NCBI GenBank assembly: GCA_027627225.1
Contig: JAPFQT010000369.1
Coordinates: 62,001-126,000, forward strand
DNA: 64,000 nt
Direction: 5' to 3'
Source of the DNA: Congeria kusceri
Lineage: Eukaryota; Mollusca; Bivalvia; Myida; Dreissenidae
The notes below the pieces were generated by a model. It did not search any database. It saw only the letters and a program-made list of their open reading frames with translations, and was not told the origin of the DNA. How positions within the stretch are numbered: position 1 is the stretch's first letter; every line of letters starts with the position of its first letter. This document shows, piece after piece, positions 1-64,000 of this stretch. The position numbers and the translations under genes are program-made.

Positions 1-74
1 CTTCAAATAAATGGTGTTGATTTATTTAGAGAGTATAGCATTGCACACCTGAAATATTTAGTATACTGTAACCT
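1..74 (+). repeat. 475 bp terminal module, right 74 bp only
   Basis: This is identical to 3791-3864, the last 74 bp of the next module, and ends in the right inverted repeat just before core 1. The rest lies left of the window. Confidence 0.95.
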
Positions 75-791
75 ATAAGAGAAATTTGTTCCCATTAAAA
101 TTAGTTTTTCTTGCATATAATTATCTTCCCATGCATATTGCACCAATATATTAAGTTTGGCTTGTATATCTGTCCATTTGGCCATTTTATTTCATATTTT
201 CAAACACAGGTGATTTTGGTCGGAAGCCGGTGATTTCAAGCGTCTTGAAGCTTAAATGTCCCTCTAACAATTAAAGCTGATATTTGCAATATTTGTGACA
301 AAATACCCAAACAAACCAAACAAACATGTATGGGGGGCTTATGTGGGGTGAGGAGAGAATGACTTTGTTAGATAGTTTTACTCTAAGCCATTTTGATAAT
401 GTATTTTTTGTGTATTTTTTTTAAAAAATCACCCCAAAAATGTAAATTTAATAGAAAAAAAATTCCAATTTCATCCAAGACAATTAACAAATTAGTCAAA
501 ATGGGAGATCAAAGATACTTTGAAGTGTAGAAATCAATCAGCTTCCAGTAATTGCTTGTTTCAAACCAATAAAGTGTAAAATCTTTAAAGCACCTTGTTT
601 GTCGCAGCCTCTTTAATTACAGGCCACCAATTATATATTCTAGTATATAATGTCATGAGTGCCTTTAAACTGCAGCAGGTGGTCAATTTGCATTGCCTGC
701 TCACATTTAGAGGTTTAAGGGAATACAAAATTGCATATTTTGGGCACAAAATAAGTACTTTGACTTTTTTTAAGGTGGCAATCTGGTCAAA
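75..791 (+). other. 5' non-coding part of core (unit 1; repeated in every core)
   Basis: 717 bp between the module and the first transposase codon. No convincing gene is visible. A pyrimidine-rich tract ending in AG at 774, shortly before the first ATG, could be a 3' splice site, so a 5' untranslated exon upstream is possible. A leftward 37-codon stretch (185 down to 75) with protein-like composition runs to the module edge, where the sequence AG/GTTACAG resembles a splice donor; this is weak. The region is AT-rich with T and A runs near 405-470. Confidence 0.4.
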
Positions 792-983
792 ATGGGGTTC
801 ATAACCAAGCAAAAGAAAAAGTTGCTCAATGTTGGTTTTAAACGAGGTGGGACTAGTCCGGTGAAGGGGAAAAAACATAATTATGAAACAAGGTCAAATT
901 CCAACACAACCTATGTAAGGTTAGAAAGGTCATCCTTTGAAGCACGGGTAGCTTACAATGACAAGGTTCTTTTCGGGATGTAG
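792..983 (+). CDS. Transposase N-terminal frame, unit 1
   Basis: 63 codons starting at an ATG in a good eukaryotic context (A at -3, G at +4). The peptide is basic (lysine-rich start, then an N-rich linker and a TYVRLERSSF segment), which fits the poorly conserved N-terminus of the Mutator-like transposase family. It stops with TAG at 981-983, and the main transposase frame opens 27 bp later in another frame. The main frame is open back to a TGA at 959-961, so the two frames overlap at 962-980. One protein would need a -1 shift there, or removal of a 41 nt GT-AG stretch (966-1006), which would join them in phase. The same frame break is present in all nine units (4582-4773, 8372-8563, 12162-12353, 15952-16143, 19267-19458, 23057-23248, 26847-27038, 31113-31304). 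Confidence 0.5.
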   Translation: MGFITKQKKKLLNVGFKRGGTSPVKGKKHNYETRSNSNTTYVRLERSSFEARVAYNDKVLFGM

Positions 984-1009
984 ACGGCTCTCAAACCCCA
1001 GCTAAGCCC

Positions 1010-2746
1010 TTGCGTCCGAGAGCGAACAAGATTCGCTATGTAGACCTGTTACGGGTTCCTGCTCCATCAAAAGTCCATCCCGACTTACTTACGAACAAGG
1101 TCTATGTCCCCGCCCTACTCCAGTCTATGATGTCCTCTGAAAATAGAAAGCATAGGTTAAGAAGTGATAAATGTAGGGGCGACTTGGTAATTGACGGCAG
1201 TGCTTCCATAAAGTGGGGCTTAGGCTGGGAGGAAAGGTTAAAATGTACAAGATGCAGATATGTAGGCAAGCATTATAAGCTTTACAATGAGGTTCCATCA
1301 AGTACCAGGGGCAGAAAGGCAGCTCAGATCAATGTAGGCTTCCAAATAGGTGTTGCAAGTACTTCTATTGGGAACACAGGTTCCCGCAGAATTCTCAACA
1401 CAACCAATATCATTGCTCCCTCTCCACTTGCTATGCAAAAACAAGCAAATAAGGTCAATACTGCCCTTAAATCCCTAAATGAGAGAAGCATGTACCAGAT
1501 TAGAGAAAACTTAGTTGCTGAAAATGCCAAAATTGGTCAAAAAGATCCCTCTAAGGTAAATGTTGAAGGGGACACTTGCTACAACAATCCAATTTTTAAC
1601 TCTGACGCGACACCCTTTCAAGCCGGAACTATTGCCATAAGCACTATGTGTGAAAACAATACCAGAAACAAGCAAATTGTAGGGGTACAAGTAGCAAATA
1701 AACTATGCAGGACTGCATCAATGCTTAGGAATAAGGGTAAACCTGTTCAGTGCCCCAATCATAGGGGGCATTGTTCTGCAAATGTTTCAGAGAGGGAACC
1801 AATAGGTGATGAAGGCAAATGGAATAGGTTGTTAGGTGACCAGATCTCTAAGGACATCAAAATAGCAAATTTCACTTGTGATGGGGACAGTAGGGCATTC
1901 CAAGGTGTTCGTAACTCTCATGGTCACAATGTGGGTCATCTTAAGGATCTGAGGCACCTAGGCAACTCGCTGAAGCGCGAGCTCAACAAAGCGCCTTTCT
2001 CAAAGGGCATGCTCAAGGGTCATTCCAAGTCTAATATCAGGAGTCGGTTCGCTCTCTCGGTCAAAGCTAGGTGTATGGCTGAGCTTAAAGCTGCCCACAA
2101 TAAACACCAGGGTGACATCAAGGTTCTAAAGAAGGTCATGGTTGATGTAATCGCAACCATTGTTCTATGCTTCAGTGGTTACTGCGGTACTCATTGTGCA
2201 AAGTACAGTTATGTCTGTGCTGGTACAAATAGGCAAGCTAAGAATTTCATGCCAGACAATGTCAAGGTTAAAATGGTTGACAGTGACCAACAAGTCCTTA
2301 AAAAATGCATTGAAATGGTTTTAGGTCCAGCTGCTCTTGACGCTACCAAACTTTTAACCACAACCCAAAAAAGTGAAGCAGTAAACAGGTCGTACCAAGC
2401 TGTCAATCCTAAAACTGTGACTTTCTCACGCAACTGTGTAGGTCGAATTCACGGGCAGGTTCACAAATTAAACAATGGCTATGCTGACTCTGTAATTGCA
2501 AAAACCACTGAACTAAATGCTAACCTTACCCAGGGGTCAAAGATTATTAAGCAGATAGCATATGAGGACCGCAACGACCTTAACCGAAAGCAAACATCCG
2601 CTACCAACAAAGCACGAGCTTTACGTGCCAGGACGCGGAATTATCGATACAAACTGCATGAGGAATTACACTACGGCAAGGGCATGAGTGACCCCAAACC
2701 TGATTATGACAGTCTTCCACACCTTAAGCATCATAAATATTCTTAG
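1010..2746 (+). CDS. Mutator-like DDE transposase, main frame, unit 1
   Basis: 578 codons counted from a TTG at 1010; a eukaryotic start is more likely in the upstream frame at 792. The protein would cut and rejoin element ends in the nucleus. A zinc-ligand-like set lies near residues 55-82 (C55, then CTRC at 79-82), followed by the GRKAAQINVG block (101-110). Candidate acidic catalytic residues are D188 (VEGDTCYNN), D291 or D293 (CDGDSRAFQG) and E456 (KSEAVNRSYQAVNPK); E358 is an alternative for the third. DLRHL at 313-317 and a Cys/His cluster at 387-403 could bind metal. The C-terminus is basic. An AATAAA lies 18 bp after the stop. It converges on the endonuclease gene 176 bp downstream. 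Unit 1 differs in its last residue (Ser against Ala in the other eight). The family call rests on remembered motif patterns, not a search. Confidence 0.75.
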   Translation: MRPRANKIRYVDLLRVPAPSKVHPDLLTNKVYVPALLQSMMSSENRKHRLRSDKCRGDLVIDGSASIKWGLGWEERLKCTRCRYVGKHYKLYNEVPSSTRGRKAAQINVGFQIGVASTSIGNTGSRRILNTTNIIAPSPLAMQKQANKVNTALKSLNERSMYQIRENLVAENAKIGQKDPSKVNVEGDTCYNNPIFNSDATPFQAGTIAISTMCENNTRNKQIVGVQVANKLCRTASMLRNKGKPVQCPNHRGHCSANVSEREPIGDEGKWNRLLGDQISKDIKIANFTCDGDSRAFQGVRNSHGHNVGHLKDLRHLGNSLKRELNKAPFSKGMLKGHSKSNIRSRFALSVKARCMAELKAAHNKHQGDIKVLKKVMVDVIATIVLCFSGYCGTHCAKYSYVCAGTNRQAKNFMPDNVKVKMVDSDQQVLKKCIEMVLGPAALDATKLLTTTQKSEAVNRSYQAVNPKTVTFSRNCVGRIHGQVHKLNNGYADSVIAKTTELNANLTQGSKIIKQIAYEDRNDLNRKQTSATNKARALRARTRNYRYKLHEELHYGKGMSDPKPDYDSLPHLKHHKYS

Positions 2747-2763
2747 TTGATTGTGTACCTGAT

Positions 2764-2769
2764 AATAAA
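2764..2769 (+). terminator. Poly(A) signal after the transposase gene
   Basis: AATAAA starts 18 bp after the transposase stop. The same signal occurs at 6554, 10344, 14134, 17924, 21239, 25029, 28819 and 33085 in the other units. It lies in the 176 bp gap between the convergent genes. Confidence 0.5.
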
Positions 2770-2922
2770 TTGTTATTATTACCTGTTTTGGCATAAGAGA
2801 CCTCTAACAAGTGGCCCTCGCGTCAGCATCAGGCGTTCCTCTACCTGAAAAAGGCAAAAATACCCAATAGAAATAGATATAAAATGAAAAAAAACATGCA
2901 TTTATGTATTTTAAGTGTATTT

Positions 2923-3345
2923 CTATGAATAAAAGGAAGTGATAAAGCTTGTTGTATTCATGTTTTTACCAAATATGCAGGCTGGCTCAGTTCCATGCCC
3001 GCTGCACTGTCCGAACTGTAAACATGTCCGCCGTTCCATGTTGGTGGAATGGGGCTCTATGTTTAAATGTTCAGGCTTAACACACAAGCTATTGTTGCAT
3101 AAGTGGCTCACAGAGTCCCTGGCGTTCAATTCTGACTTCATGTAGCGCATTAACGCTACACGGTGAACCAAGTATGTCTCTGATTTTATGTCCGAAGGCA
3201 ATTTAGCCCTCATTCGGCCATAATAGGGTAAGGAACTATTTGAAATACAACCATTCCAGATCAAACAATCTGAATTGATGCATTTAATGCACTTATTTTC
3301 TACTCTTTTGCTCAGAAATGACCAAAAATCTGCTTTCTCATCCAT
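2923..3345 (-). CDS. His-Me finger (His-Cys box) homing-endonuclease-like protein, unit 1
   Basis: 140 aa from the ATG at 3345 (the frame is open to the core edge, but the next upstream candidate start is only GTG). The layout matches the zinc-bound His-Me finger homing endonucleases typified by I-PpoI. There is CLIWNG at residues 27-32, a YGR at 42-44, an HR at 61-62, and the SHLCNNSLCVKPEHL box at 80-94, with H81 as the expected general base. Ligands C83, C88 and H93 pair with C27. The expected metal-binding Asn is N102. A second zinc set is C108, C114, H117 and C123. Spacing from C83 to C108 equals that of I-PpoI. All expected catalytic residues are kept, so activity as a double-strand DNA nuclease is plausible. 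Its 5' side faces the 475 bp module. Confidence 0.85.
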   Translation of the reverse strand: MDEKADFWSFLSKRVENKCIKCINSDCLIWNGCISNSSLPYYGRMRAKLPSDIKSETYLVHRVALMRYMKSELNARDSVSHLCNNSLCVKPEHLNIEPHSTNMERRTCLQFGQCSGHGTEPACIFGKNMNTTSFITSFYS

Positions 3346-3389
3346 ATTTTGCACTTGCAGACGATATTTTATTTTAACCCAAAGTCAGT

Positions 3390-3864
3390 TTAGGTCACAA
3401 TATACTAAAAGATTTCCTTAACAAATTCAATGTAAAAGCAATAAATTCAACAAAAAATAAACTCAACATTTTGCGCGTAGAGACCCTCATAACCATACCT
3501 TTTCTTAAAGAGCATTCCGAGCCGAATTGATTTAGACAATAAAAAAGATAGGTCATGTGATATGTAAGAAAGAACTCGACGCGAATCAAAGTTCACTGTT
3601 TTACGGCCATCTTTTTACCGGCTACTCTCCAGTTGAAGGTATACTGCCAACTGTCAAAGTCTCGTCATGTAGTCTCCAACCTTCAAGCGAAACAGTGAAT
3701 TTTTAGTACACAACAATGTTTTTCCTACCACACGTACAAAGAAATATTCAAAAATAAAGTCATGGCAAGTGACTATACAGAAAATTGTGTCTTCAAATAA
3801 ATGGTGTTGATTTATTTAGAGAGTATAGCATTGCACACCTGAAATATTTAGTATACTGTAACCT
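3390..3864 (+). repeat. 475 bp terminal module, copy 1 (reference)
   Basis: The left end 3392-3409 (AGGTCACAATATACTAAA) and the reverse complement of the right end 3847-3864 (AGGTTACAGTATACTAAA) match at 16 of 18 positions, both differences being transitions. No convincing gene lies inside; a 64-codon leftward frame at 3395-3589 is not recognisable. The module sits between the endonuclease gene on its left (read leftward) and the transposase gene on its right (read rightward), so it could supply promoters for both. Its exact loss and doubling elsewhere in the array define its ends to within one T. It may be a MITE caught in each unit or the terminal repeat of the whole element. Confidence 0.85.
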
Positions 3865-4799
3865 ATAAGAGAAATTTGTTCCCATTAAAATTAGTTTTTC
3901 TTGCATATAATTATCTTCCCATGCATATTGCACCAATATATTAAGTTTGGCTTGTATATCTGTCCATTTGGCCATTTTATTTCATATTTTCAAACACAGG
4001 TGATTTTGGTCGGAAGCCGGTGATTTCAAGCGTCTTGAAGCTTAAATGTCCCTCTAACAATTAAAGCTGATATTTGCAATATTTGTGACAAAATACCCAA
4101 ACAAACCAAACAAACATGTATGGGGGGCTTATGTGGGGTGAGGAGAGAATGACTTTGTTAGATAGTTTTACTCTAAGCCATTTTGATAATGTATTTTTTG
4201 TGTATTTTTTTTAAAAAATCACCCCAAAAATGTAAATTTAATAGAAAAAAAATTCCAATTTCATCCAAGACAATTAACAAATTAGTCAAAATGGGAGATC
4301 AAAGATACTTTGAAGTGTAGAAATCAATCAGCTTCCAGTAATTGCTTGTTTCAAACCAATAAAGTGTAAAATCTTTAAAGCACCTTGTTTGTCGCAGCCT
4401 CTTTAATTACAGGCCACCAATTATATATTCTAGTATATAATGTCATGAGTGCCTTTAAACTGCAGCAGGTGGTCAATTTGCATTGCCTGCTCACATTTAG
4501 AGGTTTAAGGGAATACAAAATTGCATATTTTGGGCACAAAATAAGTACTTTGACTTTTTTTAAGGTGGCAATCTGGTCAAAATGGGGTTCATAACCAAGC
4601 AAAAGAAAAAGTTGCTCAATGTTGGTTTTAAACGAGGTGGGACTAGTCCGGTGAAGGGGAAAAAACATAATTATGAAACAAGGTCAAATTCCAACACAAC
4701 CTATGTAAGGTTAGAAAGGTCATCCTTTGAAGCACGGGTAGCTTACAATGACAAGGTTCTTTTCGGGATGTAGACGGCTCTCAAACCCCAGCTAAGCCC

Positions 4800-6536
4800 T
4801 TGCGTCCGAGAGCGAACAAGATTCGCTATGTAGACCTGTTACGGGTTCCTGCTCCATCAAAAGTCCATCCCGACTTACTTACGAACAAGGTCTATGTCCC
4901 CGCCCTACTCCAGTCTATGATGTCCTCTGAAAATAGAAAGCATAGGTTAAGAAGTGATAAATGTAGGGGCGACTTGGTAATTGACGGCAGTGCTTCCATA
5001 AAGTGGGGCTTAGGCTGGGAGGAAAGGTTAAAATGTACAAGATGCAGATATGTAGGCAAGCATTATAAGCTTTACAATGAGGTTCCATCAAGTACCAGGG
5101 GCAGAAAGGCAGCTCAGATCAATGTAGGCTTCCAAATAGGTGTTGCAAGTACTTCTATTGGGAACACAGGTTCCCGCAGAATTCTCAACACAACCAATAT
5201 CATTGCTCCCTCTCCACTTGCTATGCAAAAACAAGCAAATAAGGTCAATACTGCCCTTAAATCCCTAAATGAGAGAAGCATGTACCAGATTAGAGAAAAC
5301 TTAGTTGCTGAAAATGCCAAAATTGGTCAAAAAGATCCCTCTAAGGTAAATGTTGAAGGGGACACTTGCTACAACAATCCAATTTTTAACTCTGACGCGA
5401 CACCCTTTCAAGCCGGAACTATTGCCATAAGCACTATGTGTGAAAACAATACCAGAAACAAGCAAATTGTAGGGGTACAAGTAGCAAATAAACTATGCAG
5501 GACTGCATCAATGCTTAGGAATAAGGGTAAACCTGTTCAGTGCCCCAATCATAGGGGGCATTGTTCTGCAAATGTTTCAGAGAGGGAACCAATAGGTGAT
5601 GAAGGCAAATGGAATAGGTTGTTAGGTGACCAGATCTCTAAGGACATCAAAATAGCAAATTTCACTTGTGATGGGGACAGTAGGGCATTCCAAGGTGTTC
5701 GTAACTCTCATGGTCACAATGTGGGTCATCTTAAGGATCTGAGGCACCTAGGCAACTCGCTGAAGCGCGAGCTCAACAAAGCGCCTTTCTCAAAGGGCAT
5801 GCTCAAGGGTCATTCCAAGTCTAATATCAGGAGTCGGTTCGCTCTCTCGGTCAAAGCTAGGTGTATGGCTGAGCTTAAAGCTGCCCACAATAAACACCAG
5901 GGTGACATCAAGGTTCTAAAGAAGGTCATGGTTGATGTAATCGCAACCATTGTTCTATGCTTCAGTGGTTACTGCGGTACTCATTGTGCAAAGTACAGTT
6001 ATGTCTGTGCTGGTACAAATAGGCAAGCTAAGAATTTCATGCCAGACAATGTCAAGGTTAAAATGGTTGACAGTGACCAACAAGTCCTTAAAAAATGCAT
6101 TGAAATGGTTTTAGGTCCAGCTGCTCTTGACGCTACCAAACTTTTAACCACAACCCAAAAAAGTGAAGCAGTAAACAGGTCGTACCAAGCTGTCAATCCT
6201 AAAACTGTGACTTTCTCACGCAACTGTGTAGGTCGAATTCACGGGCAGGTTCACAAATTAAACAATGGCTATGCTGACTCTGTAATTGCAAAAACCACTG
6301 AACTAAATGCTAACCTTACCCAGGGGTCAAAGATTATTAAGCAGATAGCATATGAGGACCGCAACGACCTTAACCGAAAGCAAACATCCGCTACCAACAA
6401 AGCACGAGCTTTACGTGCCAGGACGCGGAATTATCGATACAAACTGCATGAGGAATTACACTACGGCAAGGGCATGAGTGACCCCAAACCTGATTATGAC
6501 AGTCTTCCACACCTTAAGCATCATAAATATGCTTAG
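4800..6536 (+). CDS. Mutator-like DDE transposase, main frame, unit 2
   Basis: Same 578-codon frame as unit 1 but ending in Ala, the majority form. The N-terminal frame is at 4582-4773, with the same break between the two frames. Confidence 0.75.
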   Translation: MRPRANKIRYVDLLRVPAPSKVHPDLLTNKVYVPALLQSMMSSENRKHRLRSDKCRGDLVIDGSASIKWGLGWEERLKCTRCRYVGKHYKLYNEVPSSTRGRKAAQINVGFQIGVASTSIGNTGSRRILNTTNIIAPSPLAMQKQANKVNTALKSLNERSMYQIRENLVAENAKIGQKDPSKVNVEGDTCYNNPIFNSDATPFQAGTIAISTMCENNTRNKQIVGVQVANKLCRTASMLRNKGKPVQCPNHRGHCSANVSEREPIGDEGKWNRLLGDQISKDIKIANFTCDGDSRAFQGVRNSHGHNVGHLKDLRHLGNSLKRELNKAPFSKGMLKGHSKSNIRSRFALSVKARCMAELKAAHNKHQGDIKVLKKVMVDVIATIVLCFSGYCGTHCAKYSYVCAGTNRQAKNFMPDNVKVKMVDSDQQVLKKCIEMVLGPAALDATKLLTTTQKSEAVNRSYQAVNPKTVTFSRNCVGRIHGQVHKLNNGYADSVIAKTTELNANLTQGSKIIKQIAYEDRNDLNRKQTSATNKARALRARTRNYRYKLHEELHYGKGMSDPKPDYDSLPHLKHHKYA

Positions 6537-6712
6537 TTGATTGTGTACCTGATAATAAATTGTTATTATTACCTGTTTTGGCATAAGAGACCTCTAACAA
6601 GTGGCCCTCGCGTCAGCATCAGGCGTTCCTCTACCTGAAAAAGGCAAAAATACCCAATAGAAATAGATATAAAATGAAAAAAAACATGCATTTATGTATT
6701 TTAAGTGTATTT

Positions 6713-7135
6713 CTATGAATAAAAGGAAGTGATAAAGCTTGTTGTATTCATGTTTTTACCAAATATGCAGGCTGGCTCAGTTCCATGCCCGCTGCACTGT
6801 CCGAACTGTAAACATGTCCGCCGTTCCATGTTGGTGGAATGGGGCTCTATGTTTAAATGTTCAGGCTTAACACACAAGCTATTGTTGCATAAGTGGCTCA
6901 CAGAGTCCCTGGCGTTCAATTCTGACTTCATGTAGCGCATTAACGCTACACGGTGAACCAAGTATGTCTCTGATTTTATGTCCGAAGGCAATTTAGCCCT
7001 CATTCGGCCATAATAGGGTAAGGAACTATTTGAAATACAACCATTCCAGATCAAACAATCTGAATTGATGCATTTAATGCACTTATTTTCTACTCTTTTG
7101 CTCAGAAATGACCAAAAATCTGCTTTCTCATCCAT
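6713..7135 (-). CDS. His-Me finger endonuclease-like protein, unit 2
   Basis: Identical protein to unit 1, with the intact His-Cys box. The module upstream of it (7180-7654) carries the G to A variant at 7549. Confidence 0.85.
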   Translation of the reverse strand: MDEKADFWSFLSKRVENKCIKCINSDCLIWNGCISNSSLPYYGRMRAKLPSDIKSETYLVHRVALMRYMKSELNARDSVSHLCNNSLCVKPEHLNIEPHSTNMERRTCLQFGQCSGHGTEPACIFGKNMNTTSFITSFYS

Positions 7136-7179
7136 ATTTTGCACTTGCAGACGATATTTTATTTTAACCCAAAGTCAGT

Positions 7180-7654
7180 TTAGGTCACAATATACTAAAA
7201 GATTTCCTTAACAAATTCAATGTAAAAGCAATAAATTCAACAAAAAATAAACTCAACATTTTGCGCGTAGAGACCCTCATAACCATACCTTTTCTTAAAG
7301 AGCATTCCGAGCCGAATTGATTTAGACAATAAAAAAGATAGGTCATGTGATATGTAAGAAAGAACTCGACGCGAATCAAAGTTCACTGTTTTACGGCCAT
7401 CTTTTTACCGGCTACTCTCCAGTTGAAGGTATACTGCCAACTGTCAAAGTCTCGTCATGTAGTCTCCAACCTTCAAGCGAAACAGTGAATTTTTAGTACA
7501 CAACAATGTTTTTCCTACCACACGTACAAAGAAATATTCAAAAATAAAATCATGGCAAGTGACTATACAGAAAATTGTGTCTTCAAATAAATGGTGTTGA
7601 TTTATTTAGAGAGTATAGCATTGCACACCTGAAATATTTAGTATACTGTAACCT
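7180..7654 (+). repeat. 475 bp terminal module, copy 2
   Basis: Same as the reference module except for a G to A change at 7549. Confidence 0.9.
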
Positions 7655-8589
7655 ATAAGAGAAATTTGTTCCCATTAAAATTAGTTTTTCTTGCATATAA
7701 TTATCTTCCCATGCATATTGCACCAATATATTAAGTTTGGCTTGTATATCTGTCCATTTGGCCATTTTATTTCATATTTTCAAACACAGGTGATTTTGGT
7801 CGGAAGCCGGTGATTTCAAGCGTCTTGAAGCTTAAATGTCCCTCTAACAATTAAAGCTGATATTTGCAATATTTGTGACAAAATACCCAAACAAACCAAA
7901 CAAACATGTATGGGGGGCTTATGTGGGGTGAGGAGAGAATGACTTTGTTAGATAGTTTTACTCTAAGCCATTTTGATAATGTATTTTTTGTGTATTTTTT
8001 TTAAAAAATCACCCCAAAAATGTAAATTTAATAGAAAAAAAATTCCAATTTCATCCAAGACAATTAACAAATTAGTCAAAATGGGAGATCAAAGATACTT
8101 TGAAGTGTAGAAATCAATCAGCTTCCAGTAATTGCTTGTTTCAAACCAATAAAGTGTAAAATCTTTAAAGCACCTTGTTTGTCGCAGCCTCTTTAATTAC
8201 AGGCCACCAATTATATATTCTAGTATATAATGTCATGAGTGCCTTTAAACTGCAGCAGGTGGTCAATTTGCATTGCCTGCTCACATTTAGAGGTTTAAGG
8301 GAATACAAAATTGCATATTTTGGGCACAAAATAAGTACTTTGACTTTTTTTAAGGTGGCAATCTGGTCAAAATGGGGTTCATAACCAAGCAAAAGAAAAA
8401 GTTGCTCAATGTTGGTTTTAAACGAGGTGGGACTAGTCCGGTGAAGGGGAAAAAACATAATTATGAAACAAGGTCAAATTCCAACACAACCTATGTAAGG
8501 TTAGAAAGGTCATCCTTTGAAGCACGGGTAGCTTACAATGACAAGGTTCTTTTCGGGATGTAGACGGCTCTCAAACCCCAGCTAAGCCC

Positions 8590-10326
8590 TTGCGTCCGAG
8601 AGCGAACAAGATTCGCTATGTAGACCTGTTACGGGTTCCTGCTCCATCAAAAGTCCATCCCGACTTACTTACGAACAAGGTCTATGTCCCCGCCCTACTC
8701 CAGTCTATGATGTCCTCTGAAAATAGAAAGCATAGGTTAAGAAGTGATAAATGTAGGGGCGACTTGGTAATTGACGGCAGTGCTTCCATAAAGTGGGGCT
8801 TAGGCTGGGAGGAAAGGTTAAAATGTACAAGATGCAGATATGTAGGCAAGCATTATAAGCTTTACAATGAGGTTCCATCAAGTACCAGGGGCAGAAAGGC
8901 AGCTCAGATCAATGTAGGCTTCCAAATAGGTGTTGCAAGTACTTCTATTGGGAACACAGGTTCCCGCAGAATTCTCAACACAACCAATATCATTGCTCCC
9001 TCTCCACTTGCTATGCAAAAACAAGCAAATAAGGTCAATACTGCCCTTAAATCCCTAAATGAGAGAAGCATGTACCAGATTAGAGAAAACTTAGTTGCTG
9101 AAAATGCCAAAATTGGTCAAAAAGATCCCTCTAAGGTAAATGTTGAAGGGGACACTTGCTACAACAATCCAATTTTTAACTCTGACGCGACACCCTTTCA
9201 AGCCGGAACTATTGCCATAAGCACTATGTGTGAAAACAATACCAGAAACAAGCAAATTGTAGGGGTACAAGTAGCAAATAAACTATGCAGGACTGCATCA
9301 ATGCTTAGGAATAAGGGTAAACCTGTTCAGTGCCCCAATCATAGGGGGCATTGTTCTGCAAATGTTTCAGAGAGGGAACCAATAGGTGATGAAGGCAAAT
9401 GGAATAGGTTGTTAGGTGACCAGATCTCTAAGGACATCAAAATAGCAAATTTCACTTGTGATGGGGACAGTAGGGCATTCCAAGGTGTTCGTAACTCTCA
9501 TGGTCACAATGTGGGTCATCTTAAGGATCTGAGGCACCTAGGCAACTCGCTGAAGCGCGAGCTCAACAAAGCGCCTTTCTCAAAGGGCATGCTCAAGGGT
9601 CATTCCAAGTCTAATATCAGGAGTCGGTTCGCTCTCTCGGTCAAAGCTAGGTGTATGGCTGAGCTTAAAGCTGCCCACAATAAACACCAGGGTGACATCA
9701 AGGTTCTAAAGAAGGTCATGGTTGATGTAATCGCAACCATTGTTCTATGCTTCAGTGGTTACTGCGGTACTCATTGTGCAAAGTACAGTTATGTCTGTGC
9801 TGGTACAAATAGGCAAGCTAAGAATTTCATGCCAGACAATGTCAAGGTTAAAATGGTTGACAGTGACCAACAAGTCCTTAAAAAATGCATTGAAATGGTT
9901 TTAGGTCCAGCTGCTCTTGACGCTACCAAACTTTTAACCACAACCCAAAAAAGTGAAGCAGTAAACAGGTCGTACCAAGCTGTCAATCCTAAAACTGTGA
10001 CTTTCTCACGCAACTGTGTAGGTCGAATTCACGGGCAGGTTCACAAATTAAACAATGGCTATGCTGACTCTGTAATTGCAAAAACCACTGAACTAAATGC
10101 TAACCTTACCCAGGGGTCAAAGATTATTAAGCAGATAGCATATGAGGACCGCAACGACCTTAACCGAAAGCAAACATCCGCTACCAACAAAGCACGAGCT
10201 TTACGTGCCAGGACGCGGAATTATCGATACAAACTGCATGAGGAATTACACTACGGCAAGGGCATGAGTGACCCCAAACCTGATTATGACAGTCTTCCAC
10301 ACCTTAAGCATCATAAATATGCTTAG
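8590..10326 (+). CDS. Mutator-like DDE transposase, main frame, unit 3
   Basis: Identical to the unit 2 protein. The N-terminal frame is at 8372-8563. Confidence 0.75.
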   Translation: MRPRANKIRYVDLLRVPAPSKVHPDLLTNKVYVPALLQSMMSSENRKHRLRSDKCRGDLVIDGSASIKWGLGWEERLKCTRCRYVGKHYKLYNEVPSSTRGRKAAQINVGFQIGVASTSIGNTGSRRILNTTNIIAPSPLAMQKQANKVNTALKSLNERSMYQIRENLVAENAKIGQKDPSKVNVEGDTCYNNPIFNSDATPFQAGTIAISTMCENNTRNKQIVGVQVANKLCRTASMLRNKGKPVQCPNHRGHCSANVSEREPIGDEGKWNRLLGDQISKDIKIANFTCDGDSRAFQGVRNSHGHNVGHLKDLRHLGNSLKRELNKAPFSKGMLKGHSKSNIRSRFALSVKARCMAELKAAHNKHQGDIKVLKKVMVDVIATIVLCFSGYCGTHCAKYSYVCAGTNRQAKNFMPDNVKVKMVDSDQQVLKKCIEMVLGPAALDATKLLTTTQKSEAVNRSYQAVNPKTVTFSRNCVGRIHGQVHKLNNGYADSVIAKTTELNANLTQGSKIIKQIAYEDRNDLNRKQTSATNKARALRARTRNYRYKLHEELHYGKGMSDPKPDYDSLPHLKHHKYA

Positions 10327-10502
10327 TTGATTGTGTACCTGATAATAAATTGTTATTATTACCTGTTTTGGCATAAGAGACCTCTAACAAGTGGCCCTCG
10401 CGTCAGCATCAGGCGTTCCTCTACCTGAAAAAGGCAAAAATACCCAATAGAAATAGATATAAAATGAAAAAAAACATGCATTTATGTATTTTAAGTGTAT
10501 TT

Positions 10503-10925
10503 CTATGAATAAAAGGAAGTGATAAAGCTTGTTGTATTCATGTTTTTACCAAATATGCAGGCTGGCTCAGTTCCATGCCCGCTGCACTGTCCGAACTGTA
10601 AACATGTCCGCCGTTCCATGTTGGTGGAATGGGGCTCTATGTTTAAATGTTCAGGCTTAACACACAAGCTATTGTTGCATAAGTGGCTCACAGAGTCCCT
10701 GGCGTTCAATTCTGACTTCATGTAGCGCATTAACGCTACACGGTGAACCAAGTATGTCTCTGATTTTATGTCCGAAGGCAATTTAGCCCTCATTCGGCCA
10801 TAATAGGGTAAGGAACTATTTGAAATACAACCATTCCAGATCAAACAATCTGAATTGATGCATTTAATGCACTTATTTTCTACTCTTTTGCTCAGAAATG
10901 ACCAAAAATCTGCTTTCTCATCCAT
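10503..10925 (-). CDS. His-Me finger endonuclease-like protein, unit 3
   Basis: Identical protein to unit 1, in a standard unit with a module on its 5' side. Confidence 0.85.
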   Translation of the reverse strand: MDEKADFWSFLSKRVENKCIKCINSDCLIWNGCISNSSLPYYGRMRAKLPSDIKSETYLVHRVALMRYMKSELNARDSVSHLCNNSLCVKPEHLNIEPHSTNMERRTCLQFGQCSGHGTEPACIFGKNMNTTSFITSFYS

Positions 10926-10969
10926 ATTTTGCACTTGCAGACGATATTTTATTTTAACCCAAAGTCAGT

Positions 10970-11444
10970 TTAGGTCACAATATACTAAAAGATTTCCTTA
11001 ACAAATTCAATGTAAAAGCAATAAATTCAACAAAAAATAAACTCAACATTTTGCGCGTAGAGACCCTCATAACCATACCTTTTCTTAAAGAGCATTCCGA
11101 GCCGAATTGATTTAGACAATAAAAAAGATAGGTCATGTGATATGTAAGAAAGAACTCGACGCGAATCAAAGTTCACTGTTTTACGGCCATCTTTTTACCG
11201 GCTACTCTCCAGTTGAAGGTATACTGCCAACTGTCAAAGTCTCGTCATGTAGTCTCCAACCTTCAAGCGAAACAGTGAATTTTTAGTACACAACAATGTT
11301 TTTCCTACCACACGTACAAAGAAATATTCAAAAATAAAGTCATGGCAAGTGACTATACAGAAAATTGTGTCTTCAAATAAATGGTGTTGATTTATTTAGA
11401 GAGTATAGCATTGCACACCTGAAATATTTAGTATACTGTAACCT
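10970..11444 (+). repeat. 475 bp terminal module, copy 3
   Basis: Matches the reference module end to end by eye, between cores 3 and 4. Confidence 0.9.
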
Positions 11445-12379
11445 ATAAGAGAAATTTGTTCCCATTAAAATTAGTTTTTCTTGCATATAATTATCTTCCC
11501 ATGCATATTGCACCAATATATTAAGTTTGGCTTGTATATCTGTCCATTTGGCCATTTTATTTCATATTTTCAAACACAGGTGATTTTGGTCGGAAGCCGG
11601 TGATTTCAAGCGTCTTGAAGCTTAAATGTCCCTCTAACAATTAAAGCTGATATTTGCAATATTTGTGACAAAATACCCAAACAAACCAAACAAACATGTA
11701 TGGGGGGCTTATGTGGGGTGAGGAGAGAATGACTTTGTTAGATAGTTTTACTCTAAGCCATTTTGATAATGTATTTTTTGTGTATTTTTTTTAAAAAATC
11801 ACCCCAAAAATGTAAATTTAATAGAAAAAAAATTCCAATTTCATCCAAGACAATTAACAAATTAGTCAAAATGGGAGATCAAAGATACTTTGAAGTGTAG
11901 AAATCAATCAGCTTCCAGTAATTGCTTGTTTCAAACCAATAAAGTGTAAAATCTTTAAAGCACCTTGTTTGTCGCAGCCTCTTTAATTACAGGCCACCAA
12001 TTATATATTCTAGTATATAATGTCATGAGTGCCTTTAAACTGCAGCAGGTGGTCAATTTGCATTGCCTGCTCACATTTAGAGGTTTAAGGGAATACAAAA
12101 TTGCATATTTTGGGCACAAAATAAGTACTTTGACTTTTTTTAAGGTGGCAATCTGGTCAAAATGGGGTTCATAACCAAGCAAAAGAAAAAGTTGCTCAAT
12201 GTTGGTTTTAAACGAGGTGGGACTAGTCCGGTGAAGGGGAAAAAACATAATTATGAAACAAGGTCAAATTCCAACACAACCTATGTAAGGTTAGAAAGGT
12301 CATCCTTTGAAGCACGGGTAGCTTACAATGACAAGGTTCTTTTCGGGATGTAGACGGCTCTCAAACCCCAGCTAAGCCC

Positions 12380-14116
12380 TTGCGTCCGAGAGCGAACAAG
12401 ATTCGCTATGTAGACCTGTTACGGGTTCCTGCTCCATCAAAAGTCCATCCCGACTTACTTACGAACAAGGTCTATGTCCCCGCCCTACTCCAGTCTATGA
12501 TGTCCTCTGAAAATAGAAAGCATAGGTTAAGAAGTGATAAATGTAGGGGCGACTTGGTAATTGACGGCAGTGCTTCCATAAAGTGGGGCTTAGGCTGGGA
12601 GGAAAGGTTAAAATGTACAAGATGCAGATATGTAGGCAAGCATTATAAGCTTTACAATGAGGTTCCATCAAGTACCAGGGGCAGAAAGGCAGCTCAGATC
12701 AATGTAGGCTTCCAAATAGGTGTTGCAAGTACTTCTATTGGGAACACAGGTTCCCGCAGAATTCTCAACACAACCAATATCATTGCTCCCTCTCCACTTG
12801 CTATGCAAAAACAAGCAAATAAGGTCAATACTGCCCTTAAATCCCTAAATGAGAGAAGCATGTACCAGATTAGAGAAAACTTAGTTGCTGAAAATGCCAA
12901 AATTGGTCAAAAAGATCCCTCTAAGGTAAATGTTGAAGGGGACACTTGCTACAACAATCCAATTTTTAACTCTGACGCGACACCCTTTCAAGCCGGAACT
13001 ATTGCCATAAGCACTATGTGTGAAAACAATACCAGAAACAAGCAAATTGTAGGGGTACAAGTAGCAAATAAACTATGCAGGACTGCATCAATGCTTAGGA
13101 ATAAGGGTAAACCTGTTCAGTGCCCCAATCATAGGGGGCATTGTTCTGCAAATGTTTCAGAGAGGGAACCAATAGGTGATGAAGGCAAATGGAATAGGTT
13201 GTTAGGTGACCAGATCTCTAAGGACATCAAAATAGCAAATTTCACTTGTGATGGGGACAGTAGGGCATTCCAAGGTGTTCGTAACTCTCATGGTCACAAT
13301 GTGGGTCATCTTAAGGATCTGAGGCACCTAGGCAACTCGCTGAAGCGCGAGCTCAACAAAGCGCCTTTCTCAAAGGGCATGCTCAAGGGTCATTCCAAGT
13401 CTAATATCAGGAGTCGGTTCGCTCTCTCGGTCAAAGCTAGGTGTATGGCTGAGCTTAAAGCTGCCCACAATAAACACCAGGGTGACATCAAGGTTCTAAA
13501 GAAGGTCATGGTTGATGTAATCGCAACCATTGTTCTATGCTTCAGTGGTTACTGCGGTACTCATTGTGCAAAGTACAGTTATGTCTGTGCTGGTACAAAT
13601 AGGCAAGCTAAGAATTTCATGCCAGACAATGTCAAGGTTAAAATGGTTGACAGTGACCAACAAGTCCTTAAAAAATGCATTGAAATGGTTTTAGGTCCAG
13701 CTGCTCTTGACGCTACCAAACTTTTAACCACAACCCAAAAAAGTGAAGCAGTAAACAGGTCGTACCAAGCTGTCAATCCTAAAACTGTGACTTTCTCACG
13801 CAACTGTGTAGGTCGAATTCACGGGCAGGTTCACAAATTAAACAATGGCTATGCTGACTCTGTAATTGCAAAAACCACTGAACTAAATGCTAACCTTACC
13901 CAGGGGTCAAAGATTATTAAGCAGATAGCATATGAGGACCGCAACGACCTTAACCGAAAGCAAACATCCGCTACCAACAAAGCACGAGCTTTACGTGCCA
14001 GGACGCGGAATTATCGATACAAACTGCATGAGGAATTACACTACGGCAAGGGCATGAGTGACCCCAAACCTGATTATGACAGTCTTCCACACCTTAAGCA
14101 TCATAAATATGCTTAG
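12380..14116 (+). CDS. Mutator-like DDE transposase, main frame, unit 4
   Basis: Identical to the unit 2 protein. The N-terminal frame is at 12162-12353. Confidence 0.75.
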   Translation: MRPRANKIRYVDLLRVPAPSKVHPDLLTNKVYVPALLQSMMSSENRKHRLRSDKCRGDLVIDGSASIKWGLGWEERLKCTRCRYVGKHYKLYNEVPSSTRGRKAAQINVGFQIGVASTSIGNTGSRRILNTTNIIAPSPLAMQKQANKVNTALKSLNERSMYQIRENLVAENAKIGQKDPSKVNVEGDTCYNNPIFNSDATPFQAGTIAISTMCENNTRNKQIVGVQVANKLCRTASMLRNKGKPVQCPNHRGHCSANVSEREPIGDEGKWNRLLGDQISKDIKIANFTCDGDSRAFQGVRNSHGHNVGHLKDLRHLGNSLKRELNKAPFSKGMLKGHSKSNIRSRFALSVKARCMAELKAAHNKHQGDIKVLKKVMVDVIATIVLCFSGYCGTHCAKYSYVCAGTNRQAKNFMPDNVKVKMVDSDQQVLKKCIEMVLGPAALDATKLLTTTQKSEAVNRSYQAVNPKTVTFSRNCVGRIHGQVHKLNNGYADSVIAKTTELNANLTQGSKIIKQIAYEDRNDLNRKQTSATNKARALRARTRNYRYKLHEELHYGKGMSDPKPDYDSLPHLKHHKYA

Positions 14117-14292
14117 TTGATTGTGTACCTGATAATAAATTGTTATTATTACCTGTTTTGGCATAAGAGACCTCTAACAAGTGGCCCTCGCGTCAGCATC
14201 AGGCGTTCCTCTACCTGAAAAAGGCAAAAATACCCAATAGAAATAGATATAAAATGAAAAAAAACATGCATTTATGTATTTTAAGTGTATTT

Positions 14293-14715
14293 CTATGAAT
14301 AAAAGGAAGTGATAAAGCTTGTTGTATTCATGTTTTTACCAAATATGCAGGCTGGCTCAGTTCCATGCCCGCTGCACTGTCCGAACTGTAAACATGTCCG
14401 CCGTTCCATGTTGGTGGAATGGGGCTCTATGTTTAAATGTTCAGGCTTAACACACAAGCTATTGTTGCATAAGTGGCTCACAGAGTCCCTGGCGTTCAAT
14501 TCTGACTTCATGTAGCGCATTAACGCTACACGGTGAACCAAGTATGTCTCTGATTTTATGTCCGAAGGCAATTTAGCCCTCATTCGGCCATAATAGGGTA
14601 AGGAACTATTTGAAATACAACCATTCCAGATCAAACAATCTGAATTGATGCATTTAATGCACTTATTTTCTACTCTTTTGCTCAGAAATGACCAAAAATC
14701 TGCTTTCTCATCCAT
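14293..14715 (-). CDS. His-Me finger endonuclease-like protein, unit 4
   Basis: Identical protein to unit 1, in a standard unit. Confidence 0.85.
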   Translation of the reverse strand: MDEKADFWSFLSKRVENKCIKCINSDCLIWNGCISNSSLPYYGRMRAKLPSDIKSETYLVHRVALMRYMKSELNARDSVSHLCNNSLCVKPEHLNIEPHSTNMERRTCLQFGQCSGHGTEPACIFGKNMNTTSFITSFYS

Positions 14716-14759
14716 ATTTTGCACTTGCAGACGATATTTTATTTTAACCCAAAGTCAGT

Positions 14760-15234
14760 TTAGGTCACAATATACTAAAAGATTTCCTTAACAAATTCAA
14801 TGTAAAAGCAATAAATTCAACAAAAAATAAACTCAACATTTTGCGCGTAGAGACCCTCATAACCATACCTTTTCTTAAAGAGCATTCCGAGCCGAATTGA
14901 TTTAGACAATAAAAAAGATAGGTCATGTGATATGTAAGAAAGAACTCGACGCGAATCAAAGTTCACTGTTTTACGGCCATCTTTTTACCGGCTACTCTCC
15001 AGTTGAAGGTATACTGCCAACTGTCAAAGTCTCGTCATGTAGTCTCCAACCTTCAAGCGAAACAGTGAATTTTTAGTACACAACAATGTTTTTCCTACCA
15101 CACGTACAAAGAAATATTCAAAAATAAAGTCATGGCAAGTGACTATACAGAAAATTGTGTCTTCAAATAAATGGTGTTGATTTATTTAGAGAGTATAGCA
15201 TTGCACACCTGAAATATTTAGTATACTGTAACCT
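14760..15234 (+). repeat. 475 bp terminal module, copy 4
   Basis: Matches the reference module, between cores 4 and 5. It is the last one before the junction that has lost its module. Confidence 0.9.
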
Positions 15235-16169
15235 ATAAGAGAAATTTGTTCCCATTAAAATTAGTTTTTCTTGCATATAATTATCTTCCCATGCATATTG
15301 CACCAATATATTAAGTTTGGCTTGTATATCTGTCCATTTGGCCATTTTATTTCATATTTTCAAACACAGGTGATTTTGGTCGGAAGCCGGTGATTTCAAG
15401 CGTCTTGAAGCTTAAATGTCCCTCTAACAATTAAAGCTGATATTTGCAATATTTGTGACAAAATACCCAAACAAACCAAACAAACATGTATGGGGGGCTT
15501 ATGTGGGGTGAGGAGAGAATGACTTTGTTAGATAGTTTTACTCTAAGCCATTTTGATAATGTATTTTTTGTGTATTTTTTTTTAAAAATCACCCCAAAAA
15601 TGTAAATTTAATAGAAAAAAAATTCCAATTTCATCCAAGACAATTAACAAATTAGTCAAAATGGGAGATCAAAGATACTTTGAAGTGTAGAAATCAATCA
15701 GCTTCCAGTAATTGCTTGTTTCAAACCAATAAAGTGTAAAATCTTTAAAGCACCTTGTTTGTCGCAGCCTCTTTAATTACAGGCCACCAATTATATATTC
15801 TAGTATATAATGTCATGAGTGCCTTTAAACTGCAGCAGGTGGTCAATTTGCATTGCCTGCTCACATTTAGAGGTTTAAGGGAATACAAAATTGCATATTT
15901 TGGGCACAAAATAAGTACTTTGACTTTTTTTAAGGTGGCAATCTGGTCAAAATGGGGTTCATAACCAAGCAAAAGAAAAAGTTGCTCAATGTTGGTTTTA
16001 AACGAGGTGGGACTAGTCCGGTGAAGGGGAAAAAACATAATTATGAAACAAGGTCAAATTCCAACACAACCTATGTAAGGTTAGAAAGGTCATCCTTTGA
16101 AGCACGGGTAGCTTACAATGACAAGGTTCTTTTCGGGATGTAGACGGCTCTCAAACCCCAGCTAAGCCC

Positions 16170-17906
16170 TTGCGTCCGAGAGCGAACAAGATTCGCTATG
16201 TAGACCTGTTACGGGTTCCTGCTCCATCAAAAGTCCATCCCGACTTACTTACGAACAAGGTCTATGTCCCCGCCCTACTCCAGTCTATGATGTCCTCTGA
16301 AAATAGAAAGCATAGGTTAAGAAGTGATAAATGTAGGGGCGACTTGGTAATTGACGGCAGTGCTTCCATAAAGTGGGGCTTAGGCTGGGAGGAAAGGTTA
16401 AAATGTACAAGATGCAGATATGTAGGCAAGCATTATAAGCTTTACAATGAGGTTCCATCAAGTACCAGGGGCAGAAAGGCAGCTCAGATCAATGTAGGCT
16501 TCCAAATAGGTGTTGCAAGTACTTCTATTGGGAACACAGGTTCCCGCAGAATTCTCAACACAACCAATATCATTGCTCCCTCTCCACTTGCTATGCAAAA
16601 ACAAGCAAATAAGGTCAATACTGCCCTTAAATCCCTAAATGAGAGAAGCATGTACCAGATTAGAGAAAACTTAGTTGCTGAAAATGCCAAAATTGGTCAA
16701 AAAGATCCCTCTAAGGTAAATGTTGAAGGGGACACTTGCTACAACAATCCAATTTTTAACTCTGACGCGACACCCTTTCAAGCCGGAACTATTGCCATAA
16801 GCACTATGTGTGAAAACAATACCAGAAACAAGCAAATTGTAGGGGTACAAGTAGCAAATAAACTATGCAGGACTGCATCAATGCTTAGGAATAAGGGTAA
16901 ACCTGTTCAGTGCCCCAATCATAGGGGGCATTGTTCTGCAAATGTTTCAGAGAGGGAACCAATAGGTGATGAAGGCAAATGGAATAGGTTGTTAGGTGAC
17001 CAGATCTCTAAGGACATCAAAATAGCAAATTTCACTTGTGATGGGGACAGTAGGGCATTCCAAGGTGTTCGTAACTCTCATGGTCACAATGTGGGTCATC
17101 TTAAGGATCTGAGGCACCTAGGCAACTCGCTGAAGCGCGAGCTCAACAAAGCGCCTTTCTCAAAGGGCATGCTCAAGGGTCATTCCAAGTCTAATATCAG
17201 GAGTCGGTTCGCTCTCTCGGTCAAAGCTAGGTGTATGGCTGAGCTTAAAGCTGCCCACAATAAACACCAGGGTGACATCAAGGTTCTAAAGAAGGTCATG
17301 GTTGATGTAATCGCAACCATTGTTCTATGCTTCAGTGGTTACTGCGGTACTCATTGTGCAAAGTACAGTTATGTCTGTGCTGGTACAAATAGGCAAGCTA
17401 AGAATTTCATGCCAGACAATGTCAAGGTTAAAATGGTTGACAGTGACCAACAAGTCCTTAAAAAATGCATTGAAATGGTTTTAGGTCCAGCTGCTCTTGA
17501 CGCTACCAAACTTTTAACCACAACCCAAAAAAGTGAAGCAGTAAACAGGTCGTACCAAGCTGTCAATCCTAAAACTGTGACTTTCTCACGCAACTGTGTA
17601 GGTCGAATTCACGGGCAGGTTCACAAATTAAACAATGGCTATGCTGACTCTGTAATTGCAAAAACCACTGAACTAAATGCTAACCTTACCCAGGGGTCAA
17701 AGATTATTAAGCAGATAGCATATGAGGACCGCAACGACCTTAACCGAAAGCAAACATCCGCTACCAACAAAGCACGAGCTTTACGTGCCAGGACGCGGAA
17801 TTATCGATACAAACTGCATGAGGAATTACACTACGGCAAGGGCATGAGTGACCCCAAACCTGATTATGACAGTCTTCCACACCTTAAGCATCATAAATAT
17901 GCTTAG
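16170..17906 (+). CDS. Mutator-like DDE transposase, main frame, unit 5
   Basis: Identical to the unit 2 protein. The N-terminal frame is at 15952-16143. The upstream T-run differs by one base (15583). Confidence 0.75.
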   Translation: MRPRANKIRYVDLLRVPAPSKVHPDLLTNKVYVPALLQSMMSSENRKHRLRSDKCRGDLVIDGSASIKWGLGWEERLKCTRCRYVGKHYKLYNEVPSSTRGRKAAQINVGFQIGVASTSIGNTGSRRILNTTNIIAPSPLAMQKQANKVNTALKSLNERSMYQIRENLVAENAKIGQKDPSKVNVEGDTCYNNPIFNSDATPFQAGTIAISTMCENNTRNKQIVGVQVANKLCRTASMLRNKGKPVQCPNHRGHCSANVSEREPIGDEGKWNRLLGDQISKDIKIANFTCDGDSRAFQGVRNSHGHNVGHLKDLRHLGNSLKRELNKAPFSKGMLKGHSKSNIRSRFALSVKARCMAELKAAHNKHQGDIKVLKKVMVDVIATIVLCFSGYCGTHCAKYSYVCAGTNRQAKNFMPDNVKVKMVDSDQQVLKKCIEMVLGPAALDATKLLTTTQKSEAVNRSYQAVNPKTVTFSRNCVGRIHGQVHKLNNGYADSVIAKTTELNANLTQGSKIIKQIAYEDRNDLNRKQTSATNKARALRARTRNYRYKLHEELHYGKGMSDPKPDYDSLPHLKHHKYA

Positions 17907-18082
17907 TTGATTGTGTACCTGATAATAAATTGTTATTATTACCTGTTTTGGCATAAGAGACCTCTAACAAGTGGCCCTCGCGTCAGCATCAGGCGTTCCT
18001 CTACCTGAAAAAGGCAAAAATACCCAATAGAAATAGATATAAAATGAAAAAAAACATGCATTTATGTATTTTAAGTGTATTT

Positions 18083-18505
18083 CTATGAATAAAAGGAAGT
18101 GATAAAGCTTGTTGTATTCATGTTTTTACCAAATATGCAGGCTGGCTCAGTTCCATGCCCGCTGCACTGTCCGAACTGTAAACATGTCCGCCGTTCCATG
18201 TTGGTGGAATGGGGCTCTATGTTTAAATGTTCAGGCTTAACACACAAGCTATTGTTGCATAAGTGGCTCACAGAGTCCCTGGCGTTCAATTCTGACTTCA
18301 TGTAGCGCATTAACGCTACACGGTGAACCAAGTATGTCTCTGATTTTATGTCCGAAGGCAATTTAGCCCTCATTCGGCCATAATAGGGTAAGGAACTATT
18401 TGAAATACAACCATTCCAGATCAAACAATCTGAATTGATGCATTTAATGCACTTATTTTCTACTCTTTTGCTCAGAAATGACCAAAAATCTGCTTTCTCA
18501 TCCAT
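18083..18505 (-). CDS. His-Me finger endonuclease-like protein, unit 5, without its module
   Basis: Same intact protein, but the 475 bp module normally on its 5' side is absent, so core 6 follows directly. If the module supplies the promoter, this copy is the one expected to be silent or differently expressed. Confidence 0.85.
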   Translation of the reverse strand: MDEKADFWSFLSKRVENKCIKCINSDCLIWNGCISNSSLPYYGRMRAKLPSDIKSETYLVHRVALMRYMKSELNARDSVSHLCNNSLCVKPEHLNIEPHSTNMERRTCLQFGQCSGHGTEPACIFGKNMNTTSFITSFYS

Positions 18506-18539
18506 ATTTTGCACTTGCAGACGATATTTTATTTTAACC

Positions 18540-18560
18540 CAAAGTCAGTATAAGAGAAAT
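18540..18560 (+). other. Module-free junction between cores 5 and 6
   Basis: The core right end (...AAAGTCAGT, to 18549) joins directly to the core left end (ATAAGAG..., from 18550). Elsewhere 475 bp lies between these two points. The cut coincides with the inverted-repeat ends to within the ambiguity of one T, as expected from clean excision or from a site never filled. Confidence 0.92.
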
Positions 18561-19484
18561 TTGTTCCCATTAAAATTAGTTTTTCTTGCATATAATTATC
18601 TTCCCATGCATATTGCACCAATATATTAAGTTTGGCTTGTATATCTGTCCATTTGGCCATTTTATTTCATATTTTCAAACACAGGTGATTTTGGTCGGAA
18701 GCCGGTGATTTCAAGCGTCTTGAAGCTTAAATGTCCCTCTAACAATTAAAGCTGATATTTGCAATATTTGTGACAAAATACCCAAACAAACCAAACAAAC
18801 ATGTATGGGGGGCTTATGTGGGGTGAGGAGAGAATGACTTTGTTAGATAGTTTTACTCTAAGCCATTTTGATAATGTATTTTTTGTGTATTTTTTTTAAA
18901 AAATCACCCCAAAAATGTAAATTTAATAGAAAAAAAATTCCAATTTCATCCAAGACAATTAACAAATTAGTCAAAATGGGAGATCAAAGATACTTTGAAG
19001 TGTAGAAATCAATCAGCTTCCAGTAATTGCTTGTTTCAAACCAATAAAGTGTAAAATCTTTAAAGCACCTTGTTTGTCGCAGCCTCTTTAATTACAGGCC
19101 ACCAATTATATATTCTAGTATATAATGTCATGAGTGCCTTTAAACTGCAGCAGGTGGTCAATTTGCATTGCCTGCTCACATTTAGAGGTTTAAGGGAATA
19201 CAAAATTGCATATTTTGGGCACAAAATAAGTACTTTGACTTTTTTTAAGGTGGCAATCTGGTCAAAATGGGGTTCATAACCAAGCAAAAGAAAAAGTTGC
19301 TCAATGTTGGTTTTAAACGAGGTGGGACTAGTCCGGTGAAGGGGAAAAAACATAATTATGAAACAAGGTCAAATTCCAACACAACCTATGTAAGGTTAGA
19401 AAGGTCATCCTTTGAAGCACGGGTAGCTTACAATGACAAGGTTCTTTTCGGGATGTAGACGGCTCTCAAACCCCAGCTAAGCCC

Positions 19485-21221
19485 TTGCGTCCGAGAGCGA
19501 ACAAGATTCGCTATGTAGACCTGTTACGGGTTCCTGCTCCATCAAAAGTCCATCCCGACTTACTTACGAACAAGGTCTATGTCCCCGCCCTACTCCAGTC
19601 TATGATGTCCTCTGAAAATAGAAAGCATAGGTTAAGAAGTGATAAATGTAGGGGCGACTTGGTAATTGACGGCAGTGCTTCCATAAAGTGGGGCTTAGGC
19701 TGGGAGGAAAGGTTAAAATGTACAAGATGCAGATATGTAGGCAAGCATTATAAGCTTTACAATGAGGTTCCATCAAGTACCAGGGGCAGAAAGGCAGCTC
19801 AGATCAATGTAGGCTTCCAAATAGGTGTTGCAAGTACTTCTATTGGGAACACAGGTTCCCGCAGAATTCTCAACACAACCAATATCATTGCTCCCTCTCC
19901 ACTTGCTATGCAAAAACAAGCAAATAAGGTCAATACTGCCCTTAAATCCCTAAATGAGAGAAGCATGTACCAGATTAGAGAAAACTTAGTTGCTGAAAAT
20001 GCCAAAATTGGTCAAAAAGATCCCTCTAAGGTAAATGTTGAAGGGGACACTTGCTACAACAATCCAATTTTTAACTCTGACGCGACACCCTTTCAAGCCG
20101 GAACTATTGCCATAAGCACTATGTGTGAAAACAATACCAGAAACAAGCAAATTGTAGGGGTACAAGTAGCAAATAAACTATGCAGGACTGCATCAATGCT
20201 TAGGAATAAGGGTAAACCTGTTCAGTGCCCCAATCATAGGGGGCATTGTTCTGCAAATGTTTCAGAGAGGGAACCAATAGGTGATGAAGGCAAATGGAAT
20301 AGGTTGTTAGGTGACCAGATCTCTAAGGACATCAAAATAGCAAATTTCACTTGTGATGGGGACAGTAGGGCATTCCAAGGTGTTCGTAACTCTCATGGTC
20401 ACAATGTGGGTCATCTTAAGGATCTGAGGCACCTAGGCAACTCGCTGAAGCGCGAGCTCAACAAAGCGCCTTTCTCAAAGGGCATGCTCAAGGGTCATTC
20501 CAAGTCTAATATCAGGAGTCGGTTCGCTCTCTCGGTCAAAGCTAGGTGTATGGCTGAGCTTAAAGCTGCCCACAATAAACACCAGGGTGACATCAAGGTT
20601 CTAAAGAAGGTCATGGTTGATGTAATCGCAACCATTGTTCTATGCTTCAGTGGTTACTGCGGTACTCATTGTGCAAAGTACAGTTATGTCTGTGCTGGTA
20701 CAAATAGGCAAGCTAAGAATTTCATGCCAGACAATGTCAAGGTTAAAATGGTTGACAGTGACCAACAAGTCCTTAAAAAATGCATTGAAATGGTTTTAGG
20801 TCCAGCTGCTCTTGACGCTACCAAACTTTTAACCACAACCCAAAAAAGTGAAGCAGTAAACAGGTCGTACCAAGCTGTCAATCCTAAAACTGTGACTTTC
20901 TCACGCAACTGTGTAGGTCGAATTCACGGGCAGGTTCACAAATTAAACAATGGCTATGCTGACTCTGTAATTGCAAAAACCACTGAACTAAATGCTAACC
21001 TTACCCAGGGGTCAAAGATTATTAAGCAGATAGCATATGAGGACCGCAACGACCTTAACCGAAAGCAAACATCCGCTACCAACAAAGCACGAGCTTTACG
21101 TGCCAGGACGCGGAATTATCGATACAAACTGCATGAGGAATTACACTACGGCAAGGGCATGAGTGACCCCAAACCTGATTATGACAGTCTTCCACACCTT
21201 AAGCATCATAAATATGCTTAG
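19485..21221 (+). CDS. Mutator-like DDE transposase, main frame, unit 6, without an upstream module
   Basis: Identical to the unit 2 protein. The N-terminal frame is at 19267-19458. This is the only core whose left edge touches another core instead of a module. Confidence 0.75.
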   Translation: MRPRANKIRYVDLLRVPAPSKVHPDLLTNKVYVPALLQSMMSSENRKHRLRSDKCRGDLVIDGSASIKWGLGWEERLKCTRCRYVGKHYKLYNEVPSSTRGRKAAQINVGFQIGVASTSIGNTGSRRILNTTNIIAPSPLAMQKQANKVNTALKSLNERSMYQIRENLVAENAKIGQKDPSKVNVEGDTCYNNPIFNSDATPFQAGTIAISTMCENNTRNKQIVGVQVANKLCRTASMLRNKGKPVQCPNHRGHCSANVSEREPIGDEGKWNRLLGDQISKDIKIANFTCDGDSRAFQGVRNSHGHNVGHLKDLRHLGNSLKRELNKAPFSKGMLKGHSKSNIRSRFALSVKARCMAELKAAHNKHQGDIKVLKKVMVDVIATIVLCFSGYCGTHCAKYSYVCAGTNRQAKNFMPDNVKVKMVDSDQQVLKKCIEMVLGPAALDATKLLTTTQKSEAVNRSYQAVNPKTVTFSRNCVGRIHGQVHKLNNGYADSVIAKTTELNANLTQGSKIIKQIAYEDRNDLNRKQTSATNKARALRARTRNYRYKLHEELHYGKGMSDPKPDYDSLPHLKHHKYA

Positions 21222-21397
21222 TTGATTGTGTACCTGATAATAAATTGTTATTATTACCTGTTTTGGCATAAGAGACCTCTAACAAGTGGCCCTCGCGTCA
21301 GCATCAGGCGTTCCTCTACCTGAAAAAGGCAAAAATACCCAATAGAAATAGATATAAAATGAAAAAAAACATGCATTTATGTATTTTAAGTGTATTT

Positions 21398-21820
21398 CTA
21401 TGAATAAAAGGAAGTGATAAAGCTTGTTGTATTCATGTTTTTACCAAATATGCAGGCTGGCTCAGTTCCATGCCCGCTGCACTGTCCGAACTGTAAACAT
21501 GTCCGCCGTTCCATGTTGGTGGAATGGGGCTCTATGTTTAAATGTTCAGGCTTAACACACAAGCTATTGTTGCATAAGTGGCTCACAGAGTCCCTGGCGT
21601 TCAATTCTGACTTCATGTAGCGCATTAACGCTACACGGTGAACCAAGTATGTCTCTGATTTTATGTCCGAAGGCAATTTAGCCCTCATTCGGCCATAATA
21701 GGGTAAGGAACTATTTGAAATACAACCATTCCAGATCAAACAATCTGAATTGATGCATTTAATGCACTTATTTTCTACTCTTTTGCTCAGAAATGACCAA
21801 AAATCTGCTTTCTCATCCAT
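21398..21820 (-). CDS. His-Me finger endonuclease-like protein, unit 6
   Basis: Identical protein to unit 1. The module is present on its 5' side (21865-22339). Confidence 0.85.
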   Translation of the reverse strand: MDEKADFWSFLSKRVENKCIKCINSDCLIWNGCISNSSLPYYGRMRAKLPSDIKSETYLVHRVALMRYMKSELNARDSVSHLCNNSLCVKPEHLNIEPHSTNMERRTCLQFGQCSGHGTEPACIFGKNMNTTSFITSFYS

Positions 21821-21864
21821 ATTTTGCACTTGCAGACGATATTTTATTTTAACCCAAAGTCAGT

Positions 21865-22339
21865 TTAGGTCACAATATACTAAAAGATTTCCTTAACAAA
21901 TTCAATGTAAAAGCAATAAATTCAACAAAAAATAAACTCAACATTTTGCGCGTAGAGACCCTCATAACCATACCTTTTCTTAAAGAGCATTCCGAGCCGA
22001 ATTGATTTAGACAATAAAAAAGATAGGTCATGTGATATGTAAGAAAGAACTCGACGCGAATCAAAGTTCACTGTTTTACGGCCATCTTTTTACCGGCTAC
22101 TCTCCAGTTGAAGGTATACTGCCAACTGTCAAAGTCTCGTCATGTAGTCTCCAACCTTCAAGCGAAACAGTGAATTTTTAGTACACAACAATGTTTTTCC
22201 TACCACACGTACAAAGAAATATTCAAAAATAAAGTCATGGCAAGTGACTATACAGAAAATTGTGTCTTCAAATAAATGGTGTTGATTTATTTAGAGAGTA
22301 TAGCATTGCACACCTGAAATATTTAGTATACTGTAACCT
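21865..22339 (+). repeat. 475 bp terminal module, copy 5
   Basis: Matches the reference module, between cores 6 and 7. Confidence 0.9.
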
Positions 22340-23274
22340 ATAAGAGAAATTTGTTCCCATTAAAATTAGTTTTTCTTGCATATAATTATCTTCCCATGCA
22401 TATTGCACCAATATATTAAGTTTGGCTTGTATATCTGTCCATTTGGCCATTTTATTTCATATTTTCAAACACAGGTGATTTTGGTCGGAAGCCGGTGATT
22501 TCAAGCGTCTTGAAGCTTAAATGTCCCTCTAACAATTAAAGCTGATATTTGCAATATTTGTGACAAAATACCCAAACAAACCAAACAAACATGTATGGGG
22601 GGCTTATGTGGGGTGAGGAGAGAATGACTTTGTTAGATAGTTTTACTCTAAGCCATTTTGATAATGTATTTTTTGTGTATTTTTTTTAAAAAATCACCCC
22701 AAAAATGTAAATTTAATAGAAAAAAAATTCCAATTTCATCCAAGACAATTAACAAATTAGTCAAAATGGGAGATCAAAGATACTTTGAAGTGTAGAAATC
22801 AATCAGCTTCCAGTAATTGCTTGTTTCAAACCAATAAAGTGTAAAATCTTTAAAGCACCTTGTTTGTCGCAGCCTCTTTAATTACAGGCCACCAATTATA
22901 TATTCTAGTATATAATGTCATGAGTGCCTTTAAACTGCAGCAGGTGGTCAATTTGCATTGCCTGCTCACATTTAGAGGTTTAAGGGAATACAAAATTGCA
23001 TATTTTGGGCACAAAATAAGTACTTTGACTTTTTTTAAGGTGGCAATCTGGTCAAAATGGGGTTCATAACCAAGCAAAAGAAAAAGTTGCTCAATGTTGG
23101 TTTTAAACGAGGTGGGACTAGTCCGGTGAAGGGGAAAAAACATAATTATGAAACAAGGTCAAATTCCAACACAACCTATGTAAGGTTAGAAAGGTCATCC
23201 TTTGAAGCACGGGTAGCTTACAATGACAAGGTTCTTTTCGGGATGTAGACGGCTCTCAAACCCCAGCTAAGCCC

Positions 23275-25011
23275 TTGCGTCCGAGAGCGAACAAGATTCG
23301 CTATGTAGACCTGTTACGGGTTCCTGCTCCATCAAAAGTCCATCCCGACTTACTTACGAACAAGGTCTATGTCCCCGCCCTACTCCAGTCTATGATGTCC
23401 TCTGAAAATAGAAAGCATAGGTTAAGAAGTGATAAATGTAGGGGCGACTTGGTAATTGACGGCAGTGCTTCCATAAAGTGGGGCTTAGGCTGGGAGGAAA
23501 GGTTAAAATGTACAAGATGCAGATATGTAGGCAAGCATTATAAGCTTTACAATGAGGTTCCATCAAGTACCAGGGGCAGAAAGGCAGCTCAGATCAATGT
23601 AGGCTTCCAAATAGGTGTTGCAAGTACTTCTATTGGGAACACAGGTTCCCGCAGAATTCTCAACACAACCAATATCATTGCTCCCTCTCCACTTGCTATG
23701 CAAAAACAAGCAAATAAGGTCAATACTGCCCTTAAATCCCTAAATGAGAGAAGCATGTACCAGATTAGAGAAAACTTAGTTGCTGAAAATGCCAAAATTG
23801 GTCAAAAAGATCCCTCTAAGGTAAATGTTGAAGGGGACACTTGCTACAACAATCCAATTTTTAACTCTGACGCGACACCCTTTCAAGCCGGAACTATTGC
23901 CATAAGCACTATGTGTGAAAACAATACCAGAAACAAGCAAATTGTAGGGGTACAAGTAGCAAATAAACTATGCAGGACTGCATCAATGCTTAGGAATAAG
24001 GGTAAACCTGTTCAGTGCCCCAATCATAGGGGGCATTGTTCTGCAAATGTTTCAGAGAGGGAACCAATAGGTGATGAAGGCAAATGGAATAGGTTGTTAG
24101 GTGACCAGATCTCTAAGGACATCAAAATAGCAAATTTCACTTGTGATGGGGACAGTAGGGCATTCCAAGGTGTTCGTAACTCTCATGGTCACAATGTGGG
24201 TCATCTTAAGGATCTGAGGCACCTAGGCAACTCGCTGAAGCGCGAGCTCAACAAAGCGCCTTTCTCAAAGGGCATGCTCAAGGGTCATTCCAAGTCTAAT
24301 ATCAGGAGTCGGTTCGCTCTCTCGGTCAAAGCTAGGTGTATGGCTGAGCTTAAAGCTGCCCACAATAAACACCAGGGTGACATCAAGGTTCTAAAGAAGG
24401 TCATGGTTGATGTAATCGCAACCATTGTTCTATGCTTCAGTGGTTACTGCGGTACTCATTGTGCAAAGTACAGTTATGTCTGTGCTGGTACAAATAGGCA
24501 AGCTAAGAATTTCATGCCAGACAATGTCAAGGTTAAAATGGTTGACAGTGACCAACAAGTCCTTAAAAAATGCATTGAAATGGTTTTAGGTCCAGCTGCT
24601 CTTGACGCTACCAAACTTTTAACCACAACCCAAAAAAGTGAAGCAGTAAACAGGTCGTACCAAGCTGTCAATCCTAAAACTGTGACTTTCTCACGCAACT
24701 GTGTAGGTCGAATTCACGGGCAGGTTCACAAATTAAACAATGGCTATGCTGACTCTGTAATTGCAAAAACCACTGAACTAAATGCTAACCTTACCCAGGG
24801 GTCAAAGATTATTAAGCAGATAGCATATGAGGACCGCAACGACCTTAACCGAAAGCAAACATCCGCTACCAACAAAGCACGAGCTTTACGTGCCAGGACG
24901 CGGAATTATCGATACAAACTGCATGAGGAATTACACTACGGCAAGGGCATGAGTGACCCCAAACCTGATTATGACAGTCTTCCACACCTTAAGCATCATA
25001 AATATGCTTAG
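23275..25011 (+). CDS. Mutator-like DDE transposase, main frame, unit 7
   Basis: Identical to the unit 2 protein. The N-terminal frame is at 23057-23248. Confidence 0.75.
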   Translation: MRPRANKIRYVDLLRVPAPSKVHPDLLTNKVYVPALLQSMMSSENRKHRLRSDKCRGDLVIDGSASIKWGLGWEERLKCTRCRYVGKHYKLYNEVPSSTRGRKAAQINVGFQIGVASTSIGNTGSRRILNTTNIIAPSPLAMQKQANKVNTALKSLNERSMYQIRENLVAENAKIGQKDPSKVNVEGDTCYNNPIFNSDATPFQAGTIAISTMCENNTRNKQIVGVQVANKLCRTASMLRNKGKPVQCPNHRGHCSANVSEREPIGDEGKWNRLLGDQISKDIKIANFTCDGDSRAFQGVRNSHGHNVGHLKDLRHLGNSLKRELNKAPFSKGMLKGHSKSNIRSRFALSVKARCMAELKAAHNKHQGDIKVLKKVMVDVIATIVLCFSGYCGTHCAKYSYVCAGTNRQAKNFMPDNVKVKMVDSDQQVLKKCIEMVLGPAALDATKLLTTTQKSEAVNRSYQAVNPKTVTFSRNCVGRIHGQVHKLNNGYADSVIAKTTELNANLTQGSKIIKQIAYEDRNDLNRKQTSATNKARALRARTRNYRYKLHEELHYGKGMSDPKPDYDSLPHLKHHKYA

Positions 25012-25187
25012 TTGATTGTGTACCTGATAATAAATTGTTATTATTACCTGTTTTGGCATAAGAGACCTCTAACAAGTGGCCCTCGCGTCAGCATCAGGCG
25101 TTCCTCTACCTGAAAAAGGCAAAAATACCCAATAGAAATAGATATAAAATGAAAAAAAACATGCATTTATGTATTTTAAGTGTATTT

Positions 25188-25610
25188 CTATGAATAAAAG
25201 GAAGTGATAAAGCTTGTTGTATTCATGTTTTTACCAAATATGCAGGCTGGCTCAGTTCCATGCCCGCTGCACTGTCCGAACTGTAAACATGTCCGCCGTT
25301 CCATGTTGGTGGAATGGGGCTCTATGTTTAAATGTTCAGGCTTAACACACAAGCTATTGTTGCATAAGTGGCTCACAGAGTCCCTGGCGTTCAATTCTGA
25401 CTTCATGTAGCGCATTAACGCTACACGGTGAACCAAGTATGTCTCTGATTTTATGTCCGAAGGCAATTTAGCCCTCATTCGGCCATAATAGGGTAAGGAA
25501 CTATTTGAAATACAACCATTCCAGATCAAACAATCTGAATTGATGCATTTAATGCACTTATTTTCTACTCTTTTGCTCAGAAATGACCAAAAATCTGCTT
25601 TCTCATCCAT
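25188..25610 (-). CDS. His-Me finger endonuclease-like protein, unit 7
   Basis: Identical protein to unit 1, in a standard unit. Confidence 0.85.
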   Translation of the reverse strand: MDEKADFWSFLSKRVENKCIKCINSDCLIWNGCISNSSLPYYGRMRAKLPSDIKSETYLVHRVALMRYMKSELNARDSVSHLCNNSLCVKPEHLNIEPHSTNMERRTCLQFGQCSGHGTEPACIFGKNMNTTSFITSFYS

Positions 25611-25654
25611 ATTTTGCACTTGCAGACGATATTTTATTTTAACCCAAAGTCAGT

Positions 25655-26129
25655 TTAGGTCACAATATACTAAAAGATTTCCTTAACAAATTCAATGTAA
25701 AAGCAATAAATTCAACAAAAAATAAACTCAACATTTTGCGCGTAGAGACCCTCATAACCATACCTTTTCTTAAAGAGCATTCCGAGCCGAATTGATTTAG
25801 ACAATAAAAAAGATAGGTCATGTGATATGTAAGAAAGAACTCGACGCGAATCAAAGTTCACTGTTTTACGGCCATCTTTTTACCGGCTACTCTCCAGTTG
25901 AAGGTATACTGCCAACTGTCAAAGTCTCGTCATGTAGTCTCCAACCTTCAAGCGAAACAGTGAATTTTTAGTACACAACAATGTTTTTCCTACCACACGT
26001 ACAAAGAAATATTCAAAAATAAAGTCATGGCAAGTGACTATACAGAAAATTGTGTCTTCAAATAAATGGTGTTGATTTATTTAGAGAGTATAGCATTGCA
26101 CACCTGAAATATTTAGTATACTGTAACCT
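25655..26129 (+). repeat. 475 bp terminal module, copy 6
   Basis: Matches the reference module, between cores 7 and 8. Confidence 0.9.
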
Positions 26130-27064
26130 ATAAGAGAAATTTGTTCCCATTAAAATTAGTTTTTCTTGCATATAATTATCTTCCCATGCATATTGCACCA
26201 ATATATTAAGTTTGGCTTGTATATCTGTCCATTTGGCCATTTTATTTCATATTTTCAAACACAGGTGATTTTGGTCGGAAGCCGGTGATTTCAAGCATCT
26301 TGAAGCTTAAATGTCCCTCTAACAATTAAAGCTGATATTTGCAATATTTGTGACAAAATACCCAAACAAACCAAACAAACATGTATGGGGGGCTTATGTG
26401 GGGTGAGGAGAGAATGACTTTGTTAGATAGTTTTACTCTAAGCCATTTTGATAATGTATTTTTTGTGTATTTTTTTTAAAAAATCACCCCAAAAATGTAA
26501 ATTTAATAGAAAAAAAATTCCAATTTCATCCAAGACAATTAACAAATTAGTCAAAATGGGAGATCAAAGATACTTTGAAGTGTAGAAATCAATCAGCTTC
26601 CAGTAATTGCTTGTTTCAAACCAATAAAGTGTAAAATCTTTAAAGCACCTTGTTTGTCGCAGCCTCTTTAATTACAGGCCACCAATTATATATTCTAGTA
26701 TATAATGTCATGAGTGCCTTTAAACTGCAGCAGGTGGTCAATTTGCATTGCCTGCTCACATTTAGAGGTTTAAGGGAATACAAAATTGCATATTTTGGGC
26801 ACAAAATAAGTACTTTGACTTTTTTTAAGGTGGCAATCTGGTCAAAATGGGGTTCATAACCAAGCAAAAGAAAAAGTTGCTCAATGTTGGTTTTAAACGA
26901 GGTGGGACTAGTCCGGTGAAGGGGAAAAAACATAATTATGAAACAAGGTCAAATTCCAACACAACCTATGTAAGGTTAGAAAGGTCATCCTTTGAAGCAC
27001 GGGTAGCTTACAATGACAAGGTTCTTTTCGGGATGTAGACGGCTCTCAAACCCCAGCTAAGCCC

Positions 27065-28801
27065 TTGCGTCCGAGAGCGAACAAGATTCGCTATGTAGAC
27101 CTGTTACGGGTTCCTGCTCCATCAAAAGTCCATCCCGACTTACTTACGAACAAGGTCTATGTCCCCGCCCTACTCCAGTCTATGATGTCCTCTGAAAATA
27201 GAAAGCATAGGTTAAGAAGTGATAAATGTAGGGGCGACTTGGTAATTGACGGCAGTGCTTCCATAAAGTGGGGCTTAGGCTGGGAGGAAAGGTTAAAATG
27301 TACAAGATGCAGATATGTAGGCAAGCATTATAAGCTTTACAATGAGGTTCCATCAAGTACCAGGGGCAGAAAGGCAGCTCAGATCAATGTAGGCTTCCAA
27401 ATAGGTGTTGCAAGTACTTCTATTGGGAACACAGGTTCCCGCAGAATTCTCAACACAACCAATATCATTGCTCCCTCTCCACTTGCTATGCAAAAACAAG
27501 CAAATAAGGTCAATACTGCCCTTAAATCCCTAAATGAGAGAAGCATGTACCAGATTAGAGAAAACTTAGTTGCTGAAAATGCCAAAATTGGTCAAAAAGA
27601 TCCCTCTAAGGTAAATGTTGAAGGGGACACTTGCTACAACAATCCAATTTTTAACTCTGACGCGACACCCTTTCAAGCCGGAACTATTGCCATAAGCACT
27701 ATGTGTGAAAACAATACCAGAAACAAGCAAATTGTAGGGGTACAAGTAGCAAATAAACTATGCAGGACTGCATCAATGCTTAGGAATAAGGGTAAACCTG
27801 TTCAGTGCCCCAATCATAGGGGGCATTGTTCTGCAAATGTTTCAGAGAGGGAACCAATAGGTGATGAAGGCAAATGGAATAGGTTGTTAGGTGACCAGAT
27901 CTCTAAGGACATCAAAATAGCAAATTTCACTTGTGATGGGGACAGTAGGGCATTCCAAGGTGTTCGTAACTCTCATGGTCACAATGTGGGTCATCTTAAG
28001 GATCTGAGGCACCTAGGCAACTCGCTGAAGCGCGAGCTCAACAAAGCGCCTTTCTCAAAGGGCATGCTCAAGGGTCATTCCAAGTCTAATATCAGGAGTC
28101 GGTTCGCTCTCTCGGTCAAAGCTAGGTGTATGGCTGAGCTTAAAGCTGCCCACAATAAACACCAGGGTGACATCAAGGTTCTAAAGAAGGTCATGGTTGA
28201 TGTAATCGCAACCATTGTTCTATGCTTCAGTGGTTACTGCGGTACTCATTGTGCAAAGTACAGTTATGTCTGTGCTGGTACAAATAGGCAAGCTAAGAAT
28301 TTCATGCCAGACAATGTCAAGGTTAAAATGGTTGACAGTGACCAACAAGTCCTTAAAAAATGCATTGAAATGGTTTTAGGTCCAGCTGCTCTTGACGCTA
28401 CCAAACTTTTAACCACAACCCAAAAAAGTGAAGCAGTAAACAGGTCGTACCAAGCTGTCAATCCTAAAACTGTGACTTTCTCACGCAACTGTGTAGGTCG
28501 AATTCACGGGCAGGTTCACAAATTAAACAATGGCTATGCTGACTCTGTAATTGCAAAAACCACTGAACTAAATGCTAACCTTACCCAGGGGTCAAAGATT
28601 ATTAAGCAGATAGCATATGAGGACCGCAACGACCTTAACCGAAAGCAAACATCCGCTACCAACAAAGCACGAGCTTTACGTGCCAGGACGCGGAATTATC
28701 GATACAAACTGCATGAGGAATTACACTACGGCAAGGGCATGAGTGACCCCAAACCTGATTATGACAGTCTTCCACACCTTAAGCATCATAAATATGCTTA
28801 G
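27065..28801 (+). CDS. Mutator-like DDE transposase, main frame, unit 8
   Basis: Identical to the unit 2 protein. The N-terminal frame is at 26847-27038. The non-coding leader has a G to A change at 26297. Confidence 0.75.
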   Translation: MRPRANKIRYVDLLRVPAPSKVHPDLLTNKVYVPALLQSMMSSENRKHRLRSDKCRGDLVIDGSASIKWGLGWEERLKCTRCRYVGKHYKLYNEVPSSTRGRKAAQINVGFQIGVASTSIGNTGSRRILNTTNIIAPSPLAMQKQANKVNTALKSLNERSMYQIRENLVAENAKIGQKDPSKVNVEGDTCYNNPIFNSDATPFQAGTIAISTMCENNTRNKQIVGVQVANKLCRTASMLRNKGKPVQCPNHRGHCSANVSEREPIGDEGKWNRLLGDQISKDIKIANFTCDGDSRAFQGVRNSHGHNVGHLKDLRHLGNSLKRELNKAPFSKGMLKGHSKSNIRSRFALSVKARCMAELKAAHNKHQGDIKVLKKVMVDVIATIVLCFSGYCGTHCAKYSYVCAGTNRQAKNFMPDNVKVKMVDSDQQVLKKCIEMVLGPAALDATKLLTTTQKSEAVNRSYQAVNPKTVTFSRNCVGRIHGQVHKLNNGYADSVIAKTTELNANLTQGSKIIKQIAYEDRNDLNRKQTSATNKARALRARTRNYRYKLHEELHYGKGMSDPKPDYDSLPHLKHHKYA

Positions 28802-28977
28802 TTGATTGTGTACCTGATAATAAATTGTTATTATTACCTGTTTTGGCATAAGAGACCTCTAACAAGTGGCCCTCGCGTCAGCATCAGGCGTTCCTCTACC
28901 TGAAAAAGGCAAAAATACCCAATAGAAATAGATATAAAATGAAAAAAAACATGCATTTATGTATTTTAAGTGTATTT

Positions 28978-29400
28978 CTATGAATAAAAGGAAGTGATAA
29001 AGCTTGTTGTATTCATGTTTTTACCAAATATGCAGGCTGGCTCAGTTCCATGCCCGCTGCACTGTCCGAACTGTAAACATGTCCGCCGTTCCATGTTGGT
29101 GGAATGGGGCTCTATGTTTAAATGTTCAGGCTTAACACACAAGCTATTGTTGCATAAGTGGCTCACAGAGTCCCTGGCGTTCAATTCTGACTTCATGTAG
29201 CGCATTAACGCTACACGGTGAACCAAGTATGTCTCTGATTTTATGTCCGAAGGCAATTTAGCCCTCATTCGGCCATAATAGGGTAAGGAACTATTTGAAA
29301 TACAACCATTCCAGATCAAACAATCTGAATTGATGCATTTAATGCACTTATTTTCTACTCTTTTGCTCAGAAATGACCAAAAATCTGCTTTCTCATCCAT
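28978..29400 (-). CDS. His-Me finger endonuclease-like protein, unit 8, beside two modules
   Basis: Identical protein to unit 1. Two tandem modules (29445-30395) lie on its 5' side. Confidence 0.85.
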   Translation of the reverse strand: MDEKADFWSFLSKRVENKCIKCINSDCLIWNGCISNSSLPYYGRMRAKLPSDIKSETYLVHRVALMRYMKSELNARDSVSHLCNNSLCVKPEHLNIEPHSTNMERRTCLQFGQCSGHGTEPACIFGKNMNTTSFITSFYS

Positions 29401-29444
29401 ATTTTGCACTTGCAGACGATATTTTATTTTAACCCAAAGTCAGT

Positions 29445-29919
29445 TTAGGTCACAATATACTAAAAGATTTCCTTAACAAATTCAATGTAAAAGCAATAAA
29501 TTCAACAAAAAATAAACTCAACATTTTGCGCGTAGAGACCCTCATAACCATACCTTTTCTTAAAGAGCATTCCGAGCCGAATTGATTTAGACAATAAAAA
29601 AGATAGGTCATGTGATATGTAAGAAAGAACTCGACGCGAATCAAAGTTCACTGTTTTACGGCCATCTTTTTACCGGCTACTCTCCAGTTGAAGGTATACT
29701 GCCAACTGTCAAAGTCTCGTCATGTAGTCTCCAACCTTCAAGCGAAACAGTGAATTTTTAGTACACAACAATGTTTTTCCTACCACACGTACAAAGAAAT
29801 ATTCAAAAATAAAGTCATGGCAAGTGACTATACAGAAAATTGTGTCTTCAAATAAATGGTGTTGATTTATTTAGAGAGTATAGCATTGCACACCTGAAAT
29901 ATTTAGTATACTGTAACCT
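29445..29919 (+). repeat. 475 bp terminal module, copy 7 (first of a tandem pair)
   Basis: Follows core 8. Its right end (...GTAACCT, 29919) is followed not by a core but by T plus the left end of another module. Confidence 0.92.
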
Positions 29920-30395
29920 TTTAGGTCACAATATACTAAAAGATTTCCTTAACAAATTCAATGTAAAAGCAATAAATTCAACAAAAAATAAACTCAACAT
30001 TTTGCGCGTAGAGACCCTCATAACCATACCTTTTCTTAAAGAGCATTCCGAGCCGAATTGATTTAGACAATAAAAAAGATAGGTCATGTGATATGTAAGA
30101 AAGAACTCGACGCGAATCAAAGTTCACTGTTTTACGGCCATCTTTTTACCGGCTACTCTCCAGTTGAAGGTATACTGCCAACTGTCAAAGTCTCGTCATG
30201 TAGTCTCCAACCTTCAAGCGAAACAGTGAATTTTTAGTACACAACAATGTTTTTCCTACCACACGTACAAAGAAATATTCAAAAATAAAGTCATGGCAAG
30301 TGACTATACAGAAAATTGTGTCTTCAAATAAATGGTGTTGATTTATTTAGAGAGTATAGCATTGCACACCTGAAATATTTAGTATACTGTAACCT
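29920..30395 (+). repeat. 475 bp terminal module, copy 8 (second of a tandem pair, plus one T)
   Basis: A complete second module, 476 bp counting the extra T at the joint, precedes core 9. The joint reads ACCT-TT-TAGG: the two inverted-repeat ends face each other a few bases apart, like a head-to-tail dimer or circle junction of an insertion element. Confidence 0.92.
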
Positions 30396-31330
30396 ATAAG
30401 AGAAATTTGTTCCCATTAAAATTAGTTTTTCTTGCATATAATTATCTTCCCATGCATATTGCACCAATATATTAAGTTTGGCTTGTATATCTGTCCATTT
30501 GGCCATTTTATTTCATATTTTCAAACACAGGTGATTTTGGTCGGAAGCCGGTGATTTCAAGCGTCTTGAAGCTTAAATGTCCCTCTAACAATTAAAGCTG
30601 ATATTTGCAATATTTGTGACAAAATACCCAAACAAACCAAACAAACATGTATGGGGGGCTTATGTGGGGTGAGGAGAGAATGACTTTGTTAGATAGTTTT
30701 ACTCTAAGCCATTTTGATAATGTATTTTTTGTGTATTTTTTTTAAAAAATCACCCCAAAAATGTAAATTTAATAGAAAAAAAATTCCAATTTCATCCAAG
30801 ACAATTAACAAATTAGTCAAAATGGGAGATCAAAGATACTTTGAAGTGTAGAAATCAATCAGCTTCCAGTAATTGCTTGTTTCAAACCAATAAAGTGTAA
30901 AATCTTTAAAGCACCTTGTTTGTCGCAGCCTCTTTAATTACAGGCCACCAATTATATATTCTAGTATATAATGTCATGAGTGCCTTTAAACTGCAGCAGG
31001 TGGTCAATTTGCATTGCCTGCTCACATTTAGAGGTTTAAGGGAATACAAAATTGCATATTTTGGGCACAAAATAAGTACTTTGACTTTTTTTAAGGTGGC
31101 AATCTGGTCAAAATGGGGTTCATAACCAAGCAAAAGAAAAAGTTGCTCAATGTTGGTTTTAAACGAGGTGGGACTAGTCCGGTGAAGGGGAAAAAACATA
31201 ATTATGAAACAAGGTCAAATTCCAACACAACCTATGTAAGGTTAGAAAGGTCATCCTTTGAAGCACGGGTAGCTTACAATGACAAGGTTCTTTTCGGGAT
31301 GTAGACGGCTCTCAAACCCCAGCTAAGCCC

Positions 31331-33067
31331 TTGCGTCCGAGAGCGAACAAGATTCGCTATGTAGACCTGTTACGGGTTCCTGCTCCATCAAAAGTCCATC
31401 CCGACTTACTTACGAACAAGGTCTATGTCCCCGCCCTACTCCAGTCTATGATGTCCTCTGAAAATAGAAAGCATAGGTTAAGAAGTGATAAATGTAGGGG
31501 CGACTTGGTAATTGACGGCAGTGCTTCCATAAAGTGGGGCTTAGGCTGGGAGGAAAGGTTAAAATGTACAAGATGCAGATATGTAGGCAAGCATTATAAG
31601 CTTTACAATGAGGTTCCATCAAGTACCAGGGGCAGAAAGGCAGCTCAGATCAATGTAGGCTTCCAAATAGGTGTTGCAAGTACTTCTATTGGGAACACAG
31701 GTTCCCGCAGAATTCTCAACACAACCAATATCATTGCTCCCTCTCCACTTGCTATGCAAAAACAAGCAAATAAGGTCAATACTGCCCTTAAATCCCTAAA
31801 TGAGAGAAGCATGTACCAGATTAGAGAAAACTTAGTTGCTGAAAATGCCAAAATTGGTCAAAAAGATCCCTCTAAGGTAAATGTTGAAGGGGACACTTGC
31901 TACAACAATCCAATTTTTAACTCTGACGCGACACCCTTTCAAGCCGGAACTATTGCCATAAGCACTATGTGTGAAAACAATACCAGAAACAAGCAAATTG
32001 TAGGGGTACAAGTAGCAAATAAACTATGCAGGACTGCATCAATGCTTAGGAATAAGGGTAAACCTGTTCAGTGCCCCAATCATAGGGGGCATTGTTCTGC
32101 AAATGTTTCAGAGAGGGAACCAATAGGTGATGAAGGCAAATGGAATAGGTTGTTAGGTGACCAGATCTCTAAGGACATCAAAATAGCAAATTTCACTTGT
32201 GATGGGGACAGTAGGGCATTCCAAGGTGTTCGTAACTCTCATGGTCACAATGTGGGTCATCTTAAGGATCTGAGGCACCTAGGCAACTCGCTGAAGCGCG
32301 AGCTCAACAAAGCGCCTTTCTCAAAGGGCATGCTCAAGGGTCATTCCAAGTCTAATATCAGGAGTCGGTTCGCTCTCTCGGTCAAAGCTAGGTGTATGGC
32401 TGAGCTTAAAGCTGCCCACAATAAACACCAGGGTGACATCAAGGTTCTAAAGAAGGTCATGGTTGATGTAATCGCAACCATTGTTCTATGCTTCAGTGGT
32501 TACTGCGGTACTCATTGTGCAAAGTACAGTTATGTCTGTGCTGGTACAAATAGGCAAGCTAAGAATTTCATGCCAGACAATGTCAAGGTTAAAATGGTTG
32601 ACAGTGACCAACAAGTCCTTAAAAAATGCATTGAAATGGTTTTAGGTCCAGCTGCTCTTGACGCTACCAAACTTTTAACCACAACCCAAAAAAGTGAAGC
32701 AGTAAACAGGTCGTACCAAGCTGTCAATCCTAAAACTGTGACTTTCTCACGCAACTGTGTAGGTCGAATTCACGGGCAGGTTCACAAATTAAACAATGGC
32801 TATGCTGACTCTGTAATTGCAAAAACCACTGAACTAAATGCTAACCTTACCCAGGGGTCAAAGATTATTAAGCAGATAGCATATGAGGACCGCAACGACC
32901 TTAACCGAAAGCAAACATCCGCTACCAACAAAGCACGAGCTTTACGTGCCAGGACGCGGAATTATCGATACAAACTGCATGAGGAATTACACTACGGCAA
33001 GGGCATGAGTGACCCCAAACCTGATTATGACAGTCTTCCACACCTTAAGCATCATAAATATGCTTAG
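31331..33067 (+). CDS. Mutator-like DDE transposase, main frame, unit 9 (array edge)
   Basis: Identical to the unit 2 protein. The N-terminal frame is at 31113-31304. It lies inside the candidate complete element at the right edge of the array. Confidence 0.75.
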   Translation: MRPRANKIRYVDLLRVPAPSKVHPDLLTNKVYVPALLQSMMSSENRKHRLRSDKCRGDLVIDGSASIKWGLGWEERLKCTRCRYVGKHYKLYNEVPSSTRGRKAAQINVGFQIGVASTSIGNTGSRRILNTTNIIAPSPLAMQKQANKVNTALKSLNERSMYQIRENLVAENAKIGQKDPSKVNVEGDTCYNNPIFNSDATPFQAGTIAISTMCENNTRNKQIVGVQVANKLCRTASMLRNKGKPVQCPNHRGHCSANVSEREPIGDEGKWNRLLGDQISKDIKIANFTCDGDSRAFQGVRNSHGHNVGHLKDLRHLGNSLKRELNKAPFSKGMLKGHSKSNIRSRFALSVKARCMAELKAAHNKHQGDIKVLKKVMVDVIATIVLCFSGYCGTHCAKYSYVCAGTNRQAKNFMPDNVKVKMVDSDQQVLKKCIEMVLGPAALDATKLLTTTQKSEAVNRSYQAVNPKTVTFSRNCVGRIHGQVHKLNNGYADSVIAKTTELNANLTQGSKIIKQIAYEDRNDLNRKQTSATNKARALRARTRNYRYKLHEELHYGKGMSDPKPDYDSLPHLKHHKYA

Positions 33068-33243
33068 TTGATTGTGTACCTGATAATAAATTGTTATTAT
33101 TACCTGTTTTGGCATAAGAGACCTCTAACAAGTGGCCCTCGCGTCAGCATCAGGCGTTCCTCTACCTGAAAAAGGCAAAAATACCCAATAGAAATAGATA
33201 TAAAATGAAAAAAAACATGCATTTATGTATTTTAAGTGTATTT

Positions 33244-33666
33244 CTATGAATAAAAGGAAGTGATAAAGCTTGTTGTATTCATGTTTTTACCAAATATGCA
33301 GGCTGGCTCAGTTCCATGCCCGCTGCACTGTCCGAACTGTAAACATGTCCGCCGTTCCATGTTGGTGGAATGGGGCTCTATGTTTAAATGTTCAGGCTTA
33401 ACACACAAGCTATTGTTGCATAAGTGGCTCACAGAGTCCCTGGCGTTCAATTCTGACTTCATGTAGCGCATTAACGCTACACGGTGAACCAAGTATGTCT
33501 CTGATTTTATGTCCGAAGGCAATTTAGCCCTCATTCGGCCATAATAGGGTAAGGAACTATTTGAAATACAACCATTCCAGATCAAACAATCTGAATTGAT
33601 GCATTTAATGCACTTATTTTCTACTCTTTTGCTCAGAAATGACCAAAAATCTGCTTTCTCATCCAT
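33244..33666 (-). CDS. His-Me finger endonuclease-like protein, unit 9 (array edge)
   Basis: Identical protein to unit 1. The edge module (33711-34185) is on its 5' side, followed by unique host DNA. Confidence 0.85.
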   Translation of the reverse strand: MDEKADFWSFLSKRVENKCIKCINSDCLIWNGCISNSSLPYYGRMRAKLPSDIKSETYLVHRVALMRYMKSELNARDSVSHLCNNSLCVKPEHLNIEPHSTNMERRTCLQFGQCSGHGTEPACIFGKNMNTTSFITSFYS

Positions 33667-33710
33667 ATTTTGCACTTGCAGACGATATTTTATTTTAACC
33701 CAAAGTCAGT

Positions 33711-34185
33711 TTAGGTCACAATATACTAAAAGATTTCCTTAACAAATTCAATGTAAAAGCAATAAATTCAACAAAAAATAAACTCAACATTTTGCGCGTA
33801 GAGACCCTCATAACCATACCTTTTCTTAAAGAGCATTCCGAGCCGAATTGATTTAGACAATAAAAAAGATAGGTCATGTGATATGTAAGAAAGAACTCGA
33901 CGCGAATCAAAGTTCACTGTTTTACGGCCATCTTTTTACCGGCTACTCTCCAGTTGAAGGTATACTGCCAACTGTCAAAGTCTCGTCATGTAGTCTCCAA
34001 CCTTCAAGCGAAACAGTGAATTTTTAGTACACAACAATGTTTTTCCTACCACACGTACAAAGAAATATTCAAAAATAAAGTCATGGCAAGTGACTATACA
34101 GAAAATTGTGTCTTCAAATAAATGGTGTTGATTTATTTAGAGAGTATAGCATTGCACACCTGAAATATTTAGTATACTGTAACCT
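33711..34185 (+). repeat. 475 bp terminal module, copy 9, at the array edge
   Basis: This is the last module. Homology to the array stops exactly at its right inverted repeat (34185), and unique AT-rich DNA follows. Confidence 0.92.
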
Positions 34186-35891
34186 TGTTGCTGCAAAAAT
34201 TTGTTGATTGAAAAGACTTTTGAAGCCGTGTTGGTCCTTAATGTAAGACAATTTAGTGTTATTAGTGTCATTTATGTACAATTCTCTTTTTCCACTGGAC
34301 CACTGTTCATAATGGAAAACTTACTACAGTTTTTACCCTCTAGATTCATACTTAATGTCGGTTCATATTATATACGTTAGGTTTTATCATGTGTCAGTAT
34401 GTTCTCTACACGTGCATCTTCTAAGAAACATGCCCATTTTGATTACTTTAACATTCATTTGAGGTGAAATGTTCACCTTTAGGCTTCTTTGTTTACTTAT
34501 TTAGTATTTTGGCTATATTTTGCTCGGTAACATTACATTGACAGTTAAAAGTCTATTATTAATGTGAAACTGGGATTAAACGCATTTGCTATCTATTCTG
34601 ATTATCATATTTACGTGTCTTGTCAAATTAATTGTCAAGTTATATATTTCATCCGTTCATTTTGTTACAGCTTTTCGCGATAATAAACCAATGAAGAAAC
34701 TAGTTGCTGCGTTCTGGTACAGATACAGTGCCATCCCTGGGTAGGGAATTAATGTGCAGTTATTCCATGTAGAAACTTACAAAGCTAGTAGTTATATGAC
34801 CAATATTTTACATTCTAGTTACTATATGCCATTGTTCTATTCTTTTATCTAGGCTCTCATAAATTATTAATTATTTCATGGGCAGTTTGAGACAGTATAG
34901 AACATTGGGAAATTCCATTTAATTGTGAAAATGTTTAGAGAAACTGTAAATTTGGCTGAAATTCAGGATGTACAGTACAGCTCTAGCGAAATAGATATTT
35001 TACTTGCTGTCACAGAGTCGGAATGTTAGATGCTAGTAATTACTTGGCGAATCTAAGTGGAGTAATGCTGAGTGGTAGCTGATAATCGCCCAAAATCCTG
35101 CAGAGTTACGAGAACATGTACAACTGATAGACAACTATTTTATATGTTTGTGCAATACACAGCTTTACTTCACGTCCACTTGCCTCTCATTCAGAACCGA
35201 GGGGGCTCAATACATATACAGGGCTTTTTAGGGCCAGTTTATTTTTCCCGTATATTTGCATTAAAATTCCCCTCAGATACTGAAATAATTTGACCAAAAT
35301 CGGACAAAAATTGATTAAAATAAAGGCATTTTCTTAAACAATCCCAGCATTTTTTCATCAAACCAAGTGCATAATCTAAGTTATCATTTGTAGCAAAGCA
35401 ATTCATTATTGTTTGATAACGAAGTAGAATATGAACATCTAATAATGCTTTTCTGTAAACAATAATTCCCCTTTTGCCGTATCATTCCCCATCTGAAGGG
35501 CCCTGCCACCTTTCCCCTTAACATGAAAAAAACACTGCATATACATGCTAATTTGTTATCAGAAGGTAAATCAGCTAAATGACATTAACAAAATTGTTGC
35601 AGCTGGCAAAAAATAAACCAGAAGGTTATATTAAACCTGACAAGGACATATGATTCTGCATGGAGTGACATTGCTTGGAAATCATACATTAAAAAAACCT
35701 CAGATAATTCAAATTGTAATTAAAACCTTTGTAGTTCGAAGTGTGTAGACTAAAAAATATTTTTGACCACCTTCATAGATGTATATTACTTTATAATCGT
35801 ACATGGCACAGATGTACGTTTGTGAGTTTCCTAGACTTTCGAGCTTGATTGAAGCGAAGAGATACATGTACCATTAATCCTTGGATTTCAG
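34186..35891. other. Unique AT-rich flank of the array
   Basis: No sequence shared with the array, no recognisable gene and no obvious repeat. The longest frame is 73 codons and looks random. The final bases form the pyrimidine-rich approach to the splice acceptor at 35890-35891. Confidence 0.5.
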
Positions 35892-36026
35892 AACCTGAAG
35901 GGATTCGCAAGGCGCAAATACGTCAGGAATGTAGAGACCCTGTGCTGACAGAATGGGCTAAACCTGTTGCTAAAAAAATGGCCTACGGGCATTCTCCATC
36001 CAAGATCTGCCTTTTTGAACATTACA
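35892..36026 (+). CDS. Candidate internal exon of an unrecognised host gene
   Basis: The segment lies between an acceptor (GGATTTCAG, ending 35891) and a strong donor (GTAAGA from 36027). It is exactly 135 nt, phase 1 at both ends, and open. The peptide is protein-like, with DPVLTEWAKPVAKKMAYGHS followed by PSKICLFEHY. It joins in phase to the candidate last exon at 37072, completing a Ser codon. I do not recognise the protein. Upstream exons are not evident in the flank, so the start of the gene may lie beyond the array or be lost. Confidence 0.45.
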
Positions 36027-36164
36027 GTAAGACATATGTTCATTGTTTTTTAATTTCTATGTTTGTAGGAGGCAACATTTTAGTAAATAAAAAACTCCTT
36101 AAGTTTAATGTTGAATTGTAACAAATAGTCTTTTCAGTATCATAAGGTAAGATAAACACTGCTG

Positions 36165-36915
36165 GTTATGCCTCCCATCGAAGATGGCGTGGTATATTGG
36201 TTTGCTAATGTCGGTCGGTAAGTCTGTCGGTTGGTCTGTCTGTAGAACACTTTCGTTTCCACTCTCTAATTCCAGCAGTTTTCATCCAGTCTTCACCAAA
36301 CTTAAAGAAAATGTTTGCAGGCATAATATCTAGTTCAAGTCGATAACTAGCCAAATTGCTTGAGGAAATGATGAGTTATGGCTCTTGAATTATCTGAAAT
36401 TGACCTTTTCAGCCGTTTTTGCTCTCCATGTCTAACAGTTGTCATTTGATCTTAACCAAACTTAATAAACATATTTGTGATAATAATGTCTAGGTCAAGT
36501 TTGAAAATCAGCCGAATCACCCAAGGAATAATGCAGTTATGGCCCTTGAATTAAATCTAAAATTGTCCTTGTTAGCTTTTTCCACTCTCTCTCCAACAGT
36601 TTTCATCTGATCTTTACCAAACTTCATGAAGTGTAACAATAATATCTTGGCTAAGTTCGATAACCAGCCAAATCCACCAAGGAATTGCTGAGTTATTGTT
36701 CTTGAATTATCTAAAATTAGCCGTTTTAGTCCTTTAAGCCATTTTTGGTCTATGTTGTACAGTTTTCATCCGATATTTGCCAAACGTCTTGAAAATCTTT
36801 TTATTATATGTAATATCTTGGTAAAGTTTAATGGCCAGCCAAATCACCCAGGAATAGTGGAGTTATGGCCCTTGAATTATCTGACATTGGGCATTATTGC
36901 CGTTTCTGCTCTCTA
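36165..36915 (+). repeat. Dispersed repeat with ~160-173 bp sub-repeats
   Basis: Starts with a CCTCCCATCGAAGATGG-type block and a TCTGTC-rich stretch, then carries four imperfect sub-repeats. Their CAGTT landmarks are near 36280, 36440, 36602 and 36774, each followed by a line like 'gagttatggcccttgaatta'. The same family recurs at 52335-52900. This is a style of repeat seen in bivalve introns and flanks. Confidence 0.7.
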
Positions 36916-36952
36916 GAAACTGTAATGAACTATAATTGCTATTGCGCTACTG

Positions 36953-36955
<3 letters not shown>

Positions 36956-36991
<36 letters not shown>

Positions 36992-36992
36992 A
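36956..36992 (+). repeat. (GAT)n microsatellite
   Basis: An uninterrupted GAT run of about a dozen copies, lying in the presumed intron before the acidic exon. Confidence 0.9.
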
Positions 36993-37071
36993 AAAACAAT
37001 GCAATATTAAGTATACTACTGAAACTGCTGCTGCTGGTGTGCACACTATTCAGATATCCATCTACTTACAG

Positions 37072-37188
37072 GCGAAGAAGCAGTGACCAGTATAAAGCAC
37101 TCCAGCACCAGATGATGACGATGATTATGAAGAGGAGGAGGATGACAATTATGACAGTGATGACAGGCAGAAGAAGGAGCGTGACTAG
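37072..37188 (+). CDS. Candidate last exon with an acidic tail
   Basis: The acceptor is TCTACTTACAG ending 37071. Entered in the phase left by 35892-36026, it reads SEEAVTSIKHSSTR and then hits a stop. One base over, the frame reads on as PAPDDDDDYEEEEDDNYDSD and then RQKKERD before a TAG at 37186-37188. One extra A in the AAA run near 37095-37097 would connect the two. The acidic run with a Lys/Arg-rich end looks like a genuine C-terminal tail. The missing base could be a sequencing error, a pseudogene lesion or a different splice. Confidence 0.35.
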
Positions 37189-37904
37189 GCGTTCTTCACC
37201 TGATGGCACTGTTTGTTCCCGCCCCCCCCCTTTCCCCTCAAATGCCAGGGTCATGACTGGGAGGAAGAACTGTAAGTAGTCCAGTTTGTGAATACGGATC
37301 TGTAAGTAATAGTGCTATCATACCAGAGCCCGTCAGTTCTAATTACACAAGGTCCTCAACACGACCAGGCGGTCAACACTAATACCACGCACACCATCCT
37401 TCGTCATCCCTTGTGCTTCATGTCAAATCAGTTCATAGGGCACAGCTTTTGCGTATCCGGTGCATCTTATAATACGGTATGAAGCTAGTACCATGCTAAC
37501 ACCATGTCCATGTCCACATCAACCTTGTCATATATATATATGTTGCAACGCTCTATCGTATATCATTGTTTTCTCATTGAATTTTGATGTAGAGGCATTA
37601 TTTTACGTTGCTCCACCGCTGATGCAGTGCTGAAGCACTACGTACGTAGGAAATGGACAGAAATGACTTCATTAGCGTTGTGAACTCGTACACAAATCTG
37701 ATACTGACTTGTAGCAGTCCTGAGCATGTCTTTATGGTAACACAGAGATTTCCAAATGAGCGCATTGCACATGCGTAGAACCAATGGGAAGAAAGCGCTG
37801 CATTAAGTCCCCATGTAGGTACATTCATAAAGTCCTTACTGCGTCATTAATACATCATAAACGCGCTTCAACTGTTACAAATACATCATAAAAAGGTTCA
37901 TGCT
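37189..37904. other. No gene seen; C-run and short TA-run
   Basis: Contains a run of C near 37221-37230 and an ATATATAT stretch near 37531-37542. Open frames are short and unrecognised. Confidence 0.4.
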
Positions 37905-39109
37905 ACGTCCTTGTTTTTCCACGTCCTCACTACGCAAGTCCCTGATGCATATCCCTTGGTCCTCAACTTGTCAAAGGCCGTCCTCACCACGTCCTCACTA
38001 CGCAAGGTCCCTGATGCATATCCCTTGGTCCTCAACATGTCAAAGGCCGTCCTCACCACGTCCTCACTACGCAAGGTCCCTGATGCATATCCCTTGGTCC
38101 TCAACATGTCAAAGGCCGTCCTCACCACCTCCTCACTACGCAAGGTCCCTGATGCATATCCCTTGGTCCTCAACATGTCAAAGGCCGCCCTCACCACCTC
38201 CTCACTACGCAAGGTCCCTGATGCATATCCCTTGGTCCTCAACTTGTCAAAGGCCGTCCTCACCACCTCCACACTACACAAGGTCCCTGATGCATATCCC
38301 TTGGTCCTCAACTTGTCAAAGGCCGCCCTCACCACCTCCTCACTACGCAAGGTCCCTGATGCATATCCCTTGGTCCTCAACATGTCAAAGGCCGTCCTCA
38401 CCACGTCCTCACTACGCAAGGTCCCTGAGGCATATCCCTTGGTCCTCAACATGTCAAAGGCCGTCCTCACCATCTCCTCACTACGCAAGGTCCCTGATGC
38501 ATATCCCTTGGTCCTCAACTTGTCAAAGGCCGCCGTCACCAACTCCGCACTACGCAAGGTCCCTGATGCATATGCCGTGGTCCTCAACATGTCAAAGGCC
38601 GTCCTCACCACCTCCTCACTACGCAAGGTCCCTGATGCATATCCCTTGGTCCTCCACTTGTCAAAGGCCGCCCTCACCACCTCCTCACTACGCAAGGTCC
38701 CTGATGCATATCCCTGGGTCCTCAACTTGTCAAAGGCCGTCCTCACCACCTCCTCACTACGCAAGGTCCCTGATGCATATCCCTTGGTCCTCAACTTGTC
38801 AAAGGCCGCCATCACCACGCCCTCATTACGCAAGGTCCCTGTTGCATATCCCTTGGTCCTCAACATGTCAAAGGCCGTCCTCACCACCTCCTCACTACGC
38901 AAGGTCCCTGATGCATATCCCTTGGTCCTCAACTTGTCAAAGGCCGCCCTCACCACCTCCTCACTACGCAAGGTCCCTGATGCATATCCCTTGGTCCTCA
39001 ACTTGTCAAAGACCGCCCTCACCACCTCCTCACTACGCAAGGTCCCTGATGCATATCCCTTGGTCCTCAACATGTCAAAGGCCGTCCTCACTACCTCCTC
39101 ACTACGCAA
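37898..39109 (-). CDS. Possible repeat protein of 23 aa units, main part
   Basis: 403 codons read leftward, with about 17 copies of a 23-residue unit (RSEEVVRTAFDMLRTKGYAS plus GTL), ending GTCVVRTWKNKDVA just past the array. The open frame continues rightward of 39109 to the one-base slip near 39300. Variation is E/D, T/A, M/K and K/E at fixed positions. The unit looks like a charged amphipathic helix with a YASGTL turn. No family is recognised. The plus strand is equally open, so translation is unproven. No splice sites or promoter were found. Confidence 0.3.
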   Translation of the reverse strand: MRSEEVVRTAFDMLRTKGYASGTLRSEEVVRAVFDKLRTKGYASGTLRSEEVVRAAFDKLRTKGYASGTLRSEEVVRTAFDMLRTKGYATGTLRNEGVVMAAFDKLRTKGYASGTLRSEEVVRTAFDKLRTQGYASGTLRSEEVVRAAFDKWRTKGYASGTLRSEEVVRTAFDMLRTTAYASGTLRSAELVTAAFDKLRTKGYASGTLRSEEMVRTAFDMLRTKGYASGTLRSEDVVRTAFDMLRTKGYASGTLRSEEVVRAAFDKLRTKGYASGTLCSVEVVRTAFDKLRTKGYASGTLRSEEVVRAAFDMLRTKGYASGTLRSEEVVRTAFDMLRTKGYASGTLRSEDVVRTAFDMLRTKGYASGTLRSEDVVRTAFDKLRTKGYASGTCVVRTWKNKDVA

Positions 39110-39576
39110 GGTCCCTGATGCATATCCCTTGGTCCTCTACATGTCAAAGGCCGTCCTCACCACCTCCTCACTACGCAAGGTCCCTGATGCATATCCCTTG
39201 GTCCTCAACATGTCAAAGACCGTCCTCACCACCTCCTCACTACGCAAGGTCCCTGATGCATATCCCTCAGTCCTCAACATGTCAAAGGCCATCCTCACCT
39301 GTCCTCACTACGCAAGGTCCCTGATGCATATCCCTCAGTCCTCAACATGTCAAAGGCCGTCCTCACCACGTCCTCACTACGCAAGGTCCCTGATGCATAT
39401 CCCTCAGTCCTCAACTTGTCAAAGGCCGTCCTCACCACGTCCTCACTACGCAAGGTCCCTGATGCATATCCCTCTGTCCTCAACATGTCAAAGGCCGTCC
39501 TCACCACGTCCTCACTACGCAAGGTCCCTGATGCATATCCCTCAGTCCTCAACTTGTCAAAGGCCGTCCTCACCGT
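37905..39576 (-). repeat. 69 bp minisatellite, about 24 copies, open on both strands
   Basis: The landmark ATGCAT recurs every 69 bp from 37945 to 39531 (24 landmarks; the total is one base short because of a deletion near 39297-39303). Units differ at a few recurring positions (ATG/TTG, GTC/GCC, ACG/ACC, TTGG/TCAG/TCTG), which mix in a mosaic fashion as in unequal exchange. As 69 is divisible by three, long frames stay open on both strands. Confidence 0.95.
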
Positions 39577-39600
39577 GTCCTCGCAGTACGTGGTAGACAT
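39295..39600 (-). CDS. Possible repeat protein, N-terminal part (shifted frame)
   Basis: 101 codons read leftward from an ATG exactly at the array edge (39598-39600). It opens MSTTYCEDTVRTAFDKLRTE and runs through four 23-aa units, all with the TEG form. It stops at the one-base deletion near 39297-39303, after which the frame of 37898-39109 takes over. The Met at one edge and the stop just beyond the other suggest one protein of about 560 aa broken by one base. Confidence 0.3.
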   Translation of the reverse strand: MSTTYCEDTVRTAFDKLRTEGYASGTLRSEDVVRTAFDMLRTEGYASGTLRSEDVVRTAFDKLRTEGYASGTLRSEDVVRTAFDMLRTEGYASGTLRSEDR

Positions 39601-39639
39601 CGTAAGGACGGGCTCTGGTGTGATAGCGGTATAAACGTT

Positions 39640-40420
39640 GATGTCACATTTGCATTATTTTTACATTGAACTCACAATCACAAGATCAGAAGGCGGACAC
39701 CTACACCACTGCAAATCTGCAATCATGTAGACATTGTACATTTAAGAACTGTTACAATACTTCACTGATTTAAGAGTAACACAGAGACTGAAATGAATTT
39801 GCAATTTATAGAACTTACCAATAACATTGAAACATAAATGAATTTGCTAATGACAGTGATTTCAGTCAAATCCTTATAAGTTGAAACTTGCTATTTGCAA
39901 ATTCTTGTTTGCTCGAATTTTGTTTCAAGTACCAACTGTTCTGCAATATATTTTCATATAAATTTCTTTTGTTTGGCTCAAATTTTCTGTTCTATTTTCG
40001 GATGGCTCTAGGTGTATGTCCTGGTCCCGGTCTCATTTTTCCTTCTATAAATTGTGTGTTTGGAGTAAAGTCGTGTCCAATCGCTAATTGATAAAATGAC
40101 CAGGCTAGTGTCCAGTGGAGAATATAGGATTTTTGGCTTCAAATCTTTCACACATTCATATATTATGGTCTGTCCAAAATTAATTCCCAAATTTTACCAC
40201 TTATGGTAAAAACCACAAGGTTTGTAGAAAACTTCATTGCAGATTATATTGGTATAAATACTGCGTGCAATTCTAGTCAAAAGAAGAGTTATATTGTTTA
40301 TTATATACGTATTATTTTGTTAAGTTCTCTTCCATAAATATTGCACATCTATGCAAAACAAATTTTAATTGAGCCAAACTAGTCGTCAGTCAATCACCTA
40401 AAACAGTCTGCATGTTTAAA
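39640..40420. other. No gene seen
   Basis: AT-rich sequence. Frames of 60-67 codons are present on both strands, but none looks like protein. Confidence 0.4.
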
Positions 40421-40426
40421 TACTCT

Positions 40427-40613
40427 TTAGTCAGGAGGTTTGGGAGAAACAGATGCAATGATGTCTGAAAACAGTTTCTGGCTAGCTGAAAGTTTTGATG
40501 GCTCAAAGTTTTTGTGCTTTGAGGTAATAGAGTCGACTGTACCAGATGTTCTATTCAATGACGTCTTATTTTCAGTTACCATCGTGATAAAATGTCTAGC
40601 CTGTTCCTGGCGT
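40427..40613 (-). CDS. Possible minus-strand last exon, unrecognised
   Basis: The leftward frame ends FSDIIASVSPKPPD then TAA (40427-40429) and is open upstream, with a hydrophilic, Lys/Ser-rich composition (NFEPSKLSASQKL). An acceptor-like TAGCAG lies near 40613. It overlaps a plus-strand exon candidate, and only one of the two is likely to be real. Confidence 0.2.
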
Positions 40614-40733
40614 TCACCTGCTACTCTGATGCGATGCCATCCCTGGCCGTGCTGGTCAGGCCATCTGGAAGAACACAACCAGTACCTCCGGAGTGACCAC
40701 AGGCCAGCGACCATCCCTTCAGTCTACACATTG
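40576..40733 (+). CDS. Exon-like segment, unrecognised
   Basis: 158 nt between a good acceptor (TCTTATTTTCAG) and a good donor (TTG/GTAAGG). No frame is fully convincing. One reads SLFLAFTCYSDAMPSLAVLV and RPSG, then stops after PVPPE. A second takes over as NTTSTSGVTTGQRPSLQSTH, so a one-base shift may be present. A third is open throughout. It could be a decayed exon. Confidence 0.25.
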
Positions 40734-40860
40734 GTAAGGAATTTCAGGACGTGATTGCTGGACCAGAAAGCTTTAGACGCAGACACCCAGAATAATGTAA
40801 ACATTGAACATTGTTCTTTATTTACTCACAAATACAGTGATTAATCAAACAAGGATTATA

Positions 40861-41169
40861 CATGTAATGATGTTGATGTTGATGATGATGATGACAATGA
40901 TGATGACCCTTATAACTACTTATAAAGTTTATAAGCATATGGTAGTTCTGAACATTGTTATTTCAATGTATTTTCTATTAGAGTTAACAAACGATTATAT
41001 TATACCTCACTTGATTATTTGTCTATATTATGCAAATAAACTGCAACGGGCAACAATTGTCGCCCGCTACGGCTATGTCACCCGGTACGCAAATGATATG
41101 GGATTTAGCGAGTTTCTTCGGTATAATAAAATAAATAAAGCCTCAGTTGACAGTGTTGCCTCGGGTTGA
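40861..41169 (+). other. GATGAT microsatellite and adjacent open frame
   Basis: A short GATGAT tract at about 40866-40905 lies inside a 121-codon rightward frame (40804-41169) whose C-terminal half has mixed composition (YGYVTRYANDMGFSEFL). No splice support and no family recognised. Confidence 0.15.
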
Positions 41170-41483
41170 CAAGACGCACTGTAACCCTCAAGGAAGTCAA
41201 TATTTATATGATGTACAGCAAAACATTTTCAGGTTGATTAGGATAAAGACTATCAAACTTGTTAGTAAAAGAACAAAAATGTATGTTTATCTGACCTTCA
41301 TAAGAGTTCCTTTGACACACCTGTAAATAATGCACTGTCATTCATTCAATATCTTTCAGTTGAAGAATTTGAGCCCAGTGGTTTAAGCAAAAGATAGTAT
41401 TTTGATGACAAAAAATCTTGCTCTTATGTAAGTAATTGAAACACATGTAATTGTATACACGATGCTTTCCTGTTGTATTACAG

Positions 41484-41576
41484 GTTTATAGATCAGGCAC
41501 TATTGGAGGCTTATTGTCAGACTGGCAGAATGGCTGGAAGAACAACAACAACAGAGAACTGTTTAAACTATTACAT
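41484..41576 (+). CDS. Exon-like segment, unrecognised
   Basis: 93 nt between a strong acceptor (TCCTGTTGTATTACAG) and GTAAAT. The phase-0 frame reads VYRSGTIGGLLSDWQNGWKN then NNNRELFKLLH and joins in phase to one frame of 40576-40733. Another phase reads FIDQALLEAYCQTGRMAGRT and then a stop. Product unknown. Confidence 0.3.
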
Positions 41577-42032
41577 GTAAATAATATGTGTGGTCTTTGA
41601 CTTTTATGCAAGAATGATTTCAGTGGATGTCGTTACCAGCAAACCAATGCATCCATCTCGGCCTGCCACTGCAATGCTGTTAGGGTCTGGACAAAAGGTT
41701 CAGCAGTGTTAGGTACATTTAAATATCAGAACAAAATAGTAAGCAGTCAAAAGCATAACTAAAAAATATTAGCATAATGCAATACTAAATTTTACTGTTA
41801 AAGGGCCTATGTCATCAAAAATGGCTTCAAGAAAAATAGGATATTAATACTGCCATATAATAACAGTTAAAACAGGGTATATGTAATGTGAAAAGAGTGA
41901 ATGCATTCTGAGATAAAAATCAATTTATAATAAGGGTCATGTTTGTTTGGCCCTTTTCATGTTTACATTTTGATGTCAGAATTGTGAGTATTTTGTATAA
42001 CCATAGTTTACGCATGATTCATTACCATGCAG

Positions 42033-42105
42033 ACTAGCGCAGTTGGTTAGAGCGCTGTCTACTGTTGTTTATTTGTAAGGCTCCTAAATTGTGAATCTAA
42101 TACCC
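42033..42105 (+). repeat. Decayed tRNA-derived SINE head
   Basis: TAGCGCAGTTGGTTAGAGCG matches an A-box region of tRNA, and a weak B-box-like GTGAATCTAATACC follows about 40 bp later. The arms do not pair as a functional tRNA would. Confidence 0.4.
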
Positions 42106-42523
42106 ACATGGGGTTTTAATTTTTAAACTTTTTTGGCTTATTTGTTGTTTACAAATGTCTCATGTGTATTATATTATGTATTATTTATTTAACACAAAAT
42201 GTCTTAGTATTGCTCATTTCTATCATATAATATCATTTATTGTTCAATAGGAAGGCAATTTCTTTGTTGATATAGTTCCTTTAAGACTCTAACTTTCTAG
42301 CTATGTATTTGACCAGACTACTTGCATTAATGACCTCATTGAAGAATCTTGTTGATATTCCAATGAGAATTTAGCTCACCTGGGCAATTATTCTCCTTTC
42401 CAGAAGTTGTAGAAATAGGTGTGCTGTTCATTTATTATTTAGTCATGATCATTTATTTTGCAACCAGATTCCATTGAACCATTGAAATGTAACATATTTC
42501 CAACTAATGTAGCTTCATTGCAG

Positions 42524-42618
42524 CCTTCAGGTACATTCCCGCTTGGATTTGAGAACCTGACGGACATATTCACCAGCAATGTGCAGCATGTATTGTGCCC
42601 ACCATGCTGAATAGTAAG
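42524..42618 (+). CDS. Exon-like segment with an internal stop
   Basis: Acceptor TAGCTTCATTGCAG. The frame reads PSGTFPLGFENLTDIFTSNV then QHVLCPPC and a TGA at 42608-42610. A GTAAGA donor follows at 42619. It is either a last coding exon or a decayed one. Product unknown. Confidence 0.3.
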
Positions 42619-42649
42619 GTAAGATAGCATTAGTTTTTAGCACGCCATG

Positions 42650-45500
42650 ATGGATTTTTGTCCCGAAGGTAGTTTGGATATGTACAGTGATTGCTGTGTC
42701 CTTCTGTCTGTCTGTCAGTCTACTCCACTTCTTGTGTGCAGTATATCTTCATGACTATTGATTGAAAGTATCATTCAGATTAACTGCAATAATTATAACT
42801 TTGCATTTTCATGTAAATGCTGCATTCTGATTGGAACCGGCTGTGTATGCAAATTACCTCTTTATTAATCACGACCGTTCTACTTTTTCATTCAATTTTT
42901 GCATAATGACATCATTGTTTTGCGCCAAATGTTTACAAAGTTTACTTTTTCATTCACAATTTGCAAAATGTCACTGTTTTGCTCGAATGTTTACTATGTT
43001 TACTAACGTCCGTAAACAAAATACATGTAGCTTATTCATTGGTTGCCAGTGTTGAAGAAGGTGAACTTTTTAACACATTTATTGGGGGTGTTTAATTGTT
43101 TTTACCAGAAAGTCTACTGCAAAATGATCCACAGCTATTTAAATGTCTGGCAAGATATTAGAAATGCTAAATGTGCCATTCGACAAAACAAAAACGATGG
43201 ATTCCTACTTCATATCCTATACATCACTTGAGAAAAAAAAAACAATACAAAGGGAGATGTTGCTGCCCTTAGAAAGTTAAAATCAAAGTTTATATCCATT
43301 TTGGATTGTAATTATAAGCATAGAACAGTTATTTCATCAGTGTATGAACTGTCGACATTTATGCAAGTTAGGCGTAATTTTCCCTACAGTTCATTCTCTG
43401 ATGAAACGCAGAACATTACTAGTCAGTTCTTAAATGGAGGACAGAAAAGAATGTACAGGCTATATAACAAAGCACTGTAGTGTTTGGGGCTGTTTTAAAG
43501 AGTATTGTTTTGTCATTTTCATCAACAACCAGATGCTAAAACGGTTCAACAGATATTCTACAAAGAGTTAAAGAGGGGAAGTTGTGATTAGTTCTTTGCC
43601 TGTTGCCATAATTATTATTAAAACATCACAGGACCAGCTAGTTGACAGTTTTTTAAATGGGCATATGTACGATTTCCTCAAATGGAGTTGATCAATATAG
43701 TTCTCTGATTGCCTGGACTACCAAGTTGAAAAAAAACTTCAGAAAATATTTTTGCCCAAGACTGCTGGGTGGATTTCTAAATAAATACACATAAATGGTT
43801 TATTGATCCTTCAATCTCTCTCTTGATTATTAAGCAAAACATGTCTGCCATGGGGCGATTGTTCATATTTATTATGCCACTAGTTCACAATTACGTTGAA
43901 GATGCTGACCCAATATTTTTAAGCGTTATGATACCACTGACCGATAACTTAAATTAACCCCGCCTACTTTCTGTAATATCATTTCCCTGACTGATGACAC
44001 GTTTTAGCTCCGCCTACCTTAACGAATATCATGCTACAGTGTCACGTGCAAGGATTGTTTAGTCCCACCCACTTCTCGGAACTACTTTTTGTAGGCGTGG
44101 AATGTCACTTACATCCCTTAAACGTAAACAAAGAATAGATCTATACAATTACAGCATTTTAATTCACAAAAATAAATTTTACTGGAACCAAACATTTAAA
44201 TATTATTCAGTTAACAAGAATTCAGTTATTATGTCAAATAAGCTTTATGCAAAAACATGCAATGCACAACATAGAAAACCTGTTAATAAAATCTTAGAAA
44301 GCTGATATTTTTAAAAGCTGAAAAAATTACAATCAGATAGCCTATCACAAAAATTGAAATGCATGAAAGAATTGGATGAAATTTTGTGGCTGTTTTTCTA
44401 TCAATACAGAAAATATGATTAAGGATATGAAACCAAATCACTCAGACCATAAATTGTATCAACAAGGAATCAGGAACTGCAAAATCACTATCCATTGCTG
44501 TAAGTTGCAGTGTACTGTAAGTGTATGTCTTTAAATATACCAAGAAAGAAGCTACTATAATCATTTATTTTGTGTCACTTTATTACAAATGAAATGTTTT
44601 AGAAAAATGCTATTAAGAAGTTATTTTAAATAGACAACTGAAATGTTTTAATCATAAGAAAGCAAACAAATTCTAGAATCTAGCAAGGTAACAACAATAA
44701 TTTTATTTGAAATGATGGCTGAAAATAATTAAAACAAAAAAAAAACAAAGAAAAGAAAGAAAACAAAACAAAAGAAAACATGCTGTTTAAGAAATTATTC
44801 TCAATTAAAAAAAATGAACTCTTACTTTTGATAAGAAATTCATATAAATACTAGCCACTATAATTTGATTCACAACAAATCCATTTATTTCTAAATGAAA
44901 TGTCAAAGTTCAATAAAAAAAATGGCTTTAAAAGTTATAAACAATAGGTTTAGTTAAATAAAATGCAAAAAAAGTCAATGTGTTATAACTTAATACTTTA
45001 GTCCAACATGAAATAGGGAAAAAAATCAAAGAAAATTGGGAAATGATGCAAACCCATTTGAAGAATATGAAATTGAAAAAAATAGATCTAATTATGATGG
45101 TCTACTTGGAATTCTTCAATTTAAAGTCATAACAACTAGTTAAATGCAGTTTGAAATTCATAGACAAGATAATCTGTTTAATGATACAGCAACACATATC
45201 CACTAGCTAAATAGTGCATAGACAATGTCACATACAAAAATAGTTTCTCTCAGTCTGTTGCAGCAACTTTCACATGTACATGTCAACTTTAGTTTTCAGT
45301 GGCTGTGAACCTGAAAATATGAAGGAAATTGAGTCACCTTTTGAAAATAACTCACAATAACATAAGCAAAAACAGCATATGTGAATAAATGACTTAATTC
45401 TATAAATATTTAAATATAGGCCCCTATGGCTCTAAAATAAGACAAAAAAGAAGGCAAAGGCTTATAATGTGACTCTTATTTGTGCACTCAATATGGTATT
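42650..45500. other. No gene supported; decayed repeat sequence
   Basis: Contains the head of a TCTGTC-type dispersed repeat (42655-42730), a coding-like but stop-riddled stretch near 43460-43690 that may be an old transposon remnant, and A-rich sequence around 44730-44800. Nothing assignable. Confidence 0.35.
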
Positions 45501-45520
45501 AACAGGGCACTTACTAATTG

Positions 45521-45715
45521 CTAACACTGCCAGGAAGGACGTGGTACAGAAGCTTTGTGATACCCTTTTCTGTCCCACCAATATAATGCAGCTTTAATAC
45601 GAGCCCACATCGCAAACATGACAGGCTGCATCTCTGAATCCTGCAGACTGCAGTTGCGTTCCCCACCCAGTTTGACATTATACATGGGGGATAGTTTTTC
45701 AGAGCATGCATCCAC
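45521..45715 (-). CDS. Possible minus-strand last exon, unrecognised
   Basis: 64 codons read leftward, opening MDACSEKLSPMYNVKLGGER and ending KASVPRPSWQC then TAG. The central part (MWARIKAALYWWDRKGYHKA) looks like folded protein. An acceptor-like AAAAG/GTGG lies just upstream near 45718. No family is recognised, and a second leftward frame overlaps it. Confidence 0.25.
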   Translation of the reverse strand: MDACSEKLSPMYNVKLGGERNCSLQDSEMQPVMFAMWARIKAALYWWDRKGYHKASVPRPSWQC

Positions 45716-46167
45716 CTTTTAACTTCGAACACATTATGCACTGATGAAAAAGTTCATTAACGACTCACTTGATTATAAATCCACTGGTTGTTTTACTTTT
45801 AAATTTGTTTCATTGTTGAATATTCACATCAGACACATACTGCCAACAGTTGAAAAGTAATCATTATGTGGAATGCAGTGTTCTACTTGTGTGTGTGTTA
45901 ATAGATAAAATGACATGAATGTATAAATAAGTAGAAATTTCTCGCTTTAATTTTTTGTTCATTGGTTAAATCTATTTTAGAATGTTAAATTAACTATTTT
46001 TATGCGTAACTATGCATCAATGCTAGATTACGCCATCAGGCTGTCTCATTTGCATATTGTGTTGTACTGTAAATTGAAAAATGTTTGCCATTTAATTTGT
46101 TTATTTTATTTGATTAATTAAAAAACAATATTTGCAAAACGTGGCATAATAAATATAATATATGGTA

Positions 46168-46256
46168 GGTGACTTTTGATACCATGTGATATCAGACTCG
46201 TCTTTTTCCTACGCCATATCGGACTCGTCTGATATATCATGATATCAAAAGTCACC
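46168..46256. repeat. Short inverted-repeat (hairpin) element
   Basis: Perfect 14 bp arms GGTGACTTTTGATA and TATCAAAAGTCACC lie 89 bp end to end, with further partial pairing inside (GATATCAGAC against GTCTGATAT). ATATATG-like sequence flanks both sides. It looks like a small MITE or foldback element. Confidence 0.6.
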
Positions 46257-46377
46257 ATTCATATATTCCCTAGTTATTTCCTGTTAATCCTTTAACAGCT
46301 TCAAAATAGGACTTCATTATAATTATATAAAAGCTCTTTAAGCTGCATCTTTTTTGATAAAAGGATTTATTAATGCG

Positions 46378-46680
46378 TGCGCCAGACTGGCTAGCTCATT
46401 TGGTGTGTGCAGGACTGCCAATCTGGGGTTTGTGAGGTTACTTTCCGGCCCAGTCTTATAGCTTTCGTGGTGATTGGTCATGACATTATTTCTACGGCCA
46501 TTCTCCGCCTACCTCTGATTCAAGTAGGGCAGTTGTCAGTTACTGGAATAAGTATGTGCACTTAGTACTGGTTAACTGATTAGATCGGCTAAGCTTGCCC
46601 AGGACAATGTGAGTAGGTTAACTGGCCGCCGTTATATGACTAAAATACTGTTAAATATGGATAGAATCGAAAAAAATTAA
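46378..46680 (+). repeat. tRNA-derived SINE of bivalve type
   Basis: The tRNA-like head has GGCTAGCTCATTTGG as A-box and GACTGCCAATC as an anticodon-arm-like stretch. A body follows with TCTGATTCAAGT and GGTTAACTGGCCGCCGTTAT, ending in an A-rich tail. The body matches the kind of SINE widespread in bivalve genomes, from memory. Confidence 0.6.
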
Positions 46681-46757
46681 CAAAACAAGTAAAGCCTACA
46701 ACAATGTTCCCCCAGATTTGTGCCAATATTTAAAGTTATATTATTCTGCCTCTCTAG

Positions 46758-46840
46758 GTCGAGTTTATGCCAACCTTGAAGCAGCTGGTAACACTCATGG
46801 GCAGTATCGGCATCAGAGCAAGTGGGAGAACAGTGATCAG
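46758..46840 (+). pseudogene. Exon-like segment, duplicate of the exon at 48852
   Basis: Acceptor CTGCCTCTCTAG, then GTCGAG... reading VEFMPTLKQLVTLMGSIG. It aligns with 48852-48910 over about 60 bp (same acceptor, GAAGCAGCTG in common) but has one extra G, which shifts the frame relative to that copy. The wider open frame runs 46767-47207 (146 codons), and its later part looks random. Probably one of two duplicated exons, decayed or alternative. Confidence 0.3.
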
Positions 46841-47173
46841 TGGATTAGTGGCAAGACATATTTACAGTGTACAAACATTTGATGTAGCTGGATGTGAATT
46901 TTATATAAAAAAAAGGTTCAGCACAGAGTTAAGTTTAGCCTCCCAGAAATTTACTATTTCGCACATTTACTTTAACCCTAGTTGTTGTAGCTCAAGGCTT
47001 ATTGACACACTTTTGAAACCTCCCCCAGTAGGACCCTACAAATTGCAAGGCATATACCATTTCAGTTACACCACTGAGACTCTATTGCTCTTAGTATCTT
47101 GCTTTTGTTGCTGTTTGGGTAGTCATTTCATATACATATTCTTTACAAACATGTGCTTCAATTGTTGTAAGGT

Positions 47174-47498
47174 TTACGAGGACGTCGTAGAAAAGTCCGA
47201 GATCTGATAGAGATTCAAGTATGGTTACATTATAGAGAACAATTTTACTCTTACATGTCCAGTAAAGGTTTTGTTCAAGCTGTCACAAGAAAGTCTTCTG
47301 TTAATCAGAGCTACTCCCATATTTCAGGATCAGTTGCATTAGCATCACTAAACGATGATGGTAGAGGCATTCCTACTGAACGTGAAGCAGTCACTATGTC
47401 ACGTCCAGAAGGCTACAGAAGCAAGTAACATTTCTGAAAAAGATGTTATTGCTGTAGTATTGTTACAAGCCAATTTGGTCAGAAAACTAGACAAGTAG
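47174..47498 (+). pseudogene. Coding-like last exon with one frame break
   Basis: After an AG at 47170-47171, a frame reads LRGRRRKVRDLIEIQVWLHY, REQFYSYMSSKGFVQAVTRK and onward to 47428. From about 47395 a second frame reads VQKATEASNISEKDVIAVVL then LQANLVRKLDK and TAG at 47496-47498. An AATAAA lies 10 bp later (47508-47513). One base lost or gained near 47385-47400 would unite the two. The tail layout (helix, then EKDVIAVVLL) loosely recalls the C-terminal helices of MCM-family ATPases, but this is a guess. Either a pseudogene or a sequencing slip. Confidence 0.35.
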
Positions 47499-47779
47499 TT
47501 TTGAATGAATAAATGGTTTCAATGTGTTAACTGTTTGTGAAAGATTCACTTTATTTCACAATTGTTTTTTTTATTTAGAGTTGTTAATCAGCTAATAAAC
47601 AATGATTGGAATTCTGATGGGTATGAATTAAACCACAAGGACTGTTGCCTAAGTTGTTTAATATACCACATCAGAATGACAAATCTGTTAGCAGATAAAC
47701 AAAAAAAATGCAAAAATTATTTTGATTCTAACATAACCTTACAACATCGCCATTTCAAACTGACTTAACTTTCGCACAT

Positions 47780-48640
47780 TTTTATGCTCCCCGGAAAGGT
47801 TCGGCCAAGCAAAAAGTTGTCGCTAAGTCCTTCTGGTCTGTAAATAGGCCATGGACTAAGGGGTTATAAAAGAATTTGGACACATGTTTGCCTCAATGAG
47901 ACATCATGTCGCACACATAAACCAGGTCAAAGGTCAAGGTCACTCGTAGAAGTTAAAGGTTCATAGTCACACTGTTTGCCTGGGCTCTAGCTTGGCCATG
48001 CGTGGAGAGATTTTTAATTACTTTTCACAAATGTTTGCCTCAGAGAGATGGTGTGTTGCACATGAATCAGGTCCATAGGTTAAAGGTCATTGTCACTCTT
48101 AGATGTCAAGGTCAAAATAAGCACTTCGCTTGTCCAGGCGTTAACTTTGCCAAAGATTAAGAGATTTTCAAATTACCTACTACATGTGTTTGCCTCAATT
48201 AGAAGGCATGTCACGCGCATAAAGCCTGTCTGTAAGTCAAAGTTCAAGGTCACTTTTAGAGGTCAAATGTCAAAATTGGCACTCTACCTCCCCGAGCTAT
48301 ATCTTTGCCAAGGATTGAGGGATTTACAAATTAAATGGTACAAATAGTTCCCTCAATGAGACTGCATCTCACACGAATGAATCAGGTCAGTAAGTCCAAG
48401 GTCAATGTCACACTTAGAGGTCGAAGATCAGTATTGGCTTTGGCCATGGATGGAGGGATTTGAAAAGTACCTTTGCACAAATGTTAACCTCAATGAGGTG
48501 GTTTTACACACACATGAACGGTAGCTCAGTAGGTCAAAGGCCAAGGTCACAGTGAAAGTTTGAAGATCAAAAGTTGGATTTTTCAATGATTTGGCACAAA
48601 TGATTGCCTCAGTGTGACAGTGTGGTGCTTTTAACTTGTC
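47780..48640 (+). repeat. Dispersed repeat with ~120-158 bp sub-repeats
   Basis: Six imperfect sub-repeats, each with a 'ttgcctcaatgag' line followed by 'aggtcaaaggtcaaggtcac'. It opens with a TGCTCCCCGGAAAGG block. The related stretch 53390-53890 uses the same 'cacttagaggtcaaaggtcaaat' line. Confidence 0.65.
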
Positions 48641-48851
48641 AACATTGTCAAGCAGTGTCAAAGCAGCATCAGAGAGCATCTATCTGTTTTACCGATATTC
48701 TTGTCAGTATTTATACACTATAAAGTTTACATTCCTTATTTGTACAGTTACCATTTAAACCAAATGTTATTTAAAAGACTAAAAGACCATCATTAGAATA
48801 CAACTTCTATCTTATAGATTATGTCAACAAATTGTTATTCTGTATCTCTAG

Positions 48852-48960
48852 GTTGAGTTTTTGCTGACCTCGAAGCAGCTGATGACAATCATGGCAGTAT
48901 CGATATCTGACCAACTCCTTCTTAGACATTCCCTGGCTAACACAGAAATCAACACCAGAG
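48852..48960 (+). CDS. Candidate internal exon, unrecognised host gene
   Basis: 109 nt between TGTATCTCTAG and GTATGAAG. The frame reads VEFLLTSKQLMTIMAVSISD then QLLLRHSLANTEINTR with one base left over (phase 1). That base completes GAC with the exon at 51199, so the two join in phase. A related copy lies at 46758. Product unknown. Confidence 0.4.
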
Positions 48961-49307
48961 GTATGAAGTGTCATTTTCATTCTGTCATTAATATTTGACC
49001 AATGTAAATTTGTATTAGTATAGAAACAAAGAGAAACAGACAATGATTTCCACTAAGTGTGTAACAATATGCACACCTAGTGATATGGTATACCGGTATG
49101 TATCATGATACATGGTTTTTCATGTAATCAGTAACTAAATATATCATACCAAAAGTAATAATGCACCAATAATCTAATGTACTATTGACAAGAATCAACC
49201 GTTACCAGTTTGGTCGATTACAATGTGTAGAATGCAATGCAAAAAAAAAAAATTGTGTACAGAAACCAGACATTAGTACTTGTATTTAATGACTTATTTA
49301 TTTTTAG

Positions 49308-49860
49308 CTCGACTATTCATTGAATTGTCTGAACTATTCTTCTTATCTGCTCCATCGATGTCAGCATTGCCGTCATGCTCTGGTTATGGTTTGCATGCAA
49401 CAAGTACATATCTCTGTAAATACTACAGATATTCACACATGTCTTCGAGGTCATTATGTAAGGTCACTGACCAAGGCCCATAACTCTGACCTGCAATTAA
49501 GCAGAATTATGCCCCTTTTTGTACTTCGAAAATTCAGGTTAAAATGTGCATGCAACAAGTACATATCTCTATAGATATTAAATTAAAACTTCACACATGT
49601 TTTCATGGTCATTATGTAAGGTCACTCGCTAGGCCCATAACTGTCACCAGCATTTTAGTAAACGTATGCCCCTTTTTGTAATAACAAAATTCAGGTTAAT
49701 ATTTGCATGCAACAAGTACATATCTCTGTAACTACTGCAGATATTCAATTGAAACTTCACATGTCTTCAGTGTCGTTATGTAAGGTCGCTGACCAAGGTA
49801 CATAACTCTCACAAAGAATATATTAATAGTCAAGCGCGCTGTCCTGAGACAGCTCTTGTT
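49308..49860 (+). repeat. Dispersed repeat, ~156 bp sub-repeats (rightward copy)
   Basis: Begins AGCTCGACTATTCATTG and ends GCTGTCCTGAGACAGCTCTTG. It has three sub-repeats with 'gcaacaagtacatatctct' at about 49397, 49552 and 49709. It is the same family, in opposite orientation, as 59742-61552. Confidence 0.65.
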
Positions 49861-49984
49861 ACCTATGGTTACACTGTGCCATATCATATAGTAATGGATT
49901 GAAAGGTGAACCAAACCCTAAGAATCATATACTGATATATCATGACAATGTTTACTGCTACTTCCTTTAATTTAGACTGTTTCT

Positions 49985-50590
49985 AGCTCAACTGTTGAAA
50001 GAATAGATGAGCTTTCCACTTGCCCCAGTGTTGGTGTCCGCGTCTCAACTTTGGTTAGTTTTGATTAAAAAGGCCCAATGACTTCAATACTTCATAAGAC
50101 ATTCACTTGAAACTTAGTATATATCATTATCATCAATGCCAGCATCATATGCAACAATCCCATTACTCAGTTTTGTGTGTTGACGTATTTATGTCCCCTT
50201 TAACTTACATTTTCACTTTAAAGTTCACATATTAAAATCTTTATAACTTCAAAACTACAGCAGGTATTTACTTGAAACTTGGAATTTAACATTTTCATAA
50301 TTTTCAACATCAGGTGCTACAATTCCCACAACTTGGTTTGTTATTTTGACAAAGTTATGCCATCTTTTAACTTGGATTTTCAGATTTGAGGTTCAGAAGT
50401 ATTTTAAGTCAAAACAAACAAACAAGGTTTCCCTTGAAACTTGAAAATATCATCAGCTTCAGCATCCAGTGCAATAGTTACCATAACTCAGCTTTGTATT
50501 GTGACCGATTTATGCCCAATCCACCAAATAAGGCACCAACTGAAATACTTCGAATAGTTGAGCATGCTATCCTCTGACAGCTCTTGTTCT
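49985..50590 (+). repeat. Dispersed repeat, related family
   Basis: Begins AGCTCAACTGTTGAAAGAAT and ends ATCCTCTGACAGCTCTTGTT, the same kind of ends as 49308-49860, with a different interior of 'acttgaaacttag' sub-repeats. Confidence 0.5.
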
Positions 50591-51198
50591 CTTTTAGCTC
50601 ACCTGAGTTTAAAATGCTCAGTGAGCTATTGATATATGTTCATATTGAATGTTTGTGTGTTAAGTTCTGTCATTTATTTAACTAATGTAGTTTCAATCTC
50701 TGTTTCAGTACACAAAAATATGTAAAATAAGTCAATTAATTGTTTATTAACTGAAACAGGTCCTTGATTGTGCCCCTATCAGCATGTCAAGGAGCCTTTG
50801 ACTGCCTACCGTGTCCTATTTTGTCTTTTAAGTATTAATTCATGATAAAAATTCAAATGTGTTAAAGCATTGGTTTTCTGTTGTCCAATCATATGGAAAT
50901 TTGCAAATGAAATCGGAATAAAAATTCCAAGACACAACTGTTTCTGCTAAATTGCCATACAAAGTATTTGTTTTTATGCCATTTTGTGTGAATATAGGTT
51001 CTTTTTGGCCATTTTTAATGTTACTTTCAGCTGAAAGCAAAATATACAAAAAAGTACAGTATTTTGTTCATGATAAATCATGTTGTTGTTTTATTTACAC
51101 TTGAACCCCTATTTACCCTTGATACAAAGTGACTCTTGTCTAAAAACACAAATTGTAGGTTCTTCCATCTTCAGTGTGTTTATGTTTCTGTTTTACAG

Positions 51199-51365
51199 AC
51201 CCTATAACGTGCAGCGTTGATCCAGTCGAGGCAAGCTGGTCACAGTGGGTCATGAATTACTGCAATGTCTTTGAGAAGGCCAAAGAGCTCAGTTCATTCA
51301 TATTATCTACTAACTGTAATGTGTTCTGGTACAAATCGTACATTATTAATTGTGATTCACATTAA
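51199..51365 (+). CDS. Candidate last exon, unrecognised host gene
   Basis: Acceptor GTTTCTGTTTTACAG. Joined to 48852-48960 it reads DPITCSVDPVEASWSQWVMN, YCNVFEKAKELSSF and ends NCDSH with TAA at 51363-51365. An AATAAA lies at 51586-51591. Composition up to the Phe is protein-like; the last 20 residues are less so. The 2.2 kb intron between the exons holds two dispersed repeats. Confidence 0.4.
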
Positions 51366-52334
51366 ACTTTAAATTAATAGACACTATATCCGCTTACTTC
51401 TTTAAAGCAATCATATTTTATGTTTCATGTGAACATTTCTTTGGGAACATTTATCAAAACTGTATAGAAGTGCTTTCTTATCTTAATGATTACTTGAAAC
51501 TTGTTGGTAATTGTAAAATTGTAACTTTCATAAAATTATTTTACTTGTTTGAATGTTTGATTGTGTTGCATGCATTTTTTCATTTAATAAAAGATGCCAT
51601 TGTATGTTATTAAAGTTCTTTGTATTATATGATACTATGTAGTACATACATTTTATCTTACGTTGACAAAATATTGCCTGTCCATATTCATGATCATATT
51701 TTTTAAATGTCATTAAACATAAAAAAAACTGAAGCATTTGTGGTAAAAAACTGGAATGTTATGTAAGTGATTATATGTTTTTAAATATTAATATATGAAA
51801 AGTACAGAAGTATTTCTCTTACTCATTTTTTTTCACATTGCAAAGCTTTATAATTTTATAATATTAACTTCAAACGATGATTATTCATTAAGTACACAAT
51901 ATTCTAAATATATTTCTGTGACAAATTTTAGTTTTGAATCTGTGACAAAAATGTTAGAAATGGTCGATTCTTCAATCTGTAAGCTTAGGCAGCATTAGTT
52001 TTTTTCGTCATTAGTCATTACAAATATGGCAGCGCTGAGAATTTATTTAAACTTACAAATGTACTCCTACAATGAAAGTATGGATATGGTCAAGTTTAAC
52101 AGCTTACCGGTACTCTTTAACAATGGAAATTTGTTGACCATTTTGTGATTGAAATGCTTAATTTGTCCTTTGATATTTCTAACTAACATTCCAGTGAATG
52201 GATAACAATAACATTTCCATGAATATTTCAATCATATTTGCACATTAAGTTTTGTAAGATTTTTGTAAGATTGTTTGCTTAATAAAAAGGTTGACCTTTC
52301 TTTTTTTATGCCCTTTTTTTGGTACACTTTTTAC

Positions 52335-52900
52335 GCCCCCCATCGAAGATGGGGAGCTATATTGGTTAGCTAATGTCAGTCTGTCGATCGGTAGATACAT
52401 TTCGTTTCCGCTCTCTACGCCCAACAGTTTTCATCCGATCCTCACCAAACTTGTTTGTGGCCATATCTCAATCAAGTTTGATTATCATCCAAATCACATC
52501 AGGAATTGTTGAGTTATGACCCTTGAATTATCTAAAGTTGTCATTTTTAGCAGTTTCTGCTCTCTAAGGCCAACAGTTTTTATCGGATTGTCACTTGGTG
52601 AAATTCTTTGTGGGCTTAATTTCTCTGTCAAGTTCGATAATCAACCAAATCGTCCCAGTAACTGTGGAGTTAAGGCCCTTAAATTATCTAAAACTAGCCT
52701 TTTTAGCTGTTTCCGCTCTCAAGTCCAACAGTTTTCATTAGATCTTGAGGTTTTTTATATCTTAGCCAAATTCGATGATCGACCAAATTGCCCAAGGAAC
52801 TGCAGAGTTATGGCCCTTGATTTATATTAAATTGCCCTTTTTAGCAGTTTCCACTTCCTATGTCCAACAGTTTTCATCCGATCTTCACCAAAATTGATAT
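52335..52900 (+). repeat. Dispersed repeat with ~140-155 bp sub-repeats
   Basis: Starts CCCCCATCGAAGATGGGGAG and continues with four sub-repeats (CAGTT landmarks near 52429, 52578, 52733 and 52872), each ending in a 'gagttatggcccttgaatta'-like line. Same family as 36165-36915. Confidence 0.7.
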
Positions 52901-53379
52901 TTTATTTCAAGATTGCTCTTAACCTAGAGAGGGCATTACTGGTTTACAAACAGCTCTGAATGTTTATGTAGATAACATTCATGGTGCTTGTTGTTGAATT
53001 TATCCTGATTTGCAATTGTCTTCTGTATGACATTTGAATTTTCTTATATTATCTTTGCAGTTTTACTTGTATGAAAACTAATATTTCATGTAAAAATGCA
53101 ACATTGTCATAACTGCATCTGCAATTTGTTTGTAAAGAAATTATTTATTGTTGAATGTATTGTACATATTTGTGCTGATCTTTATATAGCTATTATCTTG
53201 TTTGATTTTATTTTCAATTTGCCAGTTGCGTTTTTTTCCAAAAATTATCTGTATTGCAAGTATGATTATGATCTAAAAAGTAAATCCATTTAAAAGTGTA
53301 ATGTTCTATAAAGCTGACCAAAGTTTTCTTTTCAGAAATATTCTAGATCCAGTCATTTTTTTTAACGCCTGCTAGCGGT

Positions 53380-53890
53380 CTTCTTGAATTTGTTGTCACA
53401 CTTAGAGTCAAAGGTCAAATATCGGCATAAAACAGCTTGTGTTGACTTTTAATTCATCATTCATTAGGGAATTTTAAAATAACTTGCCACAAATGTTCAC
53501 CATGTGGAGATGGCATGTTGCACACAAGCCCGTGTTCCTAGCTCAAATGTCAAGGTCACACTAGAGGTCAAAGGTCAAATATGTGAATAATACAGCTTGT
53601 CAGAACCAGATCTTCTATATTTGTGAATGGAGTTTGACATAGTTTTGCACAAATGCGGGCATGTCCCTAGGTAAAAGGTCATGGTTACACTTAGAGGTCA
53701 AAGTTTAAATATGGGAATGATACAGCTTGTTTGGACCAGACGTTCTTTATTTGTGGTTTGTAGTGTTGAATAGTTTTCAGAAATGTTCACCAAATGGCGA
53801 CACCATGTTGTGCACAAGACAAGACATATCACCCTTAGAGGTCAAATATGGGCAAAGGTCAAATATTGGCATTATGTAGCTTGTTTCCAA
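53380..53890 (+). repeat. Dispersed repeat with 'aggtcaaaggtcaaatat' sub-repeats
   Basis: About four imperfect sub-repeats with 'cacttagaggtcaaaggtcaaatat' and 'acagcttgt' lines. Related to 47780-48640. Confidence 0.55.
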
Positions 53891-54045
53891 TGTGATTTTA
53901 AAATAATCACGGTACAATATGTGTTACTTTCTTGACAACAGGCTTGACATGTTGCTAACAGGCATCTAGTTGAATTTGAATTTACCATTGATGCAGAATT
54001 TGGTATAATACATTTAATAAACAAGAATTGTGGAAATTCCACGAA

Positions 54046-54425
54046 AACCAAATTTTTCGAACAAATGCATAAAATTCAGCACAATAATGAAAGAAAGCTC
54101 AGGGTGCCATATGCATTCCTAAGCGAGGTCTCATTATAAGGTATCTATGTATGAAGTTTCATTAGAATATTGCAATGCGTGTTCAAATTATTGAGCAGAA
54201 ACTGTTTTTGTATTTTTAGTAACATTGACCCTGACCTTCACCCCACCCACCCCATATGCAATCCCAAGCGTGGTCTAGATATAAGGTACCTATGTATGAA
54301 GTTTCATTAAAAATCTCAATCCATTCTCGAGTTAGAGTGCAGAAACAAAAAGTTGACGCCGCCACCCAGCCCGCCCGCCCGACATACCCCAATCTAACCA
54401 AAATTTTTCTTAGAAAAATTTGGTT
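54046..54425 (+). mobile_element. MITE-like element, 380 bp, 13 bp perfect inverted ends
   Basis: Left end AACCAAATTTTTC (54046-54058), right end GAAAAATTTGGTT (54413-54425). Inside are two diverged copies of a 'tatgtatgaagtttcattaraa' block about 150 bp apart. The right end also forms a self-complementary hairpin (54396-54425). No coding capacity. Confidence 0.6.
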
Positions 54426-54429
54426 AAAA

Positions 54430-55870
54430 ACAGATATTTAAATTTTGTTTTGGTAAAATTGAATTTAAACTAAACTGCTTATAATTTTCGCCAATTATGT
54501 TATGTTTTACCAACTCTGGTTTTTAAGTTGATAACATTACACAAACAATCATATTTATGAAATCTTTTAGAATAGGGTTAAAATGTATCATGGTTTGCTA
54601 TTGAATTGTGTATGTTTATTAATGTGTTGTCATATTTTACGTTGTTACAAATTGGCATAAATCATTAAAAATACTGTACATGTCATGAAGTCCAAAAAAA
54701 GATAAGAAAAATACAACTGTTAAATAATTAGTAATTTTTTGGCCCAGTTGCTTTAAATGTCCATGGCAAGATAACTTTCAGTGTAAATATAAATAATTTT
54801 ACAAACAACGTGCTCATTTTGATTAAAATTTATAATTGCAGTTTGTTCAGATTAAACTTGTTTTTCAACATTTTCATGTCATAATTATTAACATTAATAA
54901 TTTCATCCAGATTCTAACCTTGTGTTAGCTGAGTTGTCAGTTAGTTTTGAGCAAATCACCACTGATGATACGTTGTTTTCTTCTTTGAATATTATTATGG
55001 TTATTTATACTCGGCCAAAAAATAAACCTGACAGTTTATCAATTTTCGGAAAGCGGATCTAGATACAGTAAACAATGATTGATTTTTAAAATACAATGTT
55101 TTCAACATACATGTGTACATTTTCATATTTCCCATATATAAATTATTGTTTTATGATGTAGTGGTTGCAATATAATCCACTAACAAAAAGAGAACAAATT
55201 ATAAAGCGTCCGGTTTCTTTTTTGGTTTAAGTGTATAGATTTTGTCTCATTATACATGTGAGCATTACTGATGTTTTCATTTATTTGAGCATATGTAATC
55301 AATGGAATGCTTTTGTTACTGTTCAGTATATAGTTTAGCTCCGTGAACACGACATTCATTGTGAGCTATTGGAATACGAGACCTTTCCTGCGTCATCAGT
55401 CATCTTAACCTTGTGTGCACAACTGATACTTCAACTGAATTTTTTTAACCAATGGCCAGTAACAAAGAAGTAGTTGCTTCATTTTCGAAAAAAAAACACT
55501 TTCACAGACTGTGCAAGATCCATTGACAGCAATAACAAGCAATTTCTTTTAATAATTCAAGTCATATGCATCAGTAGGATTTCATCCTCTCCCGAAGGTG
55601 GAGGGATATAGTTTAGGTGTGTCTGTCTCTCTGTCAGGAGTTTATTTATTAACCAAGGGAAAATATTGGGAAAGTTCTTCAACATTAAATTTGATGCCTA
55701 AATAATCTTAGAATGTTGACAATATTTTCATTGAAAACAGATTTGGTTGCTTTAATGTAAATCATATAATTTTGCCTTTTGGGATTTATTACTTACTCAG
55801 GCCAAAAGAATAAATTGTGTGTTTTGGGCAGCGGTTTCAAAAAAGTGAGGTAGGCCGGGATTAAGTTTGT
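54430..55870. other. No gene seen
   Basis: AT-rich sequence. The head of a TCTCCCGAAGGTGGAGGGAT-type dispersed repeat lies at about 55585-55640; nothing else is assignable. Confidence 0.4.
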
Positions 55871-55881
55871 TGGACGAATTT

Positions 55882-56145
55882 GGATTCATGGGAAGCAATC
55901 ATCGCTAAAATCTTTAGGGACGGGGATTTACGCTGGAATCATGGAAAACAAAAGTCGCTAAAATCTTTAGGGACGGGGGGGGTTACGCTGGATTCATGGA
56001 AAACAATCATCGCTAAAAACTTTAGGGACGGGTTACGCTGGATTCATGGAAAACAATCGTCGCTTAAAACTTTAGGGTCGGGGGGGTTACGCTGGATTCA
56101 TGGAAAACAATCGTCACTAAAAACTTTAGGGTCGGTGGTTTACGC
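55882..56145 (+). repeat. Five-copy tandem repeat, ~50-55 bp
   Basis: Units beginning GGATTCATGG start at 55882, 55935 (GGAATC), 55990, 56040 and 56094. Lengths vary (53, 55, 50, 54), mainly by G-run length. A 90-codon frame crosses it, but length variation that is not a multiple of three argues against coding. Confidence 0.75.
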
Positions 56146-56159
56146 TAGCTAGAATCGGG

Positions 56160-57800
56160 TTGCCCGAGACACACAATTTATTTTGTTGGCCTCACCATAA
56201 AACATGACTTTTGCCTGTATTCATAGGTTATGTTTTGAAATATAGCTGTTTTACTGCCTACATTAATTGATGAGTGATGGTATTACAAAACCTTCATCTT
56301 CTATTGACAATGATACGATAAGACAACCAAATTTTGTTATCTCGAAGATGCCTGGAATTCAATGTAACTTTAGCATATCTGAAGTTTGACATCTATTTAC
56401 ATAATTTTTATAAATATCCAGTTTAAATTATTCGACAAATTGTAACATAAAATAGCAATTCTGTATAAATAAAATTGAACTGTTAACATGTGATCAATGA
56501 TTAATTGGAAAGTAAAACATGATCATTAAAACTTACGAAAACGTGTACAAATGTTTGCAGTGTGTGACAGACTTCCGTCATGGCTAGAAACAACCTAAGA
56601 TATTTTCCACTCGGACAGAAGCGAGTTTGAGATAACAAAATTAAGATGTATTTCTATATATTGATAAAAAGCTTAAGCCCGACTTCCACACTGCTGTGTA
56701 TTTAAAACCAGTCTCCAGTCTCATTAAGGTTTTGCCTTAAATCTGTGTGTGTGATATACTTTTCCTTCCAAAACATTTCGGCGGGGTTCTAAATTATTAG
56801 CAAGTGCCTTTTCTATAAAACGAAGAAAAAAACAAAGTCGACACTGGGATTTCAACTGATGGGTTTATTAGACCATATTCACAGTACAATTTTAAGCTGT
56901 AACAAGTACTCTTAATCGTGTCAATAGAAAACAGAAATTTAAACAACATTTCACGTCTCCCATATAAATGCTGCCCCACGCCTTGGCTTGCTTTGTTGAT
57001 CAATAACTGCTGCAACTCAGGTGACGATACATCTCAGTGATTGACTTCTGAAAAATATTAAATAAATATTTAATGGTTAGCATACAATGTATAGTTTAGG
57101 TCAAGGAAAAAATATGTGGTTCAGGTTCCACTGCTTATCTTTTTTAGAACGTCATATTATGATACTCTTTGGGAAATTTTATACCAAACAATTTTTTTCG
57201 CTTCAAACATTGTTAAGGATGAGGTGATGCAAGTGAAACCTGAACCACTGATTTTTGTCCTTGGCCTACACATCCTATAAAGTATTTGTCATAAATTTTA
57301 TAAAAAAAAATTCCTAAGATCAATAAAAAAATTAAAAAGACTCCTGGTGTTTGTATTTATTTGCACAAAAAATTACAAAGTGTGGAATGGCTGCCTTCTG
57401 CAACAAGAAAAACGGCATCATTTAATTTCTCTTCAATGCTGCAGGTTATAATCCATTATATTTAAAGTTATAATAAAGTTATATATATTTTTAACGAAAA
57501 TTGTCATCAAGTGTTTACTGATATTACTGTATTTTCAGTGAAATGCTCTTACATTGATTAAGCACGATTCCAGTATGTTAAATTATGTACTGGTATTCAC
57601 TGAAAAGGATTTCTAACATATTCATGCATAAAATTCAGTGTCGGTCAATTTTTCCGAGCTATAATATTAACAGTAGTTGTGGAATTGTATTTGTTGATGT
57701 AGTGCAAAAGTGGCAGAAGGACCATCTGAAATCTTTTACAATTCATGTAGCACCGGATAAACTATTAAAATCACTATACTTTTAGGCATATTTTGTCAAT
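56160..57800. other. No gene seen
   Basis: AT-rich sequence with short random frames (up to 72 codons). No repeat recognised. Confidence 0.35.
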
Positions 57801-57809
57801 TTAAAAAAC

Positions 57810-58067
57810 TACAGTATATTCCCTAATTAACGCCCCGGGGTCTTACATTTTCACAAGGGAGGTGTTTAATATACCAGCATATACAAAACATTATAATTTG
57901 ACTGTGTACTGGTTGTTCATAAAGCAAAAGTTTCTTTCAAGGACTTTCAAAAACAGGCGTTCAGCTTGTATCTGCATTGAGTGTTTGAAGCCAAATAGTG
58001 GCATTAATTAGGCAAGAAGGTTTGGATGTCATGAAAAATGGGGGGCGTATATTAGGGCAATATGGTA
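57810..58067 (+). mobile_element. MITE-like element with imperfect inverted ends
   Basis: The left end TACAGTATATTCCCTAATTA with following ACGCCCC, and the reverse complement of the right end TACCATATTGCCCTAATATA with following CGCCCC, agree at most positions. 258 bp, no coding capacity. Confidence 0.5.
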
Positions 58068-58609
58068 ATTTAGGTCTGATAATGGGTCATCTGGGGTCAA
58101 AACTATGGTATGTCACTTGCTGAGGCTAAAATGGTCACAAGACCAACTGAAAATGTGGAGCTAATTGTTAAAGTTAGCAGTTCTTGACTGGTCGACAGCT
58201 GCATGTTAGCAGTAAAGAAGTCCCATCTAAAAAAAATAACAGCAACAACACCCACCTGGTAGGTCAAGAACACGCTGTTGGAACTGTCGGATGTTGATTA
58301 TTTCAAAGGTTTCAGGTGCACCATCATGTTTCGTTCCTGAAAATATAAAATACATGTATATATAAAAATATCCATTGGAATCTGAATGCGTTCTTATTTA
58401 GTTCTTATTTAACAGTTCACTCTAGAGGGTTTTGATAACGCCGTTTTAATTTCCACTTCATCTTTATTTTTACTAAGACTTTCCCAGAAATTATGAAATC
58501 AAAATATTCTGTGTTGCATAAACAGTGTAGCACCAAAGGATTCAAAACATGGCTCATTCCTGTGAGTTAGTTTTAACCTATTTATTTTAGCTTGGTTGTG
58601 TCAAATGAA

Positions 58610-59370
58610 ATAGGCTTATAGAGACACATTGGTGTCAGTTTCCTGGGAAGAACCAGTACTTGGTGTCTTGTGAGAAAGATCCTTCGGAGAACACTCAGCG
58701 CCATACAAATCACTGGTGGAGAAAGAAAGGATGCTGTACGGAAGACATGTCTTGCAGCTAAGACAGCATCCAGCTATGGCTTGTAAGCGACGAGAAAAGC
58801 TGAAAGCCAACTGGTGTCACATAGTGCCTGATCATCACTAATGTCCTGGGATTAAAGGTCAAAACACACCACTATGGTTCTTCGCTGATGATGCCTGTAG
58901 TTCTAGATGTCAAGACTGTATCTCAAACATCTGATTTAATTACTTATCGAATATAACTGAGCATATTTAATGTACGTTTTTCAAACAATTAAAAGAAAAT
59001 ATGTTTTTCTTCAGGGTCATACAAAAAATAATTGTTTGAAATCTGTCTGAAAACATAGCATCTGCAAAATTGTCATAAAAATCACAATTAAGAGAGGCGC
59101 AATTTGGTATTGTTATCTGCGATTATGGTTCACGTTTATTGCTGGAAGCATTACTTTGCACACGATTCTTTAATGAAGCCATTATGCAACTTGTTTATTG
59201 GCATGCAAAGTGGTGCTGCAAAAACTTCACAAGATTAAAATGTAAACCTTTTTATTTTTACTCAATTGTGTAGAAAGCCTGAGGCTTATTGAGACACTTT
59301 CAAGTCCATTTTCTGGGTAGAACTAGTACTTGGTGTCTTAGGAGCAAGATCTTTCAAACACTCCCTGGGT
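58610..59370. repeat. Two diverged copies of a short repeat
   Basis: 'AGAACCAGTACTTGGTGTCT' near 58648 and a close variant near 59325 lie in similar context (gagacac..t before, gagcaagatc.ttc after). No gene. Confidence 0.4.
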
Positions 59371-59741
59371 TGGGATAAATCTTGGGTCTCCCTATATGCA
59401 AGGCAGATAGATAGAATATTCACCACATAATAGCAACCTTGTTTTTAAATTAAATTGATGAACAATAGGGAACAAACCTGTGAAAATGACTGTCGCTCCC
59501 TGTGAAACGTTCAGGACATCAGGGGTTGTTCCCAATAGAGAAGTAAACGTCGGAAGGCTGAAAGTTGCCCAAACCTATGGCTGTGAATCTACAACAAACG
59601 AGTATGAGCATCACTAGTAAATGAACAATGTCATCCCCTATCAAAACAAATTGTGACATTAAATGAGAACCTCACATTGAATTTGGAATTTAGCAAGTTG
59701 ATAAACTGACTTAAGAGTTGTTTTAATTTAATTCAACTAGG

Positions 59742-61552
59742 AACAAGCTGTCTCAGGACAGTGTGCTCGACTATTCACTTTTCTTTGATAGTATGTATAT
59801 TCTGTCAGTGACCTTACATAATGACCATGAAACGTATGCGAAATTTCAATTGAATATCTGTAGTAGTTACAAACATATGTATTTGTTGCACTCAAACCGT
59901 AACCTGAATCTTTTAAGTACAAAAAGGGGCACAATTCTGAAAAATTGCAGGTTAAAGTAATAGGCCTTGGTCAGTGACTTAACATAATGACCCCAAAGAC
60001 ATGTGTGAAGTTTCAATTGAATATCTGTAGAAGTTACAGAGATATGGACTTGTTGCACGCAAACCTTAACATGAATTTTTTAAGTACAAAAGGAGGCGTA
60101 AGTCTGCTAAATTGCAGGTCAGACTTATGGGCCTTGATCAGTGATCTTATATAATGACCCTGAAGACATGTGTGATGTTCCAATTGAATATCTGTTGTAG
60201 TTATAGAGATATGGAGTTGTTGCACACAAACCTTAACCTGACTTTTCTAAGTACAAAAAGGGGCATAATTCTGCTAAACAGCAGGTCAGAGTGATTGGCC
60301 TTGATCAATAACCTTATTATAATGACCCTGAAAGCATGTGTGAAGTTTTAATTGAATGTCTGTAGTAGATATAGAGATATGGAGTTGGTGCACGCAAACT
60401 TTAACCTGTTTTTCTATCTACAACTAAGTGTCCATAGGACACAGATGCCCCGACATTCCGCTGGTTGTCACAATCCTCCCATATGTCGGAAAAAATGCAC
60501 CAATATACCCAGGTGCACAAGTTCAAATGCTGATTATTATGTTTATAAAGTTTCATCACTCTAGCAGTAATACTTTTTTGAGTTATGCATGACACAAGTC
60601 CAAAAATGTCATTTTTAGTTCAAAAAAGGGCCATAACTCTGCTGATGTCAGAAAAAAACTGCACCAAAATACCCAGGTGCACAAGTTCACATGCTAATTA
60701 ATATGTTAATAAAGTTTCATACTCTAGCAGTAATACTTTATTAGTTACGCGTGACACAAGTCCAAAAATGTCATTATTTTATTAAATAAGGGCCGTTACA
60801 CTGCTGATGTCGGAAAAAAACTGCACTAAAAAACCCAGGTGCACAAGTTCACATGCTGATTAATATGTTTATAAAGTTTCATCACTGTAGTAGTAATACT
60901 TTTTGAGTTACGCGCGACACAAGTCCAAAAATGTCAATTTTTGCTAAAACTCCCCTGATGTTGGAACAAACTGCACCAAAATACCCAGGTGCACAAGCCC
61001 CGATGCAGATGAATATGCTTTTAAAGTTTCATCACTCTAGCACTTATACTTCTTGAGTTACGTGCGACACATAAATCGGACAGACGAATGGACGGACAAG
61101 GGCAAATCTATATGCCCCCCCCTCTAAAGTGGGGACATAAAAAGGGGCATAATTCTGCTAAATTGCAGGTTAGAGACATGGGCCTTGGTCAGTGACCTTA
61201 CAAAACAACCCGGAAGACACGTGTTAAGTTTCAATTAAATATCCGTAGTAGTTGCAGAGATATGTACTCATTGCACGCAAACCTGAACCTGAATTTTCTC
61301 TTGCAGGCAAACCTTAACCTGACTTTTCTAAGTACAAAAAGGGGCATAATTCTGCTAAATTGCAGGTCAGAGTTATGGGCCTTGACCTCAAATAATGACC
61401 CCCGAAGACATGTGTGAAGCTTCAATTGAATATCTGTAGTAGTTACAGAGATATGGACTTGTTGCAGGCAAACCTTAACCCGAGCATTATGCCGACGCAC
61501 GGGTGAGTAGTATAGCTTGAACTATTTGGTGAATAGTTGAGCTAATAAAATT
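59742..61552 (-). repeat. Dispersed repeat, ~167 bp sub-repeats (leftward copy), interrupted
   Basis: Begins AACAAGCTGTCTCAGGACAG and ends with GAATAGTTGAGCT, the reverse of 49308-49860. Sub-repeats with 'ttgttgca' lie near 59883, 60050, 60217 and 60384, and the family resumes at 61140. A different repeat family occupies about 60418-61139. Confidence 0.65.
60418..61139 (+). repeat. Nested dispersed repeat, ~150-164 bp sub-repeats
   Basis: Four sub-repeats with 'acccaggtgcacaag' near 60511, 60675, 60837 and 60987. It ends with a 'ggacagacgaatggacggac' line and 'cccccccctctaaagtgggg', the usual end block of this style. It sits inside the leftward repeat, which resumes at 'aaaaggggcataattctgct'. 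Confidence 0.65.
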
Positions 61553-61559
61553 ATATTTC

Positions 61560-62975
61560 TTCCTGTTTCACTCATTAAAAGTGCACAGATGTCTTTATTG
61601 CCATCAATACGGTTATATTTTTCCTGTTGTTGGTTTGTCTGACTGTTAGTTGCCAGCTCGACACATAGTTATGTACAACTTTCTAAACTTCTCTGGGACT
61701 ATCGAAATGCGTCGATTAACAAATTATTTTGGTAGGGATCCGGATCGCCGTATGGATTCTTCATTATAGGGATAAAGGACAAATTGCCACATTTTGCTAG
61801 TATGACTCATTAGTTGCACAACACATGGGGGAATGGAACTGTCTTGGCCGACTTTTCTGGGAAGGTTGGAAATGTATCAACAAACAAATGATTTAAAAAA
61901 AATTGAGATCCTGATCACCATCTGGATCCATGAATTTGTTTAAGGCTTCCTTATTGTTGGGCCTATTGTCACATAAAGCTGTAATACATATTATTTGCAT
62001 ACCATGGGAACATGTTGTCTGCGGTTGGCACTTTCCGAGTGTATTCTAGTTGTTTTTGCTCTTTGGTTTCCTCTGTTAATGCTTGTAGATACATGTAGTT
62101 GAAGATCTTCAAGCTTTTAGTCCAAGATTTCTTTAAAAGGATGAATATGAACAGTGTATTTCTTAAATATTATATACACTCAATATATATTATTACTTAT
62201 CAACTAATCCAATATGGTTTGCATGCGGTGTAATCGACCAACTACATCACAGTACTGAAAGCTGTTAAATAACCTTTTAGATACAAGGAATAGAATGCCT
62301 ATAAACATTAGTTTGGTATTTTCTTTATTTTTCATGCATTTAAATTGTTTTTCGTATTTTATGCTTCAGTAAATACCAATCTTACATTGTTAAATGTCAG
62401 TTTCTAATAGCATTTGTAATTATGAATTCATGTTTGAAGCTTTATAAGCTACAAAATCATCTTTTATAACTCAATATTTATACTATAGTATCAGTCTTCA
62501 CAATATTTTCTTTGAAGGACTTGCCCATTGGGGCTTGGCCATACAATTTCAACTTTCAACCGAATAATAGTGCTGACTGCGACAAACTATACTATTTCAA
62601 GAAGTAAAAGTAGCAACAGAAGGTCTAGTATCCAATATTGAGCTACTTTTTATATGGGCAATATGGTCTAGTTACAGCAAATTTAGTCCTACATGTATGT
62701 GAAAGTAACACTGAATTTGTTGCACGTCTTTTAAAAATCTTAATTAGAATTTACACTATTCATATATTGGCAAAATCAATATTCACCAAGGCCCTTACAA
62801 GAGTTCAGTGGTTGAGTTTTTGTACAAGCATAAGAACTCCTTAAAGCTGCAGTCCATAGAATATAATTCAATGCATCTTAAATTGGCATTAATTCTAATG
62901 AACGTTAATGACGTTTACTTATCTCAAAACCGTTTTCTTATTTACGAAAGGCATTTTATAATGTCTATGTTCACA
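61560..62975. other. No gene seen
   Basis: AT-rich sequence with only short frames and no repeat recognised. Confidence 0.35.
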
Positions 62976-62979
62976 ACGC

Positions 62980-63456
62980 TTGGCACAAACGGAATACACT
63001 CTAATGTACATACTGATTTACTCCAGAGGCATCACCAGATATTGCATGCAGAAACTATATGGTAATAAGTTACGAAAATGTTACTACTTTATCAATTTCA
63101 ATGTGTGTTTTTGTATTTTGATCGGTTTGATGTCCATTAGACAACGATTTATGCAAAGCTTTATTTGTATTACATATTACATATATCTGGACTGCTGCTT
63201 TAAAGACAATAAGGTCAATTACGAACAAAAGCGTGCTTTTTCTAGGATGTTTATTCTACTACTGATAAGCATGTGGCTAGTGCTGGGCTATGGTCAGTCA
63301 CGCATGCACAATGAGATGGCCATAAATATACTACAGTGCCGGTGTAAAATAAGTTGCTCTGCGTCCCAGACCTGTTCTGGTGACCTCATGTATCCCTTAT
63401 TTTTCAGATACCGTTATATCTTAGATACCGTTTCTTCACAAGATACTATAGAATAA
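62980..63456 (+). CDS. Unrecognised 158-codon open frame
   Basis: The longest non-repetitive frame outside the array. It has several hydrophobic stretches (around residues 35-50 and 91-103) and a Cys-rich segment near residues 118-132 (CRCKISCSASQTC). A frame this long is uncommon in AT-rich DNA but not impossible by chance over 64 kb. No start context, splice or family support. Confidence 0.12.
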   Translation: MAQTEYTLMYILIYSRGITRYCMQKLYGNKLRKCYYFINFNVCFCILIGLMSIRQRFMQSFICITYYIYLDCCFKDNKVNYEQKRAFSRMFILLLISMWLVLGYGQSRMHNEMAINILQCRCKISCSASQTCSGDLMYPLFFRYRYILDTVSSQDTIE

Positions 63457-64000
63457 CACCATGTTTGGTATCCTGACAATCCTGAAATATACGCTTTTAT
63501 GCAGACATCATCTTTCAGTAAATACAAGCCACAAAATCATGTTAATTCAGCAAAATAATCAATCTTTTAATGTGCTCCTTTCATAATCTGGTCTTTTGTT
63601 AACATCAGTGCTAGTACCCTTTTCCATCGATAATCATTCAATTGTTCGAAATTAAACTGAAAGTATTTCACTATAATTGAGATTAAAATAGATTGCTCTG
63701 TAAGTTTGTAAAGAACAATAGCGCGTGCACCAGCCTTATATGACGTCATAACCCAACAAAGACAAGAAACGGTATCGTAATACATTTTTTATGGGAGATC
63801 GTTATGGTTGACATGTTCTGAGTGCTGTCATTTGTTTATAAAGTGAGATTTACATATTGTGTATTCAGAAATTAAAGCTAGACATTAAAGATGTCATATT
63901 TAATATGTTTTAAAAGCGAGTATGGTCAAACCTAATTTAAGGACGACTTCATAGTGTCATTAAGAGGAACGGGATCTAAAGAACAGAGCATTAAAGTAAC

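Follow-up and report, generated by a model that had tools for sequence, protein, structure and literature searches.

A very probable KolobokP transposon multimer with a frameshifted transposase and an intact His-Me nuclease in the bivalve Congeria kusceri

The window analyzed here is a 64,000-nucleotide stretch of Congeria kusceri DNA (positions 62001–126000 of contig JAPFQT010000369.1, hereafter C369). Positions 1–34184 are occupied by nine near-identical units arranged head to tail, with pairwise identities of 99.9–100%. Each 3790-bp unit is composed of a 471-bp LTDR and a 3319-bp INT, the latter carrying two convergent genes, a transposase on the forward strand and a His-Me nuclease on the reverse strand. 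This layout, claimed in an initial annotation of the locus, is plainly present: the nine 140-residue nuclease copies are intact and exactly alike, and in the last unit the transposase matches the Pfam profile PF20700 at E=8.4e-43 (147 bits against a cut-off of 26.5) and the nuclease matches PF05551 at E=1.1e-10 (42 bits against a cut-off of 27). The features, in window coordinates, are as follows.

1–34184, forward strand: nine-unit part of the KolobokP multimer, extending left to the start of C369
1–73 (cut), 3393–3863, 7183–7653, 10973–11443, 14763–15233, 21868–22338, 25658–26128, 29448–29918, 29924–30394: LTDRs
33714–34184, forward strand: rightmost LTDR and right end of the array, 471 bp, GGTCAC..GTAACC
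34185–34188: right copy of the target duplication, TTGT, directly after the array
74–3392, 3864–7182, 7654–10972, 11444–14762, 15234–18548, 18549–21867, 22339–25657, 26129–29447: INTs
30395–33713, forward strand: INT of the last unit, 3319 bp, TATAAG..TTTA
18545–18552, forward strand: INT-INT junction, lacking an LTDR and the four adjoining bases TTTA
29919–29923, forward strand: 5-nt spacer TTTTA between the two LTDRs of a doublet
31114–33067, forward strand: last transposase gene, with an N-terminal frame at 31114–31304 and a main frame at 31283–33067 (PF20700), broken between the two
33247–33666, reverse strand: His-Me (I-PpoI-type) nuclease of the last unit, 140 aa, intact, PF05551
2926–3345, 6716–7135, 10506–10925, 14296–14715, 18086–18505, 21401–21820, 25191–25610, 28981–29400, reverse strand: nucleases of the other units

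Two departures interrupt the regular order: the LTDR is missing at 18549 and doubled at 29448–30394. Sequence variation amounts to one column among the nine full LTDRs and, among the nine INTs, to three columns plus one 2-bp gap, which becomes a 4-bp loss if GGT/ACC are taken as the LTDR ends. The LTDR was at first delimited as 473 bp (AGGT..ACCT); the 4-bp target duplications moved each side inwards by 1 bp, and the INT limits were moved likewise. The LTDR has inverted ends of the 5'-RR..YY-3' type (GGTCACAATATACTAAA / GGTTACAGTATACTAAA, 15 of 17 positions matching), and single copies with both LTDR tips confirm that LTDRs are direct repeats around the INT.

The array extends leftward out of the window as far as base 1 of C369. 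This contig holds 26 INT copies, the first of them truncated at the contig edge and two recognized from nuclease matches alone (within C369:2201–12000); across C369:12001–126000, 22 exact nuclease copies compare with 23 INT right ends. Six further nuclease-bearing units lie at the start of a second contig, C66, and the 4-bp flank TTGT occurs at both outer ends, namely the C66 array end and the right end in the window. We infer that the two stretches are probably one array interrupted by an unseen gap between contigs. Taken together they contain at least 32 units, so the earlier figure of at least nine describes the window correctly but falls well short of the whole array. One could suspect an assembly artefact, as this array is split over two contigs, one C369 unit (C369:43597–46911) has many 1-bp insertions, and several arrays fill short contigs or sit at contig ends. 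Assembly errors in array-rich contigs are conceivable, but it is highly improbable that the array itself is such an error: arrays with differing unit lengths also lie inside chromosome-size contigs, and one such internal array is flanked on either side by an identical 4 bp.

Flanking duplications and conserved residues bear on the identity of the element. Among 15 pairs of outer ends examined, ten were usable (eight single copies, one 8-unit array with ATAA at both outer ends, and the window array across C66 and C369), and identical 4-bp flanks were found in all ten; of the unused pairs, three had no tip where one was expected and two had an INT as left flank, one of them matching and one not. 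Such duplications fall within the 3–5 bp range of KolobokP. Target duplications of MuDR/Mutator proper are 9–11 bp, and that assignment was rejected. The ‘Mutator-like’ name used earlier is the Pfam label of PF20700, and the superfamily indicated is Kolobok. In an alignment of 76 rows, comprising the window protein and those 75 of 99 homologues with at least 550 residues, the Kolobok DDE signature is present (D188, D291 and H316 of DLRH in 76/76 rows, E456 in 75/76), together with the zinc-finger residues C233 (76/76), C248 (70/76), H251 (69/76), C255 (76/76) and C387, C396 and C403 (each 76/76). Residue roles were assigned from the description in PMC9587614. The closest named relatives are Dreissena polymorpha proteins, at 87–89%.

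We conclude that the element is very probably a KolobokP DNA transposon (Kolobok, DDE) in the form of a multimer, (LTDR-INT)n-LTDR, seeded by transposition and then grown locally. The assignment was made by matching features to the description by Kojima and Bao (2022, Mob DNA 13:24, PMC9587614). As they describe, a DDE transposase on one strand converges with an I-PpoI-like His-Me nuclease on the other, the plan is LTDR-INT-LTDR with LTDRs that have their own inverted ends and the smaller of the two published sizes, about 450 and 660 bp, and multimers occur together with INT-INT junctions showing small losses. The pairing of these genes, regarded in the initial annotation as unusual for an animal element, is real but was published in 2022; it spans seven animal phyla, and two Dreissena species were already reported to have KolobokP (PMC9587614). 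Published KolobokP families number 228. The element itself is not new, and the array is mainly of value as a rich example for testing how KolobokP arrays grow. It differs from the published description in its length, for which we found no counterpart in the main text of PMC9587614, in LTDR-less INT runs that exceed the four named in that text, and in the frameshifted transposase of every tested unit. Bacterial composite transposons and IS3-type copy-out elements also have solo-mobile ends and long direct repeats around a core (PMC9587614), but the KolobokP element here carries transposase and nuclease within its core rather than within the terminal repeats. An LTR retrotransposon or TRIM was rejected given the inverted ends and the lack of any further frame of at least 150 aa in the units, and a group I intron was rejected because nothing within the window matched Rfam at the gathering threshold.

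The nine 578-aa transposase frames of the window differ by a single residue, in the first unit. Compared with the 652-aa homologue P0003, the frame is disrupted near codon 60 in all nine. The same frameshift is found in 25/25 tested units of the array (22/22 testable on C369, 3/3 on C66) and in 0/58 copies from elsewhere, many of them drawn from the same few arrays; the first 100 INT places listed by the exact-flank pattern all have the common, unshifted allele. Because of the frameshift, the tested units of this array supply no full-length transposase.

The nuclease belongs to the same Pfam family as I-PpoI, the homing endonuclease of a Physarum group I intron, although it resides in a DNA transposon. 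It contains the motif S-H-x-C-x4-C-x4-H-x3-E-x4-N-x5-C, spaced as in I-PpoI 97–125. Residues S97, H98, H110, E114 and N119 of I-PpoI are given in PMC9587614. Because a direct comparison with solved I-PpoI gives a weak match (E about 1), the relationship is based on PF05551 and the spacing of the motif. Profile widening returned 65 candidates, of which two belonged to the family, both already known, and no further homologues; a structure prediction from three sequences reached pLDDT 31.5, too low for use. A scan of viral contigs found three distant loci at 32% identity.

Both genes recur, in convergent orientation, in all ten further arrays sampled, one having a stop in the nuclease, so the pairing is not confined to this one locus. 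Genome-wide, at least 2,517 INT copies fit the exact-flank pattern, copy counts of this kind resting on pattern searches. Besides single copies there are arrays with LTDRs, arrays without LTDRs and arrays with LTDR doublets. On C1, for example, 81 copies by this pattern form 30 clusters, 24 single and six multimeric. Some arrays have their own unit lengths (3752, 3776 or 3790) beside the common 3794, and C505 and C550 contain long INT-only arrays. INT-INT junctions number 556; among 100 listed, losses tallied by hand were 4 bp in 61, 3 bp in five, 2 bp in 30, 1 bp in one and none in three.

These patterns suggest that, most likely, transposition founds an array and local recombination between units expands it. 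Local growth is supported by unit lengths peculiar to individual arrays, by a single duplication enclosing an entire array, by the single and multimeric clusters on C1 and by a frameshift in 25/25 units here versus 0/58 copies elsewhere; the existence of LTDR-less INT arrays shows that LTDRs are unnecessary for it; and the 556 INT-INT junctions, mostly with small losses in the 100 listed, argue for LTDR removal. In our model, the transposase would act on LTDR ends to insert a single LTDR-INT-LTDR copy, which would then enlarge in place by recombination, between LTDRs at first and between whole units later. The same recombination could spread array-specific mutations through the array. Separately, the transposase would excise single LTDRs, leaving INT-INT junctions with 0–4 bp lost, which would multiply during further growth of the array. 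The nuclease may make the breaks that initiate recombination, a putative role here that follows Kojima and Bao (PMC9587614).

In their proposal of ‘induced unequal crossover’, a cut in the LTDR or unit is repaired from a misaligned sister, adding units; Kojima and Bao label it speculative (PMC9587614), and we regard it as possible but tentative. The nuclease is intact in 9/9 window units and open in 10/11 sampled arrays, whereas the transposase is open in 5/11 and broken in 6/11, and INT alone, nuclease gene included, builds long arrays. However, the transposase is 4.6 times as long as the nuclease. Roughly six to nine disabling changes are estimated for the transposase in these 11 arrays, one of them common to two arrays, from which length alone predicts about one or two nuclease hits, and one array is hit; we saw no sign that the nuclease is better preserved than its length predicts. 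Nor does the within-family comparison suggest constraint after insertion, pN/pS being 2.4 among ten copies (a sample without the broken nuclease) with only ten variable sites, which is too little variation. A scan of the unit for a 15-mer I-PpoI-like site found nothing above chance (120/200 shuffles equally good), and INT-only arrays speak against a required cut inside LTDRs.

Simple unequal exchange of the satellite type, carried out by host repair with the nuclease uninvolved, would account for growth of INT-only and LTDR-doublet arrays as well and fits a nuclease without visible constraint. This explanation is plausible, at somewhat less than an even chance, but KolobokP multimers are described as common (PMC9587614), seemingly beyond expectation for a 4-kb DNA transposon unless some further cause contributes. 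The division of labor first suggested for the two proteins, with the nuclease driving copying and the transposase cutting ends, finds no support here: the transposase is frameshifted in all tested units of this array, LTDR-less arrays have grown, and there was no sign of nuclease integrity beyond that expected for its length.

A more radical reading, which we consider a long shot, is that KolobokP has here turned into a self-expanding megasatellite able to grow without its own transposase or LTDRs, the substrate of its nuclease possibly being abutted ends, ACC-NNNN-GGT. It is suggested by the frameshifted and INT-only units that form some long arrays and by the 10/11 versus 5/11 arrays with open nuclease and transposase. 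The presumed 4-nt stagger of the nuclease would then equal the 4-nt duplication, and LTDR doublets and circles would be its substrate. If true, nuclease-driven growth would be a drive-like route from DNA transposon to satellite DNA, and the copies in this genome are a natural resource for testing the idea, put forward in 2022, of tandem transposon growth driven by a homing endonuclease.

Array growth by rolling-circle replication or re-insertion of circular LTDR-INT units is unlikely. Doublets whose LTDRs are separated by the four nucleotides TTTA (C5, C19, C59) resemble joined circle ends, and the same four nucleotides are often absent at INT-INT junctions; an LTDR inserting beside another with TTTA duplication, however, yields an identical product. 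Moreover, the doublet in the window has a 5-nt spacer, and 40 of the 50 doublets found genome-wide share one 14-nt spacer. The doublets are a further difference from published KolobokP elements and possibly a novel observation, the term being absent from the main text of PMC9587614.

A tandem array of long terminal direct repeats (LTDRs) and gene-bearing internal regions (INTs) is already running at the window start and has its right end at 34184. An open-frame scan of the window finds nine units with a 578-aa frame on the + strand, together with nine intact 140-aa nuclease frames that lie convergently on the − strand; in the last unit, the only one searched against Pfam, these match PF20700 (8.4e-43) and PF05551 (1.1e-10), respectively. 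Units are 99.9–100% identical in self-comparison of the window, and successive frames lie 3790 bp apart except at two steps, of 3315 and 4266 bp. These odd steps reveal the unit as LTDR plus INT, because one 471-bp LTDR is missing and another is doubled.

Unit parts and LTDR irregularities of the array (+ strand)
LTDR, 471 bp: inverted ends GGTCACAATATACTAAA / GGTTACAGTATACTAAA, 15/17 alike
INT, 3319 bp: carries the transposase and nuclease genes
18549, window: LTDR (471-bp repeat) absent
29448–30394, window: LTDR (471-bp repeat) doubled
46911, contig C369: second INT–INT junction

The initial annotation saw the two-gene convergent unit and near-identical array correctly. It also considered the pairing unusual; the pair and array are real, but both were already described in 2022 (PMC9587614). 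KolobokP elements, as presented there, are Kolobok-superfamily DDE transposons in which an INT is flanked by two LTDRs, each with its own inverted ends, and whose two convergent genes encode a transposase and an I-PpoI-like His-Me nuclease. They are abundant in bivalves, Dreissena rostriformis and D. polymorpha among them, and both (LTDR-INT)n-LTDR multimers and INT–INT junctions with small losses are on record (PMC9587614). The window element agrees with that description in every feature testable here. Its nearest named transposases (87–89% identity) and nuclease (72%) are from D. polymorpha, with an unnamed ENA protein at 78% for the nuclease; these identities suggest a dreissenid other than D. 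polymorpha. When the window transposase was aligned with the 75 of 99 homologues of at least 550 aa (76 rows), the presumed catalytic D188, D291, H316 and E456 were kept in 75–76 rows, and the presumed zinc ligands C233, C255, C387, C396 and C403 in all 76 (C248, 70/76; H251, 69/76). Distant nuclease relatives, at 32% identity, occur at three loci on putative viral contigs in IMG/VR (L001–L003).

Fifteen pairs of element ends were compared; ten had usable outer flanks, and in all ten the 4-bp flanks were identical. In three others a tip was absent from its expected position, and the remaining two were dropped as having INT on the left, one with matching flanks and one without. The 4-bp duplications set the LTDR limits at GGT and ACC.

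Flanking 4-bp duplications
Eight single copies: TATA, TTCA, TTGA, TTTA, TACA, TCAA, TTAA, TTTA
8-unit array: ATAA, both ends
Window/C66 array: TTGT, both ends

A search of the 1.549-Gb assembly places the window at 62001–126000 of the 156-kb contig C369. In stretches to its left, the array continues as far as the first base of the contig. INT right ends number 23 in C369:12001–126000, nine of them within the window; two units known by nuclease matches only, which alone cover C369:2201–12000, and one cut by the contig start bring the total to 26. Contig C66, too, opens within an array, here in opposite orientation, with six nuclease matches and unit lengths of 3788–3790. Beyond the outer end of that array lies TTGT, as at the right of the window array, and the transposase frameshift of the C369 units is present in 3/3 C66 units tested. 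We infer a single array, with one end on C66, the other on C369 and its middle unseen, that comprises 32 or more units and at least some 122 kb. In one unit (C369:43597–46911, in L005) the INT shows scattered 1-bp insertions and lacks 13 bases, which looks like poor local assembly.

In the window units the transposase reading frame breaks near codon 60, judged against the 652-aa homologue P0003. The short frameshift allele is in 22/22 testable units of C369:12001–126000 and in 0/58 copies from elsewhere, many of these from the same few arrays. The frame was lost in the array founder or an early unit, and this defect was then propagated through the array. Full-length open copies exist elsewhere: 68/68 scored matches, a best-favouring subset of 7779 candidates that gives no measure of the broken fraction, span residues 1–652 in a 658-aa frame without stops. 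Working transposase could possibly be supplied by such copies.

A flexible pattern around the frameshift site, which misses units mutated there, occurs at 2,517 places genome-wide (1126 + 1391). Contig C1, with all its places listed, has 81 copies in 30 clusters, 24 single and six multimeric with 2 to 23 members each. Some arrays have private unit lengths (3752, 3776, 3790); in others, LTDR-bearing steps of about 3794 and LTDR-less steps of about 3320 are mixed in runs. These private and run-wise lengths, and the fact that a single 4-bp duplication encloses an entire array, indicate that arrays grow in place from one insertion. The arrays on C505 and C550 advance mostly in 3320-bp steps, INT following INT, and LTDRs are therefore dispensable for growth. 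Founding of the insertion by transposition is well supported, as is array growth through recombination between units.

The INT–INT junction pattern occurs 556 times (216 + 340). By hand count among 100 listed, the sequence next to the missing LTDR is short by 4 bp in 61, by 3 in five, by 2 in 30 and by 1 in one, and is complete in three; every case is consistent with loss confined to the left flank TTTA. That junctions of one type come in runs within an array suggests that few LTDR excisions were multiplied during array growth. LTDR–spacer–LTDR doublets number 50 (29 + 21; pattern allowing 0–12 nt between AACCT and AGGT ends). The spacer is one 14-nt sequence in 40, mostly in arrays with a period of about 4280, exactly TTTA in three, TTTTA in the window doublet and longer in six. 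A 4-nt spacer is compatible equally with insertion of an LTDR beside another with a 4-bp duplication and with a circle whose ends have been joined. The main text of PMC9587614 nowhere uses the term LTDR-LTDR. Arrays of LTDR–14 nt–LTDR–INT units, period about 4280, lie on C93, C319, C869 and C882 (L016–L024, L028–L038) and, known by coordinates only, on C925; in places a third LTDR gives steps of about 485 bp. Three doublets lack an INT for about 1 kb in both directions (L010, C5:59119765; L011, C10:7369708; L025, C332:125093). Those on C10 and C332 have a right flank in common, perhaps through duplication of the region or because they are alleles.

With similar copies present by the thousand and in several structural states, this single genome offers material to examine the 2022 proposal that a homing-type nuclease drives tandem growth (PMC9587614). 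We compared coding state in 11 arrays, the window plus one unit from each of ten others. The nuclease is open in ten; the exception, L095, contains a stop, and the first three residues are unmatched there. The transposase is open in four and, apart from an 18-bp in-frame gap, in a fifth; stops or frame changes break it in the other six, of which L095 and L097 have one deletion in common. The transposase is 4.6 times longer, so one or two nuclease disruptions are expected versus one seen, and apparent nuclease retention looks explainable by gene length. Nuclease pN/pS is 2.4 (10 copies, 10 variable sites), or 1.46 in the 7 copies in common with the transposase comparison; the transposase gives 0.73 (5 copies), and its C-terminal part 0.81 (8 copies). 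Variation among these 5–10 copies is too small for pN/pS to detect constraint on either gene. These data therefore give the nuclease-driven model neither support nor grounds for rejection. That the nuclease supplies breaks for array growth appears somewhat improbable, though a real contender; plain unequal exchange through host repair accounts for the arrays equally well.

Elsewhere in the window, a 69-bp unit is repeated in tandem 24 times (37919–39574; 95% matches). Three long overlapping frames, two on the + strand and one on the −, stay open through it because 69 is divisible by 3; the Pfam hits for two of these frames look like artefacts of the repetition. At 48145–48438, 49392–49736, 53533–53785 and 59805–61071 lie short arrays whose periods are roughly 130–167 bp, some with AGGTCA-type motifs in their consensus units.
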